Of a stretch of DNA of 64,000 nt, positions 1 to 64,000 are shown one piece after another. The notes under the pieces are model-generated. The model made no database searches. It worked only from the letters and a program-made list of their open reading frames with translations, and was not told the DNA's origin. Position 1 is the first letter of the stretch. The number at the start of each line of letters is the position of its first letter. Origin of the DNA: Mycobacterium sp. BK086 (GTDB taxonomy: Bacteria > Actinomycetota > Actinomycetes > Mycobacteriales > Mycobacteriaceae); contig SNWL01000004.1 of NCBI GenBank assembly GCA_004362315.1, forward strand, positions 1,112,808 through 1,176,807, in the 5' to 3' direction. The position numbers and the translations under genes were made by a program.

Positions 1-443
1 ACATCAACCTGACCGGGTTCTTCAACACCGTGCAGGCCTGCGTCCCGGCGATGATCGAAGCCGGCAACGGCGGGTCGATCATCGCGATCAGTTCTTCGGC
101 GGGGATCAAAGCCGTTCCCGGCGCGGGGCACTACTGCGCCAGCAAGTTCGGCGTTGTGGGACTGGCGAATTCGCTGGCGCTGGAGCTCGGCGAATTCGGG
201 ATCCGGGTCAACTCGGTGCACACCTACGGGGTTGACACAGCGCTGGGCAACGACCTGTCGATGTACTCGATGTTCGAGAAGCATCCGCACTACGTCTACA
301 GCTTCTCGCCGGGCGCGCTGCCCACCGAGTCGCTGATCGCGCCGAATCAGGTCAGCGAGGTCGTGCTGTTCCTCGCCAGCGACGCCTCGGCGCTGTTGAC
401 GGCCGCACAGATCCCTGCCGACAAGGGCTACATGAAGGTCTAG
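1..443 (+). CDS. Short-chain dehydrogenase, mycofactocin-coupled type (5' end missing)
   Basis: The frame is open from base 3 with no start in the window, so about 146 C-terminal residues of an NAD-dependent SDR are present. Visible are the catalytic serine stretch (ISSSAG), the Tyr-x3-Lys pair in HYCASK, and the conserved IRVNSV strand. The usual PG after that strand is replaced by a YGVDT segment followed by an extra loop, and the protein ends in IPADKGYMKV. This loop and ending are typical of the mycofactocin-coupled SDR subfamily, in which the nicotinamide cofactor stays bound and is reoxidised by mycofactocin. Substrates are usually alcohols or carveol-like compounds; the substrate here cannot be read. 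The stop overlaps the stop of the convergent fadD gene by four bases. Confidence 0.85.
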   Translation, partial: INLTGFFNTVQACVPAMIEAGNGGSIIAISSSAGIKAVPGAGHYCASKFGVVGLANSLALELGEFGIRVNSVHTYGVDTALGNDLSMYSMFEKHPHYVYSFSPGALPTESLIAPNQVSEVVLFLASDASALLTAAQIPADKGYMKV

Positions 444-2107
444 CCTTGTGCGCCAAGGCTTTCGACGGCCAGCTCCTTGGCCCAGCGGTAGTCGGCCTTG
501 CCCGCCGGTGAGCGCAGCACCTTCTCGGTCCGGATGAACGCCTTCGGCAGCTTGTACTGCGCGATGTGCGCACGGCAGGCCTCGGCAAGCTCGTCGTCGG
601 TGGCGCTCTGCCCCTCGGCGAACTGCACGATGGCCACCACCTCGCTGCCCCACCGCTCGGAGGGCCGCCCGGCCACGACCACGTCGTAGACCGCCGGGTG
701 GCTGGCGACCGCGCGCTCCACCTCTTCGGCGAAGATCTTCTCCCCGCCGGAGTTGATGGTGACCGAATCGCGGCCGAGCAGCTCGATCTGGCCGTCGTCC
801 AGGAACCGGGCCCGGTCACCGGGCACCGACCAGCGGACACCGTTGATGGTTGGGAACGTGCGAGCCGACTTCTCGGCATCGCCCAGGTAACCCAGCGGCA
901 CATACGCCCGCCGCGCCAGCCAGCCTTCGCCGTCGCCGGCTTCGAGCACCGTGCTGAAATCGGCGGAGATGATCGCGGTGTCGTGCTGAGGCGTGAAGGT
1001 GGCCGCCTTCTGCTCGACGCCCTTGGCCGCCATCGTCGTCATCTGCATACCGGTCTCCGACGCGCCGACGGCGTCGAGCACCATCAGGTTGGGCAGCGCG
1101 GCCAGCAGCCGCTCCCGCACCGTCGGCGACAGCGGTGCCCCGCCGTTGGTGATCGTCACCAGACCGGACAGGTCGTACTTGCCGGTCTCGATCTCGTCCA
1201 GCAACGGCCGGGCGATCGCGTCGCCCACCACCGGAATGCTCAGTACCCGTTCATGTTCGGCGAGCTTCATCACCGCGGGGGCATTGAGGCGGTCGACGTC
1301 GTCGGGCAGCACCATCCAGCCGCCGGTGCTGAACATGTTGAACGCGGCCCACTGCGCCGCGCCGTGCATCAGCGGCGGGATCATCAGGATCGACCGGAAG
1401 CCGGCATTGGTGCGGGCCTGCTCGGCGAGCTCGTCGTAGCTCGCGAGCGAGGTGTCGGATCCGAACGGCCGCCCACCCATGGCCGACATGAAGATGTCGT
1501 GCTGACGCCACAGCACGCCCTTGGGCATGCCGGTGGTGCCTCCGGTGTAGAGGATGTAGAGATCGTCGCCGCTCGGGTCGGGCATCCCGCCGGCCGGGGC
1601 GGGGGTCGTGACAATCGACTCGTAATCGACCGCGCCCGGCAGCAGTTCATTGCCGGAGGCGTCGGCGACCTGGATCAGCACCTTGAGCTCGGGCAGCCGG
1701 TCGCGGATCGAGGCGACGTGCGGGGCGAACTCGGCGCCGTAGACCAGCGCCTTGGCCTTCGAGTCGGTCAGCAGGTAGAGGAGTTCTTCCTCGACATAGC
1801 GGTAGTTCACGTTGAACGGCGCCACGCGGGCCCGATAGCCGGCGACCATCGCTTCCAGGTACTCGTTGCCGTTGCGCAGGTACAGGCCAAGGTGGTCCTG
1901 GCCGGACTGGTGCGGGGCGAGCTGGTCACGTTCGGTGTGGCAGCCGAGTCCCTGAGCGACGAGATAGTGCGCGACACCGTCGATCCGGGCGTCCATCTGC
2001 GCATACGTCCAGCGATGATCCCGCCAGATGAGCGCCTCGCGATCCGGCAGGGTCTGGGCGACGGTACGGAACACCGACGAAAGGTCGAAGCTGACGTCGC
2101 TGCTCAT
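440..2107 (-). CDS. FadD-type acyl-CoA synthetase, FadD19-like
   Basis: The product is a 555-residue AMP-forming acyl-CoA ligase that activates a carboxylic acid to an adenylate and then a CoA thioester. The P-loop ILYTGGTTGMPKG is at about residues 185-197. The A5 region (GASETGM), the hinge/A8 region (INSGGEKIFAEEVE) and the A10 lysine in SPAGKADYRW near residue 537 are present, so it looks fully competent. The PAGKxDYRWAK end and the NVNYRYVEEEL segment resemble mycobacterial FadD17/FadD19 proteins of steroid side-chain degradation, as I recall those sequences. That fits the KstR-type palindrome 24 bases upstream of the ATG. The substrate (steroid side chain or a fatty acid) is inferred, not shown. 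Confidence 0.88.
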   Translation of the reverse strand: MSSDVSFDLSSVFRTVAQTLPDREALIWRDHRWTYAQMDARIDGVAHYLVAQGLGCHTERDQLAPHQSGQDHLGLYLRNGNEYLEAMVAGYRARVAPFNVNYRYVEEELLYLLTDSKAKALVYGAEFAPHVASIRDRLPELKVLIQVADASGNELLPGAVDYESIVTTPAPAGGMPDPSGDDLYILYTGGTTGMPKGVLWRQHDIFMSAMGGRPFGSDTSLASYDELAEQARTNAGFRSILMIPPLMHGAAQWAAFNMFSTGGWMVLPDDVDRLNAPAVMKLAEHERVLSIPVVGDAIARPLLDEIETGKYDLSGLVTITNGGAPLSPTVRERLLAALPNLMVLDAVGASETGMQMTTMAAKGVEQKAATFTPQHDTAIISADFSTVLEAGDGEGWLARRAYVPLGYLGDAEKSARTFPTINGVRWSVPGDRARFLDDGQIELLGRDSVTINSGGEKIFAEEVERAVASHPAVYDVVVAGRPSERWGSEVVAIVQFAEGQSATDDELAEACRAHIAQYKLPKAFIRTEKVLRSPAGKADYRWAKELAVESLGAQG

Positions 2108-2130
2108 TGGCGCTCCTCTGCGTGGCCTGA

Positions 2131-2148
2131 ACTAGAACGCGTTCTAGT
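2131..2148. promoter_or_regulatory. KstR-type operator upstream of fadD
   Basis: A perfect 18-bp palindrome ACTAGAACGCGTTCTAGT lies 24 bases in front of the fadD start. Its core matches the published KstR box TnnAACnnGTTnnA exactly. KstR is the TetR-family repressor of cholesterol catabolism in mycobacteria, released by CoA thioesters of sterol intermediates. The site lies between the 3' end of the MFS gene and fadD, so fadD is the only plausible target. Confidence 0.8.
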
Positions 2149-2184
2149 CTGCCACGGCGCCACACGCCGGCTCGCTGCGGAACT

Positions 2185-3750
2185 TCACCCAGCGGGACCG
2201 CGCCGGACGAACACCGCCAACGCCGCACCCACGGCCGCCGCGCCCGCGCCGACCCACATCGAGAGCTGCAGGCCGGCCATGAACGCCTCGTGGCTGCCGC
2301 CGGCGATCGCGGCGCTCAGCTGTGGCGGGGCGCCGGGGATCGAGGGGGCCAATCCCTTGGACACCAGTTCCTTTGCCGGAGAGAGTTTTTCGGCGATCGG
2401 CTCGGGCGTGCCTGCTGCGGTCAGCTTGTCGACGAGGGTCGAGCCGACCTTGCTGGACAGCACCGAGCCCAGGATCGTGGTGCCCAGCACGGCGCCGAGT
2501 TGCACCGACGTGCTCTGCACTCCGCCGGCCACCCCGGCGTCGTCGACCGGGGCATTGCCGACGATGGCTTCCGAGCTCGCGGTCAGCACCAGGCCGACGC
2601 CGGCCCCCAGCAGGGCGAAGGCCGGCCACATCGCGCCGTACCCGGAATCGGCCTGCAACTGGCTCAGCAGGGCCAGGCCGCCCGCCACACCGAGCAGGCC
2701 GGAAACCATGGCCGGTCGTGGGCCGAACCGTTCGGTGATGACACCCGACAACGGGGCCATGACCATCATCGCCGCGGACAGCGGCAGGGTCCGGACACCG
2801 GTCTCCACCGGGCTCCAGCCCTGCAGGTTCTGCAGGTAGAGCGTCATGAAGAACAGCGCGCCGAAGAGTGCGAAGAAGTTGATGGTGACCACCGCGGCGC
2901 CGATCGACAACGACGGGTTGGCAAACAGCCGCAGCGGCAGCATGGGGTCGCTGGTATGGCGCTCCACGATCACAAAGGCGCCCATCAGCACGACGCCACC
3001 GATCAGGAAGGCCACCGTCCGCGGGTCGAGCCAGCCCCATTCGGGGGCCTTGATCAACCCGTACACCAGAAGGAACAGGCTGCCGGACAGGGTCAGGATG
3101 CCTGCCACGTCGAGGCGTCCCTGCTCGTCGCTGCGACTCTCGACGATCGCGGCGGCACCGATGATCACGGCGACCACCGCGATCGGCACGTTGATGTAGA
3201 AGACCGACTCCCAGCTGAGGTGTTCGACCAGGACGCCGCCCAGAACAGGACCGGCGGCGACCGACACCCCGGTCGCGGCACCCCAGATGCCGATCGCGGC
3301 ATTGAGCTTGTGCGGCGGGAACGCCTGACGAATGATCGCCAGCGTGCTGGGCATCAGCAGCGCGCCGAACACGCCCTGCAGCGCGCGCATGGTGATCACG
3401 CCGGCGACCGAGCCGATGAGGCCGATGCCGACCGAGGTGACCGCGAACCCGACCACGCCCACCAGGAAGACCAGGCGCCGGCCGAACATGTCGCCGAGTT
3501 TGCCGCCGAAGATCAGCAGCGACGCCAAGCTAAGTAGATAGGCATCGGTAATCCACTGCAGATCCGACAGTGACGCATTGAGATCGGTGGCGATGCGCGG
3601 GTTGGCGATGGCGACGACGGATGCGTCGAGGCCGACCATGATGACGCCGACCGACACGGCGGCGAGAATCCACCACGGATTCCCTCGCAGGCCCTGTTTC
3701 GGCCGCGCGTGACGCGCGGGCGCGGGGCGCTGAACTGTGGTGATGGCCAC
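2185..3750 (-). CDS. MFS drug:H+ antiporter, DHA2 (EmrB/QacA) family, 14 TM
   Basis: The product is a 521-residue integral membrane exporter. The first helix is followed by the DHA2 signature GLDASVVAIANPRI. Motif A is visible (GGKLGDMFGRRL, about residues 80-92), and the antiporter motif C region (GPVLGGVLVEHLSW) follows. Length and about 14 hydrophobic segments fit the EmrB/QacA group, which expels hydrophobic drugs, dyes or lipids in exchange for protons. The start is a GTG. It is divergent from a TetR gene, and two palindromic operators lie in the shared 100-bp promoter region, so repression by that TetR is the obvious model. The exported substrate is unknown. Confidence 0.9.
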   Translation of the reverse strand: MAITTVQRPAPARHARPKQGLRGNPWWILAAVSVGVIMVGLDASVVAIANPRIATDLNASLSDLQWITDAYLLSLASLLIFGGKLGDMFGRRLVFLVGVVGFAVTSVGIGLIGSVAGVITMRALQGVFGALLMPSTLAIIRQAFPPHKLNAAIGIWGAATGVSVAAGPVLGGVLVEHLSWESVFYINVPIAVVAVIIGAAAIVESRSDEQGRLDVAGILTLSGSLFLLVYGLIKAPEWGWLDPRTVAFLIGGVVLMGAFVIVERHTSDPMLPLRLFANPSLSIGAAVVTINFFALFGALFFMTLYLQNLQGWSPVETGVRTLPLSAAMMVMAPLSGVITERFGPRPAMVSGLLGVAGGLALLSQLQADSGYGAMWPAFALLGAGVGLVLTASSEAIVGNAPVDDAGVAGGVQSTSVQLGAVLGTTILGSVLSSKVGSTLVDKLTAAGTPEPIAEKLSPAKELVSKGLAPSIPGAPPQLSAAIAGGSHEAFMAGLQLSMWVGAGAAAVGAALAVFVRRGPAG

Positions 3751-3768
3751 GGTTCGACTCCTTTCGTT

Positions 3769-3833
3769 AAGTGGAGGATTTCCACCACTTCTTGCTCACA
3801 ACCCTAGCTGCAAATGGTGGTCAGCCTCCACTT
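3769..3833. promoter_or_regulatory. Paired TetR operators between MFS pump and tetR
   Basis: Two related 22-bp palindromes occur at 3769-3790 (AAGTGGAGG-n4-CCACCACTT) and 3812-3833 (AAATGGTGG-n4-CCTCCACTT). Their centres are 43 bp apart, about four helical turns. One abuts the MFS start and the other the tetR start, the usual arrangement for a TetR protein repressing itself and its divergent pump. An in-frame ATG at 3814 falls inside the second operator and is unlikely to be the tetR start. Confidence 0.75.
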
Positions 3834-3849
3834 CGGGGAGTACTCTGGG

Positions 3850-4545
3850 GTGGTGATTCCTGGCGCACAACGGGGTGTCGAGCGATCCAGGCCACTACGG
3901 GCTGACGCCGAACGCAACCGCGAACGGATCGTGACCGCGGCCGCTCGGCTGTTTGCTGAGCAGGGCTTGTCCGTCCCGCTCGAAGATGTGGCTCGCGCCG
4001 CGGGCGTGGGTGTGGCGACCCTCTACCGGCGCTTCCCGACCCGCACCGACCTGGCCATCGCGGCCTTCGAACGCAACATGTCCTCCTACGAGGAGGCGGT
4101 CGAGAAGGCACTGAACAATCCACAGCCCTGGGAGGGCTTCCAGAACCTCGTCTACGAGGTGTGCGCGCTGCAGGCCTCCGACCCCGGCCTGCGGGCCCTG
4201 CTCACCACCGCGTTCCCGGCCAGTTCCGTGATCGAACAGCGCGCCACCGAGGCCATCGCCAAGCTCGGCCAGGTCATCGCGCGCGCACAGCAGGAGGGGA
4301 CGCTGCGGCCGGACATCGGCGTCGGCGACATCGTGGTGATGTTGCTGGCCGATGCCGGCGTGCTCGAGGCAACCCGGGAACACGCGCCAGAGGCGTGGCG
4401 CAGATTCGCCGCGCTGATGGTCGACTCGTTCCGGATCGGGCCTCATCGACCGCTGCCACCACCGACCCCCGCTGAAGAGCTCCGAAGTTCGATCGCCATG
4501 CTGACGGGTGACACATTGAGGATCGAATCCCTCGCCGACGACTGA
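3850..4545 (+). CDS. TetR/AcrR-family repressor
   Basis: The product has about 231 residues. The N-terminal helix-turn-helix is clear: RERIVTAAARLFAEQG, then LEDVARAAGVGVATLYRRFP, the canonical TetR DNA-binding signature. The C-terminal ligand domain is of the SbtR-like or generic type. I prefer the GTG at 3850 (or the adjacent GTG at 3853) because a GGGGAG element lies nine bases upstream and the earlier ATG at 3814 would sit inside an operator. It is transcribed away from the MFS pump and is followed 13 bases later by an F420-type oxidoreductase, so the two are probably one operon. Confidence 0.88.
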   Translation: MVIPGAQRGVERSRPLRADAERNRERIVTAAARLFAEQGLSVPLEDVARAAGVGVATLYRRFPTRTDLAIAAFERNMSSYEEAVEKALNNPQPWEGFQNLVYEVCALQASDPGLRALLTTAFPASSVIEQRATEAIAKLGQVIARAQQEGTLRPDIGVGDIVVMLLADAGVLEATREHAPEAWRRFAALMVDSFRIGPHRPLPPPTPAEELRSSIAMLTGDTLRIESLADD

Positions 4546-4558
4546 GCAGGAGTGGCCC

Positions 4559-5467
4559 GTGACTGATCGCCCGACGATCGACTTTCCGTCCCGAATCGGC
4601 GTGTGGTGGGCCAGCGAGAGTTGGTCGATGCCCGCTGCGGTCGAGGTCGCCCAGGAGATCGAAGAGCTCGGCTACGGGTCGCTGTTCATCCCCGAGGTCG
4701 GGCTCAAGGACGCGATGGTGCAGTCGGCGATCTTCTTGGCCGGCACCAAGCGTCTGGTTCTGGGAACCGGGATCGCGAACATCCACGCCCGGCTGGCGAT
4801 GATCGCCGAAGGCGGTGGCCGCAGCATCACCGCGGCCTACCCGGGCCGGTTCATCCTCGGCCTCGGGGTCAGCCACGGCCCGCTGGTGGAGAACATGATG
4901 GGCGGTACCTACGAGAAGCCACTGGCCACCATGCGGGGTTACCTCGAGCGGATGGCTGCGCTGCCGGATTTCGTCGAGCCCGGCTCGGGCCGGCCCACCC
5001 GCCTGCTGGCCGCGCTCGGCCCCAAGATGATCGAACTGTCGGGCACGCACGCCGACGGCGCGCATCCCTACCTCGTGTTGCCCGAGCAGACCGCCACCAC
5101 CCGGGAGATCCTGGGGCCGGACAAGTGGATCGTGTCCGAGCAGGCCATCGTCGTCGGTGAGAGCGCCGAGGAGCAGCTGCGCCGGGCGCACCTGCATCTC
5201 GAGGTCTATTCGGGCCTGCCGAACTATCGCAACTCCTGGCTGCGGCAGGGCTTCGACGAATCCGATCTCGTCCGCGGCGGCTCGGATCGGCTGGCCGGCC
5301 GCATCGTCGGGCAGGGTTCGGTGGAACAGGCCGCCGCGTCGGTGACCGCGCACCTCGACGCAGGCGCCGACCATGTGGTGGTTCAGGTTCTCGGCGATGG
5401 CGATCCCACCTGGGACCCGCGTCCGGCGCTGCGCGAACTGGCCGGGGTGCTGAGCCTCAGGGGTTGA
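4559..5467 (+). CDS. LLM-class F420-dependent oxidoreductase
   Basis: The product is a 302-residue luciferase-like monooxygenase-fold protein. The TIM-barrel hallmarks are visible: the start strand RIGVWWASESW, VLGTGIANIHARLAMIAEGG, and PGRFILGLGVSHGP around residues 95-110. The family uses F420 (or FMN) for hydride transfer in mycobacteria. The GTG start has an AGGAG ribosome-binding site seven bases upstream. It is probably co-transcribed with the preceding tetR gene. Its last 11 bases overlap the 3' end of the convergent mce gene. The substrate cannot be inferred. Confidence 0.85.
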   Translation: MTDRPTIDFPSRIGVWWASESWSMPAAVEVAQEIEELGYGSLFIPEVGLKDAMVQSAIFLAGTKRLVLGTGIANIHARLAMIAEGGGRSITAAYPGRFILGLGVSHGPLVENMMGGTYEKPLATMRGYLERMAALPDFVEPGSGRPTRLLAALGPKMIELSGTHADGAHPYLVLPEQTATTREILGPDKWIVSEQAIVVGESAEEQLRRAHLHLEVYSGLPNYRNSWLRQGFDESDLVRGGSDRLAGRIVGQGSVEQAAASVTAHLDAGADHVVVQVLGDGDPTWDPRPALRELAGVLSLRG

Positions 5468-6698
5468 TGGTGTTCTCGCCGACCTGACGTCCCCAGACGT
5501 ACTCGGTCAGGAGCGGCTGGCCGAGTTCGAAGTGGTTGTACGGCGCCAGCGATGCGCCGTAATCGGCCACCAGGAACGGTGCCGGCCAGAAGTTGCGATT
5601 GACTTCCTGCCAGCAGCCGGGCGCGCCACCGGGACCGCCCTTGGCGTTCACCCGCGGCAGGTTGTCGGGATACACGTAGGGATTCGGCGCACCGGTCAGC
5701 CCGATGTGGAAGTCGATCGAGTAGCCGTTGCCGCCGGCGCTGTCCTTGGCGTTGGAGGTCGCGTAATTGCGGATGGTGCACATGATCGCGGGGCTGTAGG
5801 TGTCCAGGAGTTTGGCGGTGGGGATCAGGTCGGCCTGGCCGCGCACGAAGTAGGGGCCGCCGCGCTCGAAGATGTCGGCACCGGTATTGCCGAACCCGGT
5901 CGAGGCCAACAACGCCGCGTCGAGATCCTTCTGCTGCTCATTGAGCGTGCGCGCGGTGGTCACCGCGTGATCGAGGAAGTCCCACAGATCAGGGCTGGCC
6001 TTGGTGTACACATCGGCCAGCTTCGAGAGCTGCTGAATGTTCGTGCGAATCTGCGGCATCTGCGGATTGACGTCATCGAGCACCGCATTGCCGTTGACGA
6101 TCGACTGCCCGAACTTGGTCCCCAGACCATCCAACGCCTCGGCCGCCGCCGACAACGTCAGATTCAGCTTGACCGGATCCACCTTCTCCGAGATCGACGT
6201 CAACGTCTCGAACAACGTATTGAACTCGGTGGTCACGTGGGAGACGTCGAGCACGTCCTTGCTGGAGATGCGCTGGGGCGTCGGGTTGGGCGGGCTGCGG
6301 AAGGACACGTACTTGTTGCCGAAGACGGTGCTGGCCTTGACCTCCGCGATGGCGTTGGCGGGAATCAGCGGGATGTATTTGGGCTCGACGTCCAGCGACA
6401 GCTTGGCTTTGGTGGTGCCGTCGCGCTCGATCGGGTCGACGCCGGTGACGCGGCCGATCTGCACGCCGTTGTAGGTGACCTTGGAGCCGGGATCCATCAC
6501 CAGGCCGGCCCGCTGCGAAATCAGCGTCAGCTGGGTCATGGGCGTGAAATCGCCGCGAAACTGCATGAATGCGGCGACCACGATGATGGTGAAAACGACG
6601 GTTGTCACAGCGAATGCGGTCTTCAGGGGTGGCGAGTACTGCCAGTGTCGGCCCTTGGTCTCGAACCAGTTCGGCGGCGCGGATTTATCCTCAGTCAT
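5457..6698 (-). CDS. Orphan Mce-family (MlaD-domain) protein
   Basis: The product is a 413-residue Mce protein: a short cytoplasmic N terminus, one membrane anchor at about residues 25-47 (AVTTVVFTIIVVAAF), the MlaD domain (about 55-135, with RAGLVMDPGSKVTYNGVQIG), and a long helical region followed by a C-terminal domain. Mce proteins form hexameric tubes that carry lipids across the envelope, normally with YrbE permeases and MceA-F partners from one operon. Here it stands alone, with no yrbE or other mce gene nearby. By N-terminal sequence it is closest to MceA-type subunits. An orphan subunit may replace one member of an operon-encoded complex; that is inference. Confidence 0.88.
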   Translation of the reverse strand: MTEDKSAPPNWFETKGRHWQYSPPLKTAFAVTTVVFTIIVVAAFMQFRGDFTPMTQLTLISQRAGLVMDPGSKVTYNGVQIGRVTGVDPIERDGTTKAKLSLDVEPKYIPLIPANAIAEVKASTVFGNKYVSFRSPPNPTPQRISSKDVLDVSHVTTEFNTLFETLTSISEKVDPVKLNLTLSAAAEALDGLGTKFGQSIVNGNAVLDDVNPQMPQIRTNIQQLSKLADVYTKASPDLWDFLDHAVTTARTLNEQQKDLDAALLASTGFGNTGADIFERGGPYFVRGQADLIPTAKLLDTYSPAIMCTIRNYATSNAKDSAGGNGYSIDFHIGLTGAPNPYVYPDNLPRVNAKGGPGGAPGCWQEVNRNFWPAPFLVADYGASLAPYNHFELGQPLLTEYVWGRQVGENTINP

Positions 6699-6876
6699 CA
6701 GGTCCGCGCCTACCGGTCACTGAATCCCCCCACCGACAGCAGCTCAGCTGCCACATTGCCCGTTCGTGTTGCCACTATCCCACGCACGTGGGGGCCATCT
6801 GGGTTTTCAGACCAATCGATATCAGTGATGATCTCGTGGTCCCGGGACTGGCGTGACGCCGGTCACATCGCCTTGG

Positions 6877-7680
6877 CTAGGCGGTTTGGTGGGCCGTTCG
6901 GAGGTGCTCTGAAACCGGCTGCAGTTCACCGATTTTGGGCTCTCTACCGTCCCCGGATGAGCGGCCGCGAGCATGCCGCCAGATCCACGGGATTAGCAGA
7001 CTCCTGGTCCACTGGGCCTGCGCGTACATCCGTTCCGCGAAGCTGTCTTGGACGTTCTCGCCACTGGACCGCGCCCAATCATGGTTGCTGCCGGGAAGTT
7101 TCAGCGCTTCGGCGGCGGCTTCGGCGAACAGGATGTGGCCCTTGGTCGACGCGTGCATGCGGTCGTGGCTCCAGATCGAGGGCTCACTCATCGCTTCCGC
7201 GTTGTAGAGGTCGACCAGCCCGAAACCGTGCCGCTGCGCCGCGCTCACGATGACTTCGTTGACCTGCTGGATGCGTGACCCGATCAGCCGGCCTACCGGC
7301 AGCATCTTCGCGACGTCGGGAAACGACGTCGTCACCACCGTCGCACCGGAATCCGCCAGCTGTTGGTAGACGTTCTCGAGGTCGGCCATGGCCTTGGTGA
7401 ACGTCCGGCCCGGTCTCGTCACGTCGTTCATGCCGACGCAGACGGTGACCAGATCGGGATCCATGGCCAAAGCACGAGGTAGTTGGTTGTCGAGCACGTC
7501 GATCACGCGCTTGCCGCGGATGGCGAGGTTGGCGTAGAGCAATCCGGGGTTGCGGTCGTCCAGGAGAGCGGCGAGGCGGTCGGCGAACCCGATCACACCG
7601 ACGGTGTCGTCGCCGTCCCAGAGGCCTTCGGTCTGGCTGTCGCCGATCGCGACATATCGGGAGAAGCCCATGTCCGACAT
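6877..7680 (-). CDS. SGNH/GDSL-family hydrolase
   Basis: The product has about 267 residues. SGNH blocks are clear. Block I is AIGDSQTEG with the nucleophile serine, close to the N terminus. Block II is NLAIRGKRV with the oxyanion glycine, block III is VGMNDVTRP with the asparagine, and block V is DRMHASTKGH with the Asp-His pair. No signal peptide is seen, so a cytoplasmic esterase or lipase is likely. Several in-frame starts exist. I chose the ATG at 7680, which puts block I near the N terminus as in the family; a longer form from 7746 would nearly touch the divergent tetR gene. Confidence 0.85.
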   Translation of the reverse strand: MSDMGFSRYVAIGDSQTEGLWDGDDTVGVIGFADRLAALLDDRNPGLLYANLAIRGKRVIDVLDNQLPRALAMDPDLVTVCVGMNDVTRPGRTFTKAMADLENVYQQLADSGATVVTTSFPDVAKMLPVGRLIGSRIQQVNEVIVSAAQRHGFGLVDLYNAEAMSEPSIWSHDRMHASTKGHILFAEAAAEALKLPGSNHDWARSSGENVQDSFAERMYAQAQWTRSLLIPWIWRHARGRSSGDGREPKIGELQPVSEHLRTAHQTA

Positions 7681-7749
7681 GATCTTCGAGTTTAGTGCCA
7701 GGTACGGCAGTACCATCGGCAGGCGAGGGGAAGGCAGGGTGTACAAACG

Positions 7750-8382
7750 GTGAAGTCGGTGGAGACAGCCGAATCCACGGCATCGCCCGCGGCCCGACCC
7801 GCCCCGAACTCGCGTCAGCGGCTCATCGACGCGCTGGCCGACTCGATCACCGACATCGGCTACTCCGCCACCACCGTCGCCGACATCGTCCGCCGCGCAC
7901 GCACCTCGCGGCGCACCTTCTACGAGAACTTCACCGATCGGGAAGCGTGCCTGGTCGCATTGCTCGCCGACACCAACCGCCGTGCCGTGGGCACCATCTC
8001 GGCAGCCGTCGACCCAGCGTTGCCGTGGGAGGCGCAGATCAGGCAGGCGGTGCAGGCGTGGGTCGCCAACGCCGAGTCCCAGCCGGCGGTGATGCTGAGC
8101 TGGATTCGCGACGTTCCCGCGCTCGGGATGGCCGCCCGTGAACTGCAGCGTGAGGTGACGGAGTCGTTCATCACGATGGTCCGGACGCTGTCGGACACCG
8201 AAGAATTGCGGGCCGCCGGCATCCCGATGGTGTCCCGGCAGCGGGCGCTGATGTTGATCGGCGGGTTGCGAGAACTGACCGCGGTGACGGTCGAGAGCGG
8301 GGGCCGGATGAGCGATGTGACCGACGAGGCGGTCGACGCGGCTATCGCCCTGCTCGGGCCGCCCCGTGCGGCTACTTCTTGA
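7750..8382 (+). CDS. TetR/AcrR-family regulator
   Basis: The product has 210 residues. The DNA-binding helices read LIDALADSITDIGYSATTVADIVRRARTS-type sequence followed by RRTFYENFTDREA, a standard TetR head. The GTG start at 7750 has a GGAAGG element upstream; a second GTG at 7759 is possible. It is divergent from the SGNH hydrolase. The next genes are a small convergent protein and a CYP138-like P450. In M. tuberculosis, as I recall it, cyp138 also has a tetR gene beside it. The twin palindromes in front of the P450 are the likely targets. Confidence 0.85.
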   Translation: MKSVETAESTASPAARPAPNSRQRLIDALADSITDIGYSATTVADIVRRARTSRRTFYENFTDREACLVALLADTNRRAVGTISAAVDPALPWEAQIRQAVQAWVANAESQPAVMLSWIRDVPALGMAARELQREVTESFITMVRTLSDTEELRAAGIPMVSRQRALMLIGGLRELTAVTVESGGRMSDVTDEAVDAAIALLGPPRAATS

Positions 8383-8596
8383 GCCAGGTCCGGACTCTGG
8401 CGAGATCGCGGGTGTAACCCTCGTACATCTCGTTGTCGAAGAACGAGGCTCCGCTGATCGCCTCGTTGCCCTGCCAGATCACCCGGACCCGGTAGCGGTC
8501 GCGGAGGTAGATGTCGACGCGGTCGCTTTCCCGGCGCTGCCAGCCCTTCTCTTCGCCGGCCTCGGCAAGGGCCGCGCGCTCGTCGGTGCCAGACAT
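8372..8596 (-). CDS. Small conserved-type hypothetical protein (74 aa)
   Basis: This is a short soluble, charged protein (SGTDERAALAEAGEEKGW at the N terminus; WQGNEAISGASFF in the middle; RDLARVRTWLKK at the end). I do not recognise a named domain. The alternation of basic and hydrophobic residues around DRVDIYLRDRYRVRVIWQG suggests a small beta-sheet fold. Its 3' end overlaps the tetR stop by 11 bases and it is divergent from the P450, so it shares the P450 promoter region. It is real by coding pattern but has no assignable function. Confidence 0.7.
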   Translation of the reverse strand: MSGTDERAALAEAGEEKGWQRRESDRVDIYLRDRYRVRVIWQGNEAISGASFFDNEMYEGYTRDLARVRTWLKK

Positions 8597-8683
8597 CAGT
8601 GATCACTCCTCGTGGGGCATGGGTATGAGGCCCCGACGGCCAACACTACTGTGGCGCACCCTTCGGACCCACGTTGTGCCGAT

Positions 8684-8723
8684 CGGTACATCGGCGTACC
8701 GTGGCCGGTACAGTGACGTACCG
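8684..8723. promoter_or_regulatory. Twin palindromic operators upstream of the P450
   Basis: Two palindromes with identical arms CGGTAC-n6-GTACCG lie at 8684-8701 and 8706-8723. Their centres are exactly 22 bp apart, two helical turns, and they end 24 bases before the P450 ATG. This is a classic arrangement for two TetR dimers bound on one face of DNA. The TetR encoded at 7750-8382 is the nearest candidate. Confidence 0.75.
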
Positions 8724-8747
8724 AAGCGAAGCGAAGGGGCGAGGACG

Positions 8748-10106
8748 ATGGCACAGGCGACGAGCGATCCGATTCGACTGCCACCCGGTCCGCGCGTTCC
8801 GAAGCTGATCCAGGGCCTCCAGTTCTTCACTTCCCGGCGCTCAGCGGTCGGTGGCCTGACCAGACGCTACGGCCCGGCGGTCACCCTGAACCTTCCGATC
8901 TTCGGCAAGGCGGTGCTGATCAGCGACCCGGTCCTGGTCAAGGAGCTGTTCACCACCGGCAGTGACCTGGTGGGCCGGGCGACCAATCTGGGTGAGGTGC
9001 TCGGCCCGGGCTCCACGTTCAGCCTGGACGGCGAGGAGCACCGCGAACGGCGCAAGCTGCTGGTCCCGCCGTTTCACGGCAAGCGGATGCAGGGCTACGA
9101 AGCGATCGTCGAGGAAGAGGTGATGCGCGAGATCACCGGCTGGCCCGAGGGTGTCGAGTTCGAGACGCTGCCGTCGATGATGCACATCACGCTCAATGCG
9201 ATTCTGCGTGCGGTGTTCGGCGCCGAGGGTGCGGCGTTCGACGAGCTGCGCGAGCTGCTGCCCAAGACCGTCGTGGTCGGCTCCCGGATGGCATTGCTCC
9301 CGAAATTCTTCCGCCGCGACTTCGGCCCGCGCAGCCCCGGCGGGACGATGCAGCGCTACCGGCGCCGCTACGACGAGATCATCGACTTGCTGATCGCCGA
9401 CGCCCGCAACGACCCGGCGTTCTCCGAACGCGCCGATGTGCTGTCGCTGATGCTGCGGGCACGCTACGAAGACGGATCCGCGATCTCCGACCAGCACATC
9501 GCCGACGAACTCCTCACCCTGCTCAGTGCCGGGCACGAAACCACGGCAACCACCCTGGCCTGGCTGGTCGAGCGAGTGCGCAGGCACCCGGAGCTCTTGC
9601 GTCGGCTGGCCAAGGAGGCTGACGCAGGCGGGTCTGATCTCCAACAGGCGACGATCTGGGAGGTGCAGCGGACTCGGCCCGTCATCGACGGGACCTCTCG
9701 GCTGACGCTGCAGCGAATGAGGCTGGGCGAGTGGGTGATTCCCGAGAAGCATGTGGTGATCGTGAGCATCGCCTCGGCGCACGCCAACCGCGACCGATTC
9801 GAGAACGCCTCGACATTCAACCCGGACCGGTTCGTCGGCAACCCGCCGGACAACTACACCTGGATTCCCTTCGGCGGGGGCATCCGCCGGTGCATCGGCG
9901 CCGCGTTCGCCAACATGGAGATGCGCGTGACCCTGCGAACATTGCTGCGCGAGTTCACCTTTGAACCGACCGCCGCGGCGGGCGAGGCCTACCACTCACG
10001 GGGAATCGCCAACGCGCCGGGGGACGGCGGGCTCGCGGTCGTCCACCGCCGCTCCACGGCGACGCGGCGGGTCGATTCGCTGAGCGCACAATCGATCACT
10101 GGGTAG
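8748..10106 (+). CDS. Cytochrome P450, CYP138-like
   Basis: The product is a 452-residue soluble P450. Visible are the proline-rich N terminus LPPGPRVPKL, the C-helix region (DGEEHRERRKLLVPPFHG), the I-helix oxygen-activation motif AGHETT at about residue 262, and an ExxR (EVQR). The haem loop FGGGIRRCIG is at about 375-384, with the cysteine thiolate ligand. The overall sequence pattern matches my memory of M. tuberculosis CYP138, whose substrate is unknown. The frame extends further upstream, but the ATG at 8748, after the operators and a GGGGCGAGG element, is the sensible start. Regulation by the nearby TetR protein is inferred. Confidence 0.9.
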   Translation: MAQATSDPIRLPPGPRVPKLIQGLQFFTSRRSAVGGLTRRYGPAVTLNLPIFGKAVLISDPVLVKELFTTGSDLVGRATNLGEVLGPGSTFSLDGEEHRERRKLLVPPFHGKRMQGYEAIVEEEVMREITGWPEGVEFETLPSMMHITLNAILRAVFGAEGAAFDELRELLPKTVVVGSRMALLPKFFRRDFGPRSPGGTMQRYRRRYDEIIDLLIADARNDPAFSERADVLSLMLRARYEDGSAISDQHIADELLTLLSAGHETTATTLAWLVERVRRHPELLRRLAKEADAGGSDLQQATIWEVQRTRPVIDGTSRLTLQRMRLGEWVIPEKHVVIVSIASAHANRDRFENASTFNPDRFVGNPPDNYTWIPFGGGIRRCIGAAFANMEMRVTLRTLLREFTFEPTAAAGEAYHSRGIANAPGDGGLAVVHRRSTATRRVDSLSAQSITG

Positions 10107-10132
10107 CTCCTGGGAATCTGCTGGGAATCGCG

Positions 10133-11128
10133 TCAGGAGGGGAGGCGACGGTTCACCACGATTCCCGCACCGATGGACAACGCCAGCGCCAATGCGCCGA
10201 GGGCGACCCAGCCTCCGCTCGCGTCACCGCGCACGACCTGGTAGCCGATCTGCTCATCGAGTGTCGAGTACACCCGGTTCAGTTCACCCAGACTGGTCGC
10301 CCGAAATGCTTGGCCGCCACTGAGATCGGCGATCTGCGCCAGCGATGTGTCGTCGGTGGGAACGGGGATCGGCTGGCCGTCGACGGTGACGATCCCGTCC
10401 GGCGTGCCGAACGAGATCGTCGAGATCGGCACGCCCTGTTCCTTGGCGGCTCGGGCGGCTGTGAACGCCCCACGCGGCGACTCCAGATCGGGCGGCACCG
10501 TCTCCTTACCGTCGGACTCCAGCACGATGCGGGCCGGCGGCGGCCCGTCACCGCCGCCCATCACCGCGCCGGTGGTGGCGATGGCCTGCAGCGCCGTGAA
10601 AATGCCTTCGCCGGTGGCGGTGCGCGGCTCGGGAACCAGCTTGTCGATCGCCTGCTTGACCTGCTGGCGATCGATCGTGGGCGCCACCAATAGCGTTGCG
10701 CCCGAGGAGAATTTGACCAATCCGAGATTGATGCCCGGGGTGAGTAGGTCGGCGAAATGCTTGCCCGCCTCGCGGGCCGCCTCGATCCTGCTGGGGGCCA
10801 CGTCGGTTGCCGACATCGACTCCGAGACGTCGATCACGAGCATCACCACCGCCCGGTTGCGGGGGATGCGCACATCCTGTGTCGGGCCTGCCATCGCGGT
10901 GGTCAACAATGCGAGCGCCGCCACGAGCAAGGCAGCGGGGAGGTGTCGCCATCTGCGCGGCTTCTGGCCTGCGGCAACCTGTTCCAGCAGTGCCATGTTC
11001 GCGAAGCGCAACACCCGCCTGGTCCGTACCCGCTGGACGAGGAGGTAGACCACCACGGCGACCGCGATGATCAGCAGGTACAGGAACAGCCACGGGGTTG
11101 TGAAACCCGAGAGCGACAGTGAACTCAC
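10133..11128 (-). CDS. BatA-like membrane VWA-domain protein
   Basis: The product has 331 residues. Two hydrophobic segments near the N terminus are followed by a von Willebrand A domain with an intact metal-ion site: DVSESMS at about residue 100, then a TGEGI threonine, and an ESDGKE-type aspartate later. A C-terminal transmembrane helix completes the BatA-like topology (N-terminal BatA anchor, external or periplasmic VWA, C-terminal anchor). M. tuberculosis Rv1481 is a recalled relative. It is divergent from a close paralogue. No moxR or DUF58 gene is adjacent, which is unlike the usual MoxR-VWA cluster. Confidence 0.85.
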
Positions 11129-11230
11129 AGCCGGTGTGACCTCCTCTCAACTTCCGCCGGTACAAAGGACACCGTAGCCACGCTTTCTGAAGACGGGCTG
11201 GCCGAGAGCGAGGACAGGAGTGGGTCGAGC

Positions 11231-12244
11231 GTGATGACGGTGCCCGGCATCGGGTCGTTGACTCTGGCCGGACTGGCGCATCCGAGCCTTCTGCTGCTGG
11301 CGCTGGTGCCCGTCGCGCTGATCGCGCTGTACGCGGTGATGCAGATCCAGCGGCGGCGGCGCCTGCGCCAATTCAGCGATCCGACAGCGCTGGGCCGGCT
11401 TGCTCCCAAGCGACCACATCGCTTGCGGCACTTGCCGATTGCGCTGGCAGCCCTAGCCCTGCTGCTGCTGGTCTTCGCACTGGCCGGCCCCACCCATCAG
11501 GCTCGTATCCCCCGCAACCGCGCGGTGGTGATGCTGGTCATCGACGTCTCACAATCCATGCAGGCCAAAGACGTTCCCCCGACCCGGCTGCGCGCGGCAC
11601 AGGACGCCGCCAAAACCTTCGCCCAACAGCTGACCCCCGGCGTGAACCTGGGCCTGGTGTCCTTCGGCGGCAACGTCAACCTGCTGGTGTCCCCGACACC
11701 GGACCACGGCGCCACCGTCACCGCACTGGACAAGTTGCAGCCGGACAATTCCACCGCCACCGGAGAGGCCCTCTTCACCGCGCTGGAGTCCATCCAGACC
11801 GTGAGCACGGTGCTCTCCGCAGGAGATGCGACACCGCCGCCGGCGCGCATCGTGCTGCTGTCCGACGGCGGGGAGAACAAGCCGGCCAACCCCGACAATC
11901 CGCGCGGGGCCTACACCGCGGCCCGGGCGGCCAAAGACCAGGGCGTCCCGGTCTCCACCATCACCTTCGGCACGCAGGGTGGAGTCGTCACGCTGAAAGA
12001 CGACACGATCCCGGTGCCGTCGGATGACCGGCAGATGAAGCGGATCGCCGAACTGTCCGGGGGACAGAGCTACCGGGCCACCAATATCGACGAGCTCAAC
12101 AAGAGCTACGGTTCCGTGCTGCAGCAGGTTGGTTACCAAACGATCAGCGCACCGGCGGGCACGGCGTGGCTGCGCCTGGCCGTCCTTGTCGCGACGATCG
12201 CGGTGTTCCTGGGTCTGGCGGTGAATCGAAATCTGCCCGCATGA
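11231..12244 (+). CDS. BatA-like membrane VWA-domain protein (paralogue)
   Basis: The product has 337 residues, with the same topology as its divergent neighbour: an N-terminal hydrophobic pair, then the MIDAS motif DVSQSMQ, TGEAL, LLSDGGENK, and a C-terminal helix. Long stretches are alike in the two proteins ([25 protein letters not shown]), so they arose by duplication. The start is the GTG at 11231 or the ATG directly after it, with an AGGAG element upstream. It is followed 37 bases later by a small gene, with a GGAGGAG site between. VWA proteins of this type usually bind partner proteins in a metal-dependent way, often with MoxR ATPases encoded elsewhere. Confidence 0.85.
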   Translation: MMTVPGIGSLTLAGLAHPSLLLLALVPVALIALYAVMQIQRRRRLRQFSDPTALGRLAPKRPHRLRHLPIALAALALLLLVFALAGPTHQARIPRNRAVVMLVIDVSQSMQAKDVPPTRLRAAQDAAKTFAQQLTPGVNLGLVSFGGNVNLLVSPTPDHGATVTALDKLQPDNSTATGEALFTALESIQTVSTVLSAGDATPPPARIVLLSDGGENKPANPDNPRGAYTAARAAKDQGVPVSTITFGTQGGVVTLKDDTIPVPSDDRQMKRIAELSGGQSYRATNIDELNKSYGSVLQQVGYQTISAPAGTAWLRLAVLVATIAVFLGLAVNRNLPA

Positions 12245-12281
12245 TGGGTAGGGACGTCAGCAGAGCAGGAGGAGAAGCCCG

Positions 12282-12527
12282 ATGATCACCGCCGACAATG
12301 TCCGCCAACTACTCGACAGCGAGATCGATGCGGTGCTGGTCCTGGTCGAGGGCCGCATCCACGTCATCGACCCGGCAGCGTTGGACACCGACGAATACCG
12401 CGGGGCACTGCAGGTCATCACCCGCGAGGAACTGATCGAGCAGGCCGGTGGCGAGGAGCTGTCGGATCGGGAGCTTCTCGAGCAGGCCGCAGCCCTCGAG
12501 ATGGCCGTCGACGAACTCGGCGGCTAG
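12282..12527 (+). CDS. Small acidic hypothetical protein (81 aa)
   Basis: The product is an 81-residue, strongly acidic soluble protein with a beta-strand-like core (AVLVLVEGRIHVIDP) and a helical acidic tail (LSDRELLEQAAALEMAVDEL). I recognise no named domain. A strong ribosome-binding site (GGAGGAG) lies eight bases upstream of the ATG. It follows the VWA gene in the same direction and probably shares its transcript. Its stop is one base from the stop of the convergent HugZ-like gene. Confidence 0.75.
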   Translation: MITADNVRQLLDSEIDAVLVLVEGRIHVIDPAALDTDEYRGALQVITREELIEQAGGEELSDRELLEQAAALEMAVDELGG

Positions 12528-12528
12528 G

Positions 12529-13329
12529 TCAGCGCGCCCGCGCGCGCTGCACGAGATCTACTGACGCCGTCCGTAATTCGTCGGCCGAGGACAGCGGCGC
12601 TCCGAAGCCGACCCGGGTGTAGCCCATACCGCGGGGAGTCTCGACGCGAAGATCCAGCCCGTAGCGGTCGATGCCGGTGCACACCGCGACCGTCGTGTCG
12701 GGGTACCCGCCCAGCGCCCGCGCCATCTCGGCAAGGGAATCGGCGTGGTCGGCATTGAGGTGGGCGAGCGCGCCGCCGGCGTTCGGGCGAACGGGGTCCG
12801 GGGCGGCCGCGTCGTAGTCGGCGGCGGTCGCCGAGTCCATCCGGCCGTACCCGCCGACCCAGCGCACCCGTTGTACTCGCAGCACCCACACCGTGAAGTC
12901 GGAGTAGTCGATGTAGTACTTCGCTGCCGTGACCGCTGCCAGGTGCGCGTCGCGTGCCGCCGCCAGCTCGTCGCCGGTGGGGCGTTCGGCCACACCGGCC
13001 AAGGTGATCCGTCCGCTGGCCAGCGGGTCGGATTCCGTTGTCGGCGCGACGATGGCGAGGCTGGCACGCGGATCGCCGGCCAGGTTGCGGCCGTGCTCGG
13101 CCATGTTCGAAACGCAGAGCACCGGCGCGCCACCGAGCAGCCCGTAGGTGACGAAGGACGCCCACGGATCGCCGGTTGCGGTCAATGAGGCGAGCGTCGC
13201 GGTATTGGTCGACGCGGCGATGCTGCGCGCCTCTTCGGCCGCCGAGGGGCGGGTGTCGTCGACGATGTCGGTCAGCGGCGGCGGAACCGAGGGCGCGTCG
13301 CCGGGGTCGCCATGATCGCGGGTAACCAC
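12529..13329 (-). CDS. HugZ-like protein (flavin/PNPOx-like split barrel plus DUF2470)
   Basis: The product has 266 residues. The N-terminal half is a pyridoxamine-phosphate-oxidase-like split barrel (TNTATLASLTATGDPWASFV, then DPRASLAIVAP). The C-terminal part is a DUF2470-like domain with HLNADHADSLAEMARALGG, the arrangement seen in the HugZ haem-oxygenase family. Members bind haem or flavin; some degrade haem, while many actinobacterial ones have no assigned role. The GTG start at 13329 is assumed. It is divergent from an ABC-importer operon across 79 bases, which raises but does not prove a link to iron or haem. Confidence 0.8.
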   Translation of the reverse strand: MVTRDHGDPGDAPSVPPPLTDIVDDTRPSAAEEARSIAASTNTATLASLTATGDPWASFVTYGLLGGAPVLCVSNMAEHGRNLAGDPRASLAIVAPTTESDPLASGRITLAGVAERPTGDELAAARDAHLAAVTAAKYYIDYSDFTVWVLRVQRVRWVGGYGRMDSATAADYDAAAPDPVRPNAGGALAHLNADHADSLAEMARALGGYPDTTVAVCTGIDRYGLDLRVETPRGMGYTRVGFGAPLSSADELRTASVDLVQRARAR

Positions 13330-13351
13330 GGGTGGAACATACCGCGCTCAC

Positions 13352-13377
13352 TACTATGGGAATGCAAGTGACGTCAC
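13352..13377 (+). promoter_or_regulatory. Possible promoter and operator of the ABC-importer operon
   Basis: The 79-base gap before the binding-protein gene contains TACTAT at 13352-13357, a plausible -10 element of the TANNNT type. Directly downstream at 13368-13377 is a perfect 10-bp palindrome, GTGACGTCAC. A palindrome overlapping the expected transcription start would suit a repressor. No cognate regulator is encoded next to it. The -35 element is not clear. Confidence 0.35.
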
Positions 13378-13408
13378 CGCATCGCTTCCTATCAGAGAAG
13401 GTTCGGTC

Positions 13409-14533
13409 ATGAAGAACGTACGTCTGCTCTCGGCCCTCGCGGCCGTCGTCATGGTCACCGCCATCGCCTGCGCACCACCGGAGAAGAAGAGCGGTGGGGA
13501 CAAAACCAACACCGGGGTGTCGGCCGCCCTGGCGACCTCCTCGTTCGACTTCGGCGGGATGGACGGGCTGATCGCCGCGGCGAAGAAGGAGGGCGAGCTC
13601 AACGTCATCGCCCTTCCACCGGACTGGGCGAATTACGCCGCCATCATCAAGGCGTTCAGCGACAAATACGGCATCAAGGTGAACTCCGCGCAGCCCGACG
13701 CCTCCAGCCAGGACGAGATCAATGCCGCAGTCCAGCAGAAGGGCCGCAGCACCGCACCCGACGTGTTCGATCTGGGCCAGTCGGTGGCATTGGCCAACAA
13801 GTCGATGTTCGCGCCCTACAAGGTGGCGACGTTCGACAGCATCCCGGACGCGATGAAGGCGGTGGACGGACTGCTGGTCAACGACTACGGCGGTTACATG
13901 TCGATCGGCTACGACTCGGCCAAGGTCCCCGACTTGAGCACCGTCAACGACCTGATGGACCCCGCGTACAAGGGCAAGGTCGCACTCAACGGGGATCCCA
14001 CCCAGGCCGGTGCCGCGTTCTCGGGCGTTGCGATGGTGGCGCTGTCGCAGGGCGGCTCGGCCGACGACATCTCCGCGGGTGTCTCGTTCTTCGAACGGCT
14101 CAAGCAGGCGGGCAACTTCCTTCCCGTCGACCCGACGCCGGCGACCATCGAATCGGGGCAGACGCCCGTCGTCATCGACTGGGATTACCTGAACGCCGCG
14201 CAGACCAAGAAGCTGCCGAGCTGGAAGGTGTTCGTGCCCCAGGGCGCGGTGCTGGGCGGGTACTACTTCCAGGCGATCAACAAGGACGCCCCGCACCCGG
14301 CGGCGGCACGGCTGTGGCAGGAGTTCCTCTACAGCGACGAAGGGCAGAACCTGTACCTGCAGGGTGGTGCGCGCCCGGTCCGTGCCGATGCGATGGTCAA
14401 GTCGGGGACCATCGACGCGGCGGCGTACGAGAAGCTCCCGCCGGTCAGCGGAAAGCCGGTGATTCTCAACCAGACACAGACCGACGCCGCCACCAAGTAC
14501 CTGGCCGACACCTGGGCCAAGGCAGTCGGCTGA
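13409..14533 (+). CDS. ABC importer substrate-binding lipoprotein
   Basis: The product has 374 residues. A signal peptide ends in the lipobox TAIAC with the modified cysteine at residue 21. The mature part is a two-lobed periplasmic-binding-protein fold of the PotD/SBP_bac_6/8 kind: GLIAAAKKEGELNVIALP, SDKYGIKVNSAQPDASS, DVFDLGQSVALANKSM, then a C-terminal lobe with LWQEFLYSDEGQ. Related proteins bind polyamines, ferric iron, thiamine or phosphonates, and the ligand cannot be read from sequence. It is the first gene of a four-gene operon; the next start is four bases after its stop. Confidence 0.88.
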   Translation: MKNVRLLSALAAVVMVTAIACAPPEKKSGGDKTNTGVSAALATSSFDFGGMDGLIAAAKKEGELNVIALPPDWANYAAIIKAFSDKYGIKVNSAQPDASSQDEINAAVQQKGRSTAPDVFDLGQSVALANKSMFAPYKVATFDSIPDAMKAVDGLLVNDYGGYMSIGYDSAKVPDLSTVNDLMDPAYKGKVALNGDPTQAGAAFSGVAMVALSQGGSADDISAGVSFFERLKQAGNFLPVDPTPATIESGQTPVVIDWDYLNAAQTKKLPSWKVFVPQGAVLGGYYFQAINKDAPHPAAARLWQEFLYSDEGQNLYLQGGARPVRADAMVKSGTIDAAAYEKLPPVSGKPVILNQTQTDAATKYLADTWAKAVG

Positions 14534-14537
14534 CATC

Positions 14538-15398
14538 GTGGCGGCGGGCACCGTGGGCCGACGTGTCCGAGAACTCGTTCCGCTACTGCCTTTCGGAGTC
14601 TTCGTCACGATCTTCCTGATCGTCCCGACGGTGACGGTGATCGTGTCCGCCTTCTATCTCGACGGCGTGTTCTCGCTGCAGCGCATCGGGTTGCTGTTCT
14701 CCGATACCGCGTTGGCCGCACTGGGCAAGAGCGTGCTGCTCTCGGCGAGCACCGCCGCGATCGGTGCGATCCTCGGGGCGGTGCTGGCATGGCTGGTCGT
14801 CACCAGTTCACCCACGTCGCGGTTGCGTCGTGTAGTGCTGTCGCTGTGCAGCGTGCTGGCCCAATTCGGTGGAGTGGCTTTGGCTTTCGCGTTCCTGGCG
14901 ACGATCGGCCTCAACGGCGTGCTCACCCTGTGGGTGTCCGACTGGTTCGGGTTCAACCTGTCAGGCGACGGCTGGCTCTACTCGCTGCGCGGTCTGATCC
15001 TGGTCTACACCTACTTCCAGATCCCGCTGATGGTCATCGTGTTCACGCCCGCGCTGGAAGGACTGCGCGCCGAATGGCGGGAAGCGGCGGTCAGTCTCGG
15101 CGCGTCGCGGTGGGCGTACTGGCGCGAGGTCGGCTTCCCGCTGCTGCTGCCGGCGTTTCTCGGGTCGGCATTGCTGTTGTTCGCCAATGCCTTTGCCGCG
15201 TATGCCACCGCCGCCGCGCTGGTCAGTCAGGGCAGCCCGATCCTGCCCCTGCTGATCCGCACGGCGCTGACCTCTGAGGTGGTCCTCGGGCAATCCGGCT
15301 TCGCCTACGCGCTGGCCCTGGAGATGGTGGTCGTGGTCGCGGTGGTCATGATCGCCTACAACCTGCTGGTGCGGCGCACGTCGAGATGGCTGCAATGA
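14538..15398 (+). CDS. ABC importer permease (PotB-like)
   Basis: The product is a 286-residue inner-membrane protein with about six transmembrane helices. The cytoplasmic coupling loop is EAAVSLGASRWAYWREVGFPLLLPA, the EAA motif that contacts the ATPase. It resembles PotB/CysU-type permeases. The GTG start lies four bases after the binding-protein stop. It forms the importer channel together with the next permease. Confidence 0.88.
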   Translation: MAAGTVGRRVRELVPLLPFGVFVTIFLIVPTVTVIVSAFYLDGVFSLQRIGLLFSDTALAALGKSVLLSASTAAIGAILGAVLAWLVVTSSPTSRLRRVVLSLCSVLAQFGGVALAFAFLATIGLNGVLTLWVSDWFGFNLSGDGWLYSLRGLILVYTYFQIPLMVIVFTPALEGLRAEWREAAVSLGASRWAYWREVGFPLLLPAFLGSALLLFANAFAAYATAAALVSQGSPILPLLIRTALTSEVVLGQSGFAYALALEMVVVVAVVMIAYNLLVRRTSRWLQ

Positions 15399-16159
15399 AG
15401 GCCGGCCGGATCGGACGAGGGGCGGCGCTGGCGCTGTTCGGGTTGTTCTTTTTGTTCCCGCTGTACGCGATGGCCGATTTCAGCACCCGGGATCTGATCC
15501 ACGGTGGGCGCACGCTGCAGGCGTGGAAGAACTTGGTACAGAACGAGATGCTGTATCAGGCGATCGTCATCTCCCTGTTGCTGGCGGTATTCACCGTCGT
15601 GTTGATGTTGACGATCCTGGTGCCGACGATGATCTGGGTCCGGCTGCGCGCCCCCTGGGGCAGGCGCCCGGTGGAGTTCCTGTGCCTTCTGCCGCTGACC
15701 ATCCCCGCACTGGTGATCGTCGTCGGCCTGCGCAACGTCTACCTGTGGGTGGTCTATTTCCTGGGCGAATCCGCGCTGACCCTGACGTTCATCTACGTCG
15801 TGCTGGTGCTGCCGTTCGCCTACCGGTCCCTCGACGGCGCACTGTCCGCGATCGACCTGAAAACCCTTGCCGAGGCGGCTCGTTCGCTGGGTGCGGGATG
15901 GACCACGACGATCGTGCGGGTGATCGTGCCCAACATCTGGTCGGGCATCTTGTCGGCCGCGTTCATCTCGATCGCGGTGGTGCTCGGCGAGTACACCATC
16001 GCCTCGCTGAGCGGATACGAAAACCTCCAGGTGGTGATCGTCGCGCTCGGTAAGAGTGATGGGCCGACGTCGGTGGCGGCATCGCTGGCGACGCTGGTCT
16101 TCGGATTCATACTGCTGCTGACACTGTCGCTGGTGACCCGTAGGAAGGGCCGATCATGA
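15395..16159 (+). CDS. ABC importer permease (PotC-like)
   Basis: The product has about 254 residues and roughly six transmembrane helices. The EAA loop reads LAEAARSLGAGWTTTIVRVIVPNI. The ATG at 15395 overlaps the upstream stop as ATGA, the usual sign of translational coupling; an in-frame ATG at 15386 is also possible. It is the second half of the membrane channel for the importer encoded at 13409-17196. Confidence 0.88.
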   Translation: MKAGRIGRGAALALFGLFFLFPLYAMADFSTRDLIHGGRTLQAWKNLVQNEMLYQAIVISLLLAVFTVVLMLTILVPTMIWVRLRAPWGRRPVEFLCLLPLTIPALVIVVGLRNVYLWVVYFLGESALTLTFIYVVLVLPFAYRSLDGALSAIDLKTLAEAARSLGAGWTTTIVRVIVPNIWSGILSAAFISIAVVLGEYTIASLSGYENLQVVIVALGKSDGPTSVAASLATLVFGFILLLTLSLVTRRKGRS

Positions 16160-17196
16160 CGGGCGTCTCCGTTGATTTCGCTGACGTGACACGGATCTAC
16201 GGGGCGGTGCGTGCTCTCGACGGACTGACGCTGGACCTGCGACCCGGCGAGATGGTCGCCCTTCTCGGGCCGTCGGGCTGCGGCAAGACCACCGCACTGC
16301 GCATCCTGGCCGGACTCGACGCGCCGACATCGGGGCGGGTCGCGGTCGACGCCATCGACATCACCGACGTGCCACCGAACAAGCGCGATATGGGCATGGT
16401 GTTTCAGGCGTACAGCCTCTTTCCGCATCTGACCGTTCTCGACAACGTCGCGTTCGGGCTCAAGCTGCGCGGCAAGAGCAAGGCCGAACGCACCACGCTG
16501 GCCGGTGACATGCTCGACCTGGTTGGGCTCGCGGAACACAAGCAGAAGTACGCCAGTCAACTCTCCGGCGGTCAGCAGCAGCGGGTCGCACTGGCCCGCG
16601 CGTTGGCGATCCAGCCCCGGGTGCTGCTCCTGGACGAGCCGCTGTCCGCACTGGACGCGAAGGTGCGTGCACAGCTTCGCGACGAGATCCGGCGTGTGCA
16701 GCTCGAAGTCGGCACGACGACACTGTTCGTCACCCACGACCAGGAAGAGGCGCTGGCCGTCGCTGATCGAGTCGGTGTGATGAATCAGGGTCGCCTGGAA
16801 CAGATTTCCGCACCCGCGGATGTCTACGCCCATCCCGCCACCCCGTTCGTCGCCGAGTTCGTCGGCCTCAACAACAAAGTCGACGCCGAGGTGGCCGACG
16901 GCCGAGTGCGGTTGCTGGGAACCTCGCTGGCTGCGGCCGAGGGCTCGATCACCACCGGCGCCGGCGTGGCGCTGATCCGGCCGGAGTCGGTGCGGGTCAG
17001 CGCCGATCCCGCCGGACCGGCCACCGTCGCCTCGGTATCGTTTCTCGGGCCGATATCGCTGGTGCACTCCATCTTTGACAATGGAACGCGGCTGATCGCA
17101 CAGACCTCCAGTGCGCAGGCCACCGCACTGTCGCCCGGTGATCGCATCGCCGTCGGTGTCGAACAGCCCGCCGTGCTGGTGGTGCCGTCGAACTAG
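16156..17196 (+). CDS. ABC importer ATPase (PotA/FbpC type with TOBE domain)
   Basis: The product has 346 residues. Walker A is GPSGCGKTT at about residues 38-46, the Q-loop is VFQAYSLFPHLTV, the signature is LSGGQQQR, and Walker B is VLLLDEPLSALD. The switch histidine is in FVTHDQEEAL. The C-terminal 100 residues form a TOBE-type regulatory domain (LIRPESVRV and following), as in PotA, FbpC and CysA. It starts as ATGA over the stop of the second permease, completing a lipoprotein-permease-permease-ATPase operon. Confidence 0.92.
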   Translation: MTGVSVDFADVTRIYGAVRALDGLTLDLRPGEMVALLGPSGCGKTTALRILAGLDAPTSGRVAVDAIDITDVPPNKRDMGMVFQAYSLFPHLTVLDNVAFGLKLRGKSKAERTTLAGDMLDLVGLAEHKQKYASQLSGGQQQRVALARALAIQPRVLLLDEPLSALDAKVRAQLRDEIRRVQLEVGTTTLFVTHDQEEALAVADRVGVMNQGRLEQISAPADVYAHPATPFVAEFVGLNNKVDAEVADGRVRLLGTSLAAAEGSITTGAGVALIRPESVRVSADPAGPATVASVSFLGPISLVHSIFDNGTRLIAQTSSAQATALSPGDRIAVGVEQPAVLVVPSN

Positions 17197-17254
17197 GTGT
17201 GCGCCAAACCGGCAAGACCGCATTTCCGAGGCCGTCGCGCAGTACGTTGGCGGG

Positions 17255-17731
17255 ATGGGCCAGGACAACGATTTCACCGGTGAGGAACGCGACCGACTCG
17301 AGGAGGAGCTGGCCGACCTGCGCCGCCGTCGAGATGAGATGCGCGCCGAACTCCAGGGCGACGCCGACACCGTCGGCGATCGCGGTGACGCCGCCGACGC
17401 GTTGCAGCGGTCCGAGGATCTGGCCGGTATCGAGGAGGGGATCAACCGGCTGACCTGGTTGCTGGCCGGCGGCAATGCCGACAACCCGGGCCAGCTGCCC
17501 AACGGCACGACGGTGACGTTGCGCTTCCCCGGTGACGCACCGATCCAGATGCGGATCGTCCACTTCCTGGAGGAGACGCCGGCCGGCGAAGAGGACACCA
17601 CCCTGACCTCCGACAGTCCGCTGGGCTTAGCGTTGTTCGGGCGACGAGCCGGCGAGCTCGTCACCTACTCGACGCCACGCGGCGAACTGCAGGTCGACCT
17701 GCTCGCCATCGAGTATCCGAACGAGCGATAG
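17255..17731 (+). CDS. GreA/Rnk-like transcription factor (Rv3788-like)
   Basis: The product has 158 residues. An N-terminal helical hairpin (FTGEERDRLEEELADLRRRRDEM, loop GDRGDAADAL) is followed by a GreA/GreB C-terminal domain (LPNGTTVTLRF, SPLGLALFGRRAGELVTY, the FKBP-like fold). The order and the tip sequence match my memory of M. tuberculosis Rv3788, a Gre-like protein that binds RNA polymerase near the secondary channel but does not act as a standard cleavage factor. The ATG at 17255 is the start; the open frame reaches further upstream only as a shadow of the ATPase gene. Confidence 0.8.
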   Translation: MGQDNDFTGEERDRLEEELADLRRRRDEMRAELQGDADTVGDRGDAADALQRSEDLAGIEEGINRLTWLLAGGNADNPGQLPNGTTVTLRFPGDAPIQMRIVHFLEETPAGEEDTTLTSDSPLGLALFGRRAGELVTYSTPRGELQVDLLAIEYPNER

Positions 17732-17738
17732 AGGTGCG

Positions 17739-18719
17739 ATGCGGGCGATAAGGGTTACCGAGCTGGCCGGCCCGGAGTCGGTGCAGCTGGTCGAGATCGA
17801 CGAACCGTCGGGTGACGGCGCGATCCTGGTCGATGTTCATGCCGCCGGTGTGGCCTTCCCCGACGCCCTGCTGACGCGCGGGCTCTACCAGTACAAGCCG
17901 GAGCTGCCGTTCACCCTCGGCGCCGAGGTCGCCGGTGTCGTGCGCTCCGCACCCGATGACGCACCCGTCAAGGCGGGTGATCGGGTGGCCGGCCTGACGA
18001 TGATCACCGGTGCGATGGCCGAGACGGTGGAGCTCACCGAAGAGCGGGTGTTCCCGCTGCCCGACAACATCAGCTTCGAGGCTGGCGCCGGGCTGCTGTT
18101 CAACGACCTGACCGTCTACTTCGCGCTGACCGTGCGTGCCCGGCTGTCCGCAGGGGAGACGATCCTGGTGCACGGGGCGGCCGGGGGGATCGGCACCTCG
18201 ACGCTGCGGCTGGCCCCGGCGCTGGGCGCCAGCCGAGTGATCGCGGTGGTGAGCACCGAGGACAAGGCCGATGTCGCACGGGCCAACGGCGCCACCGACG
18301 TCGTGCTGGCGGACGGTTTCAAGGATGCGGTCGCCGAGCTGACCGGCGGTAAGGGCGTCGACATCGTGATGGACCCGGTCGGCGGCGACCGATTCACCGA
18401 TTCGCTGCGATCGCTGGCCCCGGCCGGGCGGCTGCTGGTGGTCGGCTTCACCGGCGGCGAAATCCCCACCGTCAAGGTGAACCGGCTGCTCCTGAACAAC
18501 ATCGATGTCGTCGGCGTCGGCTGGGGGGCCTGGACGATGTCGCATCCCGGCGCGCTACGTCAGCAATGGGACGGCCTGGCTGAGCTGCTCACCTCCGGCA
18601 GGCTGGCGGCGCCGCAGCCCGAAATCTATCCGCTGGACCAGGCCGCGGCCGCCGTCTCCGCACTGGAAAATCGCACCGCCAAGGGCAAGGTCGTCGTCCG
18701 CGTCCGAGAGACGGGGTAA
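17739..18719 (+). CDS. NADPH:quinone oxidoreductase, zinc-less MDR family
   Basis: The product has 326 residues. The GroES-like N-terminal domain ([19 protein letters not shown]) is followed by a Rossmann domain with [20 protein letters not shown] at about residues 145-165. No structural or catalytic zinc cysteines are seen, so it belongs to the quinone-reductase/enoyl-reductase branch of the medium-chain family. It starts seven bases after the Gre-like gene with GAGGTGCG upstream and may be co-transcribed. The substrate is not defined. Confidence 0.85.
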
Positions 18720-18847
18720 ATCCTTACTGCTCCAAGCATTTTCGACAGTCGGGTTGCCTGCGCTCGGCCTGGCTACTACAACGGTTGGCGGACGACAAAG
18801 ACGTCGATGACGATTCGGCTCGGCCAGTGTGGGGTAGTGGAACTGAG

Positions 18848-20598
<1,751 letters not shown>

Positions 20599-20602
<4 letters not shown>

Positions 20603-21921
20603 CCTCACCGGTGAATCTGCCCTGGGCTGACTGGCTCCCCACTCAACGGTGGTACGCCGGCCGCAGCCGCACCCTGTCCTCGACCGAAACCGCCGAGGTA
20701 GTTTCGCTGCGCCCAAACCTGGATCTGATCCTGCTCGACGTCAGCTACACCGACGGCTCCTCGGAGCGCTATCAGATTGTGGTCCAATGGGATTCGGCGC
20801 CGTTGGCGGAATACGACACCGTGGCCACGATCGGTTCCGACGAGGACCACACCGCCTACGACGGCCTCTACGATCCGTCATCGGCGCAGTTCCTGCTGTC
20901 GCTGGTGGACTCGGGCGCCACGATCGGTTCGCTCACCTTCACCAGGGAACCGGATGTCACTCTGCCGGTCGAGGCCGCGCCGCGGGTGTCGGGTGCCGAG
21001 CAGAGCAACACCAGTGTGGTGTTCGACGACCAGGCGATCTTCAAACTGTTCCGCCGGGTCTCGGCCGGGATCAACCCCGACATCGAACTCAACCGCGTCT
21101 TGGGTCGGGCCGGAAACCCGCATGTGGCAAGGCTTCTCGGGTCGTTCGAAACGACCGACGACGGCCAGCCGTGTCCGCTGGGCATGGTGACCGCCTACGC
21201 CGCGAATTCCGCGGAGGGCTGGAAAATGGCCACCGCGAGCACCCGCGACCTGTACGCCGAGGGCGACCTGTACGCCTATGAGGTCGGTGGTGACTTCGCC
21301 GGTGAGGCATACCGATTGGGGGAGGCGGTGGCGTCGGTGCACGCCACTCTAGCTCTGGAGCTGGGCACCTCGACCGCGGTTCTGCCCGTCGGCGTGATGC
21401 GGGAGCGGCTGGCCACCGCCGCCGCCGCGGTGCCCGAGCTCGCGACGTATCTCTCGGCTATCGAGGAAAGCTACGCGAAGGTGGCCGACGAGCCGGTCAC
21501 GGTGCAACGCGTGCACGGCGACCTGCACCTGGGTCAGGCGCTGCGCACCCCGGAGGGCTGGCTGCTGATCGACTTCGAGGGCGAGCCGGGCCAGCCGTCG
21601 GAGGAGCGGCGCAAGCCGGACTCCGCCCTGCGTGACGTTGCCGGAATGCTCCGCTCGTTCGAATACGCGGCCTACCAACAGCTGATCGACCAGTCCGACG
21701 ACCGGCAGCTGGCGGCTCGCGCCAAGGAATGGGTCGACCGCAACTGCGCGTCGTTCTGCGACGGGTACGCCGCGGAATCCGAAACCGACCCGCGCGACTC
21801 CGCGGCGGTGCTCGCCGCCTACGAGTTGGACAAGGCGGTCTACGAGGCGGCCTACGAGGCGAAGTTCCGCCCGAGCTGGCTGCATATCCCGATGCGGTCG
21901 ATCGCCAGGTTGGTCGGGTAA
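20599..21921 (+). CDS. mak: Maltokinase
   Basis: The product is a 440-residue kinase converting maltose to maltose 1-phosphate with ATP, the substrate of GlgE for alpha-glucan synthesis. The eukaryotic-like aminoglycoside-kinase fold is marked by [10 protein letters not shown] (catalytic aspartate) and [11 protein letters not shown] (metal-binding aspartate). The N-terminal cap starts [16 protein letters not shown], typical of Mak/Pep2. The ATG at 20599 overlaps the treS stop as ATGA. TreS and Mak form a known hetero-octameric complex in mycobacteria, which fits this coupling. I see no glgE or glgB in the window. Confidence 0.95.
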
Positions 21922-21931
21922 GGGCCAGAAC

Positions 21932-24900
21932 TCAGAGCGACATTGCTGCCGTGTTGTCGAGCGCGGTCAGGCTATTGCCCAGCGGATTGCCGAGTGTGAC
22001 CATGCTCTGGAAGTACTCGATCACCCGTTTGCGCGAGACGTTGAGCGCCGGCCACTGCGGCCAATCCCAGGTGTCGTTCATGAACGGTTGCAGCTGATCG
22101 TGACTGAGAACCGTGAGGTGATTCACGTCATGGGCGGTGGCTGAGCCTTCGAGGACGAGCCGGCCGTTCGCCCGGTCGTGCATCCATCCGCCATAGTGCG
22201 GCTCCATCTTCAGGGTGTCGATGAAGGCGGTCTCGCCGCCGCTGCTCATCAGGTACTCCGCGAAGCCGTCATGTCCGTACTCGGCCACCAACGACATCAC
22301 CGCTGCTGCCGAGCCGAGCCGCGCCGTTCGCTCGATATCCGCGACGATTTGCGGGTCGAACTTGTTGTCGTCGATCCATCCCACTTTGGCGCCCTGCATG
22401 GCGTAGTAGAGCCCGACGCCTCGCAGGTCGTCGCCCCACGCCTGCGCGTTGTTGGTCAGCTTGTTGGCGAACGCCCACGTGCCGACGTCTTCGAGGGTGA
22501 CCGGTGCCAGGCCGGCGAATGCGCGCTGGTTGTTGTAGGCGACCAGCGCCTCGGTCGTAATGGCGGTTCGGCCGCCCGCGAGCGCGTCCATGCCGGTGTG
22601 GGAGCTTCCATGGAACATGCCGAACGCCATGATGTCGGTGTATTGACCACTGCCGGTATCGGGCATCGGCATCCCGGTGTCACCCGGCGGCGTCTGCGTG
22701 CCGCCGCCGGTTGTCGAGCCGACTGGGCGGTCGAGGACGGTTCCCGTGCCGGTCGCGTCGCTGACGGTCGCCCCAATTGGGTTCGACAGCATCACGGTGA
22801 ACGTCTCGTTGCTCTCCGCCAGCGCATCGCTCTTCACCGGAACCGTGATGATCTTCTGGGTTTCGCCCGGGGCAAAGGTGATGGTGCCCGCCACCGAGAT
22901 GTAATCCGCGCCTGCCGTCGCGGTGCCGTTCGAGGTCGCGTACTGCACCGTCACGGTCTGGGTGGACGGGGCGGCCAGCGTCACCACAAACGACGCGAGC
23001 GAGGTGCCGCTGCCTCCTGTGAACTCGATCGGTGTCAGATAGGCCATCTTGTTCTGGTTGATGGTCCTCCAGTCGTCGGCCAGAATGCCGCCGGTATCAC
23101 TGGAATTCGGATTCCACGACCAGAACGTCCAACTCATGTCCTCGGTCCCGGACCGAATGTCGATCGTCCCGTTGTTGTCGAAGTCACCGGACAGGTACGA
23201 GGTGATCGCCTCGAACCACACGGCATCTTTGGGATCTTGGAGTTTGGTGCCGAACTCACCGATATAGATCGGCGCGATGTTCTGCTCGTAGATGTAGCCC
23301 CACGCGTTGCGGAAGACGTTGGGCAGATTGGCGCCGAAGTTGCTGCCCTGGAACCACGGCTGGGCGTACACCGAGTTCGGATAGTCGTGCGGGGAGTAGA
23401 CAACTCGGTCGGGCACGGTGAGGACGATCGGGCGATCCTTGACGCCCATCAGGTTGCCGCCCCACCAGTAGCTCTGGCCCTGGTAGTTGGCCACGCCCTC
23501 GACGAAGATCAACAGATTCGGATTCACTTGTAGCACAGCGTTTCCGGCGCGCTCTGCCGCGCGCGCCCAGTCGTTGGCGCCGCCGCCGCCCCAGGTCCCG
23601 TTGTACGGCTCGTTGTGCAGGTCGAAGCCGATGACGGTCGGGTTGTTCTTGTAGCGGGTCGCCAGCGCTTGCCAGTCGGCAACCCACTGGTCCTCCGAAT
23701 ATTGGGAGTTGTACCAGAGACCGTTCTCGCTGGCTCCGGCACCTTCGGTGCTGCGGTGGTGGTCGAGGATGACCCGCATCCCGTCCTGGCCGGCGTAGGC
23801 GATGATCGCGTCGAGCACCTCCAGACGCGAAAGGCCTTGCAGCTCTGGGTTCGCGTTGTAGTTGATGCCCGAGGGCGCGGCACTGGTGTGCAGCATCTGG
23901 CTCGAGTAGGGGATCCGAATGGTGTTGAATCCCTGGGCCGCCATCTGGTCGATCATGTCCTTGTAGTTGCGTGTCCACAGCCCGTCCGGCACGCCGTTCG
24001 GGCTTTCCGCGCCGAACCAGTTGACTCCTGAGATCTGGACGGGCTTGCCCTGGGAATCCAGAATCTGGTTGCCCGACGTGTGCAGGAAGCCGGCTGCGAT
24101 ACCGGACGAACCGGGCTCTGTCGCTGACGCATCGGAGATGCTCAGCCCGGGCGTGGTCGCAACGGTGTCGTCGTTGGTGATGGTGCCGGTCGCGGTGCCC
24201 CGGGAGATCGTCGCCCCAGATGGGTTGGACAGGGCGACGGTGAAGGTTTCGTTGGCCTCGGTCGTGGTGTCGCCGGTGATCTTGACGGTGACGGTTTGGG
24301 AGGTCACGCCGGGGTTGAAGGTGAGAGTGCCTGTGGTGCTGGTGTAGTCGGCGCCCGCGGTGGCGGTCCCGTTGGCCGTCGTGTAGCCGACGGTGACCGG
24401 TGTGGTCGAGGCCTTGGACAGGGTGACCGTGAAGGTGGTGTTACTCGAGCCGGAATTGCCCTCGGCGACACTGGTATCAGAGATCGAGATACTCGGCGTG
24501 GTGGGTGGTGTGCTGACCGCGACGCCGTTGACCTTCAGGTTGGTCGGTGCCGAGCCGACCGCTCCGGGGGTGGCTTGATAGCCGAAACTGGTGCTCTGGC
24601 CGGCCGCGACGGCGCCGTTGTAGGCGAGGTTGCTGATCACATAGTGGGTACCGACGTGGCTGGTGATCTGGCCGTTCCAGATGTTGGTTATCTGTGCGGG
24701 AGTGTCGAATTCGACGGTCCAGCCGTTGAGGTTCTGGCCGGCCGTCACCGTGATGTTGGCGTTGTGACCGGAGCCCCAGTCATTGGTCACGCTGTAGGTG
24801 ACGGAATTGTTGTTGCCGGGGTTCGTCGCGACGTCGTCGTTGGTGATGGTGCCGGTGGCGGTGCCGCGCGAGATCGTCGCCCCGGATGGGTTGGACAGGG

Positions 24901-26527
24901 CGACGGTGAACGTTTCGCCTGCTTCGACGGCAGTGTCGCCGGTGACCTTGACGGTGACGGTTTGGGAGGTCACGCCGGGGTTGAAGGTGAGAGTGCCTGT
25001 GGTGCTGGTGTAGTCGGCGCCCGCGGTGGCGGTCCCGTTGGCCGTCGAATAGCCGACCGTGACCGGTGTGGTCGAGGCGCTGGACAGAGTGACGGTGAAG
25101 GTGGCGTTACTGGAGCCGGAATTGCCCTCTGCCACAGTCGCATCGGTGATCAAAATGCTCGGAGCGGCGACGTCGTCGTTGGTGATGGTGCCGGTGGCGG
25201 TGCCGCGGGAGATCGTCGCCCCGGATGGGTTGGACAGGGCGACGGTGAACGTCTCGTTGGATTCAACTCCCGTGTCCCCGGTGACCTTGACGGTGACGGT
25301 TTGGGAGGTCACGCCGGGGTTGAAGGTGAGAGTGCCTGTGGTGCTGGTGTAATCCGCGCCCGCGGTGGCGGTGCCGTTCGCGGTCGAATACCCGACCGTC
25401 ACCGGAGTCGTGGCGGCCTTGGACAACGTGACGGTGAAGGTGGCGTTACCGGAACCGGAATTGCCTTCGGCGACACTGGTATCGGAGATGGAAATGCTCG
25501 GCGTGGTGGGCGGGGTGCTGACCGCGACCCCGTTGACCTTGAGGTTGGTCGGGGCCGACGCGAGAGCGCCCGGGCTGGCTTGATACCCGAACGTGGTGCT
25601 CTGGCCGGCGGCGACGGCGCCGTTGTAGGCCATGTTGCTGATCACGTAGTGGGTGCCGACATGGCTGGTGATCCGCCCGTTCCAGATGTTGGAGATCTGG
25701 GCCGGGGAGTCGAACTCGACCGTCCAGCCGTTGAGCGCGGTGCTGCCCGCGGTCACGGTCATGTTGGAGGTATGACCCGAACCCCAATCGCTGACGACGC
25801 TGTAGGTGACGGACGGTGTCGAACTCGTCGTGGTCGCACTGAGCGCGACTGCCTTTCCGCTTGTCTGCGGTACCGCCAGTAGCGACTGTGTCTGCTTGAA
25901 CAGACCCACCAGCAGGTCGCGGATCGGGTTTCCCGCAGGCAGCGATGGGGCGAGCGGCGCTAGGCCCAAGGCTCGCAAGACTTGCGACGGCGACGGAAGC
26001 GAGGTGGGAATCTGCACCAGACTCGGGGGCGTGAACGTCGGCGCCAGCTTTCGTGCCGACACCGGTGATCCGGACGGCGTCGCGGAAACTGCCGCGGACG
26101 TGGAGATGTCCTTGCTGGCCGCATCAGTCTTTGCGGCCGGAACCGAATTGCTGGCAGCCGACACCGCGTTGCCAGTCGCGGATCGGTTGGCGGGTGTATC
26201 AGTTAGCTCACCTAGTGAGGCCGTCGAGCGCTTGCCCTTGGGCGAGCCGCTTCCGGCGCTCGGTTTCGTCGCGCGTTGCCGGGCCGTGTGGCCACCGGAT
26301 GAGGTGTCGCCCGAGGGGCTGGCCGAGGGGGACGTACCGCCGCCGGCGGCGGTGTCGGCATGTGCAACGCCTGATCCGCTGGCCAGAGCTGCACCAACGC
26401 CCAGACTCAGCGCGCCGACGCCCAGCCAGCCGTAGGGTTGTCTGCGTTGGCGGTGGCGCGGTCCGCGCTTCCGATAGCCGTCCTTGCCCGTAGCCACATC
26501 CCCGGTATGGCCTGCCGCAGCATTCAT
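21932..26527 (-). CDS. Giant secreted modular cellulase: 2 CBM2, 4 Calx-beta, GH5, novel C-terminal domain
   Basis: The product has 1531 residues. The N terminus is a long basic mycobacterial signal peptide (core WLGVGALSLGVGAALASG, cleavage after AHA near residue 57), followed by a Ser/Thr/Ala-rich linker to about 235. The modules in order are a CBM2-like domain (238-336), Calx-beta (342-452), Calx-beta (453-566), CBM2-like (574-670), Calx-beta (676-786), GH5 catalytic domain (808-1168) and Calx-beta (1170-1263). The C-terminal segment of about 245 residues is one I do not recognise. GH5 residues are intact: acid/base Glu973 in FDLHNEPYN and nucleophile Glu1091 in YIGEFGTK. The expected role is extracellular beta-1,4-glucan (cellulose) cleavage, with CBMs holding substrate and Calx-beta modules as calcium-stiffened spacers. 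It stands alone and is divergent from recC. Confidence 0.9.
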   Translation of the reverse strand: MNAAAGHTGDVATGKDGYRKRGPRHRQRRQPYGWLGVGALSLGVGAALASGSGVAHADTAAGGGTSPSASPSGDTSSGGHTARQRATKPSAGSGSPKGKRSTASLGELTDTPANRSATGNAVSAASNSVPAAKTDAASKDISTSAAVSATPSGSPVSARKLAPTFTPPSLVQIPTSLPSPSQVLRALGLAPLAPSLPAGNPIRDLLVGLFKQTQSLLAVPQTSGKAVALSATTTSSTPSVTYSVVSDWGSGHTSNMTVTAGSTALNGWTVEFDSPAQISNIWNGRITSHVGTHYVISNMAYNGAVAAGQSTTFGYQASPGALASAPTNLKVNGVAVSTPPTTPSISISDTSVAEGNSGSGNATFTVTLSKAATTPVTVGYSTANGTATAGADYTSTTGTLTFNPGVTSQTVTVKVTGDTGVESNETFTVALSNPSGATISRGTATGTITNDDVAAPSILITDATVAEGNSGSSNATFTVTLSSASTTPVTVGYSTANGTATAGADYTSTTGTLTFNPGVTSQTVTVKVTGDTAVEAGETFTVALSNPSGATISRGTATGTITNDDVATNPGNNNSVTYSVTNDWGSGHNANITVTAGQNLNGWTVEFDTPAQITNIWNGQITSHVGTHYVISNLAYNGAVAAGQSTSFGYQATPGAVGSAPTNLKVNGVAVSTPPTTPSISISDTSVAEGNSGSSNTTFTVTLSKASTTPVTVGYTTANGTATAGADYTSTTGTLTFNPGVTSQTVTVKITGDTTTEANETFTVALSNPSGATISRGTATGTITNDDTVATTPGLSISDASATEPGSSGIAAGFLHTSGNQILDSQGKPVQISGVNWFGAESPNGVPDGLWTRNYKDMIDQMAAQGFNTIRIPYSSQMLHTSAAPSGINYNANPELQGLSRLEVLDAIIAYAGQDGMRVILDHHRSTEGAGASENGLWYNSQYSEDQWVADWQALATRYKNNPTVIGFDLHNEPYNGTWGGGGANDWARAAERAGNAVLQVNPNLLIFVEGVANYQGQSYWWGGNLMGVKDRPIVLTVPDRVVYSPHDYPNSVYAQPWFQGSNFGANLPNVFRNAWGYIYEQNIAPIYIGEFGTKLQDPKDAVWFEAITSYLSGDFDNNGTIDIRSGTEDMSWTFWSWNPNSSDTGGILADDWRTINQNKMAYLTPIEFTGGSGTSLASFVVTLAAPSTQTVTVQYATSNGTATAGADYISVAGTITFAPGETQKIITVPVKSDALAESNETFTVMLSNPIGATVSDATGTGTVLDRPVGSTTGGGTQTPPGDTGMPMPDTGSGQYTDIMAFGMFHGSSHTGMDALAGGRTAITTEALVAYNNQRAFAGLAPVTLEDVGTWAFANKLTNNAQAWGDDLRGVGLYYAMQGAKVGWIDDNKFDPQIVADIERTARLGSAAAVMSLVAEYGHDGFAEYLMSSGGETAFIDTLKMEPHYGGWMHDRANGRLVLEGSATAHDVNHLTVLSHDQLQPFMNDTWDWPQWPALNVSRKRVIEYFQSMVTLGNPLGNSLTALDNTAAMSL
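24160..25830. repeat. Near-identical module-coding repeats inside the cellulase gene
   Basis: The Calx-beta modules are repeated almost base for base. A segment beginning TTTGGGAGGTCACGCCGG recurs near 24294, 24961 and 25300, each running about 50 bases without change. The two CBM2 modules (about 24518-24805 and 25518-25812) are also very similar. The spacing of adjacent Calx-beta units is 339 bases (113 codons). This is a substrate for unequal recombination and gene conversion; module number may vary between strains and assemblies. Confidence 0.8.
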
Positions 26528-26708
26528 TGCTCTGCCCTTCCTCCACGAGAGCTCACAGCTTTGCTGACGTAGTGCGATAAGTCACGCATTTCCGCAAAAA
26601 TTCAGCAAAATTCGCTTTGCTGTGTACATGCTCTGGACAAAGCCACAGGGGGCGTCCAGGAGGTGGACACCGTCAACGATGTCCGCGGGCGCGGCTACGG
26701 TAATCCCG

Positions 26709-29700
26709 ATGGCCCTGCACCTGCACCGAGCCGAGCGGACCGACCTGCTCGCCGACGGTCTCGGCGCGCTGCTGGCCACCCCGCAATCCGACCCGTTCGC
26801 GCAGGAACTCGTGGTGGTCCCGGCCCGCGGCGTCGAACGGTGGCTCAGCCAGCGGCTCTCGCACATCCTCGGTGGCACCGACACCGGTGGTGGTGTCTGC
26901 GCGGGGGTGTCCTTCCGGTCGCCGGCGTCGCTGATCAGCGAGCTCGCCGGCACCGGCGAGGACGATCCGTGGTCGGCGGATGCGATGGCCTGGCCCCTGT
27001 TGGAGGTCATCGACACCAGCCTCGACGAGCCGTGGTGTCGCACGCTCGCCACTCACCTCGGCCATTTCGTGGACGGTGAGGAAAAGGATCTGCGACAGGG
27101 CAGGCGCTACGCCGTGGCTCGCAGGCTGGCCGGGCTGTTCGCCTCCTACGCCCGGCAGCGTCCAGCCCTGTTGGCGGGTTGGCTGGCCGGTGACCCCACC
27201 GAATTGGACGCCGACCTGCGCTGGCAGCCGCACCTCTGGCGCGCGCTGGTCGACGCGATCGGTGTCGATCCTCCGCATGTCCGGCACGCCAAAACTGTTG
27301 CCCGACTCCGTGAATCACCCACCGACCTGCCGGCGCGGATATCGCTGTTCGGCCACACCCGCCTGCCGAGCACCGATATCGACCTCATCGGCGCGCTGGC
27401 CGAACACCACGAGGTGCACCTGTGGCTGCCGCACCCCAGTGCCGCGCTGTGGACGGAGCTGCGCGATCTGCACGGTGTGACCGCCCGCAGTGAGGACACC
27501 AGTCACCGACTCGCCGTCCATCCGCTGCTGGCCACCCTCGGCCGCGACGTCCGCGAATTGCAGCGCAGCCTGCCCGGTTCGGCGGCCACCGACGAATTCC
27601 TGGGCACCGGTCACCAGTCAGACACCCTGCTCGGCTGGCTGCAGTCCGATATCGCTGCCAATGCCATCCGCCCCGGCGGCCGTTCGCATACGCCCGCGGA
27701 TCGTTCGGTCCAGGTGCACAGCTGTCACGGCCCGGCACGCCAGGTCGACGTGCTGCGCGAGGTGCTACTCGGTCTGCTCGCCGAGGACCGCACCCTGGAA
27801 CCGCGCGACATCCTGGTGATGTGCCCCGATATCGACACCTACGCCCCGCTGATCGTCGCGGATTTCGGTCTCGGTGACGTCGTGCCGGGTGCCCACCCGG
27901 CCCACCAGCTGCGGGTGCGGCTGGCCGACCGCGCCCTGATCCAGACCAACCCGCTGCTCGGGGTGGCGGCCAAACTGTTGACGCTGGCCGGTAGCCGGGT
28001 CACCGCCACCGAAGTTCTCGACTTCGCCCACCTCGACCCGGTGCGGGCGCGATTCGCTTTCAGCGACGACGACCTGGAGACCATCACCCGCTGGGTGCAG
28101 CAGGCGAATATCCGGTGGGGTTTCGACCAGGAACACCGGGCCCCGTTCGGGATCCCGTTCATCCAGAACACCTGGCGGTTCGGCCTCGACCGGGTGCTGG
28201 CCGGAGTCGCGATGTCCGATGACTCGAAGGACTGGCTGGGCGTCACCCTGCCGCTGGACGACGTCGGCAGCAACAGTGTGGAGCTGGCCGGACGGCTCGC
28301 CGAGTTCGTCGGACGCCTGGAGCGCACCGTCGAAACCCTCAGTGGGGTGCGGCCGTTGGCGCAGTGGCTGACGGGACTTGCCGACGGCGTCGAGGCGCTG
28401 ACGTCGACGGGCGGGGACGACGCCTGGCAGAGCAGCCAGCTGCAGCGGGAATTCGGCGACGTGCTGACTACGGCCGGCCCGCGCGCCGACGTCGGCATGC
28501 GGCTCTCCGATATCACCGCCCTGCTGGGCCGGCACCTGTCCGGCCGGCCGACTCGGGCCAACTTCCGCACCGGCACCCTCACGGTGTGCACCATGGTTCC
28601 GATGCGCTCGGTGCCGCACCGCGTGGTGTGCCTGGTCGGGCTGGACGACACCGTCTTCCCGCGAATCGGGGTGGTCGACGGCGACGACGCGCTGGCCCGC
28701 GATCCGATGACCGGCGAGCGCGACATCCGCTCCGAGGATCGCCAGCTGCTGCTGGACGCGATCTGTGCGGCCACCGACAAGCTGGTCATCACCTACACCG
28801 GTGCCAACGAATACTCCGGACAGCCCCGTCCGCCCGCGGTGCCGCTGGCCGAGCTGCTCGACGCCCTCGACCGCACCACTGAGGAACCCGTGCGAAAGCA
28901 GATCGTGGTGCGGCACCCGTTGCAGCCCTTCGATGTTCGCAACGTGACGCCGGGAGCACTCGGCGTGCCGGGCGAGTCGTTCACCTTCGATTCCGGTGTG
29001 CTGGCCGCCGCGTCGGTCACCGGAAGTCAACGTCCCGAACAGCCCGACCTGCTGGCCACACCGTTGCCCGCACCGCCACCCGACGATGTGACGCTGACCG
29101 ATCTGCTGAGGTTCTTCGCCAACCCGGTGAAGGGCTTCTTCACCGCGCTCGATGTGGCGCTGCCGTGGGAGGTCGAAGGCGTCGAGGACGCCATGCCGGT
29201 CGAGATCGACAACCTGGAGCAATGGACAGTGGGCCAGCGGCTGCTCACCGACATGCTCGCCGGGATGGATCCCGAGCGGGCCGGGCAGGCGGAGTGGCGA
29301 AGGGGCTCGTTGCCGCCGGGTCGGCTCGGCTGGCGTACTGCGGGTGAATTACGCGACCAGGCAACCGAACTCGCGCGTGCGGCGCTGGTCTACCGGACCG
29401 GCACGCCGCAGGCCTATGACGTCGATGTGGATCTGGGCGGAGGGCGTCGCCTCACCGGAACCGTCCCCGAGGTGTTCGGCAAGCGGCTGGTGGAGGTGAC
29501 GTTCTCCAAGCTCGATGCCCAGCATCTGTTGCGCGGCTGGATCCCGATGCTGGCCTTGGCGGCGGCCTTTCCCGGGCAGTGGTCGGTGGTGGGCATCGGC
29601 AGGCAGCGCAGGCGTAACGGTGTTGTCGAGCGCGTGCTGGGTTCACCGCAGGAGGATCCGGTCGGCGTGCTGCGTGACCTGGTGGCGATTTATGACGCCG

Positions 29701-29975
29701 GCCGGCGTGAACCGATCCCGCTGCCCATCAAGACCTCTCACGCGTGGGCGGTGGCGCGGATCAGCGGCCAGGACCCCAGGAGCGAGGCGTGGTCGAAGTG
29801 GCGCTACGAGCGCGACGACCCGGCCGTCGAACGGGTCTGGGGTCGTGAACCGGATCTTGATCCGCTGCTGACCCCGGTCCGGCCGGGTGAGGAGGCCGAC
29901 GGCGAAACGACGCGGTTGGGTGCCTACGCGGTGCGCTTGTGGGCGCCGCTGCTGCGTGCCGAGGATGGCGCCTGA
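26709..29975 (+). CDS. recC: Exonuclease V subunit RecC
   Basis: The product is a 1088-residue RecC with an inactivated helicase fold: ELVVVPARGVERWLSQRLSH at the N terminus in place of a Walker motif, SLFGHTRLPSTD, and VQVHSCHGPARQVDVL at the second helicase domain. RecC recognises the recombination hot-spot sequence and splits the DNA ends in the RecBCD complex. The start is the ATG at 26709; the open frame upstream carries no support. recC-recB-recD overlap by one to four bases, one operon. Established work shows that mycobacterial RecBCD drives single-strand annealing, while AdnAB serves homologous recombination. Confidence 0.93.
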   Translation: MALHLHRAERTDLLADGLGALLATPQSDPFAQELVVVPARGVERWLSQRLSHILGGTDTGGGVCAGVSFRSPASLISELAGTGEDDPWSADAMAWPLLEVIDTSLDEPWCRTLATHLGHFVDGEEKDLRQGRRYAVARRLAGLFASYARQRPALLAGWLAGDPTELDADLRWQPHLWRALVDAIGVDPPHVRHAKTVARLRESPTDLPARISLFGHTRLPSTDIDLIGALAEHHEVHLWLPHPSAALWTELRDLHGVTARSEDTSHRLAVHPLLATLGRDVRELQRSLPGSAATDEFLGTGHQSDTLLGWLQSDIAANAIRPGGRSHTPADRSVQVHSCHGPARQVDVLREVLLGLLAEDRTLEPRDILVMCPDIDTYAPLIVADFGLGDVVPGAHPAHQLRVRLADRALIQTNPLLGVAAKLLTLAGSRVTATEVLDFAHLDPVRARFAFSDDDLETITRWVQQANIRWGFDQEHRAPFGIPFIQNTWRFGLDRVLAGVAMSDDSKDWLGVTLPLDDVGSNSVELAGRLAEFVGRLERTVETLSGVRPLAQWLTGLADGVEALTSTGGDDAWQSSQLQREFGDVLTTAGPRADVGMRLSDITALLGRHLSGRPTRANFRTGTLTVCTMVPMRSVPHRVVCLVGLDDTVFPRIGVVDGDDALARDPMTGERDIRSEDRQLLLDAICAATDKLVITYTGANEYSGQPRPPAVPLAELLDALDRTTEEPVRKQIVVRHPLQPFDVRNVTPGALGVPGESFTFDSGVLAAASVTGSQRPEQPDLLATPLPAPPPDDVTLTDLLRFFANPVKGFFTALDVALPWEVEGVEDAMPVEIDNLEQWTVGQRLLTDMLAGMDPERAGQAEWRRGSLPPGRLGWRTAGELRDQATELARAALVYRTGTPQAYDVDVDLGGGRRLTGTVPEVFGKRLVEVTFSKLDAQHLLRGWIPMLALAAAFPGQWSVVGIGRQRRRNGVVERVLGSPQEDPVGVLRDLVAIYDAGRREPIPLPIKTSHAWAVARISGQDPRSEAWSKWRYERDDPAVERVWGREPDLDPLLTPVRPGEEADGETTRLGAYAVRLWAPLLRAEDGA

Positions 29976-32900
29976 TGCACGAATTCGACCTTGTGGGACC
30001 GCTTCCCGCCGAGCGCACGACAACGGTGCTCGAGGCCAGCGCCGGGACCGGCAAGACGTTCACGCTGGCCGCATTGGTGACCCGCTATGTGGCCGAGGGC
30101 CGGGCGAACCTGGACCAGATGCTGCTGATCACCTTCAGCCGGGCGGCCACTCAGGAACTGCGGGAGCGGGTCCGCGAGGCGTTGCAGCTCGCCTTGCGCG
30201 CCTTCGACGAGCCGAGTCTGGCCGCCGGCAACGACGTCGTGCGGCTGATCATCACCGGTGACGCCGATGCACTGGCCGAACGCCGTCGGCGGCTGCGTGA
30301 CGCGCTGGCCGGCTTCGACGCGGCGACGATCGCCACTACCCACCAGTTCTGCCACCTAGTCCTGAAATCCCTTGGTGTCGCCGGCGATACCGACAGCAGC
30401 GTGACACTGGCCGAAAGCCTCGACGACCTGGTCGCCGAGATCGTCGACGATCTGTATCTGCGGCATTTCGGGCAGGAGCGCGAGCGGCCACCGATCAGCC
30501 GCGCCGAGGCGCTCAAGCTGGCCCGCGAAGTCGTCGCCAACCCGTGCACCGAGCTGCGTCCGCTGGATCCGCCGCCGGGATCGCAGCCGGCGGTGCGCGT
30601 CGGCTTCGCCAATGATGTTCTGGCCGAGCTGGATCGGCGGAAAAGACGACGCGGCATTCTGAGTTACGACGACCTGCTCAGCCGGCTGGCCGACGCCTTG
30701 CAGGTGCCCGGCTCGCCTGCCGCCACCCGCATGCATCAGCGGTGGTCGGTGGTGATGGTCGACGAATTCCAGGACACCGACCCGGTGCAGTGGCAGGTCA
30801 TCGAACGGGCCTTCAGCGGGCACTCGACGCTGATCCTGATCGGCGATCCCAAACAGGCGATCTACGCGTTCCGCGGCGGCGATATCGTCACCTACCTGCA
30901 CGCCGCCAAGACCGCGGGCCAACGGCACACCCTCGGCGTCAACTGGCGCAGCGATTCGGCACTCGTCGACCGTCTTCAGGTCGTGCTCGGCGGTGCCGAG
31001 CTCGGCGACCCGGACATCAAGGTCCTCGACGTCAACGCGCACCATCGCGGCCACCGCCTGGCGGGCGCACCCCACAACGACCCGTTCCGCCTGCGGGTGG
31101 TCAGCCGAGAAGCCTTCGGACAGCGTGGGACCCGCACCGTCAAAATGGACGCCCTGCGCGGACACATCGCTGCCGACCTGGCCGCCGACATCTCCGCATT
31201 GCTGGCCAGTGCGGCCACCTTCGACGATGAGCCCGTGCAGGCGCACCAGATCGCGGTCATCACCGAGAGTCACGCAGACGCCCGCGCCTGCTTCGATGCA
31301 CTGGTAACGGCCGGGGTGCCGGCCGTCTACACCGGTGACACCGATGTGCTCAAATCCCAAGCCGCCGATGACTGGCTGACCCTGCTTGAAGCGTTCGACC
31401 AATTGCACCGCCCCGGACTGGTGCGTGCCGCGGCCACCACGATGTTCTTCGGCAAGACAGCCGAAGACCTGGCCGACGGCGGCGACAAGCTGACCGATCA
31501 GATCGCGGACACGTTGCGGCAGTGGGCCGATCATGCGCGGGAAGCCGGCATCGCGGCGGTGTTCGAAGCCGCGCAGCTCGCGGGGATGGGCCGACGGGTG
31601 CTGTCCTGGGCGGGCGGTGAACGCAACATGACCGACCTCGCTCACGTCACCCAGCTCCTGCATGACGTGACGCATCGGGAACACTTCAGCCTCACCGCAT
31701 TACGCGACTGGTTGCGCACTCAGCGTGACGAGCGCAGCGGCGCCCCGGAGCGCAGCCGCCGCCTGGACAGCGACGCGGCGGCCGTACAGATCATGACGGT
31801 GTGGGTGAGTAAGGGGCTGCAGTTCCCGATTGTGTACCTGCCGTTCACGTTCAATCGCTATGTGCGCAGCGATGATCTGGTGCGCTTCCACGTGGAGGAG
31901 CGGCGCTGCCTGCATGTCGGTGGTGAGCAGAGTCCCGAACTGGTGACCGCCCAGACGCTGGGCAGGCGGGAGTCGGCCGGCGAGGAAACCCGGCTGACCT
32001 ACGTCGCGATGACCAGGGCTCAATCCCAGGTGGTGGCCTGGTGGGCGCCGTCGTGGGACGAGCCCAACGGGGGACTGTCCCGGCTGCTGCGGGGCCGCCG
32101 ACCCGGACAGGCATCGGTGCCGGACCGCTGCGATCCCGAACGGATCGAGGATGCCGACGCAATGGCGGCGCTGCGCGAATGGGAGACCGCGGGTGGGCCG
32201 GTGCTCGAGGAGTCGGTGATCGTCCCGGTGGCCGAGCTGACCGGCCCCGAACGTCGAGATGACCTTGCCGCCAGACACTTCCACCGCAGCATCGACACCA
32301 CGTGGCGACGGACGTCGTACTCCGGGCTGATCCGCGCAGCCGAGACCACCGGGGTGAGCAGCGAGCCCGAGGTGGTGCAGCTCGACGACGAGGTCGCCGA
32401 GGTCGCGGTGACCGCACCACCATCCGGCGCGGATCTCCCGTCGCCGATGGCGGACCTTCCGACCGGCGCGAAGTTCGGCAGTCTGGTGCACGCGGTCCTC
32501 GAGACCGCAGACCCGTTGGCCGCCGATCTGGCCACCGAACTGCAGACCCAGGTCGAACAGCATGCGGTGTGGTGGCCCGTCGACGTCCCCGCCGCCGAGC
32601 TGGCCGCCGCCCTGGTCCCGATGCACGACACCCCGCTGGGTCCGCTGGCCGACGGTCTGACCCTGCGCCAGATCGGATTGCGGGACCGGTTGTGCGAGAT
32701 GGACTTCGAGTTTCCGCTGGCCGGTGGTGACCTGCCGACGGGCCCACCACAGATCCGGCTGGCCGATGTCGGCAGGCTGGTGCGCGAGCACCTTCCGCCC
32801 GACGACCCGCTGGCCTCGTACGCCGATCGGCTGACCGGCGGCGCGCTGGGCGGCCAGTCGTTGCGCGGGTACCTGTCGGGTTCGGTGGACGTGGTGTTGC

Positions 32901-33277
32901 GGGTGCCCGATGGTGGGGGAGGGCATCGGTATCTGGTGGTCGACTACAAGACCAACTGGCTCGGCGACGGCGACCGGCCGCTGTCGGCCGCCGACTACGA
33001 CCGGGCCAGAATGGCCGAGGCGATGCTCCATTCGGACTATCCGCTGCAGGCCCTGCTGTACAGCGTTGTGCTGCACCGGTTCCTGCGCTGGCGTCAACCC
33101 GGCTACGATCCCGGCCGGCATCTGGGCGGGGTGTTGTATCTGTTCGTGCGGGGCATGTGTGGACCCGGCACCCCGACGATCGACGGCCATCCGGCCGGAG
33201 TGTTCAGCTGGCGCCCGCCGGCTGCGCTGGTGGTCGCGGTGTCGGATCTGCTCGACGGCAGGCAGGTGGCGGCATGA
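29975..33277 (+). CDS. recB: Exonuclease V subunit RecB (helicase-nuclease)
   Basis: The product has 1100 residues. It is a UvrD-type SF1A helicase with Walker A EASAGTGKTFTLA at about residues 20-32, motif II VMVDEFQDTDPVQW, and motif III LIGDPKQAIYAFRGGD. Motif VI is around EETRLTYVAMTRAQSQ. The C-terminal RecB nuclease domain carries the PD-(D/E)xK core GSVDVVLRV and VVDYKTNW (about residues 975-1000). The ATG overlaps the recC stop by one base (TGATG). All catalytic motifs look intact. Confidence 0.94.
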   Translation: MHEFDLVGPLPAERTTTVLEASAGTGKTFTLAALVTRYVAEGRANLDQMLLITFSRAATQELRERVREALQLALRAFDEPSLAAGNDVVRLIITGDADALAERRRRLRDALAGFDAATIATTHQFCHLVLKSLGVAGDTDSSVTLAESLDDLVAEIVDDLYLRHFGQERERPPISRAEALKLAREVVANPCTELRPLDPPPGSQPAVRVGFANDVLAELDRRKRRRGILSYDDLLSRLADALQVPGSPAATRMHQRWSVVMVDEFQDTDPVQWQVIERAFSGHSTLILIGDPKQAIYAFRGGDIVTYLHAAKTAGQRHTLGVNWRSDSALVDRLQVVLGGAELGDPDIKVLDVNAHHRGHRLAGAPHNDPFRLRVVSREAFGQRGTRTVKMDALRGHIAADLAADISALLASAATFDDEPVQAHQIAVITESHADARACFDALVTAGVPAVYTGDTDVLKSQAADDWLTLLEAFDQLHRPGLVRAAATTMFFGKTAEDLADGGDKLTDQIADTLRQWADHAREAGIAAVFEAAQLAGMGRRVLSWAGGERNMTDLAHVTQLLHDVTHREHFSLTALRDWLRTQRDERSGAPERSRRLDSDAAAVQIMTVWVSKGLQFPIVYLPFTFNRYVRSDDLVRFHVEERRCLHVGGEQSPELVTAQTLGRRESAGEETRLTYVAMTRAQSQVVAWWAPSWDEPNGGLSRLLRGRRPGQASVPDRCDPERIEDADAMAALREWETAGGPVLEESVIVPVAELTGPERRDDLAARHFHRSIDTTWRRTSYSGLIRAAETTGVSSEPEVVQLDDEVAEVAVTAPPSGADLPSPMADLPTGAKFGSLVHAVLETADPLAADLATELQTQVEQHAVWWPVDVPAAELAAALVPMHDTPLGPLADGLTLRQIGLRDRLCEMDFEFPLAGGDLPTGPPQIRLADVGRLVREHLPPDDPLASYADRLTGGALGGQSLRGYLSGSVDVVLRVPDGGGGHRYLVVDYKTNWLGDGDRPLSAADYDRARMAEAMLHSDYPLQALLYSVVLHRFLRWRQPGYDPGRHLGGVLYLFVRGMCGPGTPTIDGHPAGVFSWRPPAALVVAVSDLLDGRQVAA

Positions 33278-34998
33278 CCGTCGACTTGACCGATGCCGCT
33301 GACTGGCGTCGCAGCGCAGGAGCCACCGGGCTGCTGAGGATCTTCAACGAGGCCGGGGCCATCGAGACCGCTGATGTCCTTGTCGCCCAGCGGCTCACCG
33401 CGCTGGGCAACGAGCCTGACGAGCGGGTCGCACTGGCGATCGCGTTCGTGGTCCGCGCGGTGCGGGGCGGTTCGGTGTGTGTGGAGCTGACGGCCGTGCC
33501 CACGCAGGTCGAGATCGACGATCTGCCATGGCCCGAACCGGCCGAGTGGCGAGCAGCCGTCGCGGCGAGCCCGCTGTTGAGTTCGCCGGCCGTACTGCAC
33601 CTCGAGGAGGATCTGCTCTACTTCGACCGGTACTGGCTGGAGGAGCGTCAGGTCGCCGCCGATGTGCTGGCATTGGCGGCCGGCCGGCCACATGGCCAAT
33701 TGCCCGACATCGCACGACTTTTCCCGAAACGCTTCGAGGAACAACGCGCAGCAGCCGAGATCGCACTGTCTCGCGGCTTGACGGTTCTCACGGGTGGGCC
33801 GGGTACCGGCAAGACCACCACGGTGGCCCGGCTGCTGGCTCTCCTGGCCGAACAGGCCGAGCTCGCGGGTAAGCCGCAGCCTCGGATCGCGCTGGCGGCG
33901 CCCACCGGCAAGGCCGCCGCTCGGCTGCAGGAGGCTGTGCAAGCCGAAGTCAACGAACTGGCGCTGGCCGACCAGGCGCGTCTCCGGGAGTTGGGCGCCA
34001 GCACCCTTCACCGACTGCTGGGCCGCAAGCGGGACTCGTCATCGCGGTTCCGTTATCACCGGGCGAACCGGCTGCCGCACGATGTGATCGTCGTCGACGA
34101 GACATCGATGGTGTCGCTGACCATGATGGCCCGCCTTGTCGAGTCCGTCCGCCCGGATTCCCGCCTGCTGTTGGTCGGTGACCCAGACCAATTGGCGTCG
34201 GTGGAAGCCGGTGCGGTGCTTGCGGATTTGGTCGAGGGGCTCAGTGCCCACGTTGACACCCCGGTGGCCAAGCTTCTCACCGCGCACCGGTTCGGTCCGT
34301 CGATCGGTGCGCTGGCGAGCGCGATCCGGGTCGGCGACGCCAATCGTGCGCTCGACGTGCTCAACGCCGGTGGTGAACACATCGAATGGCTGGACACCGA
34401 GGACCCGGCCGACGCGCTTCGCAGTGTCCTTGTGCCGCATGCACTCCGGCTGCGGGAGGCCGCGGTGCTCGGCGACGGCCCCGCTGCGCTGGCCACGCTG
34501 GAGGAGCACCGGCTGTTGTGCGCGCACCGCCAGGACGTGTCGTATTGGAACCGTCAGGTCGAACGCTGGCTGGCGGAAGAAACCGATGCCCCACTGTGGG
34601 CTTCGTGGTATGCGGGCCGGCCGGTCCTGGTCACCGTCAACGACTACGGACTTCGGCTCTACAACGGGGACATCGGGGTGGCCGTCCTGCGTGACGGTGT
34701 GTTGCGGGCGGTGATGGCCGGGGCCGATGGCCAGACCGAGTTGGCAACCGGCCGGCTGGCCGATATCGAGACCATGCACGCGATGACGATTCACAAAAGC
34801 CAGGGCAGCCAAGTCGGGGAGGTCACAGTGCTTCTGCCGCAGACGGATTCGCGGCTGCTAACCCGCGAGCTGCTCTACACCGCGGTCACCAGGGCCAGGA
34901 CCAAGGTGCGGGTGGTGGGCTCGGCCGAGCAGCTGCGCGCCGCCGTCGCGCGCCGCGCGGCACGCGCCAGCGGGCTGGCCCGCCGCCTGCAGGGCTGA
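33274..34998 (+). CDS. recD: Exonuclease V subunit RecD (5'-3' helicase)
   Basis: The product is a 574-residue SF1B helicase. Walker A is TGGPGTGKTTTVARLL at about residues 172-187, motif II is VVDETSMVSL, motif III is LVGDPDQLASVEAG, and the C-terminal motif is AMTIHKSQGSQ followed by LLYTAVTRARTKV. It is the faster motor of RecBCD. The ATG overlaps the recB stop as ATGA. An inverted repeat after the stop probably ends the transcript. Confidence 0.94.
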   Translation: MTVDLTDAADWRRSAGATGLLRIFNEAGAIETADVLVAQRLTALGNEPDERVALAIAFVVRAVRGGSVCVELTAVPTQVEIDDLPWPEPAEWRAAVAASPLLSSPAVLHLEEDLLYFDRYWLEERQVAADVLALAAGRPHGQLPDIARLFPKRFEEQRAAAEIALSRGLTVLTGGPGTGKTTTVARLLALLAEQAELAGKPQPRIALAAPTGKAAARLQEAVQAEVNELALADQARLRELGASTLHRLLGRKRDSSSRFRYHRANRLPHDVIVVDETSMVSLTMMARLVESVRPDSRLLLVGDPDQLASVEAGAVLADLVEGLSAHVDTPVAKLLTAHRFGPSIGALASAIRVGDANRALDVLNAGGEHIEWLDTEDPADALRSVLVPHALRLREAAVLGDGPAALATLEEHRLLCAHRQDVSYWNRQVERWLAEETDAPLWASWYAGRPVLVTVNDYGLRLYNGDIGVAVLRDGVLRAVMAGADGQTELATGRLADIETMHAMTIHKSQGSQVGEVTVLLPQTDSRLLTRELLYTAVTRARTKVRVVGSAEQLRAAVARRAARASGLARRLQG

Positions 34999-35032
34999 CC
35001 CGCGGCGAGCGTCACACCAGAGACACGCTGAG

Positions 35033-35064
35033 CGCCGAGCGTGACCCTGGAGTCACGCTCGGCG
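35033..35064. terminator. Inverted repeat between convergent recD and aquaporin genes
   Basis: CGCCGAGCGTGA (35033-35044) pairs with TCACGCTCGGCG (35053-35064), a 12-bp stem with an 8-base loop and no U-tract, as is usual for mycobacterial terminators. It lies between two converging genes and can serve both. A related GAGCGTCAC element precedes it. Confidence 0.7.
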
Positions 35065-35073
35065 CGGGAGGGG

Positions 35074-35748
35074 TTACTTATCTGCGGGATTGAGAAACCG
35101 GAAGGCCATCCCCGCGGCCACCGCGGCGACCAGCTGCACGATCAGGTAGACGAACACGACTGGGCTGGTGAGCATCCCGATGGCCAGCCCGGCGATCCCG
35201 ACCGCGGGGTTGAACACCCCGCCGGAGATGGCGCCGACCGCGACGGCCCCGGCGGCCACGGTGAAACCGATGGCCAGGCCGTAGAACGAATTGTTCGGGT
35301 GGTCCTTGCTGGTGGCCACGTTCAGCACGACGAAGCAGAGCACGAAGGTGAACACCAACTCGGCCACGGCGGCCACCACCATCGCGTGCCCGGACAAGGC
35401 CAGCGGGTGTGATGGCCCGGTGGGCATCACGCCGGTGACGGCCGCGGCGGCGACCACCCCGCCGACGATCTGGGACGCGACGTAGCCGATCGCCTCACGG
35501 GCAGTGATGCGGCCACGGACCCAGACGGCGAGCGTGACGGCCGGGTTGTAGTGCGCGCCGGAGATGTGTCCGCCGGCGTAGATCATGGCCATCAGCGCGG
35601 CACCGATGGCGACGGGTGCGAGCGGAGAGCCACCGAGCGAGCTGGCGCCGATCGTGAACACCAGGACGAACGTGCCGACGGCTTCGGTGACGTACTTGGC
35701 GCGGTGGGTCAGGTGGGTGATTGCGGGGGTGCGAAGTGTGGTTGTCAT
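35074..35748 (-). CDS. Aquaporin (MIP family)
   Basis: The product is a 224-residue channel with six transmembrane helices and the two half-helix NPA motifs, SGAHYNPAV and GGVFNPAV. It conducts water, possibly small neutral solutes. I use the ATG at 35748; a GTG at 35772 would add eight residues. No strong ribosome-binding site is seen for either. A perfect copy of the 20-bp palindrome found in front of the two-component operon lies 70 bases upstream, so the channel is probably a regulatory target of that system or of whatever protein reads the palindrome. Confidence 0.9.
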   Translation of the reverse strand: MTTTLRTPAITHLTHRAKYVTEAVGTFVLVFTIGASSLGGSPLAPVAIGAALMAMIYAGGHISGAHYNPAVTLAVWVRGRITAREAIGYVASQIVGGVVAAAAVTGVMPTGPSHPLALSGHAMVVAAVAELVFTFVLCFVVLNVATSKDHPNNSFYGLAIGFTVAAGAVAVGAISGGVFNPAVGIAGLAIGMLTSPVVFVYLIVQLVAAVAAGMAFRFLNPADK

Positions 35749-35817
35749 GGAAATCAGCCTGCTGGCCGGCACCGATGACCGGGAGCGCCCGAACGCGCTA
35801 TCCGCCGGATGAATCGG

Positions 35818-35837
35818 TGTCGTCCGAACGGACGACA
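35818..35837. promoter_or_regulatory. Perfect regulon palindrome, site A (aquaporin promoter)
   Basis: TGTCGTCCG-AA-CGGACGACA has perfect 9-bp arms. It is identical to site B at 37798-37817 and shares three further upstream bases (CGG). It lies between the response-regulator stop and the aquaporin start, 70 bases upstream of the ATG, where only the aquaporin promoter can be the target. Confidence 0.85.
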
Positions 35838-35844
35838 GACAGAT

Positions 35845-36492
35845 CTACTCCAGCAGCTGATTGCGCATCGCGTAGGCGACCGCGGCACCGCGGTCGGACA
35901 CCCCGAGCTTCTCGTAGAGCCGCCGGATGTGGGTCTTGATCGTGGTCTGCGCGAGGAACAGATCCTTCGCCATCTCCGGGACCGTCTTGCCGTCGGCGAT
36001 CAGGCGCAAGATCTCCTGCTCCCGTTCGCTAAGCACGGGACCCTGATACTGGGCCTGCCGATGCACCTGGGTGGCCAGGCTGGTCACGAGTTCCGGTGGC
36101 AGCACCTTCTCGCCGCGGGCGCAGGCCGCCACGGCGGCCACGATCTCGTCGCGATCGGACTCCTTGGACAGGTAACCCGCGGCACCGTCCTGGATCGCGC
36201 GGTAGACCACCGGGCCGTCGGTGGTCGCCGACAACAACAGCACCCGAGTGGGCAGACCGTCCCGATTCACCGCGTGCGCCACCGCGATTCCGTCGAGGCC
36301 GGGCATCTTGTAGTCCAGCAGCGCGACATCGGGCCGGTGCCGCTGGATCGCGGCGAGCGCAGCCTGCCCGTCACCGACCGCTTCGACGACCTCGGTACGC
36401 CCGCTGTTGTTCAGGGCGCGCACGATGCCGTCGCGGTAGACCGGGTGATCGTCACCGACCACCACTCGAATGCGTCGTTCTGAACTGCTCAC
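35845..36492 (-). CDS. NarL-like response regulator (LuxR-type output)
   Basis: The product has 215 residues. The receiver domain has the acidic pair in VVVGDDHPVYRDG, the phosphoacceptor Asp in DVALLDYKMPG (about residue 56), the switch Ser in LLLSATTD and the Lys in YLSKES. A LuxR/NarL helix-turn-helix follows: LSEREQEILRLIADGKTVPEMA, then TIKTHIRRLYEKLGVSDR. The sequence closely follows my memory of M. tuberculosis NarL (Rv0844c). The start is a GTG at 36492 with AGGAGG upstream, overlapping the kinase stop as GTGA. It is the most likely reader of the local 20-bp palindromes, since a perfect copy sits in its own operon promoter. Confidence 0.9.
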   Translation of the reverse strand: MSSSERRIRVVVGDDHPVYRDGIVRALNNSGRTEVVEAVGDGQAALAAIQRHRPDVALLDYKMPGLDGIAVAHAVNRDGLPTRVLLLSATTDGPVVYRAIQDGAAGYLSKESDRDEIVAAVAACARGEKVLPPELVTSLATQVHRQAQYQGPVLSEREQEILRLIADGKTVPEMAKDLFLAQTTIKTHIRRLYEKLGVSDRGAAVAYAMRNQLLE

Positions 36493-37703
36493 CGCACCTC
36501 CTGGTGATCGCGTAACGGCAACCGGACCCGCACGCACGTGCCACGGTCGACGGACCGGAATTCCCAAGTGCCCCGCAGTGACTCGATACGCGAGCGCTGC
36601 GAGGCAAGCCCGATGTGTCCCTCGGCGACTCGCCGGGACGCCGCCGCCCGATCGATGCCGACGCCGTCGTCGCGCACCTCGAGCATCACCGCGTCACCGT
36701 CGTCGCGCAGGGTCAACCACACCCGGCCGGCATTGGCGTGCCGGGCCACATTGGTGAGCAGCTCGCGCGCCACACCGTAGAGCGTCGCGTCCTCGGCGTG
36801 CGGGAGCGGATAGTCGATGGAACATTCGACGACGACCCCCGTGCGTTCGGCCAATGTGTCGAGAAGTCCGCGGACGGCGTGCTCCAACCCGCCTTCTTCG
36901 AGGACGGAGGGGTGCAATTCGCGGGTGGTCTGGCGCAACTCGCGCGCGACGTCGGTGAGCAACTCGCTGGCCCGCGCCACCCCGGACAGGTCGGGGTTGG
37001 GACGGATCGCGTCGCGCAGATCCTGGCGGGCTGCCAGCAGGGTCTGCAACGGTCCGTCGTGCAGGGCTTCGGCGACGCGCCGGCGTTCGCGTTCCTCGGC
37101 TGTCATCACATCGTTCAGGAGCATGGCCCGGCTCGCCGTCAGCTCGGCGATGCTGGCGAGCCGGCGCTGCTGCACCCGAGACACCGTGTAGGAGCACAGG
37201 CACAGCAGCGCGAGCATCACCAGCAGCGCGGCGATTTCGGGCGCGGACATCTGGCGGCGGAACACCGGGTCGGCCAGCACCGCGATCGCGGCGCCGAGGA
37301 TCGCGGCGACCGACATGATCGCGGCTCGTTGCCCGGCCTGGGTGGCGATGAAGAACGGCAGGAACGCCAGCAGTCCGAGCATCAGATAGCTGCCGGGGGA
37401 CAGCAACTGCAGCACGCAGATCGCCGCGATGTCGATCGGCATCATCGGCTCCAGTGCCCGCAACCGGGCGGTGCGCGGATGCTGTTGCAGCCGAACCCAT
37501 GCGGCCAGCACCGCCAGTACGGCGTAGCCGGCGACCAACGCCAGCTGCGCGGGCCACGACGCGCGTGGTGTCGAGGCGAGCACCACCAGCACCATGACGG
37601 CCACCAGCAGCAGCCGAAGGATGGCGCGCAACCGCTGCGCCTGGTTCTCGAACTTGAAGAAGATCGCGCGGACGGCCTCGCTGGTCCCGACGTCGGCGGG
37701 CAT
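36489..37703 (-). CDS. NarS-like membrane sensor histidine kinase (HisKA_3)
   Basis: The product has about 404 residues. An N-terminal membrane region of about six hydrophobic helices (residues 25-190) has only short loops, so it probably senses within or near the membrane. The dimerisation box is VAEALHDGPLQTLL with the phosphorylated His. An HATPase domain follows, with ELLTNVARHANA (N box), EVRDDGVGID (G1) and GHIGLASQRSR (G2). It belongs to the NarX/DegS class that pairs with NarL-type regulators. The start is uncertain: the ATG at 37703 is used, while a GTG at 37769 is in frame and overlaps a 14-bp palindrome (37758-37771). Confidence 0.88.
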   Translation of the reverse strand: MPADVGTSEAVRAIFFKFENQAQRLRAILRLLLVAVMVLVVLASTPRASWPAQLALVAGYAVLAVLAAWVRLQQHPRTARLRALEPMMPIDIAAICVLQLLSPGSYLMLGLLAFLPFFIATQAGQRAAIMSVAAILGAAIAVLADPVFRRQMSAPEIAALLVMLALLCLCSYTVSRVQQRRLASIAELTASRAMLLNDVMTAEERERRRVAEALHDGPLQTLLAARQDLRDAIRPNPDLSGVARASELLTDVARELRQTTRELHPSVLEEGGLEHAVRGLLDTLAERTGVVVECSIDYPLPHAEDATLYGVARELLTNVARHANAGRVWLTLRDDGDAVMLEVRDDGVGIDRAAASRRVAEGHIGLASQRSRIESLRGTWEFRSVDRGTCVRVRLPLRDHQEVR

Positions 37704-37797
37704 GGGCGGGACGACCAGGCTCACCCAGAAGCGACCTGGCCGCTTCGGCGGGCTGCCGTGTGCGCGCACACCGGGAGTGTAACCAGCCCGGCGCCGG

Positions 37798-37817
37798 TGT
37801 CGTCCGAACGGACGACA
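37798..37817. promoter_or_regulatory. Perfect regulon palindrome, site B (two-component operon promoter)
   Basis: TGTCGTCCG-AA-CGGACGACA lies in the gap between the kinase gene and the divergent small secreted-protein gene. It is 95 bases upstream of the kinase ATG (29 from the alternative GTG) and 113 bases upstream of the other start. Its presence in the operon's own promoter suggests autoregulation. Confidence 0.85.
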
Positions 37818-37930
37818 CCACCTTCATCCCCCGGTACGTGCTTTTGCGTGACAGACCGCGTGTCCCGCCGCGTCGATAGTTGTCTCAAGGCCGAAACAAG
37901 CCGAAACAACCACTCACACAGGAGAATTCA

Positions 37931-38179
37931 ATGAAGAACACCTTCGCCCGCTACATCGCGGCTCCGATTCTGTCGGCAGGCATCATCGGCGGCGCGGCAC
38001 TCGGACTGGCCGGCATCGCCAGCGCGGCCGAGGCCGGCCCGCACACCGGCAACGTGGCCACCCCGCAGATCCACGCCAAGCCCGCCGCCGAGGCCAGCCC
38101 GGGCTACTGGTGGCACCGGCACCACCCGTCGCTGCTGGATCCCAAGGCCGCGGCCAACTTCCAGCAGCCCGGCGCCTAG
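37931..38179 (+). CDS. Small secreted protein (82 aa)
   Basis: The product has 82 residues: a clear signal peptide (KNTFARYIAAPILSAG, then a Gly/Ala-rich core, cleavage after ASA near residue 32), then about 50 residues with a Trp/His cluster (YWWHRHHPS). AGGAGAATTCA precedes the ATG. I recognise no domain; small exported proteins with this leader are common in fast-growing mycobacteria. It is divergent from the two-component operon and shares the site B region. Confidence 0.8.
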   Translation: MKNTFARYIAAPILSAGIIGGAALGLAGIASAAEAGPHTGNVATPQIHAKPAAEASPGYWWHRHHPSLLDPKAAANFQQPGA

Positions 38180-38188
38180 CTCGATCAC

Positions 38189-38243
38189 AGCGATTTCGGC
38201 GCGCTAATCGCCGCTGAGCGAGCGAAAACGCGCCGAAATCGCT
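38189..38243. terminator. Bidirectional terminator
   Basis: AGCGATTTCGGCGCG (38189-38203) and CGCGCCGAAATCGCT (38229-38243) form a perfect 15-bp stem with a 25-base loop. It lies between the converging small secreted-protein gene and the sigma-factor gene. Its symmetry suits termination from both sides. Confidence 0.75.
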
Positions 38244-38251
38244 ACCAAACG

Positions 38252-39103
38252 TCAGCGCGCGGACGGGTCGGCCGTCGCCTCGATCTTGGCGACCAGACCG
38301 TCGTGGATGGTCAGCACGACGACGGCGAACAGCCGCCGCTCGCTGAACGCCAGCGCGACCGGCCGCCCGACCGGACCGCTGACGAGCGTGGCTCCCGTGA
38401 GATAGCGCAGCAGGTTGGCGCCCACCGCGGCCTGCCCGTGATTGATCTGCGGTGGCGGCGGGGGATCGGCCAGGACGGTGCCCACACCCCACACGTCGGG
38501 GGCCAGTACCTCGGTCAGCGCGTCGAGATCGCCATTGCTGCAGGCTGCGATGAATCGTTCGGTGACCAGGTGATGCTCGGTGTCGTCGACGTCGGCGGTT
38601 ATCGGTGCGGCGGTATGGATCTTCATCCGGGCCCGCCGGGCGAGTTGACGGCAGGTGGCGGTCGGCCGGCCGACGGTTTCGGCGATCTCGTCGAACGGCA
38701 CCGCGAAGACGTCGTGCAGCACGAACGCCACCCGTTCGGGCGCGCTGAGCCTGCCCAGAACTTCGAACAACGCGGCGTGCACCTCGTCATCGAGTGTGAC
38801 CCGGTCCCCCGGGTCGGGCATCGCGCTGTGATTGACCGGCGGCTGACGTTCCAGCAGTTCGGCTTCGGTGGTGATCACCCGCCGATGGCGGGCCGACCGG
38901 ACCTGGTCGAGGCACAGCCGGCTGCAGACCACCGTCAGCCAGCCCCGTGGGTCCTCGATCTCGCCGGAATCGGCCATGGACAGCCGCAGAAAAGCCTCCT
39001 GCACAACATCTTCCGCGTCACCGATATCGCCGACCATCTGGTAGGCGAGGTTGATCAGATACGGGCGGTGGGCCCGCAGCAATCCATCGATCGAATCGTT
39101 CAT
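38252..39103 (-). CDS. ECF sigma factor with SnoaL-like C-terminal domain (SigI/SigJ, ECF41 type)
   Basis: The product has 283 residues. Sigma region 2 (RPYLINLAYQMVGDIGDAEDVVQEAFLRL, split here as a description of residues 12-40) and region 4 (LSAPERVAFVLHDVFAVPFDEIA) are followed by a SnoaL/NTF2-like domain (RFIAACSNGDLDALTEVLAPDV). This is the ECF41 architecture, in which the C-terminal domain takes the place of a separate anti-sigma factor. The sequence resembles M. tuberculosis SigI from memory. The start is the ATG at 39103. The divergent NmrA-like gene is the expected partner: ECF41 genes usually lie beside an oxidoreductase, epimerase or CMD gene that they control. Confidence 0.88.
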   Translation of the reverse strand: MNDSIDGLLRAHRPYLINLAYQMVGDIGDAEDVVQEAFLRLSMADSGEIEDPRGWLTVVCSRLCLDQVRSARHRRVITTEAELLERQPPVNHSAMPDPGDRVTLDDEVHAALFEVLGRLSAPERVAFVLHDVFAVPFDEIAETVGRPTATCRQLARRARMKIHTAAPITADVDDTEHHLVTERFIAACSNGDLDALTEVLAPDVWGVGTVLADPPPPPQINHGQAAVGANLLRYLTGATLVSGPVGRPVALAFSERRLFAVVVLTIHDGLVAKIEATADPSAR

Positions 39104-39148
39104 GTCATAGACGACGAATCGGCATACAGAAAAGTTACCGCCGTGCCC

Positions 39149-39175
39149 CGTCACTTTCCACGAAGTTCCCCCGTC
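39149..39175 (+). promoter_or_regulatory. ECF41-type promoter for the NmrA-like gene
   Basis: CGTCACT (39149-39155), 16 bases, then CGTC (39172-39175) matches the ECF41 promoter signature TGTCACA-n16-CGTC at five of seven -35 bases and all four -10 bases, with exact spacing. It lies 31 bases before the ATG of the divergent oxidoreductase gene, exactly where the sigma factor should act. Confidence 0.7.
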
Positions 39176-39206
39176 CTTACTTGGTAACCGACCGAAAGGA
39201 TGCGAG

Positions 39207-40055
39207 ATGACCATCGTGGTAACCGGTGCCACCGGCAATGTCGGCAGGCCGCTCGTCGAGCGGCTGGTGCAGGCGGGCGTCCGCGTCAGGGCAGTGACCC
39301 GGCGCCCGGGCGAGTCTGGACTGCCGCCCGGTGTGGAGGAAGTGACCGACGCCGCCGAGGCGCTGGGGGGTGCCTCGGCGGCGTTCCTCAACTCGCGGGC
39401 GCTAGGTGACGCACTTGCCGATGTGGTGTCGGCGGCGGCGCGTCACGGTGTCGGCAAGCTGGTGGCGTTGTCGGCGATCAACGCCGACGATGACGACGGT
39501 CGCCAGCCGTCCCGGTATCGCGGCGACCGCAACCGGGAGTGCGAACAACTCACTGCGGCCTCGGGCCTGCCGTGGGTGAGCCTGCGCCCGTCGGTGTTCG
39601 CGACGAACTTCGCCGGGATGTGGGGCGGCCAGATCGGTGCCGGTGACGTGGTGGCCGGGCCGTACGCTCAGGCGTCGAGCGCGCCGATCGTGGAAGCGGA
39701 CATCGCGGCCGTCGCGGCGCACGCCTTGCTGACCGACGACCTTATCGGGCAGCGAGTTCCGTTGACCGGACCGCAATCGCTCACCAACGCCGAGATGGTC
39801 GCCATCCTCGGGGAGGCGCTCGGTCGTCCGCTGCGCTACCAGCAGGTGCCTGCCGAACTGGTGCGGGAACGGTTCATCGGCAACGTTTTTCCGGCGGAGT
39901 TCGCCGACGCCTATATCGCCATGCAGGCCGCGACCTTGATCTCGCCCGTGCTGGTCACCCATGAGGTCGACAAGATCCTCGACCGTCCCGCCACGTCGTT
40001 CGCCCAGTGGGCCAACGACAACGCTCACCTGTTCACAACCGGAGGTGCACGATGA
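39207..40055 (+). CDS. NmrA-like NAD(P)-binding oxidoreductase (sigma-factor partner)
   Basis: The product is a 282-residue atypical SDR. The Rossmann motif VVTGATGNVGRPLVERL is at the very N terminus, and the usual active-site tyrosine motif is not evident, as in NmrA/YtfG-type redox sensors and quinone reductases. The ATG has a GAAAGGATGCG leader. It is driven by an ECF41-like promoter and overlaps the next gene as ATGA, so it forms a two-gene operon with a deazaflavin-dependent nitroreductase. Confidence 0.85.
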   Translation: MTIVVTGATGNVGRPLVERLVQAGVRVRAVTRRPGESGLPPGVEEVTDAAEALGGASAAFLNSRALGDALADVVSAAARHGVGKLVALSAINADDDDGRQPSRYRGDRNRECEQLTAASGLPWVSLRPSVFATNFAGMWGGQIGAGDVVAGPYAQASSAPIVEADIAAVAAHALLTDDLIGQRVPLTGPQSLTNAEMVAILGEALGRPLRYQQVPAELVRERFIGNVFPAEFADAYIAMQAATLISPVLVTHEVDKILDRPATSFAQWANDNAHLFTTGGAR

Positions 40056-40492
40056 CCGATCCCCGCCCGCCCCGCTGGCTCAAGCCGATGAACCGATTCA
40101 TGATGGCCGTGCAGAAGCTGGGCCTGCACACCGGACCCGCCTATGTGCTGACGGTTCCCGGCCGCAAGTCGGGTAAGCCGCGGCACACGCCGATGACACC
40201 GTTCGAGTACGAGGGAGCGCTCTATACCGTGGCCGGCTATCCGGGCTCGGATTGGGCAAGCAATGCCCGGGCCGCCGGCGCCGGAACACTCAGCCGCGGC
40301 AGGCGTTCTCGGCCCGTCGCGATTGTGGAACTGACGGCCGAGCAAGCCAAGCCGGTGCTGCGCGCGTTCCCCGGCTCGGTGCCCGTCGGCGTGGCGTTCG
40401 CCAAGCGCTCCGGTTTGGTGCAGCGGGGCACTCCCGACGAATTCGAAGCGCTGGCAGGCAGACTCGCCGTGTTCCGCTTCGACGCAGGCTAG
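40052..40492 (+). CDS. Deazaflavin (F420)-dependent nitroreductase family protein
   Basis: The product is a 146-residue split-barrel protein of the Ddn/DUF385 family: PAYVLTVPGRKSGKPRHTPM and YTVAGYPGSDWASNARAAG are the F420-binding signatures. Members reduce quinones or nitroimidazoles with F420H2. The start overlaps the preceding gene (ATGA) and the upstream site reads GGAGGTGCACG. The pairing with an NmrA-like protein under an ECF41-type sigma factor suggests a redox or electrophile response; that is inference. The 3' end overlaps the convergent permease gene by four bases. Confidence 0.85.
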   Translation: MTDPRPPRWLKPMNRFMMAVQKLGLHTGPAYVLTVPGRKSGKPRHTPMTPFEYEGALYTVAGYPGSDWASNARAAGAGTLSRGRRSRPVAIVELTAEQAKPVLRAFPGSVPVGVAFAKRSGLVQRGTPDEFEALAGRLAVFRFDAG

Positions 40493-41313
40493 CGCACCAG
40501 CCGGCGCAGCAGTGCCGATGCGGCGGCGATGCCGAGCACCGCAGACAGCACCAACACGCCCAGGTCCAGCCAGGGATGCGCCGACGGAATGCCGACGAGC
40601 AGCAGCCGCAGTGAATCCACCTCGTAGCTCAGTGGATTCACCCGGGACAGCCAGCGCAGCCACTCCGGCATGACCGACACCGGATACAGCGCGTTCGAGG
40701 CGAAGAACAACGGCATGGTGATCGCCTGCCCGATACCCATCAGTCGGTCCCGGTTGCGCACCATCCCGGCCAGTGCCATCGACAGGCACGCGAAGAACGC
40801 CGATCCGAGCATCACCACGCCCATCGCGGCCAGGATGCGTAATGGGTTGTGGGTCATGGCGATACCCATGATGTAGGCCAGCACCAGCACACCGATGACC
40901 TGAGCCACCGACCGCACCCCGGCGGCGAACGACTTGCCCGTTACCAGTGCCGGAGCCGGGGCGGGCGTTACCATGAGCTTGGCCAGGATGCCGGCGTCGC
41001 GATCCCACACGATCTGGATGCCGTAGAAGATCGAGATGAACAGCGCCGACTGGGCAATGATGCCGGGCGCCAGGAACGCCAGATAGGGCACCGATCCGGT
41101 GTCGATGACGTGCAACCTGTTGAACGTCGTGCCAAAGATCAACAGCCACAAGGCCGGCTGCACCATGCGGGTGAACAGCTCGGTGCGGTCGTGGCGCAGC
41201 TTCTGCAACTCGACCCACGCGAACGTCTCCATCCGGCTGGCCAGGCTGGGCACCCGTCGCCAGCCGCGGGGCGCCCGCACCAGCCGGGGTGCGGCGGTGG
41301 ACTCAACCGGCAT
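40489..41313 (-). CDS. ABC-2 type exporter permease (DrrB-like)
   Basis: The product is a 274-residue membrane protein with six helices. The ABC-2 signature region NPLSYEVDSLRLLLVG is near the C terminus, as in DrrB/NodJ exporters. It overlaps the ATPase gene by 11 bases and is the last gene of the marR-ATPase-permease operon. The likely role is efflux of drugs or lipids. Confidence 0.88.
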   Translation of the reverse strand: MPVESTAAPRLVRAPRGWRRVPSLASRMETFAWVELQKLRHDRTELFTRMVQPALWLLIFGTTFNRLHVIDTGSVPYLAFLAPGIIAQSALFISIFYGIQIVWDRDAGILAKLMVTPAPAPALVTGKSFAAGVRSVAQVIGVLVLAYIMGIAMTHNPLRILAAMGVVMLGSAFFACLSMALAGMVRNRDRLMGIGQAITMPLFFASNALYPVSVMPEWLRWLSRVNPLSYEVDSLRLLLVGIPSAHPWLDLGVLVLSAVLGIAAASALLRRLVR

Positions 41314-42112
41314 TGCGCGCCGCCTTCCGGCCCGCCCGGACGGTGCCGAGCCCGTTGTGATCGGCGGCCTCCTCGAGCCCGGAACCGGCGTAGTGACGGA
41401 AGACGTCTTCCAGGCTCGCTTCGGGACCGACCTTGGTCTTGAGCTCGGCCGGGGTGCCGACCGCGCGTAACCGGCCGTGGTGCATCAGCGCGACCCGGTC
41501 GCACAGCACGTCGGCCTCTTCCATGTAGTGGGTGGTGAGCAGAACCGTCATCCCGAATTCGTGCTGCATGCTGGCCACCTGCGACCAAACACTGTCGCGG
41601 GCAATAGGATCCAGGCCCACCGTCGGCTCATCGAGGATCAGCAGTGACGGTTGGTTGACCAGTGCCTGGGCCAACTCCAGGCGGCGCACCATGCCGCCGG
41701 AATAGGTGTTGGCCAGCCGGTCGGCGACGTCGAGCAGCTGCATCGCCTCCAGGGCCTCGTTGACCCGCTGCTTACGTACCGAGCGCGGGACATCGTAGAG
41801 CCGGGCGAACCATTCCACATTCTGGCGTCCTGTCAGGGCTGGTTCGATCGAAAGCTGTTGGGGCACATAGCCGAGGTTGTATCTGATGTCCATGGTGTCG
41901 CGCCGGGCGTCGAGACCGAAGATGCGAACCTGACCGTGCTGGATCGGCGCGAGGGTGGTCAGCAGCCGCACCACCGTGGTCTTGCCTGCACCGTTGGGCC
42001 CAAGCAGGCCAAGCGTTTCGCCGGTGTGCACCTGCAGCGTCAGGTCGTCGACTGCGGTGAAATCGCCGTACCGGTGGGTCAGGTTCTGGCAGTCGATCGC
42101 GGGTGTGGTCAC
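41303..42112 (-). CDS. ABC exporter ATPase (DrrA-like)
   Basis: The product has 269 residues. Walker A is LGPNGAGKTTVVRLL, the signature is YSGGMVRRLELAQAL, Walker B is LLILDEPTVGLDP, and the switch His is in LLTTHYMEEAD. This is the daunorubicin-resistance DrrA subgroup. The GTG start overlaps the marR stop by four bases. It pairs with the ABC-2 permease encoded next. Confidence 0.92.
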   Translation of the reverse strand: MTTPAIDCQNLTHRYGDFTAVDDLTLQVHTGETLGLLGPNGAGKTTVVRLLTTLAPIQHGQVRIFGLDARRDTMDIRYNLGYVPQQLSIEPALTGRQNVEWFARLYDVPRSVRKQRVNEALEAMQLLDVADRLANTYSGGMVRRLELAQALVNQPSLLILDEPTVGLDPIARDSVWSQVASMQHEFGMTVLLTTHYMEEADVLCDRVALMHHGRLRAVGTPAELKTKVGPEASLEDVFRHYAGSGLEEAADHNGLGTVRAGRKAARNAG

Positions 42113-42561
42113 GGCTTGTCCTCCCGCAGCTTGGTGGTGATGTCGCGTAGCACTCGCATCCCCGCGGCCAGCGCCTCGGCGTCATCGTCGTCGAGCTGGT
42201 CGAGCGCCTCGGCCAAGGCGGCGCGGCGCGCGGCGCGGGATTCGTCGGCGATCTTCTGGGCGGGTGCGGTGAGTTCGAGGCGGCCCACCCGGCGATCGGC
42301 GGGGTCCGGCGTGCGCACCAGCAGTCCGTCGCCCGACAGCTTGGAGACGAGCGTCGAGGCGGTGTTGGCGACCAGTCCGAGTTCGGCGGCGGCTGCACTG
42401 ACCGAGATACCCGGCTGCCGCCCGACCAGTCGCAACAGCTCGGCCTGCGACTCGGTCAACCCGGCAGTCACGAACGAGATGCCTGCGACTCTGCGGACCG
42501 TGCGACGGAATCGGCCGACGGTGCCGAACAGCTCGGCGACGAGATCGGTGCGAATGTCCAC
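42109..42561 (-). CDS. MarR-family repressor
   Basis: The product has 150 residues. A winged helix is visible: TESQAELLRLVGRQPGIS, AAAELGLVANTASTLVSKLSG, and the wing DPADRRVGRLELT with the conserved DxRxxR. It is first in an operon with a DrrAB-type exporter. A perfect palindrome lies 10 bases upstream of its ATG, so autoregulation and control of the exporter are expected, with release by the exported compound. Confidence 0.9.
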   Translation of the reverse strand: MDIRTDLVAELFGTVGRFRRTVRRVAGISFVTAGLTESQAELLRLVGRQPGISVSAAAAELGLVANTASTLVSKLSGDGLLVRTPDPADRRVGRLELTAPAQKIADESRAARRAALAEALDQLDDDDAEALAAGMRVLRDITTKLREDKP

Positions 42562-42570
42562 CGAGCCAGA

Positions 42571-42591
42571 TTAGCTCTGTTTCAGAGCTAA
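42571..42591. promoter_or_regulatory. MarR operator
   Basis: TTAGCTCTG-TTT-CAGAGCTAA has perfect 9-bp arms with a 3-base spacer, 10 bases before the marR ATG. Size and position are typical of MarR autoregulatory sites. It overlaps the last bases of the upstream phosphodiesterase gene. Confidence 0.8.
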
Positions 42592-43088
42592 GTCTTCTCG
42601 ATTTGGTGTTGTCGCACGTCAGCCAGCACACCGGGCCGGGTCACCGCGGTCATGTAGGTGCAGAACGGCTGGCGGCGCCGGTCTGTCGGCGAACCGGGGT
42701 TCAGCAGCCGGAGTCCGGTGCGCGCGGTGGTGTCCCACGGGATGTGGCTGTGACCGAACACCAGCACGTCGGTACCCGGGTACTGCTGCGCCATCCGCGC
42801 CTCCCGGCCCGAGGCGGCGCCGGTCTCGTGGACGACGGTGAAGAGCAGGCCGTCCAGGGTCACGTCGGCGCGCTCGGGTAACCGGGCCCGAAGTTCGGGC
42901 CCGTCGTTGTTGCCCCAGCACGCGACCAGGCGGTTGGCCCGTGCCGAGAGTGTGTCGAGCAGGCCCTCGTCCACCCAGTCGCCGGCATGGATGACGACAT
43001 CGGAACGCTCGACTTCCCGCCATACCGGTTCGGGCAGGTCGCGAGCACGCTTCGGGACGTGAGTGTCAGCTATCAGCAGCAGACGCAT
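42588..43088 (-). CDS. YfcE/MJ0936-type metallophosphoesterase
   Basis: The product has 166 residues. Metal-binding motifs are in order: LLIADTHVPKR, HAGDWVDE, GNNDGPELR, VVHETG and FGHSHIPWD. This is the small phosphodiesterase fold (YfcE, Vps29-like), usually Mn-dependent. The ATG at 43088 places the first metal motif at residues 6-9; the longer open frame would add a disordered tail that overlaps another gene. The natural substrate is not known. Confidence 0.88.
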   Translation of the reverse strand: MRLLLIADTHVPKRARDLPEPVWREVERSDVVIHAGDWVDEGLLDTLSARANRLVACWGNNDGPELRARLPERADVTLDGLLFTVVHETGAASGREARMAQQYPGTDVLVFGHSHIPWDTTARTGLRLLNPGSPTDRRRQPFCTYMTAVTRPGVLADVRQHQIEKT

Positions 43089-43098
43089 CAACCGATTC

Positions 43099-43275
43099 TC
43101 ACTGACCTCCGCGCTCGCTGCGCGCCTCGGCGCCGGTTTCTCCGGTGTCGATCGCGTCGTCGGGTCCGGTCTCGCCGACGTAGGAGCCGTCGTCGCCGTC
43201 CTTACCGGCACGTGACGAGGCGACCTTCGGGTCGTCCTGCACGTCCTCTTCGCTCTTGTCATCAGGGTTCGTCAT
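43099..43275 (-). CDS. Small acidic protein (58 aa)
   Basis: Reading the minus strand from the ATG at 43275 gives 58 residues beginning MTNPDDKSEEDVQDDPKV and ending AEARSERGGQ. It has no hydrophobic core and more than a quarter of its residues are Asp or Glu, so it should be disordered. It ends 10 bases before the phosphodiesterase ATG, so the two are probably co-transcribed. The composition (DDKSEEDVQDD, then ETGPDDAIDTGETG) looks selected rather than random. I know no function. Confidence 0.55.
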   Translation of the reverse strand: MTNPDDKSEEDVQDDPKVASSRAGKDGDDGSYVGETGPDDAIDTGETGAEARSERGGQ

Positions 43276-43332
43276 CAGGCCCGACTACCCCGTTCGTTGG
43301 GTGCTCACGCGATCCGTAGGCTGGGACGTGGC

Positions 43333-43638
43333 ATGAGCATGAACACCAACGACGTCGAGAAGCGCTGGCACGATCCGGCGGCCTTCCGCGCGGCGGTGAT
43401 CTACGTGGTCTCCTTCGTCGTGGTAGCCGCGGTGGCCTTCGCCGTGACCGTGATCTGGCACTCGCTGGTCGCGGGCATTCTCGTGCCGGGGACGCTGTTC
43501 GTCGGCGGGGTCGGCGCGTTCATCCAGACCTACCGGGTGTGGCGTGTCGGGGGCGTCTGGCCCATCTGGCAGGCGGCCGGCTGGGTGCTGCTGGGGCTGT
43601 TCCTGTTCTGCCTGGGCGTGCCCGTCGGGGTGTGGTGA
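43333..43638 (+). CDS. Small membrane protein (101 aa)
   Basis: The product has 101 residues. A hydrophilic N terminus (NTNDVEKRWHDPAAFR) is followed by three hydrophobic helices. Motifs such as FIQTYRVWRVGGVWPIWQ between helices two and three are characteristic, but I do not recognise a named family. The ATG at 43333 is chosen; a second ATG is two codons downstream. It precedes the CoA-transferase gene by 25 bases. Confidence 0.75.
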   Translation: MSMNTNDVEKRWHDPAAFRAAVIYVVSFVVVAAVAFAVTVIWHSLVAGILVPGTLFVGGVGAFIQTYRVWRVGGVWPIWQAAGWVLLGLFLFCLGVPVGVW

Positions 43639-43663
43639 TCAGGGCACCCGCCATACTCGTCGG

Positions 43664-44872
43664 GTGACCGCTTCAGATGAACTCTCGTTAACGGGTGTCC
43701 GCATCGTCGAGATCTCCAGCTTTGTGGCCGTGCCGCTGGCCGGGATGACGCTGGCGCAGCTGGGCGCCGAGGTCATCCGGGTGGACCCGGTCGGCGGGGC
43801 TGCCGACTACAAGCGCTGGCCGCTGACCGAGGCCGGTGACAGCATCTACTGGGCCGGCCTCAACAAGAGCAAGCGGTCGGTGGCCGCGGATATGCGCTCC
43901 GAGGAGGGGCAGCAGCTGGTGGCCCGGCTGATCGCCGACAGCGGGATTCTGATCACGAATGTCGCCGGGCGCCAATGGCATTCCTACGACGAGCTGACCG
44001 CGCAGCGCCCAGACCTGATCCACCTGGAGGTCGTCGGCCGCGGCGACGGTTCCACCGGTGTCGACTACACGGTCAACGCGGCCACCGGTTTTCCGTTGGT
44101 CACCGGATCACCCGCGCAGGGCGGCCCCGTGAATCATGTGCTGCCGGCCTGGGATGTCACCTGTGGTCTGTACGCGGCGCTGGCGATCCTGGTCGCGCTG
44201 CGCCGCCGCGATGCCACCGGAGAGGGCAGCCGAATCCGGCTGCCGCTGGACGATGTTGCACTGGCCACCGCCGCCAACCTCGGCTTCATCACCGAGCCGA
44301 TGGTCAACGGGACCCAGCGCCCGCGCCTGGGCAACGCCATTTACGGCCAGTACGGCCAGGACTACACCAGCAGCGACGGTGCCACCTTCATGCTCGTTGC
44401 GCTGACCAACCGGCACTTCCGCGATCTCGCCGAACTCACTGGGACCACGAAAGCCGTTGCCGCCGTTGCCGAAGCGCTCGGTGCCGACTTCAACAACGAA
44501 GGCCAGCGCTACGAACATCGTGCCGTGTTGAGTGGCTTGTTCGCTCCGTGGTTCGCCAGGCACACCGCCGACGAGGTGACCGCCGCGCTGTCGGCCAGTT
44601 CCGTGCTGTGGGACCGCTACCTGGACTTCGCCCAAGTGGCGCAGGATCCGCGGGTGACGGCCAACCCGTTGTTCACGATGCTGACCCAACCCAGGATCGG
44701 TAGCTATCTGGCACCGGGACTGCCCATGTCAGTCGACGGCGCGCACGTCGCGGCCCAGCCCGCACCCGCGCTCGGTGACGACACCAGCGCTGTGTTGGCC
44801 GAGCTCGGGCTGAGTGCCGACGAGATCGCCGCATTGGTCGAATCGGGCACTGTCGCAACGGGAACCGCATGA
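43664..44872 (+). CDS. CaiB/BaiF family (type III) CoA-transferase
   Basis: The product has 402 residues. The N-terminal Rossmann-like part (RIVEISSFVAVPLAGMTLAQLGAEVIRVD) and the active-site aspartate region (GVDYTVNAATGFP, about residue 125) match type III CoA-transferases, which move CoA between carboxylates or isomerise acyl-CoAs. Mycobacterial members of this size are often annotated 2-methylfumaryl-CoA isomerase; I cannot confirm that. The GTG start at 43664 follows from the family N terminus. The thioesterase gene begins as ATGA over its stop. Confidence 0.87.
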   Translation: MTASDELSLTGVRIVEISSFVAVPLAGMTLAQLGAEVIRVDPVGGAADYKRWPLTEAGDSIYWAGLNKSKRSVAADMRSEEGQQLVARLIADSGILITNVAGRQWHSYDELTAQRPDLIHLEVVGRGDGSTGVDYTVNAATGFPLVTGSPAQGGPVNHVLPAWDVTCGLYAALAILVALRRRDATGEGSRIRLPLDDVALATAANLGFITEPMVNGTQRPRLGNAIYGQYGQDYTSSDGATFMLVALTNRHFRDLAELTGTTKAVAAVAEALGADFNNEGQRYEHRAVLSGLFAPWFARHTADEVTAALSASSVLWDRYLDFAQVAQDPRVTANPLFTMLTQPRIGSYLAPGLPMSVDGAHVAAQPAPALGDDTSAVLAELGLSADEIAALVESGTVATGTA

Positions 44873-45669
44873 GCGTGCTGGCCCGGCTGCTGGACGTCAC
44901 CCGTGACCCCGCAGGCGTCTTCGTCGGCGCCGAGAGCGGACCGGCCGAGAAGCGGGCCTACGGCGGCCATCTCGCCGCGCAGGCGATGGCCGCGGCCTGC
45001 CACACCGTCGACAACGGCGCCACACCGACCAGTCTGCACGTGCAGTTCCTTCGCGGTGGCGACGCGGGCGCACCGGTGCACTACGACGTCGAACGGGTCT
45101 ACGACGGCCGCACCGCGGCATCGCGGCGGGTGCAGGCCCACCAGGAGGGCCGGCTGCTGACCGTCGCGACCGTCTCGTTCTCGGTGGCGGCCGACGGGCC
45201 CGAACACGCTGTAGAGGCAACGGCCCCAACCGATCCCGAGCAGATGCCGGCCACCGGTCCGATCGGTCCGGCGCCGTCGCTGCCCCTCGACGAGATCGAC
45301 ATCCGCTACGAGGACGACCGCAGCACAGGGGAATTCGTTCGCCGGCTGTGGTGGCGGGTGAGGGTGCCACTGGAAGGGCCAGCGTGGCTGCAGCAGTGCG
45401 CGGCGGTCTACGTCACCGACATCTACGGCATCGATCCGGTGCTCCAGGTGCACGGTCACACGATGACCGACCGCAGCCACCGCACCGCCACCACCGACTC
45501 GTCGATCTGGTTCCATCGGCCGATCAACGCAGGCGAGTGGAACCTGCTGGAATCCCGCTCCCCGGCCGCCGCATGTGGCCGCGGGCTGGTCACCTTGAAC
45601 CTTTACGACGCGCAGAAGGTGCTCACAGCGACGTTGGTTCAGGAAGGCTTGGCGGTCTTCCGAGCGTGA
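44869..45669 (+). CDS. Acyl-CoA thioesterase II (TesB-like, double hotdog)
   Basis: The product has 266 residues. Two hotdog halves are visible: N-terminal KRAYGGHLAAQAMAAACHTV and LHVQFLRGGDAGAPV, and C-terminal HTMTDRSHRTATTDSSIWFHR followed by LNLYDAQKVLTATLVQEGL. The Asp/Thr/Gln catalytic set of TesB appears present. It is translationally coupled to the CoA-transferase gene, so both probably act in one acyl-CoA pathway. The 3' end overlaps the convergent exported-protein gene by 31 bases. Confidence 0.87.
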   Translation: MSVLARLLDVTRDPAGVFVGAESGPAEKRAYGGHLAAQAMAAACHTVDNGATPTSLHVQFLRGGDAGAPVHYDVERVYDGRTAASRRVQAHQEGRLLTVATVSFSVAADGPEHAVEATAPTDPEQMPATGPIGPAPSLPLDEIDIRYEDDRSTGEFVRRLWWRVRVPLEGPAWLQQCAAVYVTDIYGIDPVLQVHGHTMTDRSHRTATTDSSIWFHRPINAGEWNLLESRSPAAACGRGLVTLNLYDAQKVLTATLVQEGLAVFRA

Positions 45670-46553
45670 TGGCCTGTGCCTGCCGACTTCTGCGCTCCTG
45701 TGGAGGTTGAGCCGGTGGACGATGCGGCACTGCGGCCGTTACCTTTTGTCGAGGGAATTTGGGCGCTGACAGTGCTTTTCACCAGTGTCGGGCTGCCAGC
45801 CTGTGGCGTGCTGTCCGTCGGAGCCTCGGCGCCGGCGGCCGTAGCCGATTCTGTGGGGTTCTTGGTGGCTCCGATCGGCGCCACCGTGCGTCCCGACTTA
45901 CCCACACCCGTGCCCGCTGCCCTGGGCTGGTCCGAGTCAGAGGCCTTTCCGGCATCCCCCGTTCCATCGTGCGCAGCGGCTTTCGCCTTCGCTGCGGTTG
46001 CCGCGACGGCCAGTGGGTTCCACCCGCCGTAAAGGAAGAAATTGGCCTCGGCCTGAACGAAGCCCGCGAAAAGGTCTACAGTCACCGCAACCAGGTGGTT
46101 CAAGTATCCGACGTCTAGAGTGCCGAGAAAGAGCGTGCCACAGGTCAGCGGCAGCCAGACCACGGGCCAGATCACATAGTTGTAGACGATGTACGCCTGG
46201 CGAGCGACCACATTGACGACCGGTATCGACATGCCGACAACGAGCGTGGAATTCACCACGCTGGTGACGAGTGGCTCGGCGTTGTAGGCGATCGTGTCAA
46301 TCGCAACCATGGCTTCGGTCCACCCCGGGATGTAGGCCATCAGTTCGACGTCCTGGGATACTCGCGCCGGCGCGGCGCTGCTCGCGATTGCCGGGAACTC
46401 CGAACGGGCCAGAGTCGCGCCGTCGGGAAGCGCACCGGCAATCCCGAGCGCTGCGACGCCGGCGATCAAGGCCGCGCGCATGGATACCCCGCGCCAGGGG
46501 CGTATGCCGCTGATCGCGGCGCTTGCGCGCACCGCACCGATTTCGATTGCCAT
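45639..46553 (-). CDS. Exported mycobacterial protein of unknown function (304 aa)
   Basis: The product has 304 residues. The N-terminal signal (MRAALIAGVAALGIAGALP) is followed by a hydrophobic, conserved-looking domain with YIPGWTEAMVAIDTIAYNAE and VARQAYIVYNYVIWPVVWLP. A long low-complexity tail rich in Ala, Thr, Ser and Gly (about residues 195-304) ends in basic residues. The ATG at 46553 has GGATGGGG upstream. I recall similar domains in exported mycobacterial proteins without function. A weak copy of the regulon palindrome (site J) lies 90 bases upstream. Confidence 0.7.
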   Translation of the reverse strand: MAIEIGAVRASAAISGIRPWRGVSMRAALIAGVAALGIAGALPDGATLARSEFPAIASSAAPARVSQDVELMAYIPGWTEAMVAIDTIAYNAEPLVTSVVNSTLVVGMSIPVVNVVARQAYIVYNYVIWPVVWLPLTCGTLFLGTLDVGYLNHLVAVTVDLFAGFVQAEANFFLYGGWNPLAVAATAAKAKAAAHDGTGDAGKASDSDQPRAAGTGVGKSGRTVAPIGATKNPTESATAAGAEAPTDSTPQAGSPTLVKSTVSAQIPSTKGNGRSAASSTGSTSTGAQKSAGTGHHARKTAKPS

Positions 46554-46642
46554 GTTCCCCATCCTTTGCCAAATTGTCTGATTGGTGAGCGCGAGAGAGG
46601 CGAGCGCTTCAGCTGACCGTAACGAATCAGCGGATGTGGCGG

Positions 46643-46662
46643 TGTCGCCCAATCGTATGAAA
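46643..46662. promoter_or_regulatory. Degenerate regulon palindrome, site J
   Basis: TGTCGCCCAATCGTATGAAA matches 14 of 20 positions of the perfect sites, and the flanking GGCGG resembles the CGG before sites A and B. It is 90 bases upstream of the exported-protein ATG at 46553, a distance shared by several other sites. It is the weakest member of the set. Confidence 0.4.
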
Positions 46663-46758
46663 GTTAACTGCGAGTGTGCGGTCGAGGCGACACCCGTCAC
46701 TGACATGGCAGGCACGGCGATCAAGACCTACCAATCACCGGGTCGGTGACGGCGAGCA

Positions 46759-48555
46759 TCAGCTGGCGATCACGCCATCGATCGGGCTGTCGCCGTAGGA
46801 GTCGATCGCCCTGACCTCAACGGTGTGGTTCGGTGAGATCGTCAGCTCGAAGACGGACCAGTAGTAGCCGGTGCTTGTGCCGTCGGCAGAGAAGAAGTAG
46901 CTGGCCGAATCGGTGTAAATGCCCACGGTCGCACCCGATTGCGCCAATCCTGATGCGCTGTCGCCTGAGTAGTTGTAGACGTAGAAGTAATAATCGCCCG
47001 GCGTGAGATCACTGATCGTGGTGGTTTCCGGTCCGTACCCGGAGGTGTCGTCGTTTGCCAGTTGAGCCGCGATCTGGGCGTCGATGTAGGCGGTTCGGTT
47101 GCCGTAGTAGACGTGAAATCTGTTGCCGGCCTCGGCCGTTGAACCCGGACCGGTGAGATGTGAGTCGAGGTCGTTGGGAGAACTGCCCCACCGCAGCACG
47201 ATTCGAACCTGCTGAGTCGTGCCGTCAGATGATCCGACATCGTCGAATTGACGAATGGTTCGCTTCACGTCTGTGTAGCCGGCCGCCGCGTCGAATCGCT
47301 TTCCGATTTCTACGTAGGTGACCGTTTTCGTGTGGACGTTGAGATTGAAGACGCCTGGGTCGAGATCCGTTGAGGACGACGCGCTGAAGATGTCATTACT
47401 GGGGATCGATACGCCCTCCCGGGAGAGCCCAGCGATGGGATCGAGTCGATCCTGGAGGAAGATGCTCTGATATGACTCGCCTGGCGTCCGCACGTAGGGC
47501 GATGCGAACGCAACGACGGCGGCGATGGAGTAGCCCTCGGTGGACAGGGTGTAAGCGAGGTTCTGTGCGTCCATACCGCCCTGGCTGTAACCCACCAGCA
47601 TCACCGGCTCGCTGGTGTTCCCACCGAGGGCATCCTGGACGGCGAACAGCTGCCACGACTTGGTTGTTCCGTCCCACCCAACTGCGTTCTCGACGAGCGG
47701 CTGGTTTGTCGAGCTCAAGGGAACGGTGCCACCGATGTAAACCACAAGCCGCGCTTGCCCGCTCGCGTCGTGGACGGTCTTTATCACGAAGCCGTCCGCG
47801 TCGGCACCGTCCGCCGTCAACGACCGCAACGTCGAGTACAACCGTGATGTCGGACTGGACGGCAACCGGTCCGCCAGCGAAGCGGCCAAGGATGCCATTT
47901 GTGACGTGAGAAACGAGACCCCGGGCACCTGCTGTGGCAATCCCTGAACGATCTTGCCCACGATCGTGACTCCGTTGATGGCGCCGTTAATGACAATCCT
48001 GGTGCCCTGCGCGACATAGTTACTGATGGTCTGGACGGCGTGGGCCGCACCGTTGACGACACCATTGACGAATCCACCAAGAACATCGAGAGGGCTCGCG
48101 CTGGCCATCACCGTGTGGGCCGCCGTCGGGTGGCGGCGGGCCTCGAGTGAAGACTCGAACTCACGAACGGCACCCCCTACGACGTCGGCGAGCGGGACTG
48201 CCGGCCGGGGAATCGAGGGAATGCGATCCGTCGAAGAGTGCGCACCGGGCGCATCTTTGGCGACCATGGACGGCACATTGGTCCGGTTGAAAGTCGGTGC
48301 AACATCGGCATTCTGCCGAGTGATCCGGGCAGCGCGGGGGCTGTGACCCGACGTGCCGCCGTGCGCCGCGGCATGTGAGGACGAATCATTCGGGGCCGCC
48401 TGGGCCGTCCCTTGTCCGACAGCGAGCGCCGCCCCAAGCCCGAAACCCACGGCACCGATGCGTAACCAATGTGTCACGGGCATCTTCTTGTGGCACTTGC
48501 GATTGCGGCACTGCGCAGGTGCGGGGTTCTTGCGGACGACAGCTGACACAGCCAC
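46759..48555 (-). CDS. Secreted alpha/beta-hydrolase with C-terminal DUF2135-like domain
   Basis: The product has 598 residues. A long basic leader and hydrophobic core (HWLRIGAVGFGLGAALAVG, cleavage after QAA near residue 54) is followed by a disordered segment and a lipase-like alpha/beta-hydrolase domain (about 240-420) with the nucleophile elbow GYSQGG near residue 322. A beta-rich C-terminal domain (about 450-598) begins IVLRWGSSPNDLDSHLTGP, the YfaP/DUF2135 signature. The hydrolase part resembles PE-PPE/cutinase-type mycobacterial lipases. The GTG at 48555 sits directly after AAAGGAG; a GTG two codons later is better spaced. Site C lies 117 bases upstream. The likely role is extracellular ester hydrolysis. 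Confidence 0.8.
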   Translation of the reverse strand: MAVSAVVRKNPAPAQCRNRKCHKKMPVTHWLRIGAVGFGLGAALAVGQGTAQAAPNDSSSHAAAHGGTSGHSPRAARITRQNADVAPTFNRTNVPSMVAKDAPGAHSSTDRIPSIPRPAVPLADVVGGAVREFESSLEARRHPTAAHTVMASASPLDVLGGFVNGVVNGAAHAVQTISNYVAQGTRIVINGAINGVTIVGKIVQGLPQQVPGVSFLTSQMASLAASLADRLPSSPTSRLYSTLRSLTADGADADGFVIKTVHDASGQARLVVYIGGTVPLSSTNQPLVENAVGWDGTTKSWQLFAVQDALGGNTSEPVMLVGYSQGGMDAQNLAYTLSTEGYSIAAVVAFASPYVRTPGESYQSIFLQDRLDPIAGLSREGVSIPSNDIFSASSSTDLDPGVFNLNVHTKTVTYVEIGKRFDAAAGYTDVKRTIRQFDDVGSSDGTTQQVRIVLRWGSSPNDLDSHLTGPGSTAEAGNRFHVYYGNRTAYIDAQIAAQLANDDTSGYGPETTTISDLTPGDYYFYVYNYSGDSASGLAQSGATVGIYTDSASYFFSADGTSTGYYWSVFELTISPNHTVEVRAIDSYGDSPIDGVIAS

Positions 48556-48671
48556 TCCTTTGCTCCACGCATTCGGCCGAGCAGCGACAGCAACAAATGA
48601 AACAGCGCTTCGGCCAACGCATTACTGAATGCCAATTGCGCAGAACCATATCGGTAAGACGCTGTTGCCGG

Positions 48672-48691
48672 TGTCAACCGAACGGACGAAT
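48672..48691. promoter_or_regulatory. Regulon palindrome, site C
   Basis: TGTCAACCGAACGGACGAAT matches 16 of 20 positions. The preceding GCCGG is the same as in front of site B. It lies in the non-coding region upstream of the secreted hydrolase gene. Confidence 0.65.
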
Positions 48692-48726
48692 AAAGTCGTC
48701 AGCTGTACGTCCGACGGTCTTCGATG

Positions 48727-48909
48727 TCAGACACAGCACCACACCGAGCCGTCACTGCGCACCCACGTGCCGGGGCATTGTGTGACGTCGTTGGTGCGGT
48801 CGGTGACTTTCTCCGTCGCGTCCGGAGCGGCGCAATCGGTCAGGTCCATAGAGGTCATCACTTCATACGAACCGCCGCTCTTGGCGAACCGATCTGACGG
48901 TTGACGCAC
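48727..48909 (-). CDS. Short Cys-containing ORF, possible LppU-like fragment
   Basis: A 60-residue frame contains DLTDCAAPDATEKVTDRTN and VTQCPGTWVRSDGSVWCC. The spacing of cysteines and the sequence around them recall the C-terminal domain of LppU-type lipoproteins, but no signal peptide or lipobox is attached. It may be the surviving end of a broken gene or a small independent protein. It lies between the secreted hydrolase and the decayed kinase gene. Confidence 0.35.
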   Translation of the reverse strand: MRQPSDRFAKSGGSYEVMTSMDLTDCAAPDATEKVTDRTNDVTQCPGTWVRSDGSVWCCV

Positions 48910-48959
48910 TCACCGACTTCGGCGTTTTGGTAGACGCTGTCGAATGACTGCGACTGGGG

Positions 48960-49830
48960 TCAGGATATGTGGAGCGGACATTCGGCGGCGGAAGGTCGTG
49001 CGTGTGGATCCCGAGCACCGTCAGTGAAGGCTCGCCGAAGTAACTGTTGAATCGCGTTGGGCAGGAACGTCACCGGTGATGGACGGGGATGGGTACGTAG
49101 GGCCGAGCAGGGGCGCCCGCCCAGTGGCCGGATCTGGCCAGTGTCATCGCGTCGGGCTGATCGCCGCCGCCTGTCCACTCACCGCGCAGGACCGGATGGT
49201 TACCGGCCATCGAGAGCAGGTGAATGTGAACGGCCAGGGCGAATAAGTCGGACGGTTTCTCCCGGGGCGTCACCGACAGGTTCGCACCGGCCAACTCCGG
49301 TGCGGTGAATTCTGGACGGCCCACACCGCACGAGAATGGCTCTCCTACAGCATCCGTGAACTGCATCGAGTCACAGTCGACAAGCGTCATCTGCGTGGTG
49401 TCATTGACCAGGTGGCGCCAGGTGACGTGCCGTGTCCACCGGGGGCCGATGGCAGCGGACTGATAGGCGCCGAAGGGTTGCTTATCGAATGGATCTCGAC
49501 GGCAGTGGCGGTGTCGATACGCGGCAAGATGTAGCCGACCAGGTCATCGTCGCCGGTCACCAGATGCAGGGGCTACGTCAGAACGACGAACCCGTCGGAC
49601 TGGATCGCTCCGGCTGGTGGCGAGGCGAGCATCGCGGCGACTTTGGCTCGTTTGGCTGCCAGCTCCTTCAGATCCGGGTGAAAGACTTTTTCACCACCAG
49701 ATCGATTCGATCGTTCCACGGCGTAGATGGTGCCCTCGCCCGCCCGAGCCAGCACCGAACCCAAGACGACGATCTTCCCATCGTCCCTGCGCAACTCGGG
49801 GGCTACCCGGGTCACCCGGCCTCGGTGATC
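48960..49830 (-). pseudogene. Decayed YegI-type kinase gene
   Basis: Pieces of a protein homologous to the intact kinase at 50131-52203 read in order on the minus strand. The N-terminal part is at 49815-49573 (LGSVLARAGEGTIYAV, KRAKVAAMLASPP), and its frame ends where VVLTW of the intact copy becomes VVLT-stop (TAG). A middle piece reads LVTGDDDLVGYILPRIDT. A frameshift then occurs at a run of C bases. A deletion of about 39 codons joins TWRHL to NDTTQMTLVDCDSMQ. The piece 49390-49070 continues to ARSGHWAG, another frameshift follows, and NAIQQLLRRAFTDGARDP ends at 48960. The transmembrane and extracellular parts are gone. At least one nonsense change, two frameshifts and one internal deletion are visible. 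Confidence 0.85.
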
Positions 49831-49942
49831 GCGGGCCCCGCAGCGCCGATCCGCGTATGTCGTCCAACGCGCATCGCGACCTCCACGGTGCCGGATCGGC
49901 TAGTTGTGACGCCAGAACGCTAACAGTCCGGTGTGCGGAGTC

Positions 49943-49962
49943 TGTCGGTCGAACGGATGAAT
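49943..49962. promoter_or_regulatory. Regulon palindrome, site D
   Basis: TGTCGGTCGAACGGATGAAT matches 15 of 20 positions. It sits between the decayed kinase gene and the intact divergent kinase gene, 168 bases before the chosen ATG of the latter. Confidence 0.55.
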
Positions 49963-50130
49963 TCTCTCGTAGATTGCGGCGGACTTGCACCGTCGAGCTG
50001 TTGTGCCCCGGCTTCAGCGGCAAGATCCACTGGCGGGGTGCCACGCTTCCGGGCGCACGGGCCTCCCGTGTCGGTGAGGAAGGACGCAACAGCCCGGACC
50101 GTCGCGGTGCGGCTGGACGGTAGGGATGCG

Positions 50131-52203
50131 ATGGCACTGCTGCGACTCGAGGACGGTTCGGTCCTCACGCCGGGCGCGGTCCTCGCGCGGGCGGGTGAGG
50201 GGGTCATCTACGAGGTCATCGGACGCCCCGAATGGGTCGTCAAGGTGTTCCACGCCGACCTGAAAGACCTTGCTGCCAAGCGTGCCAAAGTCGCCGCGAT
50301 GATCGCCTCGCCACCGCCCGGGGCAGTGCAAGCGGATGGCTTCGTGGTCCTGACGTGGCCTCGGCACCTCGTCAGCGGCGACGACGGCACGGTGGGTTAC
50401 GTCATGTCGCGGGTAGACACCAGCAATGCGGTGGAAATCCACACCCTGAGCAACCCGGCTGACCGCATGAAGCCTCTGCCGTCAGCGCCTCAGTGGACAC
50501 CGCATGCCAGCTGGCATCACCTCATCACCGTGGCCGCGAATCTCTGTGTGGCGGTGGAGGCGGTACATCAAGTCGACGCGGTCATCGGCGACTTCCAGGA
50601 GCGCAACATCCTGGTCAATGACACCACCCGAGTGACCCTTGTCGACTGTGACTCCATCCAGTTCACGGATCAGAGCGGACACCAGTACCTCTGTGGGGTG
50701 GGTCGTCCCGAATTCACGGCGCCGGAATTGGCCGGGGTGAATCTGTCCACCACCGCGCGGGACAAGCCGTCGGATCTCTTCGCCCTCGCGGTCCACATCC
50801 ACCTGTTGCTGATGGCCGGCAATCACCCGTTCCTGCGGGGGCACTGGACCGGTCCGGGCGATCAACCCGACGCGCTGGCGCTGGCCCGGTCGGGCCAGTG
50901 GGCAGGCGGTCCGGGCTCTGCGCTGCGAACGTATCCGTTGGCGCCGCCGCTGGATTCGCTTCCGTTTGCCATCCAGCAGTTGTTCATCCGGGCCTTCACC
51001 GAGGGGGCCCACAACCCTGTCGTTCGACCCTCAGCGGCGGAATGGCGACAGGCCCTGCAAGCAGTGGTCGTCACCACCTGTCCGCGGGGGCATCAAATTC
51101 CGACCGAGCTCGAGAGCTGTCCGTGGTGTGCGATCGATGACGAGCGAGCGGCCCGGCGGGATCAGCGTGCGAGAGCTGCGGCGCCGACGGTCAGCTACCC
51201 CGCTTACGGCAGCACAACCACGCCGACACCGCCGACACCCAGAGCCGTGGCCAGTCCGCAAGCTGCGCGCAGTCGCACCCCACTAGTCGTCACCCTCGTG
51301 GTCGTCACCGTGATCGCGGTGATGGCAATCGGATTCGCCGTACTCGGTCGCGGCCACGACCCGGAAAAACGCGCTGCCGGAACCACTCCCGCAGGTGGCG
51401 CCGGCACCACCACGTCGGCGGTGACACAAGCTTGTACGGCCACGACGCTGCTGGAGACCGGATCTGCCACGATGACCCCCGATGGGCTCTCGGTGAATAC
51501 GACGCTGGATTCGTCCTGCTCGTCCACCGACACTCTTACCGGCTCGTCGGTAGTGGTGACCGTCACCGCCGGCTCTCGTGACGTTGCGTCGGGCGTGTTC
51601 AACCTCGATGCTCACCCGATCACGCTGACGTCCGGAGGGAATCAGAACCAGCAGTTCGTGTTTCCCGCAGGCATGTACTGGCGCGTGCCGGAAACCATTG
51701 GCAACGCGTCACTGCGCGTCGAGGTCTCCGGCTTCACCCACAACAGGAATGGGGCATCAGGCCGCTCCGACCCAATCGTCGCGTCCTCGCCGGCGCTGCC
51801 AGCCAATGGTAATCCCGAGAGCACGGCCGCGGCGGCGTTGCAAGAGCTCGTCGATGCCGACTACTCGTTCGTCAAGGGCAATCTCGCTGACCGCTGGGTA
51901 CCTCAGATCAGTTCCAAGAGAGTCGGTTTGGTCACCGACGGTATTACATACGCCAACACCGACATCCTGCGCAATCATCTGGAATTACGGCAGCGCTATG
52001 AGAACGTCCGCCTGGTGTTCTCCGGGCGCTGGACCACCTTCAACGGAGACAACTGGTGGGTCACGGTGGTCGGAACGCCCTTCGGCGATGCGGCGGCAGC
52101 CAACGGGTGGTGTGACGCCCACGGCATCGACTCGTGGAACTGCTTTGCGAAGACCGTTAGTGACAGCCGGGGGCCTGAGGGGACGACGGTGATTCGCAAA
52201 TGA
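50131..52203 (+). CDS. YegI-type receptor kinase with zinc ribbon, TM and extracellular module
   Basis: The product has 690 residues. The N-terminal kinase domain of the YegI (COG4248) type has GAVLARAGEGVIYEV (nucleotide loop) and the lysine in WVVKVFHADLKDLAAKRAK. The catalytic region is IGDFQERNILV and the metal Asp is in VTLVDCDSIQF. A putative zinc ribbon follows (CPRGHQIPTELESCPWC, about residues 317-333). One transmembrane helix is at about 382-406. The roughly 280-residue extracellular part comprises a beta-rich domain and a C-terminal domain with ADRWVPQISSKRVG and WWVTVVGTPF. The ATG at 50131, after GGTAGGGA, is the start. The extracellular part is homologous to the C terminus of the beta-propeller protein at 54995-57388. 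Confidence 0.82.
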   Translation: MALLRLEDGSVLTPGAVLARAGEGVIYEVIGRPEWVVKVFHADLKDLAAKRAKVAAMIASPPPGAVQADGFVVLTWPRHLVSGDDGTVGYVMSRVDTSNAVEIHTLSNPADRMKPLPSAPQWTPHASWHHLITVAANLCVAVEAVHQVDAVIGDFQERNILVNDTTRVTLVDCDSIQFTDQSGHQYLCGVGRPEFTAPELAGVNLSTTARDKPSDLFALAVHIHLLLMAGNHPFLRGHWTGPGDQPDALALARSGQWAGGPGSALRTYPLAPPLDSLPFAIQQLFIRAFTEGAHNPVVRPSAAEWRQALQAVVVTTCPRGHQIPTELESCPWCAIDDERAARRDQRARAAAPTVSYPAYGSTTTPTPPTPRAVASPQAARSRTPLVVTLVVVTVIAVMAIGFAVLGRGHDPEKRAAGTTPAGGAGTTTSAVTQACTATTLLETGSATMTPDGLSVNTTLDSSCSSTDTLTGSSVVVTVTAGSRDVASGVFNLDAHPITLTSGGNQNQQFVFPAGMYWRVPETIGNASLRVEVSGFTHNRNGASGRSDPIVASSPALPANGNPESTAAAALQELVDADYSFVKGNLADRWVPQISSKRVGLVTDGITYANTDILRNHLELRQRYENVRLVFSGRWTTFNGDNWWVTVVGTPFGDAAAANGWCDAHGIDSWNCFAKTVSDSRGPEGTTVIRK

Positions 52204-52213
52204 GTTCTCCGTG

Positions 52214-54331
52214 TCAACAGGACAACTGCGGATCCTTGCTTATCGCAACGTTCTTCAACGCGGCGTCGACGCGAGCGACGTCCAGTTCGCGGTTGTTGAC
52301 CGCGGCCTCGAGCCGATCGAGAACTTCGGGCACCTGGTCGGTCGAGACCCACAGTGCGACGTCCGCGCCGGCGCTCAACGCCTTGAGTACCGCCTCCGGC
52401 ACGGTGTAGCGCTGAGTGATCGCACCCATGCTGGACAGGTCGTCGGTGTAGACGAGACCGGTGAACGGTGGGCCACCGTAGCGCCCGCTGCGCAGTAGCG
52501 CGTAGGCGGCGGGTGACAGGCTGGCCGGATCAGTGCCCGTCAGATCGGGAACCTGCATGTGACCGACCATCACTGCGACCGGTTGCGCGGTACTTAGTTC
52601 CCGGTAGGGGATCAGGTCTCGGTCCATCAATGAACTCAGCGGGGGTGTGGTGACCCCGCCTTTGTGTGAATCTCCGGACGCACGGCCATGGCCGGGGAAG
52701 TGTTTCAGCACGGGGAGCAGACCGGCGTCGCGCAGGCCGCTGGCGTACGCGCCGGCATAGGCGATCACGGTCGAGGGATCGTCGCCGAAGGACCGGTCCC
52801 CGATGACGGTGTTGGCGTCGTCGTCGGTGATATCGACGACCGGAGCGAAGTCGACGGTGATTCCCCAGGCACGCATCTGTGTCCCGCGCTGGAACGCGAT
52901 GTCGTGGACCTGTTGCAGCGGAGTGTGTGCGGCAGCGAGGTTCCGTGCTGAATCCTGCTCGCCCAGAAGCGACTTGAGGCGTTGGACCCGGCCGCCCTCC
53001 TCATCGACACTGACTGCGAGCGGAAGCGGACGCTGGTCGGCCTGCAGCTCGCGCAGGCTGCCGTCGGTCAGCATTCCCAGTTGGGTCCAGCTGGCGACGA
53101 AGACCCCGCCGACACCGTAGTCCGCGACGACCGCCCGGGCATCGTCGATGCTGTTGACACCGACCATCAGTAGCTGAGCCAGCTTCTGACGCAGGGTCAG
53201 CTCCGACACGGCCGCTTGAAGTTTCGTACACGGCGGTGGTACCGCGGCCGCGGTGATCGTTGCCGCCGTGTCGGGAACTCCGGCGGCTTGCGACGGTGCA
53301 GGTTCGGGCTTGGGCTTGCCGAGCACAACGGCCGCCACCGTCAGGACCACCGCCACCACAATCGCCGCGGCGGCGGGCCAGATCACCGACCGCCCGGTGC
53401 GCGGTTCTGCGTCATCTGCCGGCGCAGCAGCACGGGGAGCCTGCGAGTCGAACGTCTGCGGAGGCTGCGGTCGGCGAGGACTGGAGATCGGGTGGGGGGC
53501 CGGGGTAGCGGTCGTGGTCTGCCTCGGGGTCAGCGCCCGGACAAAGCCATCGCAGGAGGCGAAGCGGTCACGCGGATCGAAGGAGAAGGCTCGGGTAAAG
53601 ACGCTACGTATGTGCTCGGCGTCGCTGACCTTTCCGGTGAGCCGGTCGGCACGGAACTGCAGGTAGCCGTCGCCGGTCACGATACGAGTGGTGTCAGTGA
53701 ACGGTGGCTCTCCGGTAAGGATCTCGAAAATCGTTGCTGCCAAGGAAAATTGGTCGCTGTATTCGCTGGCGCCTGCCCCGTTGAGTACCTCGGGGGCCAC
53801 ATAGCGGTGGGCGACGTAGCGGGCGTGCTGACCGGCGTCGTCGCGGTAGTGGCCGAAGTCGGTCACCACGATCTGGAAGTTCTTCGAGAAGGGGTCGCGG
53901 AGCAGGATATTCGTGGGTCTGACCGCTCCGTGGACGAGTTCTCGCATATGCGCATGGTCGAGGATGCGTGCGACGCGGCTGGCAATCGTCAGAGCGGCGC
54001 TTTCCGGAATCCCGGTGGGAAAGCGTCGGCGCAGCAGCCGGCCGGCGTCCAATCCGCTGATGTACTCAGTTGCGACCCAAACCCGTTCGTTGCGGTTGCC
54101 GATGTCGACCACGCGGGCGACGTCGGGATCATTCAGCGCGGAAACAACCGCGGCTGAGCGGCGGAGGCGTTGGACGAGACCGGCGTCCGAGGACGCTTCC
54201 GCCCGCAAGATCTTCAGTGCGACGGGGATTCCGGCTTCTGTGGCGGCGAGATAGACGGTGCCCACCGGGCCGGCCCCGAGGAGGCGATCGATCACCAAGC
54301 CGGAATACACATCACCCGGCGCCAACGGCAT
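52214..54331 (-). CDS. Membrane pseudokinase fused to extracellular GH3 (NagZ/LpqI-like) domain
   Basis: The product has 705 residues. Residues 8-265 form a PknB-type kinase fold: glycine loop LGAGPVGTVYLA, Lys40 in VALKIL, and DFG at 158-160. The HRD-x-K-x-x-N loop is HGAVRPTN at 134-141, so the catalytic aspartate and lysine are replaced by Ala and Arg. A Pro-rich linker leads to one transmembrane helix (about 312-335). Residues 365-705 form a GH3 hydrolase domain with LTLRQKLAQLLMVG, VDEEGGRVQR, KHFPGHG, the GDSH loop and the nucleophile region YTDDLSSMG near residue 630. Intact GH3 residues suggest an active beta-N-acetylglucosaminidase facing outward. Site E lies 72 bases upstream. The gene converges on the YegI-type kinase gene. 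Confidence 0.88.
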   Translation of the reverse strand: MPLAPGDVYSGLVIDRLLGAGPVGTVYLAATEAGIPVALKILRAEASSDAGLVQRLRRSAAVVSALNDPDVARVVDIGNRNERVWVATEYISGLDAGRLLRRRFPTGIPESAALTIASRVARILDHAHMRELVHGAVRPTNILLRDPFSKNFQIVVTDFGHYRDDAGQHARYVAHRYVAPEVLNGAGASEYSDQFSLAATIFEILTGEPPFTDTTRIVTGDGYLQFRADRLTGKVSDAEHIRSVFTRAFSFDPRDRFASCDGFVRALTPRQTTTATPAPHPISSPRRPQPPQTFDSQAPRAAAPADDAEPRTGRSVIWPAAAAIVVAVVLTVAAVVLGKPKPEPAPSQAAGVPDTAATITAAAVPPPCTKLQAAVSELTLRQKLAQLLMVGVNSIDDARAVVADYGVGGVFVASWTQLGMLTDGSLRELQADQRPLPLAVSVDEEGGRVQRLKSLLGEQDSARNLAAAHTPLQQVHDIAFQRGTQMRAWGITVDFAPVVDITDDDANTVIGDRSFGDDPSTVIAYAGAYASGLRDAGLLPVLKHFPGHGRASGDSHKGGVTTPPLSSLMDRDLIPYRELSTAQPVAVMVGHMQVPDLTGTDPASLSPAAYALLRSGRYGGPPFTGLVYTDDLSSMGAITQRYTVPEAVLKALSAGADVALWVSTDQVPEVLDRLEAAVNNRELDVARVDAALKNVAISKDPQLSC

Positions 54332-54402
54332 GCGCGGATGTTAGCTCACGCGCGGGTCCGGGCGTGCCCCTGTGGCAATAGTGTCATCCGCGCGACGGCG
54401 AT

Positions 54403-54422
54403 GATCATCCGTTCGGAGGACA
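54403..54422. promoter_or_regulatory. Regulon palindrome, site E
   Basis: GATCATCCGTTCGGAGGACA (palindrome in the TT orientation) matches 16 of 20 positions, 72 bases upstream of the pseudokinase-GH3 ATG. A further half-site TGTCATCCG lies at 54382-54390, between it and the gene. Confidence 0.6.
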
Positions 54423-54877
54423 CGTCGTCGAATCACGACATTTCGTACACGGCGCGGCACATGGCCCCGCCAGCGCCTCACCGAGCTCATGCCGGATCTG
54501 GTGGTCGGTCAGTGAGAGTGTGAGATGGCGGCGTGCCTTCGCGGACTGTTCGAACGCCGCACATGCAAGCGCATTCTGGTGGGCGGTGGCCGCGATCTGT
54601 CCCAGCCGCACGCTCATGTTCCGCCCCGGCTGCGCATCCTGTCCTGCGGGGAGTGTCGGCGGATCGGTCTCCCAGCGGTATGGCCACAGATAGGTCAGCA
54701 ACACCAGAGCCGTCGCGCCTTGGACAGTACGAAACCGATCGCGGTGCCGACGGGATTCACCGCGGTCAGCGGGAGCAAGATCCGGCGATGGTGTCGAAAA
54801 TGATGGTGACCGACAGCGGTGCGCCGGCCGTGCGGATCGGACGGGGCAGCGGCCGCCCCGGGGAGGTCAGTTCGGGA
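54405..54877 (-). pseudogene. Possible frameshifted membrane-protein remnant
   Basis: On the minus strand three successive frames join into one plausible membrane protein: TSPGRPLPRPIRTAGAPLS-type sequence running into VTIIFDTIAG, then ILLPLTAVNPVGTAIGFVLSKA, then ATALVLLTYLWPYRWETDPP. The last frame continues to 54405 through a soluble tail (AHQNALACAAFEQSAK). Two single-base shifts, near 54790 and 54712, are needed, and no start codon is found in the first frame. The hydrophobic segments are continuous across the breaks, which argues for decay of a real gene. I do not recognise the family. This accounts for most of the 660-base gap between 54331 and 54995. Confidence 0.4.
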
Positions 54878-54892
54878 TCCTAATCCCCGAAG

Positions 54893-54912
54893 ATTCATCC
54901 GAACGGGTGACA
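54893..54912. promoter_or_regulatory. Regulon palindrome, site F
   Basis: ATTCATCCGAACGGGTGACA matches 15 of 20 positions, 82 bases upstream of the beta-propeller gene ATG. The left arm ATTCATCCG is identical to that of site G. Confidence 0.6.
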
Positions 54913-54994
54913 CATACCCGTGCTGTGATGCGGCTCGCGACCCATAGTGTGTCCCCGTCTGCATCTTTTGCTGTCGAGGAAATGGGTCATCGGC

Positions 54995-57388
54995 ATGACT
55001 AATCCGCCGCCGGGGTGGCACGACAACGAACCGCCGGCGGGGTGGCACAACAACGAACCGCCGTCCGAGCCTCTGCGGTACGGTGCCACACCCAACTACC
55101 AGCCGCCTCTGCCAGGGAGTCGTTCGTGGTCCGCGCGCACCGCTGCGCTCATCCTGATACCGGTACTGGTGGTGGCCGCGGCCGTCGGGTTCTACGTGTT
55201 CAAGCGGGAGTCCGGCAGCGACATGGCCGGCCCCGTTGAAGGTCAGTTGCGCGGTACCTTTCCATCCAAACCGGCCGTGGGCTGGCGGCTGCCGGCGGAT
55301 CAGGTTTTCAGCGGAGCACAGTTCGTACTGCCGGACGGCATCGCATACACCTACATGACGCCGGGCGTCATCGATCTCGGAGACGTCCTGCTCACCTCGG
55401 CCGTGAAGCCGAACTCGGATATTGGCGCCACGCTCGTGGGAATAGACGCCGGGTCGGGCGAAGTGCTCTGGCAGAACTCCGACGTCGGTTTCAAACCGGT
55501 GTGCGCCGACAAGACCATCGAAGGCACGATTCCCTGCCTCGGTAAAGAGGCGGCATTCGGAGCACCGACGGGCGCCAAGGACCCACAGGTGTCATTCATC
55601 GACGTGCGCTCCGGCAAGGTTGTCCGACAGTTGACGGCGCCAGCCAAGGCAAGCACTGTCATGGTGCATGGCGCGGACGTCTACACCGTGGGCTACGACG
55701 AAATGGCGAAGGGAAATGCCCAGGATCTGACCGCGTCGTGGACACGGACCTACGGCACCACCTCCACGTGTGCGGGCAGTGGGGATTCGCACTACTTCGG
55801 CGTCAATGACAACGTCGTCTTCTACGGCAGCGACGGCGGTGTGGTCGTCGCCGACTCCCGGACCGGTGAGCAGCTGACTGACCACGAGCTCCAGGGCGTG
55901 GAACTGTTCGGTGGCAAGGGATTTGCGGGCCGGGTGTGCGATGCCAAGATGCGCGCGAGTGTCGAGATCGTCAGCGCCGACGGGCAGGTCCGACCGGTCA
56001 GCTCCGACGAGTGGGTAGCGAAGCCTTGGCTCGTTTCAGATCCCGGGAAGGTGCCGGCGATCGTCGGAGACACCGCATATGACCTAGGCAGCGGCCAACC
56101 GCTGTGGACCGAGCAGCCCGGCCCAGGGCAAGCCTCAGTGAAGATCACCCACATCGTGGGTAATACGGCGGTCGGACAAGAACCGCTACCTGACGCTGCT
56201 CATTTCTGGAACCTGGTAGGCGTGGATCTGTCCGACGGCCATCGCCTCTGGACGTCGCAGGTGTCAGGTACCCCCGTCGTATCCGACGGTGAACGCGTGA
56301 TGGTCAGCAGCGACGACGACGAGCTGTCTGCGGTGAACCTCAGCACAGGGGAGGTGGATTGGCGGCTGCATTATGACCGCGGCGCGGTTTCCCCGGCAGG
56401 CAAAGGCTTCACGATTACCGACAGCGACAGCATGACCTTCTACGGACCAACCGGCGGCCCATCGTCGGTTCCGGGCCGGCGGGCGGCCACCGAGAAGACA
56501 CCAGACAAGGGGGCGGCCGGCGGCCCTGTCACCAAATGTGGCAAGACACCGGAACTGAAACCGGTGCAGTTCCGGGCGGAGAATGGCGCGATGGTCGTGA
56601 AGATGGAGTTCAAGGCCACCTGTCCGGGCGGGGATATCCTCAGCAGCAACAGGTTTCGCGTCACGATCCGTGACGGTGAGAGTCTGATCGCCTCCGGGTA
56701 TTTCGACTTCAGCAATAATCCGTTGGTGCTCGACGGTGAGAATCCCACCACTCTTGACCTGACCTTCGGTCCGGGCACGATCTGGCGTCTGCCAAACACG
56801 CTGGGCAACAGCAGCGGCAGTGCCTCTGGCAAGGCGGTGACGACCACAGCGGATGCGTCCGGGCGTGAGCTGGTCGACTGTGCTGACGAGGGGACGAGCA
56901 CCGGGCCGGCAAGCGTTGACCCGGCGACCACCAACCAGACCGGCCGGGCGACGACCGGAACTACACCAGACGGGGCACCTTGCAATGACGACGACGCTCT
57001 GGCCGCGCTGCGGGTGCAGACCGACGCTGATCGTCCGTTCGTCCAGGCAGATCTGGCGGACCGCTGGGTGGCGCAGCTATCCGCCAAGCATCCGGGACTT
57101 GTAGCCCCCGACGTTAACGGACAGGTTCTCACCTGGACGCCGTGCGAGATCCTGCGCCAGCACGTCCGACTACGCCTGCAATATCCGGAGGTCAGGATGG
57201 TGTGGAGCGATGAATGGCGGACCTTCGACCTGCGCGGCTGGTGGGTCACCGTTGCCGGGTTGACGTTTCCCGATGCGGATGTGGCCAACCGATGGTGCGA
57301 CGATCGGGCCATCCCTGTCGACGAGTGCTTCGCCAAGGTGATCAGCAACAGTCGGGATTCCGCCGGTACCACCAAATACCGGCGCTAG
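54995..57388 (+). CDS. Membrane-anchored PQQ-type beta-propeller protein with receptor-like C-terminal module
   Basis: The product has 797 residues. The short cytoplasmic N terminus contains the repeat PPPGWHDNEPPAGWHNNEPP, and a transmembrane helix follows at about 48-70. An extracellular PQQ-like propeller (about 90-500) has repeats such as VGIDAGSGEVLWQNSD, VGVDLSDGHRLWTSQ and VNLSTGEVDWRLHYD. Residues 513-650 and 667-797 match the two extracellular domains of the kinase at 50131-52203 (ASGYFDFS and WRLPNTLGN; ADRWVAQLSAKHPGL and WWVTVAGLTF). No enzyme motif is seen; a ligand-binding or scaffold role is inferred. The ATG at 54995 is preferred over an earlier in-frame start at 54947. Confidence 0.82.
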   Translation: MTNPPPGWHDNEPPAGWHNNEPPSEPLRYGATPNYQPPLPGSRSWSARTAALILIPVLVVAAAVGFYVFKRESGSDMAGPVEGQLRGTFPSKPAVGWRLPADQVFSGAQFVLPDGIAYTYMTPGVIDLGDVLLTSAVKPNSDIGATLVGIDAGSGEVLWQNSDVGFKPVCADKTIEGTIPCLGKEAAFGAPTGAKDPQVSFIDVRSGKVVRQLTAPAKASTVMVHGADVYTVGYDEMAKGNAQDLTASWTRTYGTTSTCAGSGDSHYFGVNDNVVFYGSDGGVVVADSRTGEQLTDHELQGVELFGGKGFAGRVCDAKMRASVEIVSADGQVRPVSSDEWVAKPWLVSDPGKVPAIVGDTAYDLGSGQPLWTEQPGPGQASVKITHIVGNTAVGQEPLPDAAHFWNLVGVDLSDGHRLWTSQVSGTPVVSDGERVMVSSDDDELSAVNLSTGEVDWRLHYDRGAVSPAGKGFTITDSDSMTFYGPTGGPSSVPGRRAATEKTPDKGAAGGPVTKCGKTPELKPVQFRAENGAMVVKMEFKATCPGGDILSSNRFRVTIRDGESLIASGYFDFSNNPLVLDGENPTTLDLTFGPGTIWRLPNTLGNSSGSASGKAVTTTADASGRELVDCADEGTSTGPASVDPATTNQTGRATTGTTPDGAPCNDDDALAALRVQTDADRPFVQADLADRWVAQLSAKHPGLVAPDVNGQVLTWTPCEILRQHVRLRLQYPEVRMVWSDEWRTFDLRGWWVTVAGLTFPDADVANRWCDDRAIPVDECFAKVISNSRDSAGTTKYRR

Positions 57389-57837
57389 AAGCGCGTCAGG
57401 TCATACAGCCGAGTGCCATCCTTCGCGTAAACGGTTGCTGCGTCGTCACCGCTGAACTGGACGGAGTATGTCGCCTTGTTCGGCCCCTGGGTGACGACGA
57501 GTTTGTAGCGTCCTGCGGAGTCCGGCTTGCTGGAGATGGCGCACTCCATCGGCCCGCCGATATCGAGCGGCTTGCCGCCGTTGTAGAAGAACCCGTCGCA
57601 TCTGCCGTCGGAATTGAACCGCTTGGTGCCGGTGTTGTCCGAGGATTCCCAGGTTCCGAAAAGTGATCCGCCACCACTCGCAGCCGATGTCGGATCTGGC
57701 GCTGATGCACCGCCCGAGGTCCCGGCGTCGGGGGCCGTGGCGCTTCCCGCCGAGATGTTGTTCGGCGTCGAGTGACAACCTGCTGCCGCGAGTACCGTGA
57801 GCAGCACGAGAACCGCGCGAGCGAAGGGCAAAACCAT
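57385..57837 (-). CDS. Lipoprotein of unknown function
   Basis: The product has 150 residues. A signal peptide ends in the lipobox AAAGC, with Cys21 as the lipid-modified residue. A Ser/Gly/Ala/Pro linker follows, then a roughly 90-residue domain starting SLFGTWESSDNTGTKRFN with two cysteines (GRCDGFF and PMECAIS) that could form a disulfide. It resembles small mycobacterial Lpp/Lpq lipoproteins in layout, but I recognise no family. Its stop overlaps the convergent propeller gene by four bases. Site G lies 82 bases upstream of the ATG. Confidence 0.8.
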   Translation of the reverse strand: MVLPFARAVLVLLTVLAAAGCHSTPNNISAGSATAPDAGTSGGASAPDPTSAASGGGSLFGTWESSDNTGTKRFNSDGRCDGFFYNGGKPLDIGGPMECAISSKPDSAGRYKLVVTQGPNKATYSVQFSGDDAATVYAKDGTRLYDLTRF

Positions 57838-58362
57838 GGCTTGGACGGTACGGGACGGCGCCACGAAGATGTCCGAAATCACCGCTGCGGATTGGGTTCT
57901 CATCCGGACGTAGACGAAATTCATCCGATCGGACGACACAGGCGGTCCGGGTAGTCTTCGACCTGATAAGCGGTGTAGCGTCCACGATTAACTTCGGCGA
58001 TGGTGTCCCCGGCGAGGGCCTTCCTGATGAATGGTTTGAGGTCGTAGTTGCAGCACCGCGCCCATTGGGAGATGCGGGGGTCATACTGGCTACGCCGCTG
58101 AAAGTGCCGTGGTTGCTGTGCATCTGACCGGATACCCAAGCGCAGTGAATACTTCGAATCCGACCCGGGGTTGTCCTGCGGCAGCTTGCCGCGATGCCGT
58201 TGGCGTTGGCGTGATTGAGTTCGTATCTCAATGTCTTTTCACCGACGGGATGCAGTGCCGCGGCGACGTCAGCGATCCTTCGTGATCAACGAGCTCAGCG
58301 GCCACATCGATGCATGCGTCCGAAGCAGCGATCCGGCGCGGAGTCCGGGCGTCTGTATCCAG
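57838..58362. other. 525-base region with regulon site and an unassigned minus-strand ORF
   Basis: No confident gene is seen. A minus-strand frame at 57921-58139, open upstream to about 58237, encodes PRISQWARCCNYDLKPFIRK and AGDTIAEVNRGRYTAYQVED, which looks protein-like, but it has only a TTG start and I know no homologue. It may be a gene remnant. Its 3' end runs into site G. The rest, up to the amidase stop at 58363, shows no further signal. Confidence 0.4.
57919..57938. promoter_or_regulatory. Regulon palindrome, site G
   Basis: ATTCATCCGATCGGACGACA matches 16 of 20 positions, with a perfect right arm CGGACGACA, 82 bases upstream of the lipoprotein ATG. Another half-site (CTCATCCGGACG) lies just downstream at about 57899-57910. 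Confidence 0.65.
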
Positions 58363-59184
58363 CTAGCCGCGGCCGGCCTCGATGTCCGCGACGATTGCCT
58401 CCGCTTCGGGACCGCAGATCTTTCGGAGCTCGACGGTACCTGCTGTCGCCAGGTCGTCGATGCGTCGCTTGAGGTCGCCGGAGGCGACATGCGCATAGAG
58501 GCTGGCGCCGGGGCACTCGGTGTCCGGGCTGGCGTCGCGGTGGCCGCCTAAGGTCGCGGTCGGGATGCCGAATTGCTGGGCCGCCCAGGCGAAAGCGAGC
58601 GCGGCGCCGTGCAGCTGCGCCTCGGTGATGTCTTCTATGTCGAAGTTACCTTCGCACACCACGAGGAAGTGTCCGGTGGGGTCGTAGCTCGTCGCCGTAT
58701 CGCCGACCAGCTCGGGCTTTCGCAGCTCGTACACATTGCCGTCACGGTCGACGCTGACGTGATAGGCGATGTCGATCCAGCCCTTGGAGTCCTGGTGGTA
58801 CCTCTGGTGCTGGCGCAGTCGGCCCGGTGCGTTGCTGTTGTCGCCGAGCACCACGCCGGTGTGGTGGATCGTCATGCGGGTCAGGGTGTGAGTGACGCCA
58901 CCCGGGCGCGGCGGACGGGCGCCCCAGGCCTCGCGGCACAGCATCTGACCGGATTCGCTGATCGGTGCGGAAGGTGGTGGGGCAAGAAGTGAACTGGTCG
59001 GAGCACCACTCCCGGGGCTCGCCGCGACCGAAATGCTCGGCGCGGAACTAGGTCCCGGCGCGGCTTTCGTCGAACAGCCGCCCAGGGTGGCTGCGAGCCC
59101 GGCCGCACCGGCAAGCCAGAGCAAGCGACGACGGTCAATCAGCTCAGAAGCGTCGGCGGCCGGTTCGGATGTGGGCCCGTTCAT
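58363..59184 (-). CDS. Peptidoglycan-recognition (PGRP/amidase_2) lipoprotein, Tat-type signal
   Basis: The product has 273 residues. The N terminus has RRRLLWLAGAAGLAATLGGC, a twin-arginine-like signal with a lipobox cysteine near residue 40, then a Pro/Ser linker. The catalytic domain (about 90-250) has the zinc residues expected of PGRP amidases: His in MTIHHTGV and His/Cys in GGHRDASPDTECPG. LCREAWGARPP is the typical PGRP entry. The expected reaction is cleavage of the amide between MurNAc and L-Ala in peptidoglycan. The ATG at 59184 is chosen so that the signal begins after a short n-region. It lies directly downstream of the second YegI-type kinase gene in the same direction. Confidence 0.87.
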   Translation of the reverse strand: MNGPTSEPAADASELIDRRRLLWLAGAAGLAATLGGCSTKAAPGPSSAPSISVAASPGSGAPTSSLLAPPPSAPISESGQMLCREAWGARPPRPGGVTHTLTRMTIHHTGVVLGDNSNAPGRLRQHQRYHQDSKGWIDIAYHVSVDRDGNVYELRKPELVGDTATSYDPTGHFLVVCEGNFDIEDITEAQLHGAALAFAWAAQQFGIPTATLGGHRDASPDTECPGASLYAHVASGDLKRRIDDLATAGTVELRKICGPEAEAIVADIEAGRG

Positions 59185-59218
59185 GGCGATCACGATACGG
59201 AGTCGAATCGATTGATCA

Positions 59219-60937
59219 TCAGCATTGGATCCTTTTTGTCGGATCGCTGGTCGTGTCAAGCCGTTTGCCGTAGGCATCGCCGCCGGCGGCGCGAACGGCA
59301 GCACAGATGTCAGCGTCACTACGCCCAGCGGGCCGATACACGGCATAGATCGGATTTCCCGCATCGTCTCGCTTGCGAAGCGAGGGGCACGATTCGTCGG
59401 TCCGAAGATACGACGAGCCGGAGAAAGAGTTGAGGAATCGCTGGACTTCCTCGTCATAGCGCCCGGGCGTTACGGCGTTGGCCAACACTACGATTCCCGA
59501 GCCATCACACGGCGGATGGCTCATCGGCACACTGACGTTCAGTGCGTTGGGCGAGACTGTCGAGCTGTTTCGTGATGTGGTGGCCGAGGTTCGTGTTGTG
59601 ACTGAAGTGCTGGTCGCCTGGAAGGTCCTGGCGGTCGTGGTCGAAGGTGTGAAGGCAGGGGTCTGTGTCGGGGACTTCTGGAGATTGATCACGATCACCA
59701 CGATGGCTATCAGTGTCGCGAGAGCGATCCCGGCGATGGTCAGGTATTTGGCGGTACTGTCCTGCTTCTGGCCCGTCGTCGTGGTGGGAACCCGCTTGCT
59801 GGCCGGGGCGAGGGTGGGAGTCGCTGGTACATAGACAGTTTGGGGCTGCTGGGCCCTGACGGGCTCGGGACGAGCGGTTCGACGGGCGGTGCGTTCGTGC
59901 TCGATGTGGCACCACGGGCAATGTTCCGTCTCTACCGGGAGTTGGTGTCCGCGCACACATGTGCGGATCTGCAGCCCCTGCAGCGCGTTGCGCCACTCGT
60001 GAGCTGTGGGGCGCTCCTCGGGGTTGCGGGCTCCGCCGGTGAAGGCGCGCTGGAACAGCCGTTGAATGTTGTCGGGGAGGAAGCCCGGTGCCGGCGCGAG
60101 TGGATGAGTGTGCAGGGGTGAACCCGGACCGCCTGCCCACCAGCCCGACTTTGCCAACGTGAGTGCATCGGGTTGGTCACCGGGCCCGGCCCAGGTCCCC
60201 CGAAGAAAGGGGTGATTACCGGCCATCAACAACAGATGGATGTGCACCGCCAAAGCGAAGAGATCCGAGGGCTTTTCCCGTCCGGCTACCGCGAGGTTCA
60301 GGCCGGCCAGCTCCGGCGCGGTGAACTCCGGCCTGCCGACGCCACACATGAATTGTCGGCCGGCAGCGTCGGTGAACTGCATCGAGTCGCAGTCGACCAG
60401 CGTCACCTGGGTGGTGTTGTTGACCAGGATGTTGCGTTCCTGGAAGTCGCCGATGACGGCGTCGACTCGGTGCACCACCTCGACGGCGAGGCAGAGATTG
60501 GCCGCGACGTTGACGAGGTGAAGCCAGGTCATGTGTGGAGTCCATTGCGGTGCGGTGGCGAGCGGATTGGCCCGATTCGACGGGTTGCTCACGGTATGGA
60601 TCTCCACCGCGTCGGTGGTATCGATGCGACGCATGACGTAGCCCGCCGGGCCGGCGGCATTCGCCACCACATGGAGCGGCCAGGTCAGGACGACGAACCC
60701 GTCCGACTGCACCGCTCCTGCAGGAGGCGAATGCACCATCGCGGCCACCTTGGCGCACTTGAGCGCCCGATCTTTGAGATTGTCATGGAAAATCTTCGCC
60801 ACCCATTCCGGATGGCCCACCACCTCTGACACCGTGCCTTCACCGGCTCGAGCAATCACCGCGCCCAATCTCACCTGAACGGCGTCAGAACTGTCGGCGA
60901 CCAAACCGCCGCCGACAAGCCACATTTCGTCCGTCAT
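59219..60937 (-). CDS. YegI-type receptor kinase with zinc ribbon and TM (second intact copy)
   Basis: The product has 572 residues. Its cytoplasmic part is very like that of the kinase at 50131: GAVIARAGEGTVSEV, lysine in WVAKIFHDNLKDRALK, IGDFQERNILVN, TLVDCDSMQF, and zinc ribbon CVRGHQLPVETEHCPWC. A transmembrane helix is at about 397-420. The extracellular tail differs: a Thr/Ser linker, then a roughly 100-residue domain with GIVVLANAVTPGRYDEEVQ and YLRTDESCPSLR, a type seen at the C terminus of mycobacterial receptor kinases. The ATG at 60937 follows GAAGGACGG. The amidase gene starts 35 bases after its stop, so a kinase-amidase operon is likely. Confidence 0.82.
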   Translation of the reverse strand: MTDEMWLVGGGLVADSSDAVQVRLGAVIARAGEGTVSEVVGHPEWVAKIFHDNLKDRALKCAKVAAMVHSPPAGAVQSDGFVVLTWPLHVVANAAGPAGYVMRRIDTTDAVEIHTVSNPSNRANPLATAPQWTPHMTWLHLVNVAANLCLAVEVVHRVDAVIGDFQERNILVNNTTQVTLVDCDSMQFTDAAGRQFMCGVGRPEFTAPELAGLNLAVAGREKPSDLFALAVHIHLLLMAGNHPFLRGTWAGPGDQPDALTLAKSGWWAGGPGSPLHTHPLAPAPGFLPDNIQRLFQRAFTGGARNPEERPTAHEWRNALQGLQIRTCVRGHQLPVETEHCPWCHIEHERTARRTARPEPVRAQQPQTVYVPATPTLAPASKRVPTTTTGQKQDSTAKYLTIAGIALATLIAIVVIVINLQKSPTQTPAFTPSTTTARTFQATSTSVTTRTSATTSRNSSTVSPNALNVSVPMSHPPCDGSGIVVLANAVTPGRYDEEVQRFLNSFSGSSYLRTDESCPSLRKRDDAGNPIYAVYRPAGRSDADICAAVRAAGGDAYGKRLDTTSDPTKRIQC

Positions 60938-61038
60938 CAACCGTCCTTCGGCAATAGTGAGTTGAATGCCGAGATTGTGGCATGCAATTCACAGGTGTGA
61001 ACGTGATACAACGGCCGCCCGGCACCGTTGTCGGCCGT

Positions 61039-61058
61039 TGTCGGCCGTTCGTACTAAA
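61039..61058. promoter_or_regulatory. Degenerate regulon palindrome, site I
   Basis: TGTCGGCCGTTCGTACTAAA matches 16 of 20 positions in the TT orientation. The left arm TTGTCGGCCG is directly repeated just upstream at 61028-61037. It lies 49 bases before the membrane-protein start at 61108 and about 100 bases upstream of the divergent kinase gene. Confidence 0.45.
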
Positions 61059-61107
61059 TCCCGCGGTGGGGGGAGCGCGCAGTCACCTGCCGTGTTAGAC
61101 CCGACGG

Positions 61108-61863
61108 GTGACGGATCAGTTGCCCCCAAGCAAGTTCGGTGCGGGCTATACCTATGGTGGCTCGGCGAGCGCTTCGCCACCGTCGCCCAGCCCGGTCAAT
61201 CCCGCTACTTTTCCGAACCCGGTTCCGCCCCCGCCGACGCAGTACGGCACCACGGCAGCGTCGACGCCCGACGTGGCTTATGGGGCACCGGTGACACAGT
61301 TCCTGCCTGCAGCGGCGCGAGTCAGCGGAGGCACGGCAATCGCAGCGGGCGTGTTGGCACTGGTGATCGGCGCCTATCGAGCATTCGCGACGTACGCGTA
61401 CTTTGCCACCGTCGCCATGCTGGGCGACGCCGGCAGCAGTTACGCCGCTGTCCGCGACATGCGCAATTACGCCACGGCCGCTGGCGTCATATCAGCGATC
61501 GGCACTCTGGCACTTGTCGTCGGGGCCATCCGGCTGTTCAACCGTGGACTAGGCGGTCGCGGACTCATCACGATGGGGTGCTTGATCGCGATCGCGGATG
61601 TTGTGCTCATGTGGATCTCAGTTATGGGATGGGTGGAAAGCCTCTTCGGCTCCGGATCCATCTTCGGCGAGCAGGGGCTCAATATTTCGACAGGTGACGT
61701 GCTGGCCGAGGCGTTCAGCCGACAAGGTCCGTCCATCGTTATCCACCTCTTGGTAACCATTGGGATCCCACTGCTCACAATCGTGCTTGCGTTCTCGAAG
61801 TCGACCCGTCGATGGTGTGAGGCCGGCAGGGCGCCGGGTCCCTATGGAACTCGCACCTACTAG
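61108..61863 (+). CDS. Multi-pass membrane protein with Pro-rich N terminus
   Basis: The product has 251 residues. About 65 residues rich in Pro, Ser, Tyr and Gly precede four hydrophobic segments (near GGTAIAAGVLALVIGAYR, AAGVISAIGTLALVVGAI, GCLIAIADVVLMWISVMG and IVIHLLVTIGIPLLTIVLAF). The layout resembles the tetraspan proteins found beside kinases and FHA proteins in mycobacteria, where the Pro-rich tail is a protein-interaction arm. No enzyme motif is seen. The GTG at 61108 is used. It lies between the second kinase and the vWA-PP2C-kinase triad. Confidence 0.75.
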   Translation: MTDQLPPSKFGAGYTYGGSASASPPSPSPVNPATFPNPVPPPPTQYGTTAASTPDVAYGAPVTQFLPAAARVSGGTAIAAGVLALVIGAYRAFATYAYFATVAMLGDAGSSYAAVRDMRNYATAAGVISAIGTLALVVGAIRLFNRGLGGRGLITMGCLIAIADVVLMWISVMGWVESLFGSGSIFGEQGLNISTGDVLAEAFSRQGPSIVIHLLVTIGIPLLTIVLAFSKSTRRWCEAGRAPGPYGTRTY

Positions 61864-61929
61864 CCGGGTCTTGGTCTCGGAGGATTGACAGTGCGAAGCA
61901 ACAGCTCGCACGACACGCGTTGGGTGACT

Positions 61930-61949
61930 TGTCCGCCGAACGGAGGACA
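61930..61949. promoter_or_regulatory. Regulon palindrome, site H (vWA-PP2C-kinase operon)
   Basis: TGTCCGCCGAACGGAGGACA matches 17 of 20 positions, the best of the degenerate copies. It lies 111 bases before the TTG start of the vWA gene, in the gap after the membrane-protein gene. Confidence 0.7.
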
Positions 61950-62060
61950 GTTCCTCGGTGGGTGGTCGTGTAACAATCCAGATTTGCCAATCACAGGGCA
62001 GCGTGGACCCGCAACGACGCGATGGTGTGCTGCTCAAGATCCTTGTGGGGAGGGATTCGG

Positions 62061-62762
62061 TTGACTCAGGGTGGCTGGGCGGTCGAACTTAACGACGAGA
62101 ATCCGGACCCGCGGGTCGCCTGCGTGGTGCTCGCCGACGTGTCGGGTTCCATGCAAGGGGCCCCGATCGCCGCGTTGGAGGCGGGCTATGCCTCCTTCAC
62201 CCACTACCTCAACAACGATCCGCTTGCGAGCAAGCGTGTTGAGGTGGCAGTGGTCACGTTCGGCAGTGCTGCGACTGTGCTGGTTCCCATGCAGGAGGCG
62301 CGTGGCCTACAGCCGACGCGCTTCACCGCATCCGGGCGAACCAACATGGCCGCCGGAATTCATCTCGCGCTCGACATCATCGAAGAGCGCAAGTACGCCT
62401 ACAAGGCTGCGGGCCTGCAGTACTACCGGCCGTGGATTCTGCTGCTCACCGACGGGCAAGCGAATCACGAGGGTTTCGACGAGGCTGTCGCACGACTGAA
62501 CGCCACTGAGATGGCCCGTGGTGTAACAGTTTTCGCTGTCGGCGCCGGACCCCATGTCGACTGGCAGCAGTTGAGCCGGGTGTCGGTCCAACGCGGGCCG
62601 GCGCCGCTGGATGGTCTGCGGTACGAGGAACTCTTCGAGTGGCTGTCCGCGTCGCTGAGCAATGTGTCGAACTCGACCGAATTCGCTCGTAGTGATGAAG
62701 CATTGGCGGGAATGGGCGAGCAGATCAAGCTGCCACCGCTGACCGGCTGGTCGAGCGTGTGA
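62061..62762 (+). CDS. TerY/YegL-type vWA-domain protein
   Basis: The product is a 233-residue soluble vWA domain with an intact metal-ion-dependent adhesion site: DVSGSMQG (about residues 27-34), TNMAAG threonine and LLTDGQAN aspartate. It matches the TerY/YegL group (COG4245 as I recall), which occurs in a fixed trio with a PP2C phosphatase and a YegI-type kinase. The TTG at 62061, after GGGGAGGG, is the best start; no ATG or GTG suits. The next gene begins as GTGA over its stop. Confidence 0.85.
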   Translation: MTQGGWAVELNDENPDPRVACVVLADVSGSMQGAPIAALEAGYASFTHYLNNDPLASKRVEVAVVTFGSAATVLVPMQEARGLQPTRFTASGRTNMAAGIHLALDIIEERKYAYKAAGLQYYRPWILLLTDGQANHEGFDEAVARLNATEMARGVTVFAVGAGPHVDWQQLSRVSVQRGPAPLDGLRYEELFEWLSASLSNVSNSTEFARSDEALAGMGEQIKLPPLTGWSSV

Positions 62763-63868
62763 CCGATTCTCCCTACGACCGCAGTGAGCCCGGTTACTGG
62801 CAATGGGCCGCGTGCGGTGCCTCCGCCACGGGATCAGAACACCTGCGACGGGGACTCGGATGCGATGACGCGTTCGGCTACGGAACCACCGATGACTTCG
62901 TCATTGCCGTCGTAGCGGACGGCGCCGGATCCGTCACTGGCACATCGGCGTGGGGTTCTTATGCCGCCTGCCAGAGCGTTCTTCATCAGACGATGACGCA
63001 GAGCTTTATGAATAGTTTCCGATCCGCCGGCCCTGACGATGCCGACGAGATAATGCGGTGGCTGTTCGAGGGTGCCCTTGGTGGGGTGGTGAGACAGGCT
63101 GCCGCCATCGGTGTTCCACTGAGCCAACTGGCGACGACGCTCTGCGCCGCGGTCTCGACACCTACGTTGACGGTCTTCGGACAAATCGGTGACGGCGTCA
63201 TTGCTTCCGAGAGCCAACGCGGCATCGAGACTCACCTGATCGAAGAGAAGAGCGAATACGCGAACGCGACATGGTTTGTCCAGACAGACGGCGCGTTCGA
63301 GGAATCATTCCGTACCTCGGCACACACCGACCTGACGGCATTCGCGCTGAGCACCGACGGCATGAGCTACAAGATCACCAACATCGTCACCGGCAAGCCC
63401 TACGAACCGTTCTTCGCGGGCTCGTGGGAACACGTCCGCACCGGGGCGAGCGCCGCCGATTTTGCAGCGCTCCTTCGTGGCATCGAAGATGACCAGACCG
63501 GGGACGACAAGACAATGGTCCTTGCGGCGCTGCGGTGGGCCGAGGATAAGTTCTATCCATCAACCAGACCGCTGCAGACGACGATCGTGAGTTCGGCGCC
63601 GCCGTCGAATGCTTCTGTAGGCCAGGCACGTAACGGCGCCAGCGCTGTAGTGAGTCAGCCCGAGCCGCCGACGCCGGGCTCTCCAATCGCGACTGAATCT
63701 CACAGCATCGTCGATCATGGTTCGTTCGTCGACGCAGAACGACGGGGCGGCGATACCGCCTTGCCGCCGGCCGACACCGACTTTGGTGATGCGAACACAG
63801 AGCCCGTCGGTGCGGGCCTCCGCAAGGAGCCGCGCCGACGATGGTCTGCTCGCCGGCGTCATGACTAA
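62759..63868 (+). CDS. PP2C-family Ser/Thr phosphatase (PphC/YegK type)
   Basis: The product has 369 residues. PP2C metal and fold motifs are present: CDDAFGYG, VVADGAGSVTG, LATTLCAAVSTPT, FGQIGDGVIA, ALSTDGMSYK, and GDDKTMVLA with the C-terminal metal aspartate (about residue 248). The last 110 residues are a disordered, basic-ending tail. It fits the PphC phosphatase of the vWA-PP2C-kinase triad, expected to reverse the phosphorylation made by the kinase. It is coupled to the vWA gene by a GTGA overlap. Confidence 0.88.
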   Translation: MTDSPYDRSEPGYWQWAACGASATGSEHLRRGLGCDDAFGYGTTDDFVIAVVADGAGSVTGTSAWGSYAACQSVLHQTMTQSFMNSFRSAGPDDADEIMRWLFEGALGGVVRQAAAIGVPLSQLATTLCAAVSTPTLTVFGQIGDGVIASESQRGIETHLIEEKSEYANATWFVQTDGAFEESFRTSAHTDLTAFALSTDGMSYKITNIVTGKPYEPFFAGSWEHVRTGASAADFAALLRGIEDDQTGDDKTMVLAALRWAEDKFYPSTRPLQTTIVSSAPPSNASVGQARNGASAVVSQPEPPTPGSPIATESHSIVDHGSFVDAERRGGDTALPPADTDFGDANTEPVGAGLRKEPRRRWSARRRHD

Positions 63869-63920
63869 AGGTATCGCTACGACTTTGTGCGACAACGCTT
63901 TTAGCGTTGGGGGTGTGTAG

Positions 63921-64000
63921 GTGGGTTCGTTGTGGGTTGATGGTGGGGTTTCGGTGGTGTTGGGTGCGGTGTTGGCGCGTGCGGGGGAGGGGGTGGTGTA
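63921..64000 (+). CDS. YegI-type kinase (5' end only)
   Basis: From a GTG at 63921 the frame encodes the first 26 residues, including LGAVLARAGEGVV, the nucleotide-loop signature shared with the two complete YegI-type kinases in this window. It completes the vWA-PP2C-kinase triad. Codon choice is striking: nearly every codon ends in G or T (GTG, TTG, GGT, GGG), unlike the C/G-ended use of its neighbours. The gene continues beyond the window. Confidence 0.75.
   Translation, partial: MGSLWVDGGVSVVLGAVLARAGEGVV

Follow-up and report, generated by a model that had tools for sequence, protein, structure and literature searches.

Results

Organization of the locus

The window (the whole 64,000-nucleotide stretch of Mycobacterium sp. 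BK086 DNA analyzed here) carries an aquaporin two-component system (TCS) locus and part of a multi-kinase island (Table 1). The window edge is also the end of its contig, C2, and sites of the motif described below continue past it. Contigs C2 and C10 have a 95-bp end in common, the final 95 bases of C10 are also present in contig C4, 122 bases before the C4 end, and one genome, G013, has genes of both island parts on a single contig. From this we infer that the parts on the three contigs form one continuous island in the order C4-C10-C2, and on the same grounds we set aside the alternative of one island on C2 and another on C4.

Genes resembling those of type VII secretion, but non-ESX, lie on the C4 part together with three response regulators (RRs) of the NarL family; the part of the island analyzed has two histidine kinases as well as the three NarL RRs. 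All three RRs are of the NarL/FixJ type (receiver plus GerE domain in Pfam) and, by alignment, retain the receiver DD, D, S and K residues; two of the three adjoin kinases. In a check for a defense system, a reading that we set aside, PADLOC models were matched by three of eight island proteins tried, in kinase and FtsK/HerA-type families.

Table 1. Features of the aquaporin TCS locus and the island within the window. Fractions over 20 are matches to the 20-mer; distances run from site center to the start codon called by our own simple gene caller.
Feature	Position	Strand	Remarks
Aquaporin (MIP family)	35074..35748	-	PF00230
Predicted symmetric operator	35818..35837	.	Exact, 20/20; 80 bp before aquaporin start, just past RR stop codon; equivalent site before aquaporin in 10/11 TCS genomes
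NarL-type RR, proposed reader of symmetric sites	35845..36492	-	NarL/FixJ: receiver PF00072 (9.6e-24), GerE helix-turn-helix PF00196 (4e-17)
Membrane histidine kinase of aquaporin TCS	36489..37724	-	HATPase_c; HisKA_3 below cut-off (tested on 36489-37769)
Predicted symmetric operator	37798..37817	.	Exact, 20/20; between histidine-kinase operon (84 bp) and divergent small exported protein (123 bp); same-gap site in 7/11 TCS genomes
Small exported protein, proposed TCS target	37931..38179	+	58% identical protein 140 bp from symmetric site, away from TCS (L259, genome of L250)
Exported protein, first island gene	45639..46553	-	No Pfam match
Predicted asymmetric operator	46643..46662	+	14/20; 100 bp; before exported protein 45639-46553; sister-species counterpart L138:19343
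Large exported protein	46759..48549	-	No Pfam match
Predicted asymmetric operator	48672..48691	+	16/20; 133 bp; before exported protein 46759-48549; G043 counterpart not seen
Predicted asymmetric operator	49943..49962	+	15/20; 178 bp (138 to short fragment); before kinase 50131-52203; counterpart L139:498
Island protein kinase	50131..52203	+	PF00069 just under cut-off; 51% identical to 59219-60937
Kinase-glycoside hydrolase family 3 fusion	52214..54331	-	PF00069, PF00933
Predicted asymmetric operator	54403..54422	-	16/20; 82 bp; before kinase-GH3 protein 52214-54331; identical counterpart L135:11677
Predicted asymmetric operator	54893..54912	-	15/20; 92 bp; before beta-propeller protein 54995-57388; counterpart L135:8307
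PQQ/beta-propeller domain protein	54995..57388	+	PF13360; one stretch 34% identical to kinase 50131-52203
Lipoprotein-like gene	57385..57924	-	No Pfam match
Predicted asymmetric operator	57919..57938	-	16/20; 5 bp, or about 92 bp with later ATG at 57837; before lipoprotein-like gene 57385-57924; own-genome island site nearest TCS class; counterpart L135:9830
Island protein kinase	59219..60937	-	PF00069 under cut-off
Predicted asymmetric operator	61039..61058	+	16/20; 112 bp (or 59); between kinase 59219-60937 and membrane protein 61108-61863; counterpart L135:3046
Membrane protein	61108..61863	+	No Pfam match
Predicted operator	61930..61949	+	17/20; 121 bp; before vWA-PP2C operon; identical counterpart L135:2154
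vWA protein	62061..62762	+	PF13519/PF00092
PP2C phosphatase	62759..63868	+	PF13672
Start of further kinase	63906..64000	+	From translation; exact 95-bp overlap with contig C10 at end of C2

A repeated motif at the aquaporin locus and the island

All ten copies of a 20-bp motif listed by the initial annotation lie where it placed them, two as exact matches and eight as degenerate copies, each intergenic. Their description as a palindrome holds for the exact copies, which are near-perfect (9 of 10 arm positions), but not for the other eight, which pair at only 4 to 8 of 10. The annotation had seen no copy at 1 to 35 kb, and a 20-site matrix likewise gave no match there and ten at 35 to 64 kb, these ten all being intergenic and part of its own training set. 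At least 15 of 20 positions match at nine places in the window, all at 35 to 64 kb, as against 0.8 per window in third-order Markov sequence (10 runs); for matches with three mismatches or fewer, such as 61930, dinucleotide shuffles predict 0.02. Taken alone, 46643 is nonsignificant, places with exactly 14 matches numbering 10 observed and 10 expected; it is among the seven of eight window island sites that have positionally matching counterparts in the sister species (G043).

Genome-wide, the motif concentrates at the aquaporin TCS locus and the island parts on C2, C10 and C4. The window-derived pattern, with up to two mismatches, occurs at 30 places, 19 of them in the TCS and island, and nine of those 19 lie in a C4 cluster, outside the set from which the pattern was built; strand matches numbered 43, versus 6 for a reversed control. 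A profile scan (E ≤ 10), in which the 20 training sites match by construction, returned 24 places: 2 in the TCS, 19 in the island and 3 elsewhere. Perfect copies in this genome are confined to the TCS.

Sites in relatives

Checked in relatives, the sites recur before the aquaporin and around island-type RR genes. Six of the 10 TCS genomes with a site before the aquaporin lack an island RR, and in nine of the 10 the site is 79 to 81 bp from the called aquaporin start. In Antrihabitans (L249), where the aquaporin does not adjoin the RR, the site is kept before the aquaporin; the 21-kb TCS locus L250 has no aquaporin match, and in that genome a symmetric site precedes a small exported protein 58% identical to that of the window. 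TCS genomes without an island RR have 0 to 2 sites outside the TCS locus.

Sites are also present at island-type RR loci where the genome has no aquaporin TCS. At 14 bits, one locus from each of 32 RR-positive genomes (G000 and G043 left out; among the 32, only G039 has the aquaporin TCS) yielded 45 intergenic sites and 1 coding site in 614 kb, with a site in 23 of the loci. With the threshold at 18 bits, the first 23 of these loci gave 33 sites versus a mean of 0.16 for column-shuffled matrices, and 11 random 20-kb control stretches contained one site. Across 118 sampled genomes of the genus, the motif is present in 19 of 34 with an island RR versus 7 of 84 without; minus five aquaporin-TCS genomes, the figures are 16 of 31 versus 5 of 82 (P = 2e-7, the genomes not being independent). 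The aquaporin TCS and island RR coexist in G000 and G043.

Site classes and promoter geometry

TCS sites are mostly symmetric (TGTC...GACA, with T at position 6), and island sites are mostly asymmetric. The combination of T at position 6 and symmetric ends is found in 16 of 18 TCS sites versus 0 of 68 island sites, a comparison that was not blind, since the TCS sites were hand-listed and the island sites are matrix matches at 18 bits. The classes overlap: both TCS sites of locus L247 end in GAAT/GAAC, and near-symmetric sites such as TGTCGTCCGAACGGACGATA occur in helix-turn-helix-only relatives of the island RR.

At offsets of 12 to 33 from the sites, 63 de-duplicated promoters contain 21 TANNNT hexamers, versus 10.3 in shuffles (2 of 1,000 reach 21), with offset 21 the most frequent at 7 hexamers, a number that none of 1,000 shuffles reached. 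These candidate -10 hexamers place many sites near -43 or -54, and activation therefore appears likelier than repression at the predicted sites.

Discussion

The motif behaves like an operator; its intergenic placement, its conservation, the separation of the two systems in relatives and the hexamer offsets are what the data show. Judging from sequence comparisons, it probably serves two separate NarL regulons with nearly identical, overlapping operator codes, an aquaporin circuit and an island circuit, in each of which dimers of NarL/LuxR-type RRs would bind the CCG-N2-CGG core. The aquaporin histidine kinase/RR pair would read sites of the form TGTCRTCC-N4-GGAYGACA, most of them symmetric, that lie upstream of the aquaporin, in the gap separating its own operon from the divergent gene for a small exported protein, and upstream of an acyltransferase elsewhere (C5:103677), whose site was placed in the TCS class because it is symmetric. 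One or more of the three island NarL RRs would read sites resembling TGTCGGCCGWWCGKAYGAAT upstream of many island genes, one RR gene included. We infer the identity of the binders and the phosphorylation dependence; because the genome has 35 GerE-domain matches, a third reader of the motif is possible. Against two regulons stand the 9 of 32 island-RR loci without a site at 14 bits, the five genomes that have neither system and still match the motif, and M. rhodesiae JS60 (G118, RR 46% identical), with two TCS sites only.

Cross talk between the two regulons is possible where one species has both. A cross-wired arrangement, with the island RRs as main readers and the aquaporin RR also binding some island promoters, such as that at 57919, and so tuning the island, seems rather unlikely. 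Both regulators do coexist in two genomes, and, scored on the TCS matrix, 3 of 18 own-genome island sites (57919, 26.9; C4:584434, 24.1; C4:615740, 23.3) beat the lowest-scoring TCS site (22.9), but the other 15 score 13 to 22.8 and 16 of 18 TCS sites exceed 31.

We regard as unlikely the idea that the asymmetric island sites are heterodimer operators, at which two different NarL RRs (either a pair from among the three island paralogues or, where both exist, an island RR and the aquaporin RR) would bind the unlike half-sites TGTCGKCCG and ATTCATCCG. The island would then be on only when two sensors agree, and the shared core operator would let a transferred island plug into a resident aquaporin circuit. 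The aquaporin RR helix presumably resembles that of BldM. In Streptomyces, BldM homodimers have the site TCACcCgnncGgGTGA and BldM-WhiI heterodimers TGnnCCGnnCGGGTGA, operators that likewise combine a CCG-N2-CGG core and a GGRYGA arm in symmetric and asymmetric versions (PMC4125116). Unlike BldM and WhiI, the regulators here belong to two TCS families whose receivers keep phosphorylation residues, and the outer arms (TGTC/GAAT) differ; that two island RRs adjoin kinases and all three keep those residues speaks against their being a BldM/WhiI pair, whose members are orphans with atypical receivers.

The initial annotation had the aquaporin TCS as the single controller of both aquaporin and island. 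Its choice of the RR at 35845-36492 as the natural reader is supported for 35818 and 37798, with the conserved aquaporin site, but its control of the island by this one sensor is not. A single controller would account for the common core operator, the confinement of perfect copies to the TCS, the presence of both systems in G000 and G043, and the similarity of the recognition helices (TTIKTHIRR versus TTVRTHLQR), a comparison of residues that we take to contact DNA. We nevertheless reject it as the main explanation and hold it very unlikely, given the occurrence of island-type sites where the TCS is absent, the scarcity of sites beyond the TCS locus in TCS genomes without an island RR, the island's own RRs and the differing site classes. 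A transcription terminator or mobile palindrome is rejected as extremely improbable: the 35818 copy closely follows the RR stop codon and 10 of the 32 island-RR loci have a site no more than 300 bp from the 3' end of the RR, but most copies are asymmetric, no T run longer than 4 follows a site in the own-genome sequences examined, candidate -10 hexamers sit at preferred offsets, and in L249 it is the start of the aquaporin, and not the end of the RR, that the site accompanies.

The island itself, with its EssC/EccC-like ATPase, WXG100 proteins, kinases, PP2C phosphatase and vWA protein, resembles T7SSc and T7SSd (PMC11217815); its ATPase has an FHA domain, as in T7SSd, whereas T7SSc EssC is described there without FHA domains. 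It differs in its occurrence in Mycolicibacterium relatives, its very large size and its multiple kinases. Set against TsdA, FHA-TsdC and TsdD kinase, from a T7SSd set that also comprises TsdH and TsdI, the island has WXG100, an FHA-FtsK ATPase and kinases; the five core components include neither phosphatase nor vWA protein (PMC11217815). The T7SSb EssC equivalog TIGR03928, run on two parts of a gene that is cut between stretches with its frame open across the cut, gave 123.4 + 411.8 bits = 535, below the 778.4-bit cut-off. In NCBIfam, the aquaporin RR and the one island RR tested both match MadR best, at 126 and 58 bits, respectively, far below the 300-bit equivalog cut-off.

No report of the motif, the circuit or the island was found among the titles and abstract openings listed in our literature search. 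With two regulons of this kind, a large, multi-kinase mycobacterial island with non-ESX type VII secretion-like genes would have a predicted regulator-operator code that can be tested, next to a separately conserved aquaporin two-component regulon that extends into Nocardiaceae. Their near-identical operators would be a natural case of insulation versus cross-wiring of related NarL regulators.

RESULTS

The motif in the window and in the genome

The initial annotation described two exact copies of the 20-bp putative operator, at 35818 and 37798, and eight degenerate copies between 46643 and 61930, and all ten lie at the positions it claimed. At three or fewer mismatches, 0.02 chance matches are expected; matches of at least 15/20 occur at nine places (versus 0.8 expected per window), all between 35 and 64 kb, and the site at 46643 (14/20) is not significant alone. 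The reported lack of sites from 1 to 35 kb is borne out by a weight matrix built from 20 sites of this genome, whose ten matches, all members of the training set, are intergenic and lie at 35 to 64 kb. Seven of the eight island sites in the window are also matched by a counterpart in the sister species (G043). The original observation is confirmed and extended.

The window extends to the end of contig C2. Across the genome, the pattern WKTCRNCCGWWCGGAYGAMW, derived from the window sites, occurs at 30 places with up to two mismatches: 19 in the aquaporin two-component system (TCS) locus, the island part of contig C2, the 4.3-kb contig C10 or C4 at 584 to 616 kb, and 11 elsewhere (43 strand hits, versus 6 for the reversed pattern). 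A sequence-only profile trained on 20 of the sites it recovers gives 24 places, 3 of them outside the TCS and island (150 of 6052 first-look candidates scored).

Island and TCS are separable in relatives

In an even draw of 118 genus genomes from a larger group, orthologues of the aquaporin kinase (at least 64% identity; next best, 42%) occur in 5, an island-type response regulator (RR) in 34, and the motif, at one mismatch or fewer, in 26. The motif is present in 19/34 genomes with an island-type RR versus 7/84 without, and in 16/31 versus 5/82 once the five TCS genomes are removed (P = 2e-7, the related genomes being non-independent). A set of 40 stretches drawn from the surroundings of RRs, motif hits and TCS loci, some of them chosen for the motif, holds 76 intergenic sites and no coding site. 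A cleaner count takes one RR locus from each of 32 RR genomes, excluding this genome and G043: the first 23 loci have 40 intergenic and no coding sites, and the remaining 9 have 5 and 1 (45 and 1 in all). No motif site was found at 9 of the 32 loci, and random control stretches (n = 11) hold one site in 220 kb. The data lend no support to the earlier proposal insofar as it places the island under a single sensor, that of the aquaporin TCS.

Two putative operator classes

T at position 6 is found in 18/18 TCS sites versus 18/68 island sites, TGTC...GACA ends in 16/18 versus 7/68 (9/11 versus 4/54 by distinct sequence), and both together in 16 versus 0. Of the 68 island sites, 18 belong to this genome, 35 to the 32 RR loci and 15 to G043, and those of the other genomes all score at least 18 bits; weaker sites near 8941-9444 (stretches L245-L252) were left out of both classes. 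Exceptions are the sites of L247 and near-symmetric sites by HTH-only relatives of the island RR (G013, G063, G068, G087 and G109). Among the eight island-type RRs at 43 to 48% identity, four have a TGTCATCT...GATGAAY site downstream; these sites are palindromes similar to ATTCATC, the half-site that marks the island class.

The TCS in eleven genomes

The TCS was compared in this genome, G043, G033, G090, G039 and those of stretches L246, L247, L248, L249, L250 and L252. Conservation in relatives, raised in the initial annotation, is seen upstream of the aquaporin: 10 of the 11 genomes, this one included, have a site there (79 to 81 bp from the start in nine, 146 in G033), and the gap before the kinase operon holds a site in 7/11. 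In L249 (Antrihabitans, Nocardiaceae), the aquaporin lies apart from the RR; its divergent neighbor is an acyltransferase with 65% identity to that at C5:103677 in our genome, which itself also has a site 81 bp upstream of its start. The 21-kb TCS locus of L250 contains neither an aquaporin match nor a motif site; that genome carries an island-type RR (56%) and, 140 bp upstream of a protein with 58% identity to that at 37931, a symmetric site. Genome-wide, at one mismatch or fewer, G033, G090, G118 and G123 have sites at the TCS locus only, and sites outside it number one in G119 and G120, two in G039 and G121, and three in G122; the island RR is absent at a 1e-30 cut in 6 of the 11.

Extent and content of the island

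C2 and C10 share 95 bp, the right end of C2 matching the left end of C10 as its reverse complement. The final 95 bases of C10 recur within C4, 122 bases short of the contig end. From these shared repeats, which fall inside kinase genes, we infer one island, C4-C10-C2; in G013, genes of both parts are on a single contig. The fetched part of C4 encodes an EssC-like open frame joining an FHA domain to an FtsK/SpoIIIE ATPase, one clear WXG100 protein and a borderline second carrying a CHAP domain. It also has genes for kinases, for proteins of the DUF6777 and DUF7937 families and for a vWA/GDSL-lipase protein, together with three NarL RRs and two large histidine kinases. Encoded in the window part are more kinases, a protein that joins a kinase to GH3, an amidase, a beta-propeller protein, a vWA protein and a PP2C phosphatase. 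The island is similar to T7SSc and T7SSd, type VII variants with kinases and phosphatases that PMC11217815 describes, and is assigned to neither.

In Mycobacterium rhodesiae JS60, one M. sphagni strain and one MAG, a TetR-like gene and an acyl-CoA-dehydrogenase-like gene come after the island-bordering thioesterase gene (names judged by eye from protein starts; partial in L252), whereas in the sister species (L245) the island's exported protein follows. Judging from this difference in flanks, the island looks inserted beside the TCS neighborhood.

Features of the TCS, the island and motif-linked genes in relatives (L, fetched stretches)
Feature	Location	Observation
Aquaporin	35074-35748	
TCS RR	35845-36492	
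TCS histidine kinase	36489-37724	
Small exported protein	37931-38179	Divergent from TCS operon
Probable decayed kinase copy	49573-49815	Short frame within a stretch lacking long genes; 73 aa align at 66% identity with island kinase 50131-52203
Island histidine kinases	L038:8087-10057 (656 aa); L038:11938-14112 (724 aa)	Unusually long; one Pfam HATPase domain, in first half; second half by eye resembles a second, degenerate membrane-kinase module
HTH-only island-RR relatives	L130:15046-15285; L140:8973-9233; L142:9489-9683; L143:13162-13401; L154:10105	64-86 aa as called, without receiver; near-symmetric site immediately upstream of each
Weaker sites close to TCS in sister species	L245, L246, L248, L252, near 8941-9444	In L245, L248 and L252, 125-134 bp upstream of another small secreted protein (MNNTIGR...) that may also be a TCS target
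GMP-synthase-like gene (label from sequence start)	L128, L129, L145, L151, L164	About 180-230 bp after island-type RR, same direction; putative operator between them in 4/5
Conserved exported protein, 72-75 aa	L226, L228, L229, L231, L232, L233	Follows distant island-type RR; TGTCATCT-type site between them in 4/6
Large exported proteins (G067, G085)	Sites L156:10236, L157:9192	Sites 191-197 bp upstream; similar signal-peptide region

DISCUSSION

Among 89 sites of at least 18 bits (related sequences included), the nearest called start is 30 to 160 bp away in 62, farther in 25 and nearer in 2 (median, 111 bp). In 63 de-duplicated promoters, 21 TANNNT hexamers fall 12 to 33 bases past the site, versus 10.3 after shuffling (2/1000 shuffles reach 21), with a peak of 7 at offset 21, unequaled in any of 1000 shuffles, and a second of 4 at offset 32. 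These peaks put the site center near either -43 or -54, positions separated by about one helical turn and typical of many activators.

The BldM and BldM-WhiI operators described in PMC4125116 are symmetric for the homodimer and asymmetric for the heterodimer, and share a CCG-N2-CGG core with the present motif. With BldM-WhiI as precedent, asymmetric sites may be bound by a heterodimer. Two NarL regulons with overlapping predicted operator codes fit the data best, and there may be cross-talk between them.
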